The notes under the pieces are model-generated. The model had not been told where the DNA came from and did no database searches. It saw only the letters and a program-made list of their open reading frames with translations. Positions 1-32,637 of a stretch of 32,637 nt of DNA are shown here, piece by piece. A program made the translations under genes and the position numbers. The stretch is from Chloroflexota bacterium (GTDB lineage Bacteria > Chloroflexota > Anaerolineae > Promineifilales > Promineifilaceae). Positions within the stretch are counted from its first letter, which is position 1, and the number at the start of each line of letters is the position of its first letter. Where the stretch lies: contig JAHDGV010000014.1 in the NCBI GenBank assembly GCA_020631655.1, positions 1,774 to 34,410 of the forward strand, in the 5' to 3' direction.

Positions 1-640
1 CTTCGATGCGGGGGTGCTCGGGATTGTCGGTCAAGACGGCCGCAACCCGGCCGTTGACGATCTCAACGTCGCTAACCGGGGTGTTGTGATAGGTTGTAAA
101 GCTCCCCTTAGCCAAAGATTTGGCCGCCATCGCTTTGGCATCCCGCACTAACGCGCCAGATACGTGGGATCCCGCCACAATCGCCCCTTTAGGCACGTAA
201 AGTGCACCGATAAATTCGTTTGGATCAAGGTAGGGCTGATATCCATCAACATATTCTTGCGGGCTCAGCAAGTGGGCTTCAACCCCAAATGATTTGGCCG
301 CACCAGCCATTCGCTTAAAGTCTTGCCAACGTTCTTGGCTGGTCGCAATATCACTACCACCTAAACCATTATATGTTTTGCGATCTGGGCTAAAGTCTTC
401 AAGAGATTTATACAGATCACTGCTGTAAATGGCGCAGTCGGTCATGAATTTGTTGAGTGCCAGCGCCACAATGCCCCCTGGGGCGTGGCTGGTGGAGCCA
501 TCATTTTCAAATAGTTCACCCTTATCAACTAAGGTGATGTCGGTCCAGCCTTCTTTTGCAAAGTGATAGGCGGCCGCGCAGCCAACCATGCCGCTACCAA
601 CGATAACGAGTTTTTGTGATTTGGTTTGTGAAACAGTCAT
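1..640 (-). CDS. FAD-dependent dimethylglycine/sarcosine dehydrogenase-like oxidoreductase (partial, C-terminus off window)
   Basis: The first 213 codons are visible; the rest lies beyond the left edge. The N-terminus holds a Rossmann FAD-binding motif, VIVGSGMVGCAAAYHFAKEG (residues 12-31), then an acidic VDKGEL strand end. The motif GSTSHAPGG (48-56) follows; in the dimethylglycine dehydrogenase/oxidase family the His of this motif (here His52) carries the covalent 8-alpha-linked FAD. The family oxidatively demethylates dimethylglycine or sarcosine, so a role in glycine betaine or methylamine catabolism is likely; the exact substrate cannot be read from this part. Translation begins at ATG 640-638, with AGGAAGG about 11 nt upstream. 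A perfect dyad 28 nt upstream suggests repressor control. Another member of the DAO flavoenzyme family is possible, but the covalent-FAD motif favours this one. Confidence 0.8.
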   Translation of the reverse strand, partial: MTVSQTKSQKLVIVGSGMVGCAAAYHFAKEGWTDITLVDKGELFENDGSTSHAPGGIVALALNKFMTDCAIYSSDLYKSLEDFSPDRKTYNGLGGSDIATSQERWQDFKRMAGAAKSFGVEAHLLSPQEYVDGYQPYLDPNEFIGALYVPKGAIVAGSHVSGALVRDAKAMAAKSLAKGSFTTYHNTPVSDVEIVNGRVAAVLTDNPEHPRIE

Positions 641-667
641 AGGATTGAGAGCCTTCCTGTGGAGTCG

Positions 668-687
668 AAATTTGTCTATACAAATTT
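668..687. promoter_or_regulatory. Operator-like dyad, HutC/GntR type
   Basis: AAATTTGT-CTAT-ACAAATTT is a perfect 8-bp inverted repeat with a 4-bp spacer, 28 bp upstream of the flavoenzyme ATG. Its core GTCTATAC fits the GTMTAKAC consensus described for operators of the HutC subfamily of GntR regulators. The regulator itself is not in the window, so the assignment is inferred from the site alone. Confidence 0.5.
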
Positions 688-998
688 TACGACAGTTTAT
701 CTTTGCCCGCTATCCCGCATTAAAAATTGAGAGCCAAACTCTTGCACATCGCTTCATTTGAACTGGATTTTTGGGGGCATCCTCCTCATTTCCTACTATG
801 TGACACAAGTAATGGGGGTGGCAAAAAACCGCCAGAATTTCCGTAAGTTCGTTTACATAGCATGAATTTAGTCGTTGCGACCGACGCTTTAAATTCAAAA
901 AAGGTCTAAGGAGTTCGTTCCATACTCCGCAGATTAATTTAAGGGTCGGTTGAAAATCTAAGTCATTACGACAATTACGATGTTCGGGGATAGAACCA
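688..998. other. Divergent intergenic region, no gene recognised
   Basis: About 310 bp between the divergently transcribed flavoenzyme and receiver-roadblock genes. A 62-codon minus-strand reading frame (710-898) has no recognisable domain or credible RBS. GGGGA about 8 nt before ATG 999 is the only RBS-like sequence. TTGAAA (950-955) has no properly spaced -10 partner, so no promoter is claimed. Confidence 0.5.
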
Positions 999-1997
999 AT
1001 GCAAAATCAGCAAGACAAAAATATTTTGTTAGTAGGATTAGAAGAGGAAACAGTTAACTCTTTGCAGAACGGAATTGATGAATTGCCGGGTAAATTTAAA
1101 CTTGATCGAGTTGCGTCAGGTACAAAAGGGCTTGAGAAAATCTCATCTGGTATTTTTCCCATAGTTTTGGTGGGGGGCTTTTTACAAGACATGACCGGTC
1201 TGCATTTTGCGAGGGAGGCTAAATCTGTCAACAAAAATATTGAAGTTGGCTTGGTCATTCCTGTTGATATGACTTGTTTCAACAACTTCGAATACGATGA
1301 TTATGTTGATTATCTGTTGAAGGATCCGATCTCAATCGCCTTTGTTCAGCAAATCATAAAAGATTCTTTCCGGCGTGGAGTTCGGCTAATGCAAGCCCAT
1401 GTGGTTAATGAGCCATCAATCCCTGAAGGAAATGATATTGAGCTTAGTTTGAACGTGATGCCCAGCGATGAGGTTCAAAAAATTGAGCCGGGAACCACTT
1501 TTGAGATAAGCAACTTGCCCTCTGAAACTGAGTTGATGAATTCGGCCGGGCCGAATGACCTTATCCACGAAAAGCTACTGGGTTTGCGCCATTCAACCAG
1601 CAGTCGTTGTATTTTGCTCTTAAGCTCAAGCGGTCATGTCATCGACTCTATCGGTGATACCAACCGACTGAATATTACAAACATCAGCGCCTTAATCGCG
1701 GCCAATTACATGGCCACATCAGAATTGGCCAAAATGGTTGGCAACAATTCATTTTTCAGATCTACCTACCATGCCGGAACCAATTACGACATCTTTTCGC
1801 ACGGTCTAACTGACGACTATCTGGTCGTTTCAATTTTCGACTCAAATTCTAAGATCGGATTGGTTCGATTTGGCATCAAACAGGTTTCAGATTCTCTGAT
1901 TGATCTACTGGAAGCGCAGCAACGAACGTTTGATTTTAGCGATAGCAATATCCAATCAAGTATTGAACAAGAGCTGGACAAACTGTTTACCGGCTAA
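999..1997 (+). CDS. Pseudo-receiver / roadblock (LC7) domain fusion protein
   Basis: 332 residues. Residues 7-130 have the alternating strand/helix pattern of a response-regulator receiver, starting KNILLVGLEEE and ending with the strand-5 Lys-Asp-Pro (Lys108). The strand-3 phosphoacceptor Asp is replaced: the segment reads FPIVLVGGFLQDMTG, with Gly at the expected position, so normal phosphorylation is unlikely. After a linker of about 60 residues, residues 190-330 resemble a roadblock/LC7 (MglB-like) domain, with the CILLLSSSGHVI strand and a TSELAKMVG helix. Roadblock proteins dimerise on MglA-type GTPases as GAPs or GEFs. It heads the cassette that continues with MglA, so an effector or regulator of that GTPase is the natural inference. 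Divergence is high, so domain assignment is by pattern only. Confidence 0.65.
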   Translation: MQNQQDKNILLVGLEEETVNSLQNGIDELPGKFKLDRVASGTKGLEKISSGIFPIVLVGGFLQDMTGLHFAREAKSVNKNIEVGLVIPVDMTCFNNFEYDDYVDYLLKDPISIAFVQQIIKDSFRRGVRLMQAHVVNEPSIPEGNDIELSLNVMPSDEVQKIEPGTTFEISNLPSETELMNSAGPNDLIHEKLLGLRHSTSSRCILLLSSSGHVIDSIGDTNRLNITNISALIAANYMATSELAKMVGNNSFFRSTYHAGTNYDIFSHGLTDDYLVVSIFDSNSKIGLVRFGIKQVSDSLIDLLEAQQRTFDFSDSNIQSSIEQELDKLFTG

Positions 1998-2096
1998 CCT
2001 TAGCTTATGCCTTAGGGGCCATTTTTAGGACGATTTAGCTACTTAAAGCTGTATTACTCGACATAAATTCACGAACCATGCATACCAATTAGCTAA

Positions 2097-2124
2097 TTCA
2101 ATAGGTTTACTAAAAGTCTATAAT
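2097..2124 (+). promoter_or_regulatory. Candidate promoter of the mglA-like operon
   Basis: A consensus -10 hexamer TATAAT (2119-2124) with a weak -35 TTCAAT (2097-2102), 16-bp spacer. Transcription would start near 2131. That lies after the upstream ATG at 2123 and before the ATG at 2162, which supports 2162 as the true start of the GTPase gene. Confidence 0.45.
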
Positions 2125-2161
2125 GAATTTGCTAAGCAGTTGCCTTAGACTCAAATCGCTT

Positions 2162-2734
2162 ATGTATATCAACTGGCGCCAAAAAGAACTTTATTTAAAG
2201 CTGATTTACTACGGACCACCTCTTAGCGGCAAGACTACGAATCTAGAACAAATCCATAAGATGATGCCGCCTCAGAAGCGAAGCGACTTGGTATCTGTAA
2301 AAACTCATGAAGATCGAACTCTATTTTTCGACTTTATGGAAATGGAATTGAACGAGATTAATGGGCTAAAACCGAAATTTAAGCTGTATACGGTTCCCGG
2401 CCAAGTTTACTATGCGGCAACTCGTAAGCTGGTTTTAAAAGATGTCGATGGCTTGGTTTTTGTTGCGGATTCATCCAATCAGAGAATGTCGAACAATCAC
2501 CATTCTTTTCTTGAGATGAAGAAACAGCTAGACGAGTTAGGGCAATCATTATCAAAAATCCCACTGATCTTGCAGTGCAATAAGCAAGATATGCAAGATG
2601 CGGTCCCTGCGGAAAAGATTAGCCGCTTGCTGGGAATTGAGCAGTCAGCGACAGTCCCGGCCGTTGCAACAACTGGGCAGGGCACAACTGAAACATTGAA
2701 AAAAGTTATTGGAAAAGTTATTTCTCGGCTGTAA
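2162..2734 (+). CDS. mglA: MglA-like small Ras-type GTPase
   Basis: 190 residues from this start, close to Myxococcus MglA (about 195). P-loop GPPLSGKTTN (18-27), switch region with Arg52 in THEDRTLFFDF, switch II TVPGQVYY (77-84) with Gln81, and NKQD (140-143) for guanine specificity. TVPGQ and the Arg/Gln pair match the MglA hallmark, where Arg53 and Gln82 complete the active site. MglA switches define cell polarity and drive gliding or pilus motility in myxobacteria. The in-frame ATG at 2123 adds 13 residues without family support, and it overlaps a TATAAT box. Starting at 2162 aligns MYINWRQ with the family N-terminus; neither ATG has a clear RBS. Roadblock genes follow 30 and 583 bp downstream, the usual partner arrangement. 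Confidence 0.88.
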   Translation: MYINWRQKELYLKLIYYGPPLSGKTTNLEQIHKMMPPQKRSDLVSVKTHEDRTLFFDFMEMELNEINGLKPKFKLYTVPGQVYYAATRKLVLKDVDGLVFVADSSNQRMSNNHHSFLEMKKQLDELGQSLSKIPLILQCNKQDMQDAVPAEKISRLLGIEQSATVPAVATTGQGTTETLKKVIGKVISRL

Positions 2735-2764
2735 ACGATAGAAACAATTCTTTAAATCTAAATC

Positions 2765-3310
2765 ATGCCTGAAAAAAAATCTAGCGGCTCCGTTTGGGAG
2801 CCTGACGGCAGGCAAATTGAAGAACTGGATCGATATTTGGCAGGTTTTGCTGAGGTAACTGGCGCATCGTTCACCATTTTAATTCGAGCAAACGGAGATG
2901 TTTTGTGCTCGGATGGACAGTTTCCAAGAAAAGATAATGTGATGATCAGTGCCCTTGCGGCCGCTGGTTATTCTTCTAGCGAAGAGCTAAGCCAATCATT
3001 GGCGTTCTCGGATGATGAGGAAACCAATTGCTCACAGCAGTTTGTGCTAGAAGGGATCGAAAACAATATTTTCATTTCAAAACTAATAGACGATATTTTG
3101 CTGGTTTCCGTTTTTTCGGCCGAGGTGACTGTGGGCATGATGCTGGTCCATTCAGAAAAGTTAGGCGCACAAGTAGTTGATTTAGCGGCCGAACAAAAAG
3201 TGATAGAGGTAGAGAGGGAAGGGAGAAAGGTGTTCCAGTTTGATGAAGAATTTGGTCTTCAGGTGGATATGCAGCTTGATAGTTTGTTTTTAGACAATAA
3301 GGATTCCTAG
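2765..3310 (+). CDS. mglB: MglB-like roadblock/LC7 domain protein
   Basis: 181 residues. Residues 17-140 show the roadblock fold pattern: an N-terminal helix (IEELDRYLAGFAEVTGA), strand FTILIRANGDVLCSDG, a long helix with SALAAAGYSSSEELSQ, and strands NIFISKL and ILLVSVF. This is the domain of MglB, which stimulates GTP hydrolysis by MglA. A C-terminal extension of about 40 residues (ending VDMQLDSLFLDN) is charged and probably helical. It resembles the tail of the receiver-roadblock protein upstream (IEQELDKLF), suggesting a shared docking element. The gene sits 30 bp after the GTPase and 7 bp before the next gene, so co-transcription is likely. GAP activity is inferred from the family and context. 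Confidence 0.72.
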   Translation: MPEKKSSGSVWEPDGRQIEELDRYLAGFAEVTGASFTILIRANGDVLCSDGQFPRKDNVMISALAAAGYSSSEELSQSLAFSDDEETNCSQQFVLEGIENNIFISKLIDDILLVSVFSAEVTVGMMLVHSEKLGAQVVDLAAEQKVIEVEREGRKVFQFDEEFGLQVDMQLDSLFLDNKDS

Positions 3311-3317
3311 GTTAAAT

Positions 3318-4124
3318 ATGAAAACCGAAATCGAAGGAAATCTAGAGGCAATGGATTTACCCACTCTCATCCAATTTGTTGGACAAGAGGGTGATGCTGC
3401 ATCTGTCAATATCGAAGGTGAGAACGGAACCGGCTCAATTTATTTGAACGAAGGGTATCTGTGTCACGCTGTGGTGCTGGATTCTGAAAATCACAGAATA
3501 GAGGGTGAGGACGCTTTATTCGAGCTACTTAGATGGGAAAAAGGACATTTTAAACTCCTAAAGAAAGTTGAAGTTCCGATCGCGACAATTCAAAAGCCGT
3601 GGGATTTCGTTCTGATGGAAGGTCTTCGCAAGTTAGACGAAGAACAAGCAGGCAACCTTGATGAAAATGCTGAGGAAGGCAAGGTGGGAAATTCATCAAA
3701 TAGAGAGTTCGAGTTATTCGACGAAACGTCAGGCTCAATTCCACAAAATAAGGAACTTAATAAAATGGCTAATTTAGAAGAAACACTAAGTGAAATTATG
3801 AAAATTGGTGGCGCAAAAGCGGCCGCCCTTGTTGATTGGGAAAGCGGTCTGACGCTAGGCACAATCGGCAGTGGTATGGATATCGATTTGGCAGCGGCCG
3901 GGAACACCAACGTGGTCCGTGCAAAGTTTGAAGTGATGAAACAGCTCAAGATTGACGGTGGTATCGAAGATATCTTGATCACACTGACCGATCAATATCA
4001 CATGATTCGCATCATGGAAAGCAACGTTAATTTATTTATCTACGTTGCACTTGACCGTAGTTCATCAAACTTGGGTATGGCACGTCATCAACTATCAAAA
4101 CTTGAGAGCGAATTAGAAATTTAG
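3318..4124 (+). CDS. DUF4388 / roadblock domain fusion protein
   Basis: 268 residues. Residues 1-112 are a DUF4388 (PatA N-terminal-like) domain: GNLEAMDLPTLIQFVGQ, then the GSIYLNEGYLCHAVVLD strand pair, then EDALFELLRWEKGHFKL. An acidic linker (112-148) leads to a second roadblock-like domain (150-268) beginning MANLEETLSEIMKIGGAKAA and containing VRAKFEVMKQL and LFIYVALDRSSSNLG. DUF4388 is common in gliding and predatory bacteria, often fused to signalling domains. As third roadblock protein of the cassette it probably forms dimers on or near the MglA-like GTPase. The start ATG has only AGG five nt upstream. A better RBS lies inside the gene before codon 150 (see separate entry). Confidence 0.7.
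   Translation: MKTEIEGNLEAMDLPTLIQFVGQEGDAASVNIEGENGTGSIYLNEGYLCHAVVLDSENHRIEGEDALFELLRWEKGHFKLLKKVEVPIATIQKPWDFVLMEGLRKLDEEQAGNLDENAEEGKVGNSSNREFELFDETSGSIPQNKELNKMANLEETLSEIMKIGGAKAAALVDWESGLTLGTIGSGMDIDLAAAGNTNVVRAKFEVMKQLKIDGGIEDILITLTDQYHMIRIMESNVNLFIYVALDRSSSNLGMARHQLSKLESELEI
3749..3767 (+). promoter_or_regulatory. Strong internal RBS and in-frame ATG (possible second start)
   Basis: TAAGGA (3749-3754) lies nine to ten nt before an in-frame ATG (3765), exactly at the border between the DUF4388 part and the roadblock part. Initiation here would give a free roadblock protein of 119 residues. The spacing is better than at the annotated start. Confidence 0.4.
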
Positions 4125-4160
4125 TTTATCTGCTGAATCTCAGCGAATAACCCTCTACAA

Positions 4161-4228
4161 GGCGCAAGAATCAGGTGGTGCTGTTTGTTTTATAACATGC
4201 ATCGCACCCTGATTTTTGCGCCTTTTTT
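4161..4228 (+). terminator. Intrinsic terminator of the mglA/roadblock cassette
   Basis: GGCGCAAGAATCAGG (4161-4175) pairs with CCTGATTTTTGCGCC (4208-4222), 15 bp with one G-U pair, followed by six T. The loop is long (about 30 nt) and may hold further pairing. Confidence 0.8.
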
Positions 4229-4376
4229 CTTGCTTGCTAATGGTTATAAGGGTCAAAATAGCTTCATTTTAGTAATGCACATCAACTAGGCTTAGTTTGG
4301 GGGTAAGTTAGAATTCAGCAAATGTAGCCTGTTAAAATGTTGGTGCCCGATTGCTTGTGATAAAATAGGACCCGTT

Positions 4377-4790
4377 ATGCACAAATCTGTCAAAAACGAA
4401 GAAGAGATATTTGAAAGCGATAATTTTAAACTGTCTCAAATCTTTAATGAACAGCCTAAGATGGCCACGGCAAACCCAGAACGGGATACCGACACAGACG
4501 TTGACGTAGATGTTGATGTTGAGGACGAAGTTAAAGAGGAACCGCCGTATCGAGTCATCATCCACAATGACAATATCACGACATTTGTTTTTGTGATTAA
4601 AGTGCTCACGACCATCTTCATGAAGAATGTGATGGAAGCGGACCAAATCGCAAATCGTACCCACAACTATGGGATCGCCGTTGTTGGAACCTATCCTAAA
4701 TCTGTGGCAACGACTCGTATCAACAAAGTTCATTTTGCGGCCCAGCTTGAAGGGTATCCGCTCAAAATGACGATGGAGCCCGGGGAATAG
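4377..4790 (+). CDS. clpS: ATP-dependent Clp protease adaptor ClpS
   Basis: 137 residues. The core (56-137) follows ClpS: PPYRVIIHNDNITTF, a helix VFVIKVLTTIFM, THNYGIAVVGTYP and a terminal LKMTMEPGE close to the family's TMEPE ending. Asn64, Asp65 and His96 keep the spacing of the E. coli N-degron-binding residues Asn34, Asp35 and His66. ClpS binds proteins with Leu, Phe, Tyr or Trp at the N-terminus and passes them to ClpA or ClpC. The 55-residue N-terminal extension is longer than usual and contains an acidic Asp-Val repeat. AGGA seven nt before the ATG supports the start. ClpC and Aat are encoded in the same window. Confidence 0.88.
   Translation: MHKSVKNEEEIFESDNFKLSQIFNEQPKMATANPERDTDTDVDVDVDVEDEVKEEPPYRVIIHNDNITTFVFVIKVLTTIFMKNVMEADQIANRTHNYGIAVVGTYPKSVATTRINKVHFAAQLEGYPLKMTMEPGE
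4485..4526 (+). repeat. Imperfect GAY-GTN repeat encoding an Asp-Val tract in ClpS
   Basis: A short tandem alternation of GAC/GAT with GTT/GTA/ACA codons gives DTDTDVDVDVDVED in the ClpS extension. Such a tract could change length by slippage and makes a strongly acidic flexible arm. Confidence 0.7.
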
Positions 4791-4962
4791 TCTAATCCGC
4801 GAATAGTAAATAGCCATTGGCTTTGAGCCTCGGCCGTATCTGAGCAAAATTAAGGTTGCCCTACTTGCCAACCCACTTATCCCAAGTGAAATATTTTCAG
4901 CATGAAAGTTGCTTACACTTGTCACTTCGGTCTTCATACCTCATACTTCCGCCACATTTACT

Positions 4963-7206
4963 ATGGCTGTAGAGACACAATCTATTCAGAAACCTTCCCC
5001 CCCTGCCACACCGCCTGAAAATTCAGCCGCTCGGTTTGGAACCTTTGCTGGAGTATTTACCCCCAATCTACTTACAATTCTGGGGCTGATCCTATTTTTA
5101 CGCATTGGCTATGTCACCGCTTATGCCGGCTTATGGCACACCCTAATAATCGTCCTAATTGCGAATGGTATTTCGTTTTTAACGGGGCTATCGCTATCAG
5201 CAATTGCGACCAGCATGCAGGTGAGGGCCGGTGGTAATTACTACATCATCTCGCGTTCTTTGGGGCTAGAAATCGGCGGGGCGATTGGACTGCCGCTCTT
5301 TGCATCTCAAGCAATTTCTGTAGCGTTCTACATCATCGGCTTTACAGAATCTGCTCAAAGTATCCCGTTTTTTCAACAGATCGATGCCCGACTTATTTCA
5401 TCAGCCATTTGCTTGCTGTTCATATTAATCGCTTGGATTGGGGCTGACTTTGCGATCAAGATTCAGTTTGGGATTTTGGCCGTACTTACGGCCGCGCTAA
5501 TCTCCTTTTTCGCTGGTGGCTGGGACACTATCTCAGAGCCTATCCTTGAGCCAGCTTATGCAGATGGGATTAGCTTCTGGGTTGTGTTTGCCATCTTCTT
5601 CCCGGCCGTTACCGGAATTACCGTTGGCACCAGCATGTCGGGAGACTTAAAAGATCCGGATAAATCGATTCCGCAAGGGACCATTTGGTCAATTGTGGTG
5701 ACAGCCATTATCTACATCGGTGTGGTCATTTGGTTCTCGTTCCATGCACCTGATCGCCAAGAGCTGATCGATAACAGCATGGCGATTCAGTCGATTTCGA
5801 TATTCCCTCCTCTGATCTTAGCTGGAGTTTGGGCCAGCACCCTCTCATCTGCCTTAGGCAGTATTGTGGCCGCACCACGCACGCTTCAAGCGATTGGGAA
5901 AGATCGCATTGTACGGAAATGGGTCTCGTCGAATTTGGGGCATCCTACCGAACCCCGAATGGCCGTTTTGATTACCGGCGCCATCGCCATGGTTGTGATC
6001 TGGATGGGGGATCTAAACGCAGTTGCGCCGATTATTTCGATGTTCTTCTTGAACACGTATGGGATTACGAATCTTGCGGCCGCGCTTGAAAAGCTGGTTG
6101 ATAATCCTAGCTATCGGCCCCGGTTTAATATCCCGTGGTATTGGTCACTTTTAGGAGCAATCGGCTGTTACGGCACCATGTTCTTGATCAACGCCACCGC
6201 AACCGTTGTGGCGATCATTGTAACCGTTGGTATTTATTTCTTGATCCAACGGCGGTCATTAACCCGCACATGGGGGGATGTACGGACCGGCTTGTGGTTT
6301 GCGATTGCCCGCTTCGCTTTGTTGAGACTTGATACAAAAGAGATTTCTGCCAAAAACTGGCGGCCGAATCTGATGGTGTTTTCAGGGGTTCCTGATAAAC
6401 GATTGCCGCTGGCCGAAACGGCCAATTGGCTCAGTCATGGCAAAGGAATTGTGACCTTCTTCCAGATTATCGAGCAGGATTTTGAGTCCGGCCGTGAATA
6501 TGCACAGGCTAATCGGACCGAGGCTTTAAATACAATCAAGAATTTTATTCAAGAAAACAACTTGTCTGCTTTTGCCGAGGCAGAAGTTGTGCCCAATTTC
6601 CGGGATGCAGTTTTGACCGTGGCTCAATCACACGGGATTGGGGGGCTGGAATCAAACACGATTTTGCTAGGCTGGAGCCGAACGGCCGAAGGGCGGATGA
6701 TGCAGATGTCGCTGGCTCGTGATTTGTACCACATCGATAAATCTACCGTATTCCTAAATATGGACGATCAAAAGGGATTTGGTCAACGGCGGGTGATAAA
6801 TATTTGGTGGCGGAGCGCTGGAGGCAATGCTGACCTGATGTTGTTGATGAGCCATATCATTCGTCAGCATGGCTCGTGGGGGCGGGCTGAAATTCGCTTG
6901 TTACGCGTTATTGAAGATGAATCTGCGCTAGAAGCGACACTGATCCATGAACAGGCTGAAATGAAGAAGATGCGAGTCGAGGCGAAGCCCAAAGTCATTG
7001 TAAACGCTGACGGCCGGTCGTTTAGCCAAATCATCCAAGAAAATAGCCACGATGCAGATTTAACCGTTCTGGGCATGAACTTGCCTAATCAAGATTCGAT
7101 TGAGGATTATGGGGAGCAGCTCGATAAATTAGTAGGATCAGTAGGGACCTCGCTAATCGTTTTAAGCGCGATCGAAAACATCATGATTTTCGATCGCGAA
7201 GATTAA
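4963..7206 (+). CDS. SLC12-type (cation-chloride cotransporter-like) APC superfamily permease
   Basis: 747 residues. The first transmembrane stretch FGTFAGVFTPNLLTILGLIL (25-44) matches the SLC12 signature FGTF-GVF-P--LTILG-I, and about 12 hydrophobic helices extend to about residue 430. The C-terminal 300 residues are soluble, beginning NLMVFSGVPDKRLPLAETAN, as in SLC12 proteins, and end with a universal-stress-like DADLTVLGMNLP segment. Substrate is unknown; family members move Na/K with Cl or amino acids. An in-frame TTG at 4909 would extend the protein by 18 residues, but ATG 4963 (MAVETQS) is preferred because the added part has no family counterpart. No clear RBS at either site. The stop lies only 4 bp from the convergent MOSC gene. 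Confidence 0.8.
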   Translation: MAVETQSIQKPSPPATPPENSAARFGTFAGVFTPNLLTILGLILFLRIGYVTAYAGLWHTLIIVLIANGISFLTGLSLSAIATSMQVRAGGNYYIISRSLGLEIGGAIGLPLFASQAISVAFYIIGFTESAQSIPFFQQIDARLISSAICLLFILIAWIGADFAIKIQFGILAVLTAALISFFAGGWDTISEPILEPAYADGISFWVVFAIFFPAVTGITVGTSMSGDLKDPDKSIPQGTIWSIVVTAIIYIGVVIWFSFHAPDRQELIDNSMAIQSISIFPPLILAGVWASTLSSALGSIVAAPRTLQAIGKDRIVRKWVSSNLGHPTEPRMAVLITGAIAMVVIWMGDLNAVAPIISMFFLNTYGITNLAAALEKLVDNPSYRPRFNIPWYWSLLGAIGCYGTMFLINATATVVAIIVTVGIYFLIQRRSLTRTWGDVRTGLWFAIARFALLRLDTKEISAKNWRPNLMVFSGVPDKRLPLAETANWLSHGKGIVTFFQIIEQDFESGREYAQANRTEALNTIKNFIQENNLSAFAEAEVVPNFRDAVLTVAQSHGIGGLESNTILLGWSRTAEGRMMQMSLARDLYHIDKSTVFLNMDDQKGFGQRRVINIWWRSAGGNADLMLLMSHIIRQHGSWGRAEIRLLRVIEDESALEATLIHEQAEMKKMRVEAKPKVIVNADGRSFSQIIQENSHDADLTVLGMNLPNQDSIEDYGEQLDKLVGSVGTSLIVLSAIENIMIFDRED
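7167..7198. other. 12-bp perfect inverted repeat at the end of the permease gene
   Basis: CGCGATCGAAAA (7167-7178) and TTTTCGATCGCG (7187-7198) form a perfect stem with an 8-nt loop inside the last codons of the permease, just before two convergent stops. No T-run follows on either strand, so it is not a typical intrinsic terminator, but it may end or stabilise the converging transcripts. Confidence 0.6.
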
Positions 7207-7210
7207 GAGT

Positions 7211-7672
7211 TTAAGATTTGATCATCACAAAGTCGCCCGGCTTTATCGAGCCTTCCTGCAACACTTTGCAATAAACGCGCGACCAGCCCGGGTGCATTTT
7301 TTGGGATATGCGGGTCGACTTTTTATCGTTGAACCATTCGCTGATTTGGCTACAGGGGACAGCGTAGCTTGTCACTTCTAATAGCAGATCGTTGCCTACT
7401 TTAAGTACTACTCCCGGCTTGATGTCATCCCATCTGAGCCCTGAAACCGTTAAATTTTCTCCGGTTGCCCCCGGCCAAATGCTGTGTCCTTCGCGTTGCA
7501 GAGTCAGAATGCGTTCAAGGCTGTAAATGCATACGGCCCGTTCTGGCCCCCCATGATATTTTAGATGTTTTTGCTTGTCCCCCTCAACACCATTAACGGT
7601 AACGGTCGCTGAATGGATTGGTTTTTTGGGTACACCACCTTTGGAAACGTTGATTTGTACTAACTGGGCCAT
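7211..7672 (-). CDS. MOSC domain-containing protein (YiiM-like)
   Basis: 153 residues, a single MOSC domain, the sulfur-carrier domain of Moco sulfurase. Recognisable elements are VNGVEGDKQKHLKYHGGPER (27-46), IYSLE, the glycine-rich GATGENLTVSGL (68-79) and PCSQI with the conserved Cys107 (106-110) expected to carry the sulfane sulfur. Stand-alone MOSC proteins such as YiiM transfer sulfur or detoxify N-hydroxylated compounds with molybdenum cofactor; the physiological partner is not visible here. The next minus-strand gene upstream is 185 bp away and unrelated. No strong RBS precedes the ATG. Confidence 0.88.
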   Translation of the reverse strand: MAQLVQINVSKGGVPKKPIHSATVTVNGVEGDKQKHLKYHGGPERAVCIYSLERILTLQREGHSIWPGATGENLTVSGLRWDDIKPGVVLKVGNDLLLEVTSYAVPCSQISEWFNDKKSTRISQKMHPGWSRVYCKVLQEGSIKPGDFVMIKS

Positions 7673-7857
7673 GGTTTAGGTCTCGTCTGGATTACTTCGT
7701 GCAGTGCGGGCTACCTTGTCTAGATTGGCAATATTTGGTTCGGCCAGAAAAGCTGACCGAACTAGGTTATTTCTTTATAAAGGGCGAACCTTACGATTTA
7801 TCCGACCTCATCATCTTTTTAGGATGACATAAGTCCTGTCGGCCGGTCTGAATTTTA

Positions 7858-9285
7858 TTATGGTGCAATCAATACTTCCGGCGAGAACATACTCATCCGG
7901 CCGCGACTGTCGATGGCCGCCATGCTCATAATATACGATTTTGATGGATCAAATCCGGTTAGCACAACGTTCCCCGCTTCAGCGTTGTTAACAAAGCGAA
8001 GCGATGGGTAGTTACGAATATCGGAGGTTGTTTCACGGAAAGAGATTGCATATCCGGCCGCATTCGGGTCGCGGGGCCACGTGAGCAAAAATGAGCCTGC
8101 GGTTGCCATCTTGACCACAGTGGGTGCTGCTGGCGGGATAGGGCTACCGGCCATGTTGGCCACGGCTGAGATATTAAGCTGTGTCACCTGCCGCAGGTAG
8201 GAATAGTCTAACTTTTCCCACGTATCCAGCTTTGAGTTGATGAGGTCTTCATTTTCAATTGACTCCGTGATGCGGATGCCGGGCATTCCGGCGTAAACAA
8301 ACTCACGATGGTCACCCCAGCGTCCTTCACGGTCTAACGCATCAATAATTTCGATGCGGAATGATGGGACGTAAAGTCGCCCCATGTAATTGTAGTAGCG
8401 GGCTAAGGCACCTGACGGAGAACGGCCTAGGTCCGGTGCGAACAACCGAACCGAACGAGGAATCTCCGGCCTACCACCAATGGTGTCATAATTGATGGCT
8501 GCTATCACGTTCCGCCCGTCTCTAATTAACTGCTGTACCAAATCTCTCGATCCATGCGTTCCTTGCTCTTCGGCCGCTAGCGCCGCAAAAATAATCGTCT
8601 GATTCCATGATCTTGAGCTGAGCAAGCGGACAGATTCGATCAGCATAGCAACCCCTGAGGCGTTGTCATCTGCCCCTGGTGCGCGTGTTAGCCCATCTGT
8701 TTCATCAACCGAACGGGTGTCGTAATGGGCCATAATCACAATCACTCCGGCACCCGGTTCGGTTCCTGGCAATGTTGCGATGATGTTTTCTTGCTCGGCC
8801 GTGAACCCCTCATAGTCAAGCAAAAACGGATCGTTTTGAACCACAAGGCGGCCGCCGCTTGCCGCACCAACCCGAATCATTTCTTGTTGAATCCAGCGTC
8901 TTGCGGCCCCAACCCCAAAATTGTCTTGGTTCACAGGGCTAAAGGCATTGCGGGTACCAAATCCTTCTAATTGCTGAACATAAGCGGTTAATTGCTGTTC
9001 AGAAACCGCATTAATCAACGTTTCGATATCCGGGTCGACATTTGGGAAAACATCGCTCACCGGATTGGTGACAGCGTTGGCCGGGTCTGGTGGGATAAAC
9101 CCTTCAACAGAGACCTCAACCACTTCTTGCTCAGAACCGGGCAAGGGTGGTGGTGGGGGAATAGAGGTCGGGATAACCAGCGTTGGCGGGGCCAGAAGGG
9201 CACACGAAAACAAAAACACAAGCAGGGGGGCAAAGCGCAGTAACCTTCGTTTAGATGTGGGGGATTTGTTTGATTTTGCAGTCAT
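7858..9285 (-). CDS. Secreted M28-family zinc metallopeptidase with fibronectin-like C-terminal domain
   Basis: 475 residues. A basic N-terminus and hydrophobic segment (18-33) form a signal peptide; LFSC (25-28) could be a loose lipobox. A Pro-rich stretch (33-50) precedes the peptidase domain (about 85-380). Zinc-site residues visible are His187 (MAHYDTR), Asp206 (PGADDNASG), Glu239/Glu240 (AAEEQGTHGS) and Asp267 (INYDTIGG). The last ligand, normally His in a YHTPxDT-like motif, aligns with Asn350 in LINSKLDTWEKLD, so the second zinc may be altered. A fibronectin type III-like domain (385-475) includes LTWPRDPNAAGYAISFRE. The family has aminopeptidases and glutaminyl cyclases; the precise activity is open. 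A TTGAAT-17-CATAAT promoter lies about 30 nt upstream. Confidence 0.85.
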   Translation of the reverse strand: MTAKSNKSPTSKRRLLRFAPLLVFLFSCALLAPPTLVIPTSIPPPPPLPGSEQEVVEVSVEGFIPPDPANAVTNPVSDVFPNVDPDIETLINAVSEQQLTAYVQQLEGFGTRNAFSPVNQDNFGVGAARRWIQQEMIRVGAASGGRLVVQNDPFLLDYEGFTAEQENIIATLPGTEPGAGVIVIMAHYDTRSVDETDGLTRAPGADDNASGVAMLIESVRLLSSRSWNQTIIFAALAAEEQGTHGSRDLVQQLIRDGRNVIAAINYDTIGGRPEIPRSVRLFAPDLGRSPSGALARYYNYMGRLYVPSFRIEIIDALDREGRWGDHREFVYAGMPGIRITESIENEDLINSKLDTWEKLDYSYLRQVTQLNISAVANMAGSPIPPAAPTVVKMATAGSFLLTWPRDPNAAGYAISFRETTSDIRNYPSLRFVNNAEAGNVVLTGFDPSKSYIMSMAAIDSRGRMSMFSPEVLIAP

Positions 9286-9311
9286 AGCTCTGAAATGATT
9301 TTGGTGCTGTG

Positions 9312-9340
9312 ATTATGGCTTGAGCTGATGGTAAATTCAA
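9312..9340 (-). promoter_or_regulatory. Sigma70-type promoter of the M28 peptidase gene
   Basis: On the minus strand TTGAAT (9340-9335), 17-bp spacer, CATAAT (9317-9312). Transcription would start near 9305, about 20 nt before the ATG at 9285. Confidence 0.5.
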
Positions 9341-9363
9341 CTAATTATTGGGGTTTTCTCAAC

Positions 9364-9405
9364 TAAAAAACCGCCCTTTGATCCTATATCAAAAGACGGT
9401 TTTTA
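9364..9405 (-). terminator. Intrinsic terminator downstream of the slipin gene
   Basis: AAAAACCG..CTTTGAT pairs with ATCAAAAG.CGGTTTTT around a 5-nt loop, with T-runs on both strands. It is placed to end minus-strand transcription from the slipin gene before the M28 promoter, and may act in both directions. Confidence 0.65.
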
Positions 9406-9482
9406 CGCGCGAGTTCATTAAACACATATACTTTGGAACGTGATTTTAATAACTATTCCAACCAAATCGCAGTTCCTGCATA

Positions 9483-9541
9483 ACTGAAGTTTAAATTGCG
9501 AGAAATCAATTTACAGATGAGACAGTTATTTAAACTTCAGT
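9483..9541. repeat. 14-bp perfect inverted repeat with 31-nt spacer
   Basis: ACTGAAGTTTAAAT (9483-9496) and ATTTAAACTTCAGT (9528-9541) are exact reverse complements, about 45 bp after the slipin stop. There is no T-run, and the terminator lies farther on. Function unknown; a 3' UTR stem or a protein-binding dyad are both possible. Confidence 0.65.
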
Positions 9542-9585
9542 CCTTTACGTATTTGAGCTTAATTTGGGTTTACACATTAAAGAAA

Positions 9586-10392
9586 TTATTCGCTGTTAGT
9601 TTCGCTAGGCTTATCAGCGCTGTCTGAGTTTATGCTGGGTAGAACAGCCTGAATCAGATCGATGGGGATTGGGAAAATCGTTGTGGTGTTTTGTTCAACT
9701 CCAATTTCCGTGAGTGTCTGCAAATACCGTAGTGTCATTGCTCCAGATTCTGTTGAAAGCGCCCGAGCCGCTTCTGAGAGCATTTGAGAGGCCTGCAACT
9801 CACCTTCAGCGTGAATGATTTTTGCACGTCGTTCTCTTTCTGCCTCTGCTTGACGTGCCATTGCCCGCACCATTTGGGGGTTAAGCTCTACATCTTTAAC
9901 TTCTACGATGGTTACTTTGATTCCCCATGGTTCTGTGGCCTCATCAATGATGTGCTGTAGCTTGCCATTGAGTTCTTCTCGATCAGAAAGCAAGGCATCT
10001 AATGTGGACTGCCCAATGACGTTGCGCAAACTGGTTTGTGAAATTTGGGACGTTGCCCGACGGAAATTCTCGATGTTAATAACGGCCGAAACCGGGTCTG
10101 TTACCTGGAAATAGACAACTGCGTTTACCCGTACCGTTACATTGTCAGACGTAATCGCTTCTTGAGTTGGGACATCTAGCGTGATTGTGCGCAGGTCAAC
10201 TTTCATCATTTTATCGATGACGGGAATCACAAAAAAGATTCCCGGCCCCTTGGCTCCCAGCACACGTCCTAGCCGGAAAATCACCCCTCTTTCATATTCT
10301 TGAACGATCCGAACACCGGCCGCAATTAAGGCGATAATAAATAAACCACCCACACAAACTAGGGATCCACCCATAGACAAAAATTCACTCAT
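9586..10392 (-). CDS. SPFH/Band 7 domain protein, slipin (stomatin-like)
   Basis: 268 residues, the usual slipin length. A hydrophobic hairpin segment (8-27, GGSLVCVGGLFIIALIAAGV) is followed by the Band 7 domain: VQEYERGVIFRLGRV, GPGIFFVIPVID, VDLRTITLDVP and VRVNAVVYFQV. A charged helix AEAERERRAKIIHAEGE then leads to the FPIPIDLIQ tail. Such proteins oligomerise on the membrane inner face and organise microdomains or control a membrane protease. The usual NfeD partner gene is not adjacent. The reading frame stays open to 10617, but that extension would be antisense to a tRNA. ATG 10392 has GGAGG seven nt upstream, a textbook RBS, so it is the start. Confidence 0.92.
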   Translation of the reverse strand: MSEFLSMGGSLVCVGGLFIIALIAAGVRIVQEYERGVIFRLGRVLGAKGPGIFFVIPVIDKMMKVDLRTITLDVPTQEAITSDNVTVRVNAVVYFQVTDPVSAVINIENFRRATSQISQTSLRNVIGQSTLDALLSDREELNGKLQHIIDEATEPWGIKVTIVEVKDVELNPQMVRAMARQAEAERERRAKIIHAEGELQASQMLSEAARALSTESGAMTLRYLQTLTEIGVEQNTTTIFPIPIDLIQAVLPSINSDSADKPSETNSE

Positions 10393-10498
10393 CCAAAGCC
10401 TCCAGATATTTCTAATCCTAAAAACAAGTAATTTAAACAGGTTATACCAGCTAACATAAAAATCCGCTTGTGATTTTAAAATGGCAAGGTTAAATCTC

Positions 10499-10527
10499 TT
10501 GATCCAACCCATCAGATGTGGCAGAAT
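10499..10527 (+). promoter_or_regulatory. Candidate promoter of tRNA-Arg
   Basis: TTGATC (10499-10504), 17-bp spacer, CAGAAT (10522-10527), twelve bp upstream of the tRNA 5' end. The -10 is weak; position and spacing are right. Confidence 0.4.
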
Positions 10528-10538
10528 ACATGACCTTG

Positions 10539-10610
10539 GTTCCCATAGCTCAGAGGATAGAGCGTTGGTCTCCGAAGCCGAAGGCCCAGGTTCGAGTCCT
10601 GGTGGGAACA
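10539..10610 (+). tRNA. tRNA-Arg (anticodon CCG)
   Basis: 72 nt forming a full cloverleaf: acceptor GTTCCCA/TGGGAAC, D stem GCTC/GAGC, anticodon stem TTGGT/GCCGA (two G-U pairs) with loop CTCCGAA, four-base variable loop, T arm CCAGG-TTCGAGT-CCTGG, discriminator A. The anticodon CCG (10572-10574) reads CGG arginine codons. CCA is not encoded. A rho-independent terminator follows directly. Confidence 0.96.
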
Positions 10611-10618
10611 CAGGCAAG

Positions 10619-10660
10619 AAAGCTCTTTGAACGTGAAAATCGCTTCGAAGAGCTTTTTTA
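10619..10660 (+). terminator. Terminator of tRNA-Arg
   Basis: AAAGCTCTT (10619 on) pairs perfectly with AAGAGCTTT, extended by further pairs to CG/CG, followed by a run of six to seven T, starting 9 nt after the tRNA. Confidence 0.88.
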
Positions 10661-10878
10661 TTTGCTTAGGTGTACATTAACCCTGCAAAATGTTTAACAA
10701 GTTAAAACGACTACCCCAATATAATTACGGCCGTTAATTTTAGAAACAATAAATCTATTTTTGTTTCTGCCCAGCTAAGGATTAAGTTGAAAGTAGCTAT
10801 CAATTGATTTTAATCTTCAGCATTTAACGAGCAGTACCACTTTTAACGAGTGAAAGCTATCCCATCGTGTCATCCATC

Positions 10879-13368
10879 ATGAAAAAAATTATTGCAGGTC
10901 TATTTGTCGTTATTGGAGCCATCTTTCTGTATCAACTACTGTTTAGCAACAGTGATCAAACAAGCACTGAGGCGGCCGTCACAGATGATCAACTGGTCTA
11001 CATGCCGGTTGTGACCAAGCCGGACCCCACACCAACCCCAGAGCCCACAGCCACACCGTCTAACACCCCCACACCTGGCGAAAACAGCATCTATTCAGTG
11101 GTGGTGCCTGACACCGTTAACAAGTTTGATAAGCTCGAAATTGATTTTCAAATCGGCGGTCTCATCGATCAAAACAAGCAGTTGCCCTATTTAGCGGCTG
11201 CAGATGCCAATGAATTTACCCAAGATTTTGTTGGGGACGGGGTAAGCGCAGACGCGATTTTCATCGCTCCAAATGGCACCGAATATCGTCAGCCAGCCTT
11301 TTGGTACGAGCACCATGAAGGGTTATTAGCCATCAATCAATCTGGCTGGAAGATCCGATTTGCCCCTCACGAGCCGGGTGCATGGGCGGTAAAAATCGCT
11401 GTTGAGCATCGTGACGCATCGCTTATGAGCGAAACCTATTCGTTCACCGTGGCAGATACGGCCGCAAAGGGGTTCTTGCAGGTAGCTGAAAGTGATAATC
11501 GTTATTTCGAGTTTGATAATGGGGATTACTATTCAAACATCGGGTTTAACTTTTCGGTTAAAGAGCTGGATGATGAGCAAGAAATTGAACTGCTTACTTC
11601 CAACGGCATCAATTATTTGCGGGCATGGGTTAGTCGGATGAATATCACCGGTGGGGCATGGTCACACTTATCCATGAAACCTGTTGTGTATGACGGCTAT
11701 CTGCCGCGTGATGCTGTGACACGTTACCGGCCGGAAGGCAAAAGCGAAGAAGAATTTTGGTGGCGACTGGGTCATAACCACAATTGGTACAGCAGTTGTT
11801 TGTATACCAATCAGGAATATGATGCGATTCGAGTCAAGCAAAATACCAACTATTTGATCCAAACGGAGTACGCGACCTACGGTGTTACCCCGGCCGATGG
11901 TTCGCGTGACTATGGGTACACGGTGGCGATCCAAGATTGGGTAGATAACTGTGGTCAGGTCCAGTCCTCAAGCGCCGTAACTGAGCATTCTGGCAACCGC
12001 AACGAACAGAATCTGGTGAGTGATGGGATTTGGAATTCAGGTGACAATTACACAATCCCGTATGTCTACCCCATGCTCGACAATGTTTCGGCCGGAGACG
12101 CCTACATCAAGTCGATTTCCATCCGTGAAATGCTGGCCGACGGAAGCCTTGGCCCTGAATTATTCATCGACTACAAGGCTGACAAGCGGGATTATTATTC
12201 ACAACGTGAATCGGCCCTGCTCGATAATATGATCGAGGTCGCTGAAGACAATGGTCTATACCTTCGTCTGGTTTTAAGCGAGAAAGAAGACCCGCTTTTA
12301 GTTAAAGGGGATCGATATGGCAACCCAACCGATCTTGATCGTCAGAATTTCTATGGAGAAGGGCGAACGGTTCACTACAACCGCTACTTGCTCATGTCGT
12401 GGTGGCGCTATGTTCAGGCCCGTTGGGGGTATTCAACTGCGATCCACTCATGGGAGCTGATCAACGAAGGGGATCCGTTTAATGCGGGCCATTACAACTT
12501 AGCAGATGAAATGGGTAAGTACATGAACTGCACCGTTTTTGGCGTAGAAGCGGCCGGAAACGACTGCACCTATGATCATCCAAACGGCCACATGGTTTCT
12601 ACCTCGTTCTGGCACAGTTTCCCGGCCGATGAGTTTTTGCGTAACACCGGTTATCCCAACATCGACTTTGGTGATCAGCATAAATATTTGCCCAAAGATG
12701 AATGGCAAATTCATGAAGATATAACCACGGCGGTATTGGAATTAGGCCAAACAATAGGTGATGGTTCTGCTAGTGACACCAACAAACCAACTTTACGGGG
12801 TGAAACCGGAATCGTTGATGCCGGAACTGATGGCCCGATTAGCGAATTAAGAAATGGAAATAATCCGGTTTGGTTGCACAACATGCTCTGGTCATCCCTT
12901 AACGCAAGCGGTGTAATGGAAGCTGGCTATTGGTATCCTGAAGCCCATATTTATAACAACAGCTTCAATCTACTGAATCACTTTGATTCGTTTGCAAACT
13001 TTGTTGATACGATCCCGCTAAGTAACGGTAATTACGCTGAGCTAAACGGCTCGTTTTCTGATGGGTCTTATCGCTTAATGGGGCAAAAAGATGGGGTTAC
13101 CCATCACGCACACGGCTGGTTGCGTCATCCTGACTTTACATGGAAGAAGGTTGATGGTGGACAATCTAACTTTGGCATAAACGGGACACTGACTTTGACT
13201 GGATTTGAGCCAAACGACACGTACACAGTCTCGTTGCAGACCTATAGCTTGAGCAGTGGATACGTTCAAACAAGCCAACAGGTATCGGCCGATGGCAGTG
13301 GTACGCTGTCTATCAGCCTGAATACAGCAGGCGATGTAGGCTCTGTAGCGTTCAAAGTGTCACGGTAG
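10879..13368 (+). CDS. Membrane-anchored glycoside hydrolase with N-terminal DUF5060 domain
   Basis: 829 residues. A lysine-led hydrophobic segment (MKKIIAGLFVVIGAIFLYQL) anchors or exports the protein; a Thr/Pro linker (47-67) follows. Residues about 70-195 fit DUF5060, including SADAIFIAPNGTEYRQPAFW and WKIRFAPHEPGAWAVKI. The catalytic (beta/alpha)8 barrel of glycoside hydrolase clan A follows: the Asn-Glu pair in WELINEGDP (Glu530) is the likely acid/base, and the Glu of LRGETGI (Glu642) the likely nucleophile. The barrel is interrupted at about residues 285-430 by a beta-rich insertion with IQTEYATYG and AYIKSISIREM that looks like a carbohydrate-binding module. Substrate unknown. ATG 10879 is chosen over GTG 10867 because it starts the export signal; neither has a good RBS. 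Confidence 0.8.
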   Translation: MKKIIAGLFVVIGAIFLYQLLFSNSDQTSTEAAVTDDQLVYMPVVTKPDPTPTPEPTATPSNTPTPGENSIYSVVVPDTVNKFDKLEIDFQIGGLIDQNKQLPYLAAADANEFTQDFVGDGVSADAIFIAPNGTEYRQPAFWYEHHEGLLAINQSGWKIRFAPHEPGAWAVKIAVEHRDASLMSETYSFTVADTAAKGFLQVAESDNRYFEFDNGDYYSNIGFNFSVKELDDEQEIELLTSNGINYLRAWVSRMNITGGAWSHLSMKPVVYDGYLPRDAVTRYRPEGKSEEEFWWRLGHNHNWYSSCLYTNQEYDAIRVKQNTNYLIQTEYATYGVTPADGSRDYGYTVAIQDWVDNCGQVQSSSAVTEHSGNRNEQNLVSDGIWNSGDNYTIPYVYPMLDNVSAGDAYIKSISIREMLADGSLGPELFIDYKADKRDYYSQRESALLDNMIEVAEDNGLYLRLVLSEKEDPLLVKGDRYGNPTDLDRQNFYGEGRTVHYNRYLLMSWWRYVQARWGYSTAIHSWELINEGDPFNAGHYNLADEMGKYMNCTVFGVEAAGNDCTYDHPNGHMVSTSFWHSFPADEFLRNTGYPNIDFGDQHKYLPKDEWQIHEDITTAVLELGQTIGDGSASDTNKPTLRGETGIVDAGTDGPISELRNGNNPVWLHNMLWSSLNASGVMEAGYWYPEAHIYNNSFNLLNHFDSFANFVDTIPLSNGNYAELNGSFSDGSYRLMGQKDGVTHHAHGWLRHPDFTWKKVDGGQSNFGINGTLTLTGFEPNDTYTVSLQTYSLSSGYVQTSQQVSADGSGTLSISLNTAGDVGSVAFKVSR

Positions 13369-13372
13369 CCGA

Positions 13373-14371
13373 TTATGGGGTTAGCAGGATTTTGCGCACC
13401 CCGGGTTCGGCCGCTTTTTCAAAGGCGGCAAGTCCATCGGCCAGCCGATAAGATCCTTCAACCATGTCCAAAATTTCGTTCGCCTTGGGCGTTTTGAGCA
13501 AGCGCACGGCCGGTTCAAACGGACCACAACGTGATCCGATCACATTGAGCTCCGCAACAACTAGCTTGGTTAAATTAACATTTGCCGGCCCCGCATAGGT
13601 GCTTTTTAGCACGATGGTGCCTCGCGGCCGGGTGATCCGCAAAGCATGTTCAAGCCCAGCTTCGTTGCCGGTGGTTTCAACTGTGAAGTCAAACACATTG
13701 TCTTCAATGTGTTCGGTTAAGTCAGTTTTTAATCCCCATTTCTTGGCCAATTCAAGTGATTCTTCACGACGGCCGAGCATGACAACTTCATTGCCACTCA
13801 GGGCTAAAACCCATCCAACCAACATGCCCAATCGGCCGGGGCCGACCACGGCCACAGACCGGCTGGGTGGCACGCACAGCTGTTCACGAATGCGCAAAGC
13901 GGCGGCCAATGGCTCTGTAAAAACGGCAAGCTTGTCGGGAACGTCGGCTGGAATTTCAACCAAATTAGCTTCTGGTACCGCCACGTATTCTGCAAATATC
14001 CCGTCCCGATTGATGATGCCTAAAACGGTTCGATTGGGACAGTGTTCAGACCCTTCTCCCACGCAAACACTGCAGGTTTCACATCCGATATTTATCGTAG
14101 CGGTAACTCGTTTGCCCTGCCAACTAGATGGGACGTTCTCACCCGTTTCAGCCACCGTTCCAACAAACTCATGACCTAAAATCCCATTAAAGTTAGGGAC
14201 GTACCCTTTTACAATTTCAAGGTCAGTAGAGCAGACACCGGCCAAATTGAGCTTAATCAATACCTCGTTGTCTTGAATCGTAGGTTTTGTTGTTTCTGAA
14301 ACTGCTAGTTTGTTATTTCTGAGAGTGATTGCTTTCATAGAATAAATTTTATCGATAGAGAGAGGATTCAT
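13373..14371 (-). CDS. Zinc-dependent alcohol/polyol dehydrogenase (MDR family)
   Basis: 332 residues. Catalytic zinc residues are Cys47 (GVCSTDLE), His67-Glu68 (GHEFVG) and Glu153 (FTEPLA). Structural zinc cysteines are Cys97, Cys100, Cys103 and Cys111. A Rossmann motif VVGPGRLG (175-182) binds NAD(P). Short length and the 'FTEPLAAAL' motif place it near sorbitol/threonine dehydrogenase-like MDR enzymes; substrate not predictable. AGGAG nine nt before ATG 14371 decides the start, although the family usually begins at the internal ATG 14338 (MKAITL), which lacks an RBS. It converges with the glycoside hydrolase gene at 4 bp and diverges from the LysM lipoprotein gene over 50 bp. Confidence 0.88.
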   Translation of the reverse strand: MNPLSIDKIYSMKAITLRNNKLAVSETTKPTIQDNEVLIKLNLAGVCSTDLEIVKGYVPNFNGILGHEFVGTVAETGENVPSSWQGKRVTATINIGCETCSVCVGEGSEHCPNRTVLGIINRDGIFAEYVAVPEANLVEIPADVPDKLAVFTEPLAAALRIREQLCVPPSRSVAVVGPGRLGMLVGWVLALSGNEVVMLGRREESLELAKKWGLKTDLTEHIEDNVFDFTVETTGNEAGLEHALRITRPRGTIVLKSTYAGPANVNLTKLVVAELNVIGSRCGPFEPAVRLLKTPKANEILDMVEGSYRLADGLAAFEKAAEPGVRKILLTP

Positions 14372-14397
14372 GAGATTTCTCTCCTGTTTAAATTATG

Positions 14398-14410
14398 ATC
14401 ACCTTGTGAT
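14398..14410. promoter_or_regulatory. Small dyad in the 50-bp divergent promoter region
   Basis: ATCAC-CTT-GTGAT, a perfect 5-bp dyad with 3-bp spacer, lies between the divergent dehydrogenase and lipoprotein genes. It could be a shared operator; short enough to be chance. Confidence 0.25.
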
Positions 14411-14421
14411 ACCCTTAAATC

Positions 14422-14892
14422 ATGAATAGGACAGTAACCCTAATAATTTTACTCGGAATTTTATTTTTATTGCCAGCTTGTGGCGCTTTTGACACAGGTA
14501 GTTTGCCTGTAGGAAATGGTGAAGTGGAAAGTTTTGTCGAAGATGTTTCGGCCGATCTGGGCATTGGACCCACTCAAACCCCCACACCTAGCGAAGATGC
14601 TACAGCTACTCCCACAAGAACGCCACAGCCGACCCTTATCCCCACCTTTACCCCTGATCCCGACGGTCCGATTCTAACCGGAGCGGGGCCAGCAACTTCA
14701 AACGACGGGCCGCTTCAACTGGTTGAAGTAACTCTGTCTGGTGAAGTGTACGTGGTGGTTGACGGAGATACGCTGAGCGAGATAGCAGAGAGCTTTGATG
14801 TCTCTCTTGATGAGCTTTACAGCGCCAATCTTGATCTGATTACTGATCGGGATTTAATCGAAGTGGGTTGGGAACTACAGATCCCTGAATAA
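14422..14892 (+). CDS. LysM domain lipoprotein
   Basis: 156 residues. Signal peptide MNRTVTLIILLGILFLLPAC ends in lipobox LPAC, with Cys20 as lipidation site. A Thr/Pro linker (50-80, with TQTPTPSE and PTRTPQPT) is followed by one LysM domain (109-156): YVVVDGDTLSEIAESFDV, DELYSANLD and LIEVGWELQIP. LysM binds peptidoglycan or related GlcNAc polymers, so this is a cell-envelope protein tethered to the membrane. No catalytic domain. No Shine-Dalgarno before the ATG. Ends at a bidirectional terminator shared with clpC. Confidence 0.88.
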   Translation: MNRTVTLIILLGILFLLPACGAFDTGSLPVGNGEVESFVEDVSADLGIGPTQTPTPSEDATATPTRTPQPTLIPTFTPDPDGPILTGAGPATSNDGPLQLVEVTLSGEVYVVVDGDTLSEIAESFDVSLDELYSANLDLITDRDLIEVGWELQIPE

Positions 14893-14916
14893 ACAAGACA
14901 AAGACAACTGAAACAA

Positions 14917-14948
14917 AAAAAGGCCACCGGTTTCCCAGTGGCCTTTTT
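14917..14948. terminator. Bidirectional intrinsic terminator
   Basis: AAAAAGGCCAC and GTGGCCTTTTT form a perfect 11-bp stem with a 10-nt loop, with A/T runs on both sides. It serves the LysM gene (+) and clpC (-). Confidence 0.92.
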
Positions 14949-14970
14949 GATTTCAATTAATAAAGTCTGC

Positions 14971-17463
14971 TTAGAGCGGTTCCGCTTCAAGCTCTTCTTT
15001 TTCTTGTTCCGTTACGCTTAGGACAACTTCGCCCTCGACGTAATCGACCGAAACAACAGAGCCTTCAACGATTTTGCCTGCAAGCACTTCATCAGACATC
15101 CGGTCTTCGATTTCCATCTGGATAACCCGACGCAATGGTCGCGCACCATATTCTGGATCGTAGCCTTCTTCAGCAATCCAGTCTTTGGCCGCTTCGGTAG
15201 CGGTGACTCGGATTTCGTTTTCAGCCAAGCGCTCGTTAACTTCCTCAAGTTGGATATTAACGATTTCACGGATGTGCTCTTTCGATAGTTGCCGGAAGAC
15301 AACAACCGAATCAACACGGTTAATGAATTCAGGTTTAAACGCTCGTTTTAGCTCATCCATCAGCTTTTTCTGCATGTCAGAATGCTCGGCCGCTTCAACA
15401 ACCGCGCTATCCTGTTGGAAGGCAAAACCGAGGTTTGGCTGACGTTTGATCGCATCTGCACCCACATTAGAGGTCATGATGATAATCGCGTTTCTAAAGT
15501 CAACTTTTTGACCTTTTGCGTCAGACAATTGTCCTTCTTCCATGATCTGCAACAAGATGTTGAAGGTTTCAGGATGCGCTTTTTCGATTTCGTCGAATAC
15601 CACAATTGAGTATGGACGGCGGCGGATCGCTTCAGTTAGCTGGCCAGCATCTTCATACCCTACGTAGCCTGGAGGCGAACCTACCAAACGGCTAACGCTG
15701 TGGCGTTCCATGAACTCAGACATGTCTAATTGGATTAGCGCGTCTGCGGTTCCGAACAAGAATTCGGCCAAAGCTTTGGTTAATTCTGTTTTACCGACAC
15801 CCGTTGGGCCTAAGAAGATAAATGAACCAATCGGCCGGCGTGGATCTTTCAACCCAGCCCGTGCGCGGCGTACCGCTTTCGAGATCGAAACAATCGCTTC
15901 ATTTTGACCGATGATCGCATCGCGCAATGCTTCTTCCATACGGAGCAAGCGGGCTGATTCTTCCTCAGTCAATTGCAGAACAGGAATTCCGGTCCACATC
16001 GCCAATACTTCAGCAATATCTTCGGCCGTAACCTGCAAGTTATAGCCTTGCTTGCCTGCACGCATATCGTCCAAACTGCGTTGAAGTTTTTCTTCTTCTT
16101 CGCGCAGATTAGCCGCATCTTCAAAACGACCTTCATCTAAAGCAACTTCGCGCTGGTTGCGCAGGTCGCGTAGATTGTCATAGACGGCGTTGATATCAGC
16201 CATTTGTGGAGCGCGATACATGCGCACTCGGCTGGCACCTTCATCGATTAGGTCGATCGCCTTGTCTGGTAAGAATCGTTCTGTTACGTAGCGAGTAGAA
16301 AGCTTAACGGCCGCTTCTACCGCTTCTTCAGTAATTTCAAGGTTATGATGTTGCTCGTAAGCCGCTTTCACACCGTGCAAAATCTGCACCGCCTCTTCAG
16401 GGGATGGTTCATCTACATGGATGGGTTGGAACCGGCGCTCAAGGGCCGCATCACTTTCAATGTGTTTGCGGTATTCCTCAAGGGTGGTGGCACCAATGGT
16501 TTGGAGTTCACCGCGAGCTAGAGCCGGTTTTAAGATGTTGGCCGCGTCAACGGATGATCCGGCTGAACCTGCACCAACAAGCATGTGTACCTCATCGATG
16601 AACAGAATTGAATCGCTCGTTTTCAACTCATCAATGATTCGTTTCAAACGCTCTTCAAATTGACCCCGATACATCGTACCAGCTACCAAACTGCCTACGT
16701 CCAATTGCAAAACTCGTTTGTCTTGCAAAATTTCAGGCACTTTGCCTTCAACTACACGTTGTGCCAATCCTTCAACGATGGCGGTTTTACCAACGCCAGG
16801 TTCCCCGATTAAGGCAGGATTGTTTTTACTGCGGCGAGCCAAAATTTGGATCACACGCTCAATTTCCATTTGACGGCCGATAACAGGGTCTAGTTTGCCA
16901 TCTTCTGCCAATGACGTGAGGTCAGTGGCAAGTTGGTCCATCAAAGGAGTTTTTGATTTGTCTTTTGCTGATTTACGCGGGCGACGAGTTTCTTTATTCT
17001 CGCTGGCCGGAACAGGGCTCTCTTTAAGCATCCGACGTGTTTGGCGACGAATTTGCTCAGTTGTGACACCAAATTTCTTTAGGATATCTACAACAGTGCC
17101 GTCATTTTGACGGGCTAACCCGAGCAAAAGATGTTCCGTAGAGATGTAGTGCTGTCCCATACGTCGAGCCTCTTCAACCGCTAGTTCAAGAACTCTTTTT
17201 GTTGTTGGGGCTAGTTCAATTTTTGTGAATGGGGTTCGTGTCCCAGTGCCAACCATCCGCTCGACCATGGCTTGCACCCGGCCGACTTCTAGGCCAACAT
17301 CGCGGAGCACACGTCCTGCAACGCCCCCTTCTTCTCTCAGTAATCCGATGAGAAGATGCTCACTACCAATATAATTATGGTTGAGCCGCTCTGCTTCTTC
17401 TTGAGCTAGGCTGAGAACTCGCCGTGCACGTTGTGTAAAACGTTCCCAGTTCTTTGAATTCAT
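14971..17463 (-). CDS. clpC: ATP-dependent Clp protease ATPase subunit ClpC
   Basis: 830 residues. Two Clp-N repeats (about 1-75 and 80-145; [26 protein letters not shown]). AAA domain 1 has Walker A GEPGVGKT (220-227) and Walker B ILFIDE (286-291). A middle UVR-like segment [10 protein letters not shown] (453-462) is typical of ClpC. AAA domain 2 has GPTGVGKT (553-560) and IVVFDE (621-626). LGF (679-681) is the ClpP-docking loop, so it should work with ClpP, which is not in this window. ClpC unfolds substrates and accepts ClpS cargo. ATG 17463 with GAGG eight nt upstream is preferred to GTG 17496. A hairpin CAGGCA/TGCCTG (17490-17504) lies in the 5' UTR; no CIRCE or CtsR-like operator was seen. 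Confidence 0.95.
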
Positions 17464-17858
17464 GTATAAAGCCTCATTTTGCTTAACATCAGGCACGTTG
17501 CCTGCGTCAATTTATGATAACAACCTAATATCTGTCTGATTAGTAAAAATGACTGCAAAGGTTGATTCGTGGTGTTAACGGCCGACTATCAAAACTAATG
17601 TCACAATCTGGGTGTCAGCCTTTACAGGTTCAGAAGTAGCTTGTGACGTCTACTTGATTCAATGACCTGTTTCCGAGCCACTACGACAATAGTTAAAAGA
17701 ATAAACTTTTTCTAGCTATAGCACAATGGCGAATTTAGTACATTTACCAAGATAATTTTAAGATGGTTTAACCGCTAACACCAGTTAGAGTTTCGTTAGG
17801 CGAGCTATTTGGTTGATTTTTGACTGGAAATGGCCCAAAAACCTACTGTAAAGGTTAT
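17464..17858. other. Intergenic region between S1 and clpC
   Basis: About 395 bp with no credible gene. It holds a short S1 terminator, a small CTAAC/GTTAG dyad (17775-17788) and a weak minus-strand promoter candidate TTGTGC-17-TATTCT (17726-17698). It also has one CGGCCG (17579) and the 6-bp hairpin of the clpC leader (17490-17504). Confidence 0.5.
17836..17856 (-). terminator. Short terminator after the S1 gene
   Basis: On the minus strand AACCT-7 nt-AGGTT followed by TTTTT-like sequence begins directly after the S1 stop. The stem is only 5 bp, so efficiency is uncertain. Confidence 0.45.
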
Positions 17859-19007
17859 TTATGACTCATTTTCACTTAAGGATGGTTCGAATTCTTCTTC
17901 TAGTTCTTGTGAAATATTAAGACTTAGCCCCAACTGGCGCTTGTCAATGTCAATCTTAATGATTTCAACCGTGACAATCTCCCCCTCTGCTACTGCGTGA
18001 GACGGATGTTTAATCTTGCCACCTTTGAATTCTGATAAGTGAATGAGCCCTTCGAGTGAGACATCGTGTTGCAGTTCTGCAAAGGCACCATATTTCTCAA
18101 TTTTGGTGATTCTAGCCTTAGCAAGGGTACCTTCAGTAAAGACACCATCAGCAACTTTCCACGGATCATCTTTTAGTCGTTTGATGCTAAGAGCGATACG
18201 TGCTTTTTCTTCATCGATATTTAAGACGATGACCTCAACCTCTTCTCCGATAGAGTAGAGTTCTTCTGGGGATGTGATTCGGCTCCAGCTTAATTCTGAG
18301 AGGTGAACCAAGCCTTGAATTCCTCCGACATCTACAAAGATACCGAAGCGCTCCATGTTGACGATTTTACCATTCAAGACGGCACCTTCGTCGATATGAG
18401 CGATTTTCTCAAGTCGTTTAGATTTTTTAGCTTTGTCGGCCGCTTCTTTGGCAGACAAAATCAAGCGATTCCGATCAGGATCAACCTCGATCACTTTGGC
18501 TTTGAGTGTTTTACCTTGGAATTGCGACATGATGAAATCATCCCGATACTCTTGTTGGGTTAGACCAAGTTGAGAAGCGGGTACAAATCCACGTAACCGG
18601 CCGACTTGCGTTAGCAATCCGCCACGATTTTTACCTAAAATTTGAACTTCAACTTCTTCTGCTGATTCAAGAAGTGCTTTTGCATTAGACCACTCATTGG
18701 CCATGATCGCTTGTGTAATCGAGAGACTAATATTGCCGCGGCTATCTTCGGCATTCGTGATCATGACGGTGACTTCCCCACCAATTTCAAGCTCGTCCCG
18801 CTCTTCAGGAGGCAGTTGCTCAACTTCCCTCGGGTCAATGTAGCCCTCAGACTTGGCCCCGATATCCACAAGGATGTGGCTACCTGAGATTGAAACGATA
18901 TGGCCGGTGCAAATATCACCGGTTTTAGGGACGTGAAGTCCGAAATCTCCCTCTAACAAAAAAGCCATAGGATGGCTGGCTATATCAGCCGACTGTTCTG
19001 AACTCAT
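17859..19007 (-). CDS. rpsA: Ribosomal protein S1-like protein with four S1 domains
   Basis: 382 residues with four S1 RNA-binding domains at about 28-98 (GDICTGHIVSISGSHILVDI), 115-187, 206-276 (GIFVDVGGIQGLVHLSELSW) and 289-364 (GLIHLSEF). Domains 3 and 4 keep the best RNA-binding signature. Four-domain S1 is typical of Gram-positive and related phyla, against six domains in E. coli. The protein binds mRNA and helps initiation, which may matter here because many genes lack Shine-Dalgarno sequences. A strong promoter (TTGTTA-18-TATAAT) lies about 150 nt upstream. The RBS is weak (AAGGT at 13 nt); an alternative start at Met14 is possible. Confidence 0.9.
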   Translation of the reverse strand: MSSEQSADIASHPMAFLLEGDFGLHVPKTGDICTGHIVSISGSHILVDIGAKSEGYIDPREVEQLPPEERDELEIGGEVTVMITNAEDSRGNISLSITQAIMANEWSNAKALLESAEEVEVQILGKNRGGLLTQVGRLRGFVPASQLGLTQQEYRDDFIMSQFQGKTLKAKVIEVDPDRNRLILSAKEAADKAKKSKRLEKIAHIDEGAVLNGKIVNMERFGIFVDVGGIQGLVHLSELSWSRITSPEELYSIGEEVEVIVLNIDEEKARIALSIKRLKDDPWKVADGVFTEGTLAKARITKIEKYGAFAELQHDVSLEGLIHLSEFKGGKIKHPSHAVAEGEIVTVEIIKIDIDKRQLGLSLNISQELEEEFEPSLSENES

Positions 19008-19162
19008 AAATTTTTAGTTGATACCTTCGAATTGAAATATTTCGCTTCCCCTGTATTCGGCAACACCTATCTTCAATAAACTCGATATGATGTTTGACTC
19101 CCCAAATACCGGTTTGCGCCTACTCAATACTGCTAAACTAGGAGCATAAATTTCCGGGCTGA

Positions 19163-19192
19163 ATTATACCGTTTCTAGAGGCAAAATAACAA
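19163..19192 (-). promoter_or_regulatory. Sigma70-type promoter of the S1 gene
   Basis: Minus strand TTGTTA (19192-19187), 18-bp spacer, consensus TATAAT (19168-19163). The predicted 5' UTR is about 150 nt, long enough for autoregulation. Confidence 0.65.
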
Positions 19193-19256
19193 AAAAGTAC
19201 GTGATAACGGTACTGTTTTCCCCCCTAGGTAAGGGTAATTGTAAGATAGTAAGCAC

Positions 19257-19292
19257 AAAAAAAGAGGTTGGGAGCAATCCCAACCTCTTTTT
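19257..19292 (-). terminator. Intrinsic terminator of tyrS
   Basis: AAAAAGAGGTTGGGA (19259-19273) and TCCCAACCTCTTTTT (19278-19292) form a perfect 15-bp stem with a GCAA loop and a T-run on the minus strand, 22 bp after the tyrS stop. Confidence 0.93.
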
Positions 19293-19313
19293 GATTAAAA
19301 ATCTGAGGCTGAA

Positions 19314-20582
19314 TTAGTCTACGATTTTTAGAAGATGATATCCCTTCTTACCTTTTCGCAGAATAATAAACTTGCCTTCAATCGCATCTGAACGGCTGAG
19401 GGTTTGGTCAACGCCAGATGATTTGATGTTGTTGACATAGATGCCACCACCGTCGATTGAGCGGCGTGCATCTTTCTTGCCTGATGCAACACCGCTTTCA
19501 GCTAGTACATCTACAATTGATTTGCCGCCGTCCATTTCGTGACCTTGGATATCCGTTGATGGAACCTCAGAAAAAATGTCACTAATTTCGGCCGCACCCA
19601 ACCCATCAATTGAGCCACCAAAGAGGACGGCCGTTGCTTTTTCAGCATTGCCTAAAGCGGTGTCACCATGGACAAGTTTGGTCACCTCTTGAGCCAGTCG
19701 CTTGTGTGCTTCCCGTCGATGGGGAGCTTCTGCGTGGGCTGATTCAAGTTCCGCAATTGCTTCTTGATCCAGAAACGTAAACTTTTTGAGGTACGAAATC
19801 ACTTCTCTATCATCGGTGTTGATCCAGAACTGGTAGAAGCGGTACGGTGATGTTTTGTTCGGATCAAGCCAGACCGAACCGCTGGCCGTTTTGCCAAATT
19901 TGGTCCCATCGGCCTTAGTGACCAGCGGGTACACAAGTGCATGTGCTTTACCACCTTCACGGCGGATCAGATCAGTTCCGGCCGTGATGTTGCCCCACTG
20001 ATCACTGCCTCCAGCTTGAAGCACACAGTTGTGCTCTCTGTAGAGGTGCAAGAAGTCGTACGACTGAAGCAACATGTAGCTGAATTCGGTGTATGAGATG
20101 CCACCATCCATGCGCCCTTTAACCGAGTCTTTTTGAAGCATGGCATTTACACTGAACTGCTTGCCGATGTCGCGCAAAAAGTCGATCAAATTGAGCTTTT
20201 CGAGCCAGTCTGCGTTGTTTACCAGTTTGGCTGGGTTTGATTTAATCTCGAAATCTAAAAGCATTGCTAGCTGACCGCGAATTTTTTCGAGATTGTGGTG
20301 CAGTTGATCACGTGAAAGCAGGTTGCGTTCTGCACTACGGCCGCTGGGGTCGCCGATCATTCCTGTGCCGCCACCGGCTAGAGCAATGGGGGTATGCCCG
20401 TATCGCTGGAAACGAGCCAGCGAGAGCATGGGAACCAAGCTTCCAACATGCAGAGAGTCGGCCGTTGGGTCAAAGCCGATGTAGAGCGAGATCTTTTCAT
20501 TTTTCACGAGTTCTGGAACATGTTCCGTGTGATCAAAAACGAGGTCTCGCCACTGTAATTCTTCTAAAATTGAGTTTGTCAT
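19314..20582 (-). CDS. tyrS: Tyrosyl-tRNA synthetase
   Basis: 422 residues, the standard TyrRS length. Class I signature HVGS (45-48) within [17 protein letters not shown], tyrosine-pocket motifs YMLLQSYDF and [12 protein letters not shown] (189-200), and the KMSKS-equivalent KFGKT (228-232). A C-terminal S4 RNA-binding domain follows (about 350-415; [14 protein letters not shown]). It charges tRNA-Tyr. There is no Shine-Dalgarno in front of the ATG. Transcription appears to start about 217 nt upstream at a strong promoter and must pass an intrinsic terminator inside a structured leader (separate entries), so expression is probably attenuated. Gene is followed by a very strong terminator, so it is monocistronic. 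Confidence 0.97.
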
Positions 20583-20610
20583 GATAAAAAGATTTAAGTT
20601 AAAAGTTTTT

Positions 20611-20642
20611 CGAAAGAGTAATGATCTAGTCTTACTCTTTCG
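20611..20642. other. 11-bp hairpin in the tyrS 5' UTR
   Basis: CGAAAGAGTAA (20611-20621) and TTACTCTTTCG (20632-20642) form a perfect stem with a 10-nt loop between the leader terminator and the tyrS ATG. There is no U-tract after it in the tyrS direction, so it may control translation or mRNA stability. Confidence 0.7.
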
Positions 20643-20650
20643 TGATTATT

Positions 20651-20799
20651 TTGAGGCATAAAAAAAGCGCGGTGTGCGCCGCGCTTTGAGTTCAACTGAT
20701 TTTGGGCATGCCTCAATAACCGGCCATGCCACCAATACTCTGGCGACCTGTCGTTGAATTCGAATAGTAATAATAAACGGCATGCATGAACTTATTCAT
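20651..20799 (-). promoter_or_regulatory. Structured tyrS leader RNA with attenuator (unidentified riboregulator)
   Basis: From a predicted TSS near 20799 the minus-strand RNA begins with hairpin CATGAA/TTCATG (20800-20785). A closing stem pairs GAATTCAAC (20761-20753) with GTTGAACTC (20696-20688), 8 of 9 bp. It encloses two hairpins, GCCA/TGGC (20744-20728) and GGCATG/CATGCC (20730-20705). The closing stem abuts the terminator directly. After the U-tract, ATGCCTCAA (20659-20651) can pair with TTGAGGCAT (20716-20708) in read-through RNA. No T-box core (TGGNACC) with tyrosine-fitting sequence was found. It could be a riboswitch, an odd T-box, or an independent small RNA of about 140 nt. Confidence 0.55.
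20660..20687 (-). terminator. Intrinsic terminator inside the tyrS leader
   Basis: On the minus strand AAAGCGCGG and CCGCGCTTT form a perfect 9-bp GC-rich stem, followed by seven T. It lies upstream of tyrS and downstream of its promoter, and no other minus-strand gene ends here. Confidence 0.88.
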
Positions 20800-20805
20800 G
20801 CTGGC

Positions 20806-20834
20806 ATAATATCAGGCGGAACTAGACCAGTCAA
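20806..20834 (-). promoter_or_regulatory. Strong sigma70-type promoter for the tyrS leader
   Basis: Minus strand TTGACT (20834-20829), exactly 17 bp, TATTAT (20811-20806). It sits just upstream of aat on the opposite strand and overlaps the extended aat reading frame, which argues for the later aat start. Confidence 0.75.
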
Positions 20835-20856
20835 GGCAAACTCTGTTTTGGAAATG

Positions 20857-21507
20857 AAACTTACGCCACAGTTACTATTAAATGCATATTGCCAAGGATA
20901 TTTCCCTATGTCGCATGAAGGGGAGATTTACTGGTACGACCCAGATCCGAGAGCCATTTTGCCTTTAACCAAGTTTCATATTTCTAAATCTTTGCGCAAA
21001 ACACTAAAGCGTACACAGTTTAGGGATAAAGATGGGGGGCTTTCCTACTTTACCGATATTGATCTTGATCGGAAATCGAAAAAGCCATCTTTCGAAGTTC
21101 GTGTAGACACTGACTTTTTGGGGGTGATTTTGGCCTGTGGCGACCCCGGCCGAAAAGGGGGCTGGATCGATGATCAAATCATCGATGTATATACCCAAAT
21201 GCACGAGCTGGGTTGGGCGCACAGCGTCGAGACATGGCAAGATGGGAAGCTAGTGGGGGGATTGTATGGGGTTGCTGTGGCGGGAATGTTCGCTGGGGAA
21301 AGTATGTTCAGCAAAGAAACAGATGCCAGCAAGGTTGCTTTGGCCTGGCTGGTCCATCACATGCGGGAGCGGGGCTTTGTTCTATTAGATGTCCAATTTG
21401 AAACGCCCCATCTAAATAGCTTAGGCATAACTTCGATTACGGCCGACTATTATCGCCACCTGCTGTCGCTTGCGTTAAACATACACCCTGTCAATCCGTT
21501 TAAATAA
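20857..21507 (+). CDS. aat: Leucyl/phenylalanyl-tRNA--protein transferase
   Basis: 216 residues from this start. Family motifs: LLLNAYCQGYFPM, IYWYDPDPRAILPL, VGGLYGVAVAGMFAGESMF, DASKVALAWLVHHM and VQFETPHLNSLG. Aat moves Leu or Phe from aminoacyl-tRNA to N-terminal Lys or Arg of proteins, creating primary degrons for ClpS. With ClpS and ClpC in this window, an N-degron pathway is implied. The frame is open from ATG 20782, but the added 25 residues match nothing in the family and the stretch contains the divergent tyrS promoter, so Met 20857 (MKLTPQLL) is chosen. RBS is poor. Confidence 0.93.
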   Translation, partial: KLTPQLLLNAYCQGYFPMSHEGEIYWYDPDPRAILPLTKFHISKSLRKTLKRTQFRDKDGGLSYFTDIDLDRKSKKPSFEVRVDTDFLGVILACGDPGRKGGWIDDQIIDVYTQMHELGWAHSVETWQDGKLVGGLYGVAVAGMFAGESMFSKETDASKVALAWLVHHMRERGFVLLDVQFETPHLNSLGITSITADYYRHLLSLALNIHPVNPFK

Positions 21508-21556
21508 CCTCAGTTTTGGATAAGACCACACGTTAGTAATTTGCCGCAGATTTTTA

Positions 21557-21617
21557 CGGATGTACGCTGATTTACATGATTATTCATGAAATATCGGCGG
21601 AAATCAGCGCATATCCG
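21557..21617. repeat. Extended imperfect palindrome (REP-like) between convergent genes
   Basis: CGGATGTACGCTGATTT (21557-21573) and AAATCAGCGCATATCCG (21601-21617) pair over 15 of 17 positions. Inside lies a second perfect hairpin CATGA/TCATG (21575-21588). The 'acGCTGATTT/AAATCAGCG' type of element resembles dispersed palindromes of many genomes. Lying between convergent aat and aminotransferase genes it may end both transcripts. Confidence 0.6.
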
Positions 21618-21665
21618 CGGCCGAAATGCTTAAGCAAAACTCAGGTTAAATAGTAACGGTGTGGC

Positions 21666-22793
21666 TTACCCCTGCAACCGCTGAATGGTGTTACGAATAC
21701 GGCCGAACGCCTCATCGAGCACTTCTTTTTCTTGCCCAAATGCAATCCGCAGGTGATAGTCCATCCCAAATGAATCCCCAGCTCCGACAAACACACTGGC
21801 TTCACGACATAGTGTTTCCATTAGCTCGGTCGAATTAATATCAAGATGATATTTTACAAATGTCACGGCCGAAGCTTCTGGCGGGGTGTAGCTGAATAAG
21901 CCTTCCTGATCTTCCATCCATTCCTGCAAAATTGGATATCCCTTGCGAATGTAGTCGCGCGTGCGCTGAATTAGTCTCGGCCGGACCTCTTCTGAAAGAG
22001 CATAGGCGGCCAAGTGGTTGCTCAACATCGTGGCCGTAATCGTGCTGTATTCGTGACGCCGCCAGACATCTTCGATTGTGTCGGCCGAGCCTATGATCCA
22101 GCCCACACGCAATCCTGGCAGACCATAAGCCTTGCTCATGCTACCCAGAGCCAGCACACGCTCATAGCGCCCATAAAATGATGGCGTTTCGTCCTCACGC
22201 AGTCGCTCAGCACCGCGATAAACCTCATCGGCCAAAATCCATGCTCCTACCCGGTCGGCCGCTTTGATGACCGCATCCATTTCAGCTTCGGTAAAAATGT
22301 GGCCGGTTGGATTGTTTGGATTAACAATGGCGATGATTTTTGTTTTCTCGTTTACTTGAGCATTCATATCATCAATGTCTAAGGCCCAGCCTGTTTCCGG
22401 CCGTAAGTGAAAGGGCCTAACCGTATGACCCATATTTTCAGCAATTCCCCAGACCTGTTTATAGGTAGGAGTCAGCGTTGCCACCTCATCACCCGGCTCC
22501 AACAGCGTTTTCATGATGATGTCGTTGGCCTCGGCCGCACCAACCGTCACCAGAACGTTTTTGTCCCATACTGCGCCATCGTATAAGTTTGCAATGTTTT
22601 GCCGCAGTTCAGGGTTCCCGTTTACATGTGGATAGTTTAATTCTGTCCCCAGCAATTCAGTGATTTTCGATTCATCTCCCTGTACTAAATCCAAGGTGCT
22701 GATCGGGTGAACCCCGCTCTCGGTTAAATTAAAGTCAACAATTTGTTCCCATTTAGATTGGATATATTCAAGTTCAAAAGGTTTAAAGTTCAT
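21666..22793 (-). CDS. PLP-dependent aminotransferase class I/II
   Basis: 375 residues. Fold-type I motifs: GAAEANDIIMKTLLEPGDE, NPNNPTG (substrate Asn), LADEVYRGA (PLP Asp/Tyr) and SMSKAYGLPGLRVGW, where the Lys (221 with this start) forms the Schiff base. The N-terminus MNFKPFELEYIQSKWE resembles a group of aminotransferases related to capreomycidine synthase; amino-acid substrate unknown. An upstream ATG (22814) would overlap the SDR gene by 17 bp. ATG 22793 fits the family and leaves 4 bp to the SDR stop; neither has an RBS, so translational coupling to the SDR gene is likely. Confidence 0.88.
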   Translation of the reverse strand: MNFKPFELEYIQSKWEQIVDFNLTESGVHPISTLDLVQGDESKITELLGTELNYPHVNGNPELRQNIANLYDGAVWDKNVLVTVGAAEANDIIMKTLLEPGDEVATLTPTYKQVWGIAENMGHTVRPFHLRPETGWALDIDDMNAQVNEKTKIIAIVNPNNPTGHIFTEAEMDAVIKAADRVGAWILADEVYRGAERLREDETPSFYGRYERVLALGSMSKAYGLPGLRVGWIIGSADTIEDVWRRHEYSTITATMLSNHLAAYALSEEVRPRLIQRTRDYIRKGYPILQEWMEDQEGLFSYTPPEASAVTFVKYHLDINSTELMETLCREASVFVGAGDSFGMDYHLRIAFGQEKEVLDEAFGRIRNTIQRLQG

Positions 22794-22797
22794 TTGG

Positions 22798-23517
22798 TTA
22801 TGCGTGTGTGTCATTTGTGGCCGGAATCGTGATTTCTTTAACGCAAGAAAACCGAGACAGCTTTATTAATGTGGCAACGATTTGTACGAGGTCTCCGACA
22901 GGGAGCCCCCATCGGCCGTCGTATGTTTTTAGTCGTTCAGCCTCTTCTTCTAATTTGATTTCTGTAGCAATGGTCCCTGGGTTGATACAGGTGACCGGAA
23001 TCCAATCCTCTCGCAGAATTTCTCGCAGAGAATGGACCATTCCACGAACCCCATACTTCGATGCGGTGTAAGCTACCTCTGGAGCTCCGACGTTATCAAC
23101 GCCGCTGGTTGAGCCGATGACAATTATTTTGCCTTCCTTAGCTTTGCGGACGTTTGGGAGCAGTTTCTGAATGCAATCGATGGCGGCGGTGAGATTAACG
23201 GTCAAGACCTGATGGTTTTCTAGCAAATCATTGGTTTCAAAATTGTACTGATCTGTAAATGCGGTTGCCTCCCAGATGCCTGCGTTGTAGAGCAATAAGT
23301 CAAGCGGCTCATTGCCCACGGCCGATGCGATTTTCTCTGCGCAGTCTGGTTGGCTAAGGTCGGCCGGAATCCATTTATAGCTGACACCTGTGGCGCTATT
23401 GATGATGGCTGGTTCTGACCGGCTGACCAACCACACAGTGTCACTTTTTTCGGGTAGACCGGCCGCAAATGCAGCTCCTAATCCTTTACTTGCTCCGAAA
23501 ATGATTAAATTAGTCAT
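22798..23517 (-). CDS. Short-chain dehydrogenase/reductase
   Basis: 239 residues. Nucleotide-binding motif GASKGLG (8-14), Asp53-Leu cofactor contact, NAG (78-80), Asn108, and catalytic Ser136/138, Tyr150 and Lys154 (YTASK). PGTIATE follows as in classical SDRs. NADP is likely because Arg33 follows strand 2 (VSRS). First gene of a two-gene unit with the aminotransferase, so a joint pathway is plausible, such as ketone formation or reduction around an amino compound. Substrate unknown. No RBS is evident. Confidence 0.9.
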   Translation of the reverse strand: MTNLIIFGASKGLGAAFAAGLPEKSDTVWLVSRSEPAIINSATGVSYKWIPADLSQPDCAEKIASAVGNEPLDLLLYNAGIWEATAFTDQYNFETNDLLENHQVLTVNLTAAIDCIQKLLPNVRKAKEGKIIVIGSTSGVDNVGAPEVAYTASKYGVRGMVHSLREILREDWIPVTCINPGTIATEIKLEEEAERLKTYDGRWGLPVGDLVQIVATLIKLSRFSCVKEITIPATNDTHA

Positions 23518-23757
23518 AAATTTGGCCGTTAAAATTACGTTAAAGGTTTACTGTTTTTCCGTTTTCCGCTACAAATATTTCACAGCTTATAGGACAGAGG
23601 AAATGCTAGTTACGTGGAAGACAAATCTGACACAATTTTGGGCTGTACAAAAACGGGAATACTAGCAGTTTGAATAATATCGTCAATTGAATAAGTTCGA
23701 AAACCCCTAACAGGTGAAAAAGGTTAAGGGGGGAGTTTTGGTTGCATGAAGAGGAAA

Positions 23758-23778
23758 TTAGGCTCTGTTTTAGCCTAA
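23758..23778 (+). other. Small hairpin next to the RBS of the DUF2236 gene
   Basis: TTAGGCT (23758-23764) and AGCCTAA (23772-23778) pair perfectly, five nt before the AAGGAAG RBS. The rest of the upstream gap (23518-23757) has only an imperfect CCCCTAAC/GTTAAGGGG hairpin (23704-23733) and no credible gene. Confidence 0.35.
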
Positions 23779-23791
23779 AGAAAAGGAAGCG

Positions 23792-24811
23792 ATGTACCAA
23801 ACCCTTAACACAGAGACCACTGCGTCTAACCCATGCATAGAAGCTGATGATGCTGTTTTTGAGCATTGTCTGGAGTTAGTCGAAAGTAGATTGATTAGCG
23901 AAGAGGTTGGCTACTTAGGGCCAGATAGTGTAGCGTGGAAAATTTTTAGAGAGCCGTGCATTTTATTGGGCGGTTTTAGAGCCGTTATGCTCCAGATGGC
24001 CCATCCGGCCGTTGCACAGGGGGTCGAGCAAAGCAGTTCTTTTCGCTACGACTTGATCGGCCGTGCCAAACGGACAATCCAAGCGATGAATGCGCTTGTT
24101 TTTGGATCAAAAGAAACGGCGTTAAAAGCGGCGCGGGCGATGCATTCGATCCATCATATTGTCCATGGACATGTGCCTGAAACGAGCAAATCGAGTTTGG
24201 CTGGAACATTTTTCAGAGCCAATGATGAGGAGCTTAAAAATTGGGTTGGGCTGACAACGATTAATTCAGTTATCGTGTTGTTCGAGTCACTTGTGCGCCC
24301 ATTAACGGCCGCAGAACGGGAGCAATTTGCGTACGAGGCCCAGACAATCGCACTGCTATGCGGTTTAAGCGAAGCCTATCACAAACCCAGCATTGATGAT
24401 TTTTCGGTGATGATGGAGGACATGTTTAAGGGAGATATTCTTGCAACCAGCGATGTGGCTCAAGGGATTGTGTTGGACTTGTTTGAAGTTGTCCCTACGA
24501 ACTTGGATGAGCGGTTGACGCTGGGCTTTTTGCCACAACCATGTCGTGAGATGTACGGAATTCAGTGGGGTGAGGAAGAGGAAGAAGATTTCCAGACTCT
24601 TGTTCGCAAAATATCGTTTGTGAATCGATCTTTTCCACCAGCCATACGTTACATCCCCGCCTATCGCAAAGCTAAATTGCGGGTTGCCAAGGCCCGCTTG
24701 ATGAGCAAGTCAGATCTTACAGAAAAAAATAAGCGAATTGGAACCGGTGGGGCTGATTCGAATTATTATCTAAATAAATTCGGGTTTGTTGCCAACAATC
24801 GGAAAGAATAA
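23792..24811 (+). CDS. DUF2236 / MpaB-type oxygenase family protein
   Basis: 339 residues. Matches the DUF2236 pattern (ER-bound oxygenase MpaB and latex-clearing rubber oxygenase Lcp group): GPDSVAWKIFREP, FRAVMLQMAHPAVAQGVEQS, a Tyr-Asp-Leu-Ile-Gly-Arg segment, VFGSKE, IHHIVHGHVP, and RANDEELKNWVGLTTINSV. Members bind heme b through conserved His residues; candidates here lie in QMAHPA and IHHIVHG. Likely a cytoplasmic or membrane-peripheral oxidoreductase without assigned substrate. AAGGAAG four nt before the ATG is a good RBS. An acidic tract GEEEEEDF is unusual. The helicase gene follows after 89 bp but has its own promoter. Confidence 0.82.
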   Translation: MYQTLNTETTASNPCIEADDAVFEHCLELVESRLISEEVGYLGPDSVAWKIFREPCILLGGFRAVMLQMAHPAVAQGVEQSSSFRYDLIGRAKRTIQAMNALVFGSKETALKAARAMHSIHHIVHGHVPETSKSSLAGTFFRANDEELKNWVGLTTINSVIVLFESLVRPLTAAEREQFAYEAQTIALLCGLSEAYHKPSIDDFSVMMEDMFKGDILATSDVAQGIVLDLFEVVPTNLDERLTLGFLPQPCREMYGIQWGEEEEEDFQTLVRKISFVNRSFPPAIRYIPAYRKAKLRVAKARLMSKSDLTEKNKRIGTGGADSNYYLNKFGFVANNRKE

Positions 24812-24864
24812 CTGCAATCTATTGCCTGTTTGAAATTGAAGCCGCATGATTTTCTTGATTTTGG

Positions 24865-24894
24865 TTGAGAAAATATGTTCTGCTTTGTTATAAT
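24865..24894 (+). promoter_or_regulatory. Consensus promoter placing the TSS on the SNF2 start codon
   Basis: TTGAGA (24865-24870), 18-bp spacer, TATAAT (24889-24894). Six bases separate the -10 from ATG 24901, so the transcript would begin at or next to the A of ATG, a leaderless mRNA. An in-frame TTG at 24865 is the -35 itself and not a start codon. Confidence 0.7.
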
Positions 24895-24900
24895 CGGCCT

Positions 24901-27900
24901 ATGGATTTGTTTGAACGGATTCGCGAATTTAATGTACAAGAAGAGGTTAGCGAGGCGGTCTATCAGCGCGGAGTGGACTATCATCGACAACGGCTTGTGC
25001 GACTCCTTTCAGCATCCGAATCACAAATTTCGCTAAGCGTTATGGGGAGTGAACCTTATAAAGTAGACTTCTTTCTTGAACGTAATCGGTTTTCGTATGA
25101 TTGTGATTGCCCCGCTTACACCAATTGGGGGACTTGTAAACACATTGTTGCTTCGGACCTGTTTGTTAAACATAGTAATCCATCCCTCTTTGTCCCTCAA
25201 AATGATGATGTGAATTTTGACATCGATTCTATCTTGGAAAACGGCAGGGCTGTTTTTCCCAATGGGTCTGGTTATGAGGGTGAAGAGCCAACCGGCGGAT
25301 GGTTGTTGCTTGTGTCGCTGAGATCTTATTCGTGGTCAGAATTTTACGAGCCGGTTTACATGGCCCTTGACCTGAGTCGTGCACCGCAACGGTTAAGCAA
25401 AGGCAAGACGGGGAGCCTACCCGGCCGGATTTTTGATTTTTTGTCCGAAGCTGAAAATCAACCCCGTATTTTAAAAGGGCTGAACCAGTCGTTTGATCCG
25501 GCCGAATGTGCCAACGCCTCATGGCCCTTGATCAAATCAATCCAAAAAGCAACGGCCAAAGGGGAACGAAAGGGGTTTTTGGCGGCGCGTGACATGGAAA
25601 GCCTCGCAAATTTTGGGATTCCGCTGTTTATCGGCAGTGACGAAAACCCGATCGAACAACCGCTCTACTGGGATCAAGATGATCACGAAATCGACCTTGT
25701 GATTGAAAAGGCAGATGGTGGTGTTCAGTTTACTCCAAAGCTTGGTGACCAACTTTTGTGTCAAGGTGATGGGTGGGGGACGGGCAAACGGTTTGATCCT
25801 GGCCGCCATTGGGTGCTGATGAGAGATCGCATCTTGCGTTGCCATCGCCATCTGTCAGTGGAACAAGTTGCTGTTTTGGATGAGTTGGCCCGTGTCCACT
25901 ACCAACCACAAGAAGAAATAGGTTTCTTTGATATTTATTTTGAAGGATTGCTTCCCCACATCAACCTAAAAGGAAATGGCTTAAACGAAGTTGATGTGGA
26001 ACCAACCCTGCCAACCTTGCAGTTTTCTGTTTTAGAGGATGTGGACGAAGACAGTGGAGATGTCCGTTTGTTGTTGCGGGCTGGATTTCGGTACGATGAA
26101 TTTGCAATCGATTGGTCTGACCGGCTCCAATTTCACTTTTGGCGCATGTCGGATTACGATCCTGCTACAACGGTTGAACTGTTACGCATTCAACGAAACA
26201 TCCCGGCCGAGACAGATTTTTTACGCGAGTTTGATCACAAAAAATACGGGCTGACACCGGACCGAGATCTGGGGGCGGGCTTTTTTAAGCTGAGGCGGGG
26301 CACTTCTCCGGCCGATTTTTTGCTTCACATGATGCCGTCTTTGGCTGTTGGTGGATACGATCTGCTTGGTGAGCAGTCTCTGCAATTTATGCGGGTAAAC
26401 CGTCATGAACCTGAGCTTGCAATTGACGTGGTCTCGTATACCGATTGGTTTGACCTAAAGCCGCTAATCCAGTTTGGTGACGTGCCGGTTGCGCTAGATC
26501 AGATCAAACTGGCGATTAAACGCAAAGAAACGCTGGTTGTTTTAGAAGATGGGGCGATGGGGGAGATTCCAGAGCGATGGTTAGAAAAGCTCCGGCCGAT
26601 GTTTGGGTTGGGAGAAAGAATCGACGAAGAGTCGTTTCGATTTTCTGATCAGCAGGTTCTGTTGATCGACCAGCTATTGCAAGAAGCTGATGTAGCCTCA
26701 CCCGATCAGCACTTTAGTGAACGGTTGGCCGACCTGCAAAACTTTGAGGGGATTGCTGACATGGATGTGTCGTGGGCATTTACGGGGCAGTTACGTCCGT
26801 ATCAGCAGGCGGGCTACAACTGGCTTCACTTTTTGCGCGACTATGGCTACTGCGGCATTTTGGCCGATGATATGGGGCTGGGGAAGACGGTCCAGGTCTT
26901 GGCATTTTTGCAGTCTTGTCGTGATCTGGAAGATGATCAAAAACCGGCCGATTTGGTAATTATGCCTCGTTCTCTTCTATTTAATTGGCAGCGGGAGGCG
27001 GAGCGGTTTACCCCCAACTTGCGAACAATGTTGTATTACGGCCACAACAAACAAAAGCGACTGGCGGCTGAGTTTGAAGAGGTTGATCTGATTTTTACGA
27101 CCTATGGGACTGTTTTAAACGACATCGAGAATCTGCAAGAGTACGATTTCAACACGATTGTGTTGGATGAGTCCCAATCGGTTAAAAACCCAGCCGCTAA
27201 AACGAGTCGGGCCGTGCGGCTGCTCAACGGCCGGCATCGTTTGGCCATGACCGGAACCCCGATTGAAAATACAACGCTTGAACTTTGGTCACAATTTGCC
27301 TACCTTATGCCGGGCTATCTGGGCAATCAAACCTACTTCCGCGAAAATTTTCGCAATCCCATTGAGAAAAAGAAAAATGAAGAGGTCGCCAAGACGTTGC
27401 ACAACATCATTCGGCCGTTTGTGATGCGGCGGACCAAAGAGCAGGTTGCTCTGGACCTGCCTCCGCGCACTGAGGAAGTGATTTACCTTGAGATGGAGCC
27501 TAATCAACGCAGGCTCTACAACAAAGTTAGGGATCAATATCGTGCAGAGCTACTCGGTTTGATCGATGCGGGCCAGCTTGAACAGTCTCGCTTGGTATTG
27601 CTCACCGGCCTGTTGCGTCTGAGGCAGATTTGCTTGCACCCCAATTTGGTGCAAGCAGAGTTTAAGGGGGATGCGGCCAAGTTTTTGTACTTGCAAAATA
27701 TGTTGGAGGAGTTGGAGGCTAACCACCATAAGGCACTTATTTTTTCACAATTTACTGGTGCTCTTGATTTGATTGAAGGTGGGCTGAACGATGTAGGGTT
27801 CCCCAGCTTGAGAATTGATGGATCAACCCGTGATCGGCAAAAGATGGTTGACCGTTTTCAAGAATCTGATGAAATTCCATTTTTCTTGCTGAGCCTAAAG

Positions 27901-28179
27901 GCGGCTGGTGTTGGGCTAAATCTAACTGCGGCCGATTATGTGATTTTAATGGATCCTTGGTGGAACCCGGCCGTTGAGCGCCAAGCGATAGACCGAGCCT
28001 ATCGGATTGGGCAGACTAAACCGGTTTTTGTCTATCGGCTGATTATGAAGGACTCGGTTGAAGAGAAGGTACGTATCATGCAGGCTGAAAAGCAGGATTT
28101 GGCTGATCGACTCATCCAAACAGAGGAGAGTTTTGCCAAAAAACTTTCGGCGGCCGATATTCGCTCTTTGTTTAGTTAG
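24901..28179 (+). CDS. SNF2/Rad54-family helicase with N-terminal SWIM zinc finger
   Basis: 1092 residues. SWIM zinc finger near the N-terminus: Cys68-x-Cys70 ... Cys79-x-His81 (CDCPAYTNWGTCKH). A long middle region of about 500 residues without clear motifs precedes the SNF2 motor (about 620-1085). Motor motifs: I DDMGLGKTVQ, Ia VIMPRSLLFNW, II LDESQSVKNP (usually DEAQ or DEAH; here DESQ), III AMTGTPIENTTLELW, IV LIFSQFTGALD, V LKAAGVGLNLT, VI ERQAIDRAYRIGQ. Bacterial SWIM-SNF2 proteins are ATP-driven DNA translocases of unclear role, possibly in RNA polymerase recycling or repair. Start at ATG 24901 is set by the promoter ending 6 nt upstream. No RBS. Confidence 0.93.
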   Translation: MDLFERIREFNVQEEVSEAVYQRGVDYHRQRLVRLLSASESQISLSVMGSEPYKVDFFLERNRFSYDCDCPAYTNWGTCKHIVASDLFVKHSNPSLFVPQNDDVNFDIDSILENGRAVFPNGSGYEGEEPTGGWLLLVSLRSYSWSEFYEPVYMALDLSRAPQRLSKGKTGSLPGRIFDFLSEAENQPRILKGLNQSFDPAECANASWPLIKSIQKATAKGERKGFLAARDMESLANFGIPLFIGSDENPIEQPLYWDQDDHEIDLVIEKADGGVQFTPKLGDQLLCQGDGWGTGKRFDPGRHWVLMRDRILRCHRHLSVEQVAVLDELARVHYQPQEEIGFFDIYFEGLLPHINLKGNGLNEVDVEPTLPTLQFSVLEDVDEDSGDVRLLLRAGFRYDEFAIDWSDRLQFHFWRMSDYDPATTVELLRIQRNIPAETDFLREFDHKKYGLTPDRDLGAGFFKLRRGTSPADFLLHMMPSLAVGGYDLLGEQSLQFMRVNRHEPELAIDVVSYTDWFDLKPLIQFGDVPVALDQIKLAIKRKETLVVLEDGAMGEIPERWLEKLRPMFGLGERIDEESFRFSDQQVLLIDQLLQEADVASPDQHFSERLADLQNFEGIADMDVSWAFTGQLRPYQQAGYNWLHFLRDYGYCGILADDMGLGKTVQVLAFLQSCRDLEDDQKPADLVIMPRSLLFNWQREAERFTPNLRTMLYYGHNKQKRLAAEFEEVDLIFTTYGTVLNDIENLQEYDFNTIVLDESQSVKNPAAKTSRAVRLLNGRHRLAMTGTPIENTTLELWSQFAYLMPGYLGNQTYFRENFRNPIEKKKNEEVAKTLHNIIRPFVMRRTKEQVALDLPPRTEEVIYLEMEPNQRRLYNKVRDQYRAELLGLIDAGQLEQSRLVLLTGLLRLRQICLHPNLVQAEFKGDAAKFLYLQNMLEELEANHHKALIFSQFTGALDLIEGGLNDVGFPSLRIDGSTRDRQKMVDRFQESDEIPFFLLSLKAAGVGLNLTAADYVILMDPWWNPAVERQAIDRAYRIGQTKPVFVYRLIMKDSVEEKVRIMQAEKQDLADRLIQTEESFAKKLSAADIRSLFS

Positions 28180-28289
28180 ATCAAAGTAAGGCGCTTTAGC
28201 AGGATTTGGTTTTTACAAATATCAGATCTATTTCCCTTGTCTTTTATTTGGTAGATGAGAAAATTTAAAAACCTGCTAAAATTGCGGTT

Positions 28290-28358
28290 CTCCAAAAATT
28301 GTTTGGAGCTATGCCGAATAAAAATAACCATCAGAAAAAAGAAATTTATTTCTTTTTT
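28290..28358 (+). other. Two hairpins between the helicase and Trm112-like genes
   Basis: CTCCAAA/TTTGGAG (28290-28308) is a perfect 7-bp stem. AAAAAAGAAAT/ATTTCTTTTTT (28335-28358) is a perfect 11-bp AT-only stem ending in T7. The second could be a weak terminator of the helicase transcript, 156 bp after its stop. A 20-codon frame (28311-28373) overlaps it and is not credited. Confidence 0.45.
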
Positions 28359-28386
28359 TATTCCAAAAATTAAGAAGAGCTAGTTT

Positions 28387-28641
28387 ATGTCAGATAGTGA
28401 ACTTCCAATTAGTAAAGAACTATTCGAGATCCTAAGGTGCCCTCAAGCCGTTCAGGAAAAAGATAAATTTGGGGATGATCCCGGCCGCTTACGTATTGTA
28501 AAAAATAGCTGGTTGGTATCTGACGACTCAGGTCTAAAATATCCTATTCGCGAAGGCATTCCTGTCATGTTGATCGAGGAAGGGGAAAAATGGAAAGGAA
28601 CAGCAGAAACTGATCTGCCAGTCCCTCCACCGGCCGAATAA
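28387..28641 (+). CDS. Trm112 family (UPF0434-like) small protein
   Basis: 84 residues. The family frame is visible: ISKELFEILRCPQAV for the usual LLxILxCPxCK, and LKYPIREGIPVMLIEEGE for the terminal YPIRDGIPVML. Only one of the usual zinc cysteines remains (LRCP), as in many bacterial members. Bacterial Trm112-like proteins support methyltransferases or other enzymes; no partner is adjacent. A Pro-rich tail ends the protein (PVPPPAE). AAGAAGAG about eight nt before the ATG is an acceptable RBS. Confidence 0.8.
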   Translation: MSDSELPISKELFEILRCPQAVQEKDKFGDDPGRLRIVKNSWLVSDDSGLKYPIREGIPVMLIEEGEKWKGTAETDLPVPPPAE

Positions 28642-28694
28642 ATAAATTTTTGGCCAGCATCTGCTAACAGTAGTATTCGTTATCCGGTGAAAGG

Positions 28695-28734
28695 CTATTT
28701 GAACAAGTTGGTATGTGCACCACGGTTCAAATAG
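28695..28734. repeat. 10-bp perfect inverted repeat with inner stem
   Basis: CTATTTGAAC (28695-28704) and GTTCAAATAG (28725-28734) pair fully; TGGT/ACCA inside forms a second stem. No T-run follows. Lies about 60 bp upstream of the response regulator; operator or RNA stem, not decided. Confidence 0.6.
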
Positions 28735-28773
28735 GATTAGAGAGTTCGATTGGGGGGATAAACCCTAATGAAA

Positions 28774-28795
28774 CTTTCTAGCATAAAGTAGAAAG
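28774..28795 (+). promoter_or_regulatory. Hairpin covering the RBS of the response regulator
   Basis: CTTTCTA (28774-28780) pairs with TAGAAAG (28789-28795). The purine stretch AGAAAGA that is the only RBS candidate lies in the right arm, directly before ATG 28797. Translation could depend on melting this weak stem. Confidence 0.4.
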
Positions 28796-28796
28796 A

Positions 28797-29171
28797 ATGA
28801 AAAAAGTTCTATACGTCGAAGATAATCGCGCAAACCGAATTTTGATTGGGCGTCTGTTAGATAGCCAATATGATTTAGTATTTGCGGAAGATGGGGAGAC
28901 TGGTCTTCGCTTAGCAGAAGAGATTCAACCAGATCTTATACTGATGGACATAGGCTTGCCCGATTTTGATGGGCAGACCGTTGGTGCCATGATTCGTCAA
29001 ATCCCAGAATTAAAAGACGTTCGAATTGTTGCTTTAACCGCTTGGCCCGAAGCGGCCGTATCAGAGCTTGTTTCTCGATACAATTTCAACGGCAGTATCT
29101 CAAAACCGATTGACGTTTCAACTTTTCCCGCGCTGGTCGAATCATACCTTAACGACGCCGCTCCACATTAA
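28797..29171 (+). CDS. Single-domain response regulator (receiver only)
   Basis: 124 residues with an intact receiver: acidic pocket Glu8-Asp9 (YVEDN), phosphoacceptor Asp51 (LILMDIGLP), Thr81 (ALTAW) and Lys103 (SKPID). No output domain, as in DivK or CheY-type proteins. VEDNRANR at the start and SKPID at the end are typical of receivers attached to hybrid-kinase relays. No histidine kinase is nearby. The gene ends just before the GNAT gene, whose RBS begins 5 nt after the stop, so the two are probably co-transcribed and coupled. Confidence 0.93.
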   Translation: MKKVLYVEDNRANRILIGRLLDSQYDLVFAEDGETGLRLAEEIQPDLILMDIGLPDFDGQTVGAMIRQIPELKDVRIVALTAWPEAAVSELVSRYNFNGSISKPIDVSTFPALVESYLNDAAPH

Positions 29172-29188
29172 AATTGGGGAGGGAAATT

Positions 29189-30043
29189 CTGAATACCCAA
29201 TCTGCAATCAATTATTCAATTGAAGAGCTGACCGAAGCCTACAACCAAACCCGCCAGGATTACATTGTTCCCATGCCTATGACTGCCTCACGTTTGCAGG
29301 AGTATGTGGATGCGTATGATGTGGATTTAGAGTCCTCGTGTGTGGTGCTTGATGAGGAGGATTCCGATCTGATCATTGGACTTGGCATGTTGGGTCGGAG
29401 AGAGAATCGGTCGTGGATTACGCGTGTTGGGGTTTTGCCATACACAAGAAAACTAGGTGCCGGAAGCGAGATCATTACCCATCTGATCGAGACAAGTAAG
29501 CAAAGGGAAATTCAATTTACATGGCTCGAAGTAATTTTTGGCAACGATCCGGCACAAAGATTGTTTCTGCGAAACGAGTTTAAACAGACGCGTGAGCTAA
29601 TGGTTTTGCGTCGGCCGCCGATGACGACAATTACTGATCGTAAATTGCTGGCGATGCCAATAACGGTTGAAGCCTATGACAAAGAGACTGCAATCAAAGA
29701 ATTTGAAGACTCTACACAGATCCCAAATTGGTTAAATCAGGCTGAAACACTGCGGAACTTAGACAATTTGTCGGTTAAGCGAGTAATTTTCCAACAAGGA
29801 TGGGAGGGGCTCCTGTTTTATGAGCTAACTGCGCTCCAAATTAAGAGAGTTTTAGTTCAAGTCATTAGTGGTCCCCCTGAAAAAGTGACGGCCGCTACTC
29901 TGGCGTGGCTACATCAAGAGCATTTAATGCCCGACGCGGTTTGTGAGAATTTTGAAGTCAACGATCCGCGGATCAAAGGGTATTTACGGGCCGGATACTT
30001 CGAATCATTCCGAAGGATAGAAATGGTTCGCCAAAACTTTTAA
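29189..30043 (+). CDS. GNAT-family N-acetyltransferase (probable CTG start)
   Basis: 284 residues from this start. The N-terminal GNAT part shows SIEELTEAYNQTRQDYIVPM, then IGLGMLGRRENRSWITRVGV and acetyl-CoA loop TRKLGAGSEIITHLIE (pyrophosphate-binding region), then WLEVIFGNDPAQRLFLRNEF. The C-terminal half (about 150-284) ends with GYLRAGYFESFRRIEM and may be a second degenerate GNAT domain. Substrate unknown. No ATG or GTG lies near the domain start. A strong GGGGAGGG (29176-29183) sits 6 nt before an in-frame CTG (29189), which is the best-placed initiator. An in-frame TTG at 29174 lies before the RBS and lacks its own. Follows the response regulator closely. Confidence 0.75.
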   Translation: MNTQSAINYSIEELTEAYNQTRQDYIVPMPMTASRLQEYVDAYDVDLESSCVVLDEEDSDLIIGLGMLGRRENRSWITRVGVLPYTRKLGAGSEIITHLIETSKQREIQFTWLEVIFGNDPAQRLFLRNEFKQTRELMVLRRPPMTTITDRKLLAMPITVEAYDKETAIKEFEDSTQIPNWLNQAETLRNLDNLSVKRVIFQQGWEGLLFYELTALQIKRVLVQVISGPPEKVTAATLAWLHQEHLMPDAVCENFEVNDPRIKGYLRAGYFESFRRIEMVRQNF

Positions 30044-30067
30044 TGTTTATCGAAATACTCCCCCTGC

Positions 30068-30137
30068 AGACTTCGGAAGTTTCGATTTGTTGAGTAATGG
30101 CCAAAATTGTTTATAAAAAACTTCCGAAGTCTTTTTT
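30068..30137 (+). terminator. Intrinsic terminator after the GNAT gene
   Basis: AGACTTCGGAAGTTT (30068-30082) and AAACTTCCGAAGTCT (30118-30132) pair perfectly over 15 bp, followed by T6. The 35-nt loop is unusually long. Confidence 0.88.
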
Positions 30138-30164
30138 GAGCGACCTTGTAACAATAGGTATCAC

Positions 30165-31133
30165 ATGAAAACACTCGAACAATTCCCTGAACTTTCTCCT
30201 GCTTCCATTGCTGACGCCATGGATCGCATTAAAAGTGTTGTAAACCAAACACCTGTCATGACTTCATCAACGCTGAATGAATTAGTAGGGGGAGAAATAT
30301 TTTTGAAGTGCGAAAACTTTCAAAAAATTGGCGCTTTTAAGTTTCGTGGGGCTTACCATGCGTTGTCTAAACTAGATGCAGACCAAGCGGCCAAAGGAGT
30401 TATCGCGCATTCAAGCGGGAATCACGCACAAGGGGTGGCGTTGGCGGCCAAAATGCTGGGGATAAAAGCAACCATCGTCATGCCAGAAGATTCTACACCT
30501 GTCAAGATGGAGGCGACGGCCGGATACGGTGCCACGGTTGTAAAATCAACCGCCGATGCGCGTGAGCGGGTCTCGGCCGAGCTTGCTGAGAAACACGAAT
30601 ACACCCTTATCCACCCATATGACAACAGCGACATTATTTTGGGGCAAGGAACCGCCGCTTGGGAGCTTTTTGAAGAGGTTGGGGAACTCGATTATCTGTT
30701 TGCACCAACCGGGGGAGGAGGACTGCTTTCGGGCACGGCACTGGCTACGGCCGCAAAATGCCCATCCTGTAAAGTTGTGGGGGTTGAACCGGTAAGCGGT
30801 GATGACGCCGGCCGATCTTGGCGGAGCGGGTCGGTCGTTGAGCTAGAAAAATCACCCAAGACCATTGCGGATGGGGTGCGGACTCGCTTTATTGGCGATC
30901 GGAATCTGGCAGTCATGAGCCGGTATGTGAGTGACATGACCACTGCAACTGAAAGACAAATTTTGGAAGCACTTCAGTTTGTTTGGGCACGCATGAAAAT
31001 TGTGGTTGAACCGAGTTCTGCCTTGGCTTTGGCTCCGATTTTATCTGGCGATTACCAGATCAATGGCGGCCGGGTTGGTATCATCATTTCAGGCGGAAAT
31101 GTGAACGTGCCGGGCTGTGGATTTTTCCACTAA
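30165..31133 (+). CDS. PLP-dependent serine racemase / threonine (hydroxyaspartate) ammonia-lyase-like enzyme
   Basis: 322 residues, fold-type II PLP enzyme without a regulatory ACT domain. Schiff-base Lys59 in GAFKFRGA, PLP-binding SSGNHAQGVALAA and PTGGGGLLSG. EPVSGDDAG (Glu208, Gly212, Asp214) matches the metal site of serine racemase (Glu210, Ala214, Asp216 in human), and ADGVRTR, VWARMKIVVEPSSA and IISGGNVNV follow that family. Activity may be serine racemisation, L-serine or L-threonine deamination, or threo-3-hydroxyaspartate dehydration; sequence alone does not decide. AGG seven nt before the ATG is a weak RBS. Preceded by a strong terminator, hence its own transcription unit. Confidence 0.88.
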   Translation: MKTLEQFPELSPASIADAMDRIKSVVNQTPVMTSSTLNELVGGEIFLKCENFQKIGAFKFRGAYHALSKLDADQAAKGVIAHSSGNHAQGVALAAKMLGIKATIVMPEDSTPVKMEATAGYGATVVKSTADARERVSAELAEKHEYTLIHPYDNSDIILGQGTAAWELFEEVGELDYLFAPTGGGGLLSGTALATAAKCPSCKVVGVEPVSGDDAGRSWRSGSVVELEKSPKTIADGVRTRFIGDRNLAVMSRYVSDMTTATERQILEALQFVWARMKIVVEPSSALALAPILSGDYQINGGRVGIIISGGNVNVPGCGFFH

Positions 31134-31161
31134 ACATAAATAAAAAGATTCAGCTAAAAAG

Positions 31162-31190
31162 TTGACTCCCCCCCATGATTTTTGTATAGT
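31162..31190 (+). promoter_or_regulatory. Promoter of rpmB
   Basis: TTGACT (31162-31167), 17-bp spacer containing a C7 run, TATAGT (31185-31190). Start predicted near 31197, giving a leader of about 100 nt. Confidence 0.72.
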
Positions 31191-31219
31191 TCTGGGCCGA
31201 ACTTAAATAGATTGATGAA

Positions 31220-31266
31220 CAAAAACCCGATCTTCTGAGCAAGATGACCAGAAGGGCGGGTTTTTG
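31220..31266 (+). terminator. Attenuator-like hairpin in the rpmB leader
   Basis: CAAAAACCCG (31220-31229) pairs perfectly with CGGGTTTTTG (31257-31266), with inner stem CTTCTG/CAGAAG (31232-31254). It ends in T5 and lies between the rpmB promoter and its ATG. It can end transcripts early, so a ribosomal-protein feedback site or attenuator is plausible. Confidence 0.65.
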
Positions 31267-31296
31267 TATGAAAAATAATTCCAAGGGAAAATAAAA

Positions 31297-31539
31297 ATGT
31301 CTCGCAAATGTAAACTAACTGGAAAAGGACCGTTGAGCGGTAACAACGTTTCTTTCTCGCAAAAGAAAACCAAACGCCGCTTTTTACCAAACTTGCAAAC
31401 CCGCAATGTATACGTACCAGAATTGGGACGTAAGGTAAAAGTTAAAATGTCTGCTCGCGCAATCCGCACCATGGATAAAAAAGGTGGTTTGATGAACTAC
31501 CTGCGTGATGAAGGTATGACGCTAAAAGACATCGTATAG
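31297..31539 (+). CDS. rpmB: 50S ribosomal protein L28
   Basis: 80 residues, of usual L28 length. It begins SRKCKLTGKGPLSGNNVSFS and continues with QKKTKRRFLPNLQ, a basic rRNA-binding segment, and the family's VSARAIRT-like segment (KMSARAIRTMDKKGGL). Only one of the zinc-type cysteines is present (Cys5), so this is the zinc-free or reduced form. RBS AAGGGA about eight nt before the ATG. A promoter and attenuator-like hairpin precede it and a strong terminator follows, so it is a single-gene unit. The usual neighbour rpmG is absent. Confidence 0.96.
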   Translation: MSRKCKLTGKGPLSGNNVSFSQKKTKRRFLPNLQTRNVYVPELGRKVKVKMSARAIRTMDKKGGLMNYLRDEGMTLKDIV

Positions 31540-31558
31540 TCTTTTAAAACTTTCAATT

Positions 31559-31593
31559 AAAAAGGCCCATCGGTTTTCCGATGGGCCTTTTTT
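31559..31593 (+). terminator. Terminator of rpmB
   Basis: AAAAAGGCCCATCGG and CCGATGGGCCTTTTT form a perfect 15-bp stem with a TTTT loop and trailing T-run. A-run upstream lets it work for the opposing gene as well. Confidence 0.94.
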
Positions 31594-31606
31594 GTTTTTT
31601 GTTAAA

Positions 31607-31642
31607 CCCTCACCCTAGCCCTCTCCCAAATTTGGGAGAGGG
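31607..31642. repeat. REP-like palindrome of the CCCTCACCC...CTCTCCC type
   Basis: CCCTCACCCTAGCC followed by the spacerless 24-bp palindrome made of CCCTCTCCCAAA and its exact complement (31619-31642). This sequence type is a widespread dispersed repeat in many bacterial genomes. Here it sits between two convergent genes. Confidence 0.75.
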
Positions 31643-31658
31643 AATACCCGTGGCTAGT

Positions 31659-32637
31659 TTAGATATCGTATTTTTTCTGGCGCAAACGGAACGCTTCCCG
31701 GCCGCCTTCAAGAATGTTTTCTACCGGCTCACGAATCGCTGGATCATCAATCGAGCCTGACCATTCAATCCAGCCATGTTGCTCATCCGCATTCATCAGC
31801 ATAATCAGCTCGGCGTCTCCTGAAACAGGGATATTGGCGTTATGCGTCGCGATAATAAACTGGCGTCGCTCTTTTTCTCGTCGCAGGGTTTTAACGATGT
31901 CGCTATAGATAAACGCATTGTCGAGATCATCTTCCGGCTGATCAATAATTAATGGGGTGGTTCGTTCGATCAGGATGAGCGAGAGAATGGCGGTGCATTT
32001 TTGACCCGTTGATAGCCCTGCAACACCTTCGGGTGGATTGAGGGAGCGGTATTTCTCACCAACACGCAATTGGATGTCCGGCCGGTCAGGAATATCAAAC
32101 AGCTCTAGTTCAAATAAGGCCAATTCGCTCAGTTGTGACAGTCGGGTTCGATAGGCTTCGCTCACCCCAAAATCAGACTCTAAGATAGAAGATTCCCCTG
32201 CAGTTTGCCGTTCTTGACGGATGGCTTGAGCTAAATCGATGGGGGATTGTTTGGCGGAAACCAGTGTATCTACGACCTTTTTGGTGATGCGGCCGTTGTG
32301 CTTTTTGAAAAGCGTAGTCAAAAATTCTGCGTAGTTTTCTTGATTCCCATCTTTGGTCAGGTCAATTCTGACCGAGCCACCTAGTGCCTCATTTAGCCCC
32401 TCAATCTTATTTTTGCGGACCTCAAAGAGGGTTTGGTTGCGCAAAATGCTCAATTGTTCAAGGTAGTCTGTCCTTGAATCAAGACACTGTATGAGCTTTT
32501 GCTGGGATTCTGTTTGGGCCGTTTCTAGTGCTTCTAGGCCGGTCCTTTTTTCTTGCAAGTCAAAATAGCGTTCGATGCTTAAGCTGTCCCCATGTTTTTG
32601 CAACAACTGCTGATATTCTGATTCAATTTGCTCGTAT
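31659..32637 (-). CDS. SMC/RecN-like ABC-class ATPase, C-terminal part (TrlF-type; N-terminus off window)
   Basis: About 326 codons are visible, and the frame is open through the right edge, so an apparent TTG start at 32606 is not real. A coiled-coil region (upstream part, rich in Glu/Gln/Leu, e.g. RTGLEALETAQTESQQKL) leads to the ATPase head. ABC signature LSTGQKCTAIL, Walker B LIIDQPEDDLD, and H-loop IIATHNANI are clear. The tail LEGGREAFRLRQKKY is characteristic of TrlF-like ATPases, which often carry an N-terminal PHP domain; that part is not visible. The family binds DNA ends or nucleic acids in repair or possibly defence. Walker A is expected outside the window. Confidence 0.82.
   Translation of the reverse strand, partial: YEQIESEYQQLLQKHGDSLSIERYFDLQEKRTGLEALETAQTESQQKLIQCLDSRTDYLEQLSILRNQTLFEVRKNKIEGLNEALGGSVRIDLTKDGNQENYAEFLTTLFKKHNGRITKKVVDTLVSAKQSPIDLAQAIRQERQTAGESSILESDFGVSEAYRTRLSQLSELALFELELFDIPDRPDIQLRVGEKYRSLNPPEGVAGLSTGQKCTAILSLILIERTTPLIIDQPEDDLDNAFIYSDIVKTLRREKERRQFIIATHNANIPVSGDAELIMLMNADEQHGWIEWSGSIDDPAIREPVENILEGGREAFRLRQKKYDI

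What the first reader, a model, noticed from the sequence alone, without database searches (positions are those of the whole stretch)
37..32295. CGGCCG is a highly iterated palindrome, HIP1-like
About 95 copies in 32.6 kb against roughly 4-8 expected for a six-G/C word at 45-50% GC. Other G/C-only palindromes such as CCGCGG and GGCGCC appear only a handful of times. Copies fall in all three codon phases, for example TCG-GCC-GAG at 3117, CGG-CCG at 6361 and TCC-GGC-CGT at 6489. They also fall between genes, so codon use alone cannot explain it. Cyanobacterial HIP1 (GCGATCGC) is the known precedent, linked there to DNA methylation and repair. A matching cytosine methyltransferase, repair bias or chromosome-structuring protein may exist in this lineage. 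I know of no such description for this motif.
Basis: partly seen in the sequence, partly recalled or inferred. Interest (0 to 1): 0.78.

Follow-up and report, generated by a model that had tools for sequence, protein, structure and literature searches.

The report
Palindromic DNA word written genome-wide
In an unnamed bacterial family, short palindromes built on CGGCCG are written thousands of times across the genome, actively kept, spelled differently from genus to genus, and also found densely in some phage DNA, although the DNA-methylating enzymes searched for do not account for them.

Summary
The window holds 96 CGGCCG (6.65 expected from shuffles); the genome holds 20,841, against 1,202 of the reversed control GCCGGC. 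Codon use does not explain it: in a 224-kb sample, 635 coding copies stand against 98.7 ± 8.4 after synonymous shuffling, all phases are raised, and intergenic DNA has 26 against 1.5.

The trait marks the window's family and, more weakly, its order: CGGCCG/GCCGGC exceeds 1.5 in 31 of 35 family genomes and stays below 1.9 in 20 genomes of other families of the class. Genera use dialects: CGGCCG with any flank (the window's genus), ACGGCCGT (28 of 52 genomes, up to 15,176 copies), TCGGCCGA, GCGGCCGC, TGCCGGCA.

Sites are actively kept: ACGGCCGT of G062 is intact in 118 of 142 congener alignments; controls and wrongly flanked CGGCCG in 26-27%. Four phage or plasmid-like contigs carry ACGGCCGT at 25-37 per 10 kb.

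The proposed methyltransferase is not supported in general: the two enzyme families searched are missing from some strongly enriched genomes; Vsr and DndC are sporadic, MutH absent. The closest known kind is cyanobacterial HIP. The factor that reads the word is unknown.

The parts
37..32295 (.). 96 copies of the palindrome CGGCCG (first 37-42, last 32290-32295), mean spacing 340 bp, no strong flanking consensus: the N dialect
   Evidence: flank profile of the genome sample
37..53 (.). two copies outside predicted ORFs (37 and 48)
571..576 (.). copy outside ORFs
4831..4836 (.). copy outside the ORFs chosen as genes
7840..7845 (.). copy between genes
10728..10733 (.). copy between tRNA-Arg and the next gene
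17579..17584 (.). copy between genes
21618..21623 (.). copy between genes, inside a short dispersed repeat
28482..28636 (.). two copies between genes (28482, 28631)
3117..3122 (+). phase-1 example, TCG GCC GAG
6361..6366 (+). phase-0 example, CGG CCG
6489..6494 (+). phase-2 example, TCC GGC CGT

Best explanation
A family-wide highly iterated palindrome (HIP) system. Shown here: a palindrome with core CGGCCG, and in most genera a genus-specific outer base pair, is written once per about 0.2-2.3 kb in coding and non-coding DNA; intact sites are retained far beyond neutral expectation while adjacent bases diverge; where one genome has a word one letter away, its relative has the motif 12-25 times more often than for control words; some phage DNA carries the motif too. 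Inferred: a two-fold symmetric double-stranded-DNA-binding factor, conserved in the family and with evolving outer-base specificity, recognises the word and biases the outcome of mismatch correction or gene conversion towards it on any DNA replicating in the cell (a ratchet of the kind Elhai proposed for cyanobacteria). The PF00145 and PF01555 methyltransferases, Vsr, DndC and MutH, as searched here, do not account for it.
For: Retention: ACGGCCGT of G062 kept in 118/142 alignments with five congeners (the same sites counted up to five times) against 2167/8338 (26%) controls; CGGCCG with another flank kept in 16/60. CGGCCG of the window kept 45/69 in G002, 24/46 in G004 and 10/18 in G001/G003 pieces, against 47/182, 14/122 and 10/36 for GC-only words. 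Edges: G062-G060 keeps 36/42 sites while bases 1-4 outside diverge at 0.19-0.20, like bases up to 200 bp away. One-off words in 24 A-dialect genomes: the nine internal types total 93 against about 130 background, beside 643 motif copies against 8.3. One-off in one genome, motif in the other: 15/104 against 20/3535 controls, and 26/267 against 9/1066. Coding and intergenic DNA both enriched. Phage or plasmid-like contigs enriched 99-134 fold. Spacing near random, CV 0.89-1.13, as for a site-by-site process. A strand-asymmetric G-rich halo with a 3-bp rhythm around 8-bp sites suggests a directional DNA process.
Against: No factor was identified. Gains and losses are not polarised. In the window's own N dialect the one-off words as a whole are at background (about 1,607 against 1,603), the transition forms TGGCCG and CAGCCG being above it (1.66 and 1.62), so the depletion is clear only in G020 and the 8-bp dialects. 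The scarcity of single-mismatch states among lost g1 sites (7 of 24) is weaker in the reverse comparison (11 of 23). In genus g22 isolated sites are kept better than sites with a close neighbour (0.92 against 0.71, 45 sites, one-sided p 0.012), which fits selection with redundancy; in g1 the difference is not significant (0.64 against 0.57, p 0.289). The halo is nearly absent in the N dialect and in the phage contigs.
Confidence: 0.37

Rival explanations
1. Self-DNA licence kept by selection: a nuclease, recombination or silencing system of the host spares or favours DNA that carries the word, so chromosomes and successful phages must carry many copies (functionally like Chi, but palindromic).
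For: Four phage or plasmid-like contigs hold the word at 25-37 per 10 kb, above every A-dialect host sample (4.5-23.0 per 10 kb). Of 80 terminase relatives of L346, only L346's own contig and its nearest relative L506 carry it; the other 78 hold 6 copies in 673 kb. Isolated sites better kept in g22. The strand running 5' to 3' towards the word is G-rich and slightly T-rich, as one might expect of 3'-ended recombination substrates (recalled).
Against: Spacing is near random, not even, in hosts and phage contigs. Chi is read on one strand and is not palindromic (recalled), while here the outer base changes symmetrically. No gene identified. The host of the phage contigs is inferred only from the shared word, and these contigs were found by searching for clustered copies, which favours dense ones.
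Confidence: 0.3
2. Classical HIP with an orphan cytosine methyltransferase not caught by the searches (missing contigs, or a fold outside PF00145 and PF01555), methylation steering mismatch repair as in the GmeC model.
For: All dialects contain GC, as that model requires; methyltransferases recognise palindromes (recalled); in cyanobacteria alternate HIPs go with cognate enzymes (PMC4390886, seen in part). G000 is 82% complete.
Against: PF00145 absent in 28 of 52 genomes, including enriched G003, G005, G013, G021, G061, G062 and G067; G003 and G074 have no PF01555 hit either and G062 only E 4.6e-4; MutH 0 of 52. Two enzyme groups inspected have MvaI/BcnI and Vsr (one locus) or BglII-type genes (two loci) beside them.
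Confidence: 0.18
3. DNA uptake sequence spread by biased natural transformation.
For: Thousands of copies, conserved, with lineage dialects, as in Neisseriaceae (PMC3630211, search listing with start of abstract only).
Against: Strict palindrome; often denser than one per kb; internal one-off words of the A dialect mostly below background; phage contigs, which do not need uptake, are more enriched than hosts.
Confidence: 0.05
4. Codon or dipeptide usage, or base composition.
For: Phase 1 dominates in the window's genome (407 of 635).
Against: Synonymous shuffles give 98.7 against 635; all phases raised 5-7 fold; intergenic 26 against 1.5. A dialect: coding 573 against 75.1, intergenic 59 against 0.6.
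Confidence: 0.01

Closest known systems
Cyanobacterial HIP1 (GCGATCGC) and alternate HIPs (GGCGCC, rCCGGy, GCsGC, TCGATCGA, GGGATCCC)
   Same: GC-rich word, mostly palindromic, at hundreds to thousands of copies per Mb (300-2700 per Mb for HIP1 in a table passage of PMC4390886), replaced by alternative words in some relatives.
   Different: Different lineage and word. One core with changeable outer pairs, plus a core change in one genus. No cognate methyltransferase found. G-skew halo in the A dialect 0.14-0.26 at 3-32 bp against 0.05 around 214 HIP1 sites of Trichormus plasmids (plasmids only, no chromosome tested). Some phage contigs carry it densely.
Neisseriaceae and Pasteurellaceae DNA uptake sequences and their dialects
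   Same: Thousands of copies, lineage dialects, site conservation (partly recalled).
   Different: Those are not palindromes and are read by an uptake receptor (recalled); here palindromic, often denser, and abundant in some phage contigs.
Chi sites of RecBCD and AddAB
   Same: Over-represented short species-specific word; some phages carry it; G/T-rich strand near the site (recalled).
   Different: Chi is asymmetric and read on one strand (recalled); this word is symmetric in every dialect.
Restriction-modification sites (EagI-type CGGCCG, NotI-type GCGGCCGC; names recalled)
   Same: Same words.
   Different: R-M sites tend to be avoided in hosts and phages (recalled); here enriched 6-14 fold (N dialect), about 78 fold (A dialect pool) and 99-134 fold (four phage or plasmid-like contigs).

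Membership tests
HIP (highly iterated palindrome, operational sense of Elhai 2015) | short GC-rich palindrome far above Markov expectation genome-wide | tested here: met
HIP (highly iterated palindrome, operational sense of Elhai 2015) | scattered in coding (all phases) and non-coding DNA | tested here: met
HIP (highly iterated palindrome, operational sense of Elhai 2015) | alternative palindromes replace the main one in relatives | tested here: met
HIP (highly iterated palindrome, operational sense of Elhai 2015) | cognate DNA methyltransferase generally present (a correlate with exceptions in cyanobacteria, not the definition) | tested here: not met
   PF00145 in 24 of 52, PF01555 over cut-off in 41 of 52; neither in enriched G003. 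Specificities were not measured and other methyltransferase families not searched.
Cyanobacterial HIP1 itself | sequence GCGATCGC | tested here: not met
   GCGATCGC 0 and CGATCG 6 in the window
Methylation-directed mismatch repair with MutH | MutH family endonuclease | tested here: not met
   PF02976 in 0 of 52 genomes; the control search found it in E. coli
Vsr very-short-patch repair | Vsr endonuclease in carriers | tested here: not met
   PF03852 in 8 of 52, none in the window's genus
Dnd phosphorothioation (GGCC consensus) | DndC in carriers | tested here: not met
   TIGR03183 over cut-off in 5 of 52 (10 of 52 at E 0.001), no match in genus g1; GGCC consensus seen in passages of PMC12193691
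DNA uptake sequence | asymmetric word recognised by an uptake receptor | tested here: not met
   palindrome in all dialects; receptor not tested
Restriction-modification target | avoidance in host and phage, cognate enzyme pair | tested here: not met
   enrichment in hosts and four phage or plasmid-like contigs; no cognate enzyme identified
Chi site | stimulates recombination and is read by a helicase-nuclease | not testable with these tools
   needs biochemistry or genetics

The most novel reading that the evidence does not exclude
A methylation-independent, palindromic self-DNA code: a family-specific protein reads an 8-bp palindrome whose outer bases differ between genera, DNA in these cells is edited or filtered towards it, and phages have had to copy the dialect of their hosts.
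Probability: 0.26. Interest if true: 0.92.

Novelty: new variant of a known kind. Interest (0 to 1): 0.82.

Why it matters
What HIP1 is for, and how thousands of identical palindromes are kept in a genome, is an open question in cyanobacteria (Elhai 2015, seen in part). Here is an apparently independent case with five spellings in one family, which allows tests that HIP1 alone does not: two dialects inside one genus (G020 and G034), enriched genomes in which the two methyltransferase families were not found, phage contigs that follow the word, and a directional sequence halo that points to the process. If the reading protein is found, dialect-swapped alleles would separate repair bias from selection. 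It also matters for metagenome work: the dialect may serve as a host marker for phage contigs.

Tried and rejected
Methyltransferase as general cause: PF00145 and PF01555 searched in 52 family genomes. The orthologous PF00145 group of G002, G004, G020 and G027 (65-76% identity) matches NCBIfam TIGR00675 over and PRK10458 below cut-off (two members scanned; Dcm-like is my reading), and in G027 lies beside Vsr and MvaI_BcnI genes. A PF01555 group in G007, G013, G025, G028, G029, G032 and G063 (69-98%; found among the 30 loci fetched, not all hits) lies beside Endonuc-BglII genes in the two loci inspected. The PF01555 hit of G000 is an RlmL-like rRNA enzyme.

Phosphorothioation, Vsr and MutH: rejected as general causes. 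Codon use: rejected. Even spacing for coverage: not seen. Extended binding site as the cause of the halo: not favoured, since flank bases diverge at the regional rate in the one pair tested (36 sites). Recent islands: loci around methyltransferase genes hold 11.7 ACGGCCGT per 10 kb against 14.0 in other stretches of the same 17 genomes, so they are not a motif-free control.

Naming the organism failed. The one genome-contig scan, with TyrRS, returned mostly Bacilli and Verrucomicrobia with a few Anaerolineae. An affiliation to Chloroflexota is my guess and was not tested.

Dropped or thin data: G022 and G032 region samples read only N; G006, G008, G026, G030, G037, G038, G068 and G074 rest on under 9 kb. 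CGGCCG in genus g4 (5 of 8 genomes sampled) is only 2.3-3.0 fold over order 1 at GC 0.60-0.67. G012, G024 and G030 show no CGGCCG excess. Of the 14 ACGGCCGT viral stretches, 10 are low-copy. The six TCGGCCGA stretches are weak.
Full report
OBSERVATION. CGGCCG occurs 96 times in the window between 37 and 32295, against 6.65 in shuffles. It is by far the most over-represented 6-letter palindrome. The genome (6.9 Mb in 1,163 contigs, 82% complete) has 20,841 copies against 1,202 of GCCGGC. In a 223,755-bp sample of 31 contigs there are 735 copies against 53.7 (order 1) or 233.7 (order 3). Within 143 ORFs, 635 copies face 98.7 ± 8.4 in synonymous shuffles, with phases 98/407/130 against 20.4/59.6/18.7. 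In 21.7 kb of intergenic DNA there are 26 against 1.5. The flanks of the word are near background.

LINEAGE. In 35 genomes of the same family (own included) the ratio of CGGCCG to GCCGGC exceeds 1.5 in 31; the exceptions are G012, G014, G024 and G030. Four genomes of another family of the order show 1.3-1.75. Of 20 genomes from other families of the class, 19 lie below 1 and one at 1.87.

DIALECTS. Sampled regions and whole-genome counts show that the family keeps the core but changes the outer base pair by genus. N dialect (CGGCCG, any flank): the five genomes of the window's genus and G020, observed/expected 6-14; two g20 genomes are similar at 5-6 and g4 weaker (2.3-3.0). A dialect (ACGGCCGT): 28 of 52 genomes in 13 genera have 2,887-15,176 copies, 9.75 (G033) to 201 times the reversed control; the share of CGGCCG with A outside varies (0.45-0.94 in samples). 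T dialect (TCGGCCGA): G010 (25 against 0.5 expected per 20 kb) and G034 (24 against 0.5). G dialect (GCGGCCGC): G017 (42 against 0.5; 98% of CGGCCG carry G outside). G014 has instead 3,665 TGCCGGCA and 14 ACGGCCGT. G020 and G034 share a genus but not a dialect. G001 leans from N towards A (2,982 ACGGCCGT, not counted among the 28).

ACTIVE MAINTENANCE. G002 is syntenic with the window at 81% identity: 45 of 69 aligned sites are intact, against 26% of other G/C-only words and 33% of all 6-mers. G004 at 75%: 24 of 46 against 11.5% and 19%. Pieces of G001 and G003 at 74%: 10 of 18 against 28% (10 of 36) and 15%. In genus g22, ACGGCCGT of G062 is intact in 118 of 142 alignments with five congeners (the same sites recur; 45 distinct sites in the extended set) against 26% for control 8-mers, and CGGCCG in other flanks is intact in only 16 of 60. 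The four bases on each side of the palindrome diverge at 0.19-0.20 in G062-G060, like bases up to 200 bp away (36 sites). Single-letter variants are scarce in the 8-bp dialect: over 24 A-dialect genomes (444 kb), 643 motif copies stand against 8.3 expected, while internal one-off words are at 0.37-0.85 of background (one at 1.21), and only the outer base is tolerant (1.7-5.0). In the window's own genus the one-off words are at background as a whole, transitions above and most transversions below it. Where one genome has a one-off word, the orthologue has the motif in 15 of 104 cases (controls 20 of 3,535), and for CGGCCG in 26 of 267 (controls 9 of 1,066). These pairs are not polarised.

HALO. 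Around A, T and G dialect sites the strand running towards the palindrome is G-rich: skew 0.45 at 3-4 bp, 0.23-0.25 at 5-12, 0.12 at 17-24, 0.05 at 33-48 in the A pool. All 12 A-dialect genera sampled show it separately (z 3.4-11.5), with a 3-bp rhythm and a slight T excess. Seven control palindromes in the same DNA show no comparable halo. The N dialect shows only 0.05-0.08 in two bins, and C excess next to the word in G000; the four enriched phage or plasmid-like contigs show -0.01 to 0.06, and HIP1 on Trichormus plasmids 0.05 (214 sites, z 3.7). I read it as the trace of a strand-directional DNA process (inference).

PHAGES. A scan of IMG/VR for three close ACGGCCGT returned 14 stretches, four of them strongly enriched: L346 (48 in 13.6 kb against 0.36), L340 (49 against 0.37), L351 (31 against 0.31) and L339 (21 against 0.16). 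L346 encodes terminase, portal and head proteins. L340 has an anti-repressor, a ParA-like protein, an FtsK-like protein and a lysis or tail-type transglycosylase domain; L351 has a partition protein and a protein with a weak terminase match; these two may be plasmid-like. Three proteins of L339 gave no PHROG match. Among 80 terminase relatives of L346, only its own contig (L479) and L506 (74% identity over the part present) carry the word; the other 78 hold 0 or 1 copy, 6 in 673 kb. The hosts are inferred from the word alone, and the scan favours dense contigs.

CANDIDATE ENZYMES. Over 52 family genomes: PF00145 in 24 (8 of 17 good genomes), PF01555 over cut-off in 41, Vsr in 8, DndC over cut-off in 5, MutH in 0. 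Enriched G003 and G074 have no PF00145 or PF01555 hit (G074 is 73% complete). G062 has no PF00145 hit and a best PF01555 E-value of 4.6e-4, the level of the RlmL-like hit in G000. Conversely G012 and G024, which also lack both families, are not enriched, so their absence does not separate the groups. None of the enzymes inspected is a convincing reader of the word. Other methyltransferase families were not searched.

MECHANISM. The strict symmetry of every dialect points to a two-fold symmetric reader of duplex DNA or a methyltransferase (inference). Phage density above host density, and better retention of isolated sites in g22 (0.92 against 0.71, p 0.012; not significant in g1), favour selection for a self mark (0.30). 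An undetected orphan methyltransferase remains possible (0.18).

NOVELTY. The known kind is HIP. Elhai 2015 (abstract, section 2.6, first part of section 3.4 and passages seen) treats cyanobacteria; a term search in it found no CGGCCG and no Chloroflexi. My literature searches listed no report of CGGCCG or its dialects as an iterated palindrome outside cyanobacteria; they cover open-licence PMC papers only, and one search listed 20 of 681 papers. I therefore call it a new variant of a known kind.

Noticed in passing
L346, L340, L351, L339, L506: Phage and plasmid-like IMG/VR contigs saturated with ACGGCCGT, a possible host marker for this family.
   Followed up: partly
arms of ACGGCCGT sites in the A-dialect loci, e.g. 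L082, L250, L252: Strand-asymmetric G-rich halo reaching about 50 bp on each side of the palindromes, with a 3-bp rhythm.
   Followed up: partly
window 21501-21649: Dispersed repeat of about 150 bp with a dozen matches in the related genome G002 and one near-identical copy in another sampled contig of the own genome, L196; it contains one CGGCCG.
   Followed up: partly
L250:6971-7050: Repeat of about 80 bp, matching on both strands, with dozens of copies in genus g22 genomes (list cut).
   Followed up: no
window 999-4124: Gene group with a distant MglB-like protein, an Arf/MglA-like small GTPase and a DUF4388 protein.
   Followed up: no
window 31659-32606: Protein matching the C-terminal part of TrlF-family AAA-like ATPases, with a weaker match to anti-phage protein Ppl; all below the curated cut-offs.
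   Followed up: no
L013 1432-3985 (G027): Cytosine methyltransferase, Vsr and MvaI/BcnI-type restriction genes side by side.
   Followed up: partly
G014: 3,665 copies of TGCCGGCA, a different core from the rest of the family.
   Followed up: no

Follow-up and report, generated by a model that had tools for sequence, protein, structure and literature searches.

The closest described systems to the locus reported here are the pheST attenuator of gamma-proteobacteria and the trpS and leuS attenuators of Streptomyces, which like the tyrS leader below combine a peptide rich in the cognate residue with an antiterminator/terminator ahead of an aminoacyl-tRNA synthetase gene (PMC1262725). In Actinobacteria no tyrosine attenuator was found, and elsewhere the RNA control of tyrosine genes is by T-boxes (PMC1262725). 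According to a 2010 study leader-peptide attenuators were known only in Proteobacteria and Actinobacteria before its own Firmicutes case (PMC2965389), and in a 2013 survey the Rfam attenuators listed were only those for His, Leu, Thr and Trp, with Ile/Val and Phe given in addition (PMC3766115). Two Dehalococcoides have been reported to carry T-boxes related to ileS, trpE and a trpB-like gene (PMC2494555). Within the open literature, which is what our search covered, we came across no Tyr, Ala or Lys attenuator of this type, nor any leader-peptide attenuator in Chloroflexi.

The element studied here precedes tyrS (tyrosine--tRNA ligase; positions 19314-20582, minus strand; TIGR00234 at 401 bits with a cut-off of 114) in a 32,637-nucleotide stretch of Chloroflexota DNA, which as a whole we call the window. 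It had been described in an initial annotation as a structured RNA with a promoter, hairpins and a terminator. These parts are indeed present but an open reading frame running through the element had been overlooked. This ORF (20713-20799, minus strand, stop TGA at 20715-20713) encodes a leader peptide of 28 residues, MNKFMHAVYYYYSNSTTGRQSIGGMAGY, that includes four consecutive Tyr codons (TAT TAT TAC TAT, YYYY; 20764-20775, minus strand), and it is followed by a transcription terminator and then by tyrS. The comparative sequence analysis described below makes it very probable that the element is a classical (trp/phe-type) ribosome-mediated transcription attenuator. Close kin of the same ORF stand before tyrS in two congeners, G002 (MNKFMHAVYYYYSISTMRHQSIGGMAGY) and G004 (MKHFMHAFYYYYLNLATHHRTVGGMAGY), and TAT and TAC are swapped at the Tyr codons of the three leaders as they are interchanged among relatives more widely. 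The 5' hairpin of the initial annotation corresponds to an inverted repeat, GCATGAA/TTCATGC, found around 20801-20784 (minus strand), which is the start region of the leader ORF. At Corynebacterium glutamicum ilvBNC, where the start codon is 1 nt from the 5' end of the transcript, a 5' hairpin covering it was proposed to block initiation (PMC11857589); by analogy such a block may or may not apply to the tyrS leader. The divergent neighbour of the element is aat (leucyl/phenylalanyl-tRNA--protein transferase, TIGR00667; 20854-21507, plus strand), and sequence resembling the aat neighbourhood is also found ahead of the G004 leader.

The promoter was located where the initial annotation had placed it, with a -35 box TTGACT (20829-20834) and a -10 box TATTAT (20806-20811) on the minus strand separated by a spacer of 17 nt, the -10 box being extended by a TGA ahead of it. 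The leader ATG at 20799 lies 6 nt downstream of the -10 box. Transcription typically starts about 7 nt past a -10 box, a position that in the window is the A of the leader ATG (20799, minus strand), our predicted transcription start. The same geometry was seen in 37 family leaders, where 32 have A as the 7th nucleotide past the -10 box and 30 have C as the 6th, and where the distance from -10 box to start codon is 6 nt (n=20), 9 nt (n=15) or 7 nt (n=2), so that the start codon falls at the predicted +1 or a few nucleotides downstream. Given the usual start about 7 nt past the -10 box, the transcript should open with AUG or a few nucleotides earlier, and the leader mRNA is probably leaderless. 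This strong-promoter layout has no Shine-Dalgarno sequence, and the start of the ribosome is deduced from promoter geometry.

The comparison of tyrS upstream regions in relatives that had been proposed for this element showed a conserved layout, in the form of an ORF followed by a terminator/antiterminator. The gene was found in 46 of 52 family genomes, 45 of which gave a usable upstream region. In 37 of these 45 we found TTGAC-(16-18)-TAnnnT, a start codon, an ORF of 17-30 codons rich in Tyr, and then a terminator, with TTGAC at the position of the window -35 box and, in 34 of the 37, a promoter spacer of exactly 17 nt. An intrinsic terminator, mostly of the AAGACGCGGC...CCGCGTCTTTTTT type, stands between leader ORF and tyrS in all 37. 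Locus L146 has the leader ORF with a promoter outside the search pattern, and no leader was found at seven of the 45 tyrS loci (L119, L121 with 331 nt upstream only, L130, L141 and L156-L158). When leaders were defined by geometry and picked without any residue selection, Tyr was their commonest residue (126 of 960, 13.1%; p 7e-31 against 4%), encoded by TAT 99 times and by TAC 27 times. The triplet YYY occurs in 26 of the 45 sense upstream regions and in no antisense one, shuffled sets giving a mean of 0.36 and a maximum of 3. Sequence between the Tyr run and the terminator varies, while the ORF, the Tyr run and the pairing geometry are retained. Among the nearest named tyrS genes there was no convincing relative of the leader. 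These named genes include ones from Anaerolineales (L032) and Anaerolineae (L035, L070), which suggests an origin of the window in the Anaerolineae of the Chloroflexota, although hits of similar identity come from MAGs with other labels.

The terminator announced ahead of tyrS, with its 9-bp stem and U7, is present: the stem AAAGCGCGG/CCGCGCTTT begins at 20687 and with the U tract extends to 20660 (20660-20687, minus strand; stem -14.0 kcal/mol). Directly abutting it is the closing stem of the initial annotation, which we read as a protector (anti-antiterminator) stem. Its 5' strand GAATTCAAC (20753-20761) forms 8 of 9 possible pairs with its 3' strand GTTGAACTC (20688-20696), both on the minus strand, and the 5' strand lies directly past the Tyr codons within the footprint of a ribosome stalled there. 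This stem holds in the window but the two nearest congeners lack it, their best pairing reaching only -4 to -6 kcal/mol; a protector-type stem is supported in other genera and weak in the closest congeners. Lack of conservation among relatives, which had been named as evidence against the element, applies to the closing stem in these two congeners and not to the layout as a whole, which is retained. An inner-strand segment, TTGAGGCAT (20717-20709, minus strand), is complementary to ATGCCTCAA directly past the U tract as had been noticed; we dropped this pairing as a mechanism because congeners keep it only in part and because TGCCT follows unrelated terminators. In the window TGCCT lies past the U tract at 20661-20657, and the same letters stand past unrelated terminators of a congener (L240, L267), perhaps a terminator habit of the whole lineage. 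Further downstream, between the attenuator terminator and tyrS, there is an 11-bp perfect inverted repeat CGAAAGAGTAA/TTACTCTTTCG (20642-20611) that is absent from the congeners; G004 has another hairpin there.

An alternative pairing was found that is mutually exclusive with the terminator. Region 2, the 5' strand of the putative antiterminator (GGCCGGTTATTGAGG; 20711-20725, minus strand), includes the leader stop codon and pairs with region 3 (20691-20677, minus strand), which overlaps the 5' arm of the terminator. In the window alone the duplex of -15.4 kcal/mol is borderline against shuffles (p 0.053), and its equivalent in G002 reaches -16.2 kcal/mol with none of 300 shuffles as good. Over the 37 family loci region 2 and the terminator 5' arm pair with -15.2 kcal/mol compared with -11.4 kcal/mol for shuffled leaders (p 1e-10). 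Region 2 also prefers the arm of its own genome to those of other genomes (p 0.009; 0.021 in 24 non-redundant loci), and the protector stem, whose strands lie just past the Tyr codons and near the leader stop, similarly favours its own partner (p 0.0016; 0.015 non-redundant). The two strands have changed and yet stayed complementary at several loci, as in GCCTCCGTTGTGA with TCACGACGCGAGGC (L124), TCACCGCG with CGCGGTGA (L128) and GCCGCC with GGCGGC (L117). For most genera, region 2 is a GCCGC-like segment whose first nucleotide lies 13-18 nt past the last Tyr codon, just outside a stalled ribosome; in the genus of the window it sits at the leader stop codon. When the part covered by a stalled ribosome was masked, the mean number of antiterminator pairs rose from 4.8 to 8.7 with a gain at 35 of the 37 loci, the null being 4.2. 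An antiterminator favoured by a ribosome on the regulatory codons is thus found family-wide and is borderline in the window taken by itself. Full-length equilibrium folding with a stalled ribosome still favoured the terminator (0.96 in the window, 0.90 on average) and switched clearly (0.09) only in G002. Since the terminator dominates at equilibrium, the switch would have to be kinetic and depend on co-transcriptional timing as in classical attenuators. A further feature counts against an attenuator: the ORF has another Tyr codon directly before its stop, and a ribosome halted on it would cover region 2.

In Firmicutes tyrS is controlled by T-boxes (PMC2494555), and a T-box of classic or minimal type, in which uncharged tRNA-Tyr would bind the leader RNA and stabilise an antiterminator, was an obvious candidate. 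The tyrosyl T-box of Bacillus subtilis tyrS shares with our locus the gene, the input (tRNA-Tyr charging) and the output (terminator or read-through); it differs in that the RNA itself senses and translation is unneeded, and at the window tyrS a T-box was undetected. The Rfam run suggested in the initial annotation gave no family at threshold at the locus: at gathering score the only match in the window is one tRNA elsewhere, and RF00230 is missing at the locus both at gathering score and among matches with E up to 10. Weak matches to STnc130, FopS and Xoo1 at the locus were regarded as chance: all score far under the cut-off and fall on the other strand. The upstream regions of the relatives' tyrS genes likewise contain no T-box at gathering score, their sole match being a SAM riboswitch elsewhere in L116 (RF00162, 70.5 bits, 3268-3392), near tyrS of the congener G001. 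As a positive control, the same model found T-boxes in 51 of 51 family genomes, five of them in the window's own genome, where one lies about 170 nt upstream of trpE (G000:C147:34637-34926). T-boxes are so plentiful in these genomes that their absence at tyrS is meaningful, and a T-box would have no need of what is conserved here, an ORF whose Tyr codons vary synonymously. We consider T-box control of this tyrS extremely unlikely even in a lineage so rich in these elements; T-boxes and predicted leader-peptide attenuators coexist in the genome of the window. The window's tRNA gene (10539-10610, plus strand) is overlapped by the start of a minus-strand ORF (9586-10617), so the true start of that ORF is probably internal.

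Leaders of the same design were found at other amino acid genes. Ahead of pheST in the same family the layout recurs with Phe in 28 of 30 loci (e.g. MNGKRFFGFFFMRPTRAVFVQERGSA); these leaders are 19.5% Phe (p 6e-55), and their pairing segment starts 12-15 nt past the last Phe in most, with own partners surpassing shuffled ones (p 4e-8). Of 30 trpE upstream regions none has an attenuator leader, and in several genomes T-boxes are found there. Scans with a promoter-leader pattern over 13 and 21 genomes gave 24 and 146 matches including those that overlap, compared with 2 and 10 for reversed-pattern controls. Mixed Phe/Tyr leaders (e.g. MSKMTAFFSFYFYFF...) stand before chorismate mutase aroH and/or DAHP synthase at 15 loci, Ala leaders (e.g. 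MKQTCVIFAAAAAQTNSLDMSAA) were found five times with alaS downstream in four, and the Lys leaders MSTNLSITNTLKKAKKQNGDQSVIW, MLTASAFVKKAKKQNRPVTAVW and MKSFETQNFVKKNKKRFPI precede lysX or homocitrate synthase of the LysW pathway. Gene identities were assigned by NCBIfam for one representative each and for the rest by eye from similar sequence. The loci are L248-L262 (aroH/aroF), L236, L237 and L264-L266 (alaS), L230, L263 and L267 (lysine genes) and L163-L191 (pheST). All share the promoter-to-ATG spacing and the terminator with the tyrS leaders. In a scan of 400 genomes of the phylum a Tyr-triplet pattern matched 24, some of them by chance; in distant families in-frame Tyr-rich leaders stand before aroH or aroF (L273-L275, L280-L285, L288, L290) and, in two very large genomes, before tyrS (L293, L294). 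The residue of the leader changes with the gene (Phe, Ala, Lys), which points to the codons as the sensor; no other single observation argues for this as strongly as the agreement between codon and gene.

The sister loci also bear on the two remaining proposals of the initial annotation. A riboswitch or aptamer of a new class, with tyrosine or some other ligand, would account for a locus that has no Rfam match and for a 153-nt RNA whose compact fold beats its shuffled counterparts (-46.8 compared with -38.5 kcal/mol; z -2.3; matched by 3 of 200 shuffles). It is at odds with the variation among relatives between Tyr run and terminator, which leaves no conserved aptamer-like core, and with the exchange of residue along with gene at the sister loci; the apparent sensor is a translated-looking leader ORF whose Tyr run is codon-conserved in relatives, and we give a ligand-binding aptamer hardly any credence. 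The second proposal, a small RNA sharing the promoter, can be widened to a stand-alone small RNA or leader peptide acting in trans with tyrS expressed from another promoter. A strong promoter could make the terminated product, about 140 nt long, abundant, and action in trans is documented for the trpL leader peptide of Sinorhizobium meliloti (PMC7298713), whereas the conserved place before tyrS, the match of codons to gene and the antiterminator pairing all imply control in cis, which action in trans could at most supplement. As a full explanation it seems to us very improbable. What the evidence supports of the original proposals is cis riboregulation of tyrS, terminator-based and governed by tyrosine supply.

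For the preferred reading, ribosome-mediated attenuation, we infer the start site, translation, stalling and read-through response of the tyrS leader as follows. Transcription would begin at or beside the A of the leader AUG, where translation would initiate without a Shine-Dalgarno sequence. With ample charged tRNA-Tyr the ribosome would cross the four Tyr codons and reach the end of the ORF, region 2 would be held off by the protector stem, by the ribosome now at the stop codon or by both, and the terminator would form with the transcript ending near 20660. With charged tRNA-Tyr scarce the ribosome would stall on the Tyr codons and mask the sequence right behind them. Region 2, left free, could then pair with the 5' arm of the terminator once this is made, and the polymerase would continue into tyrS.

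The sister leaders lead us to favour, with some reserve, a wider reading in which leaderless leader-peptide attenuators would form an ancient regulon of the phylum and cover at least five specificities (Tyr/tyrS, Phe/pheST, Phe+Tyr/aroH-aroF, Ala/alaS and Lys/LysW-pathway genes), the amino acids being divided with T-boxes. If true, this would add ribosome-mediated attenuators for Tyr, Ala and Lys to those already known. A conserved Tyr attenuator and its sisters beside T-boxes would suggest that amino acids are split between two tRNA-charging sensors within one genome. It would also yield an annotation rule for short ORFs that gene finders may miss, namely a promoter, an ATG 6-9 nt on, a codon run and a terminator.

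Compared with the pheST, trpS and leuS attenuators, the present element concerns tyrosine and tyrS, belongs to another phylum, has no match to an Rfam leader family, and has a leader that lacks a Shine-Dalgarno sequence and opens at the predicted transcription start. In this last respect it resembles the ilvBNC leader of C. glutamicum, whose near-leaderless ORF begins 1 nt from the transcription start (PMC11857589), and the mycobacterial polycysteine leaderless ORFs, which in the account of Canestrari 2020 cited in PMC13236596 start at the transcription start as predicted for the tyrS leader. Both, as far as these accounts describe them, differ from the tyrS leader in residues and genes and belong to Actinobacteria. 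In the Actinobacteria literature that we searched no multi-gene set with one fixed promoter-to-ATG geometry is reported. The mechanism proposed here is thus an already known one; judged from sequence comparison, its Tyr/tyrS specificity, its lineage and its use in a multi-gene and probably leaderless set appear to be new.
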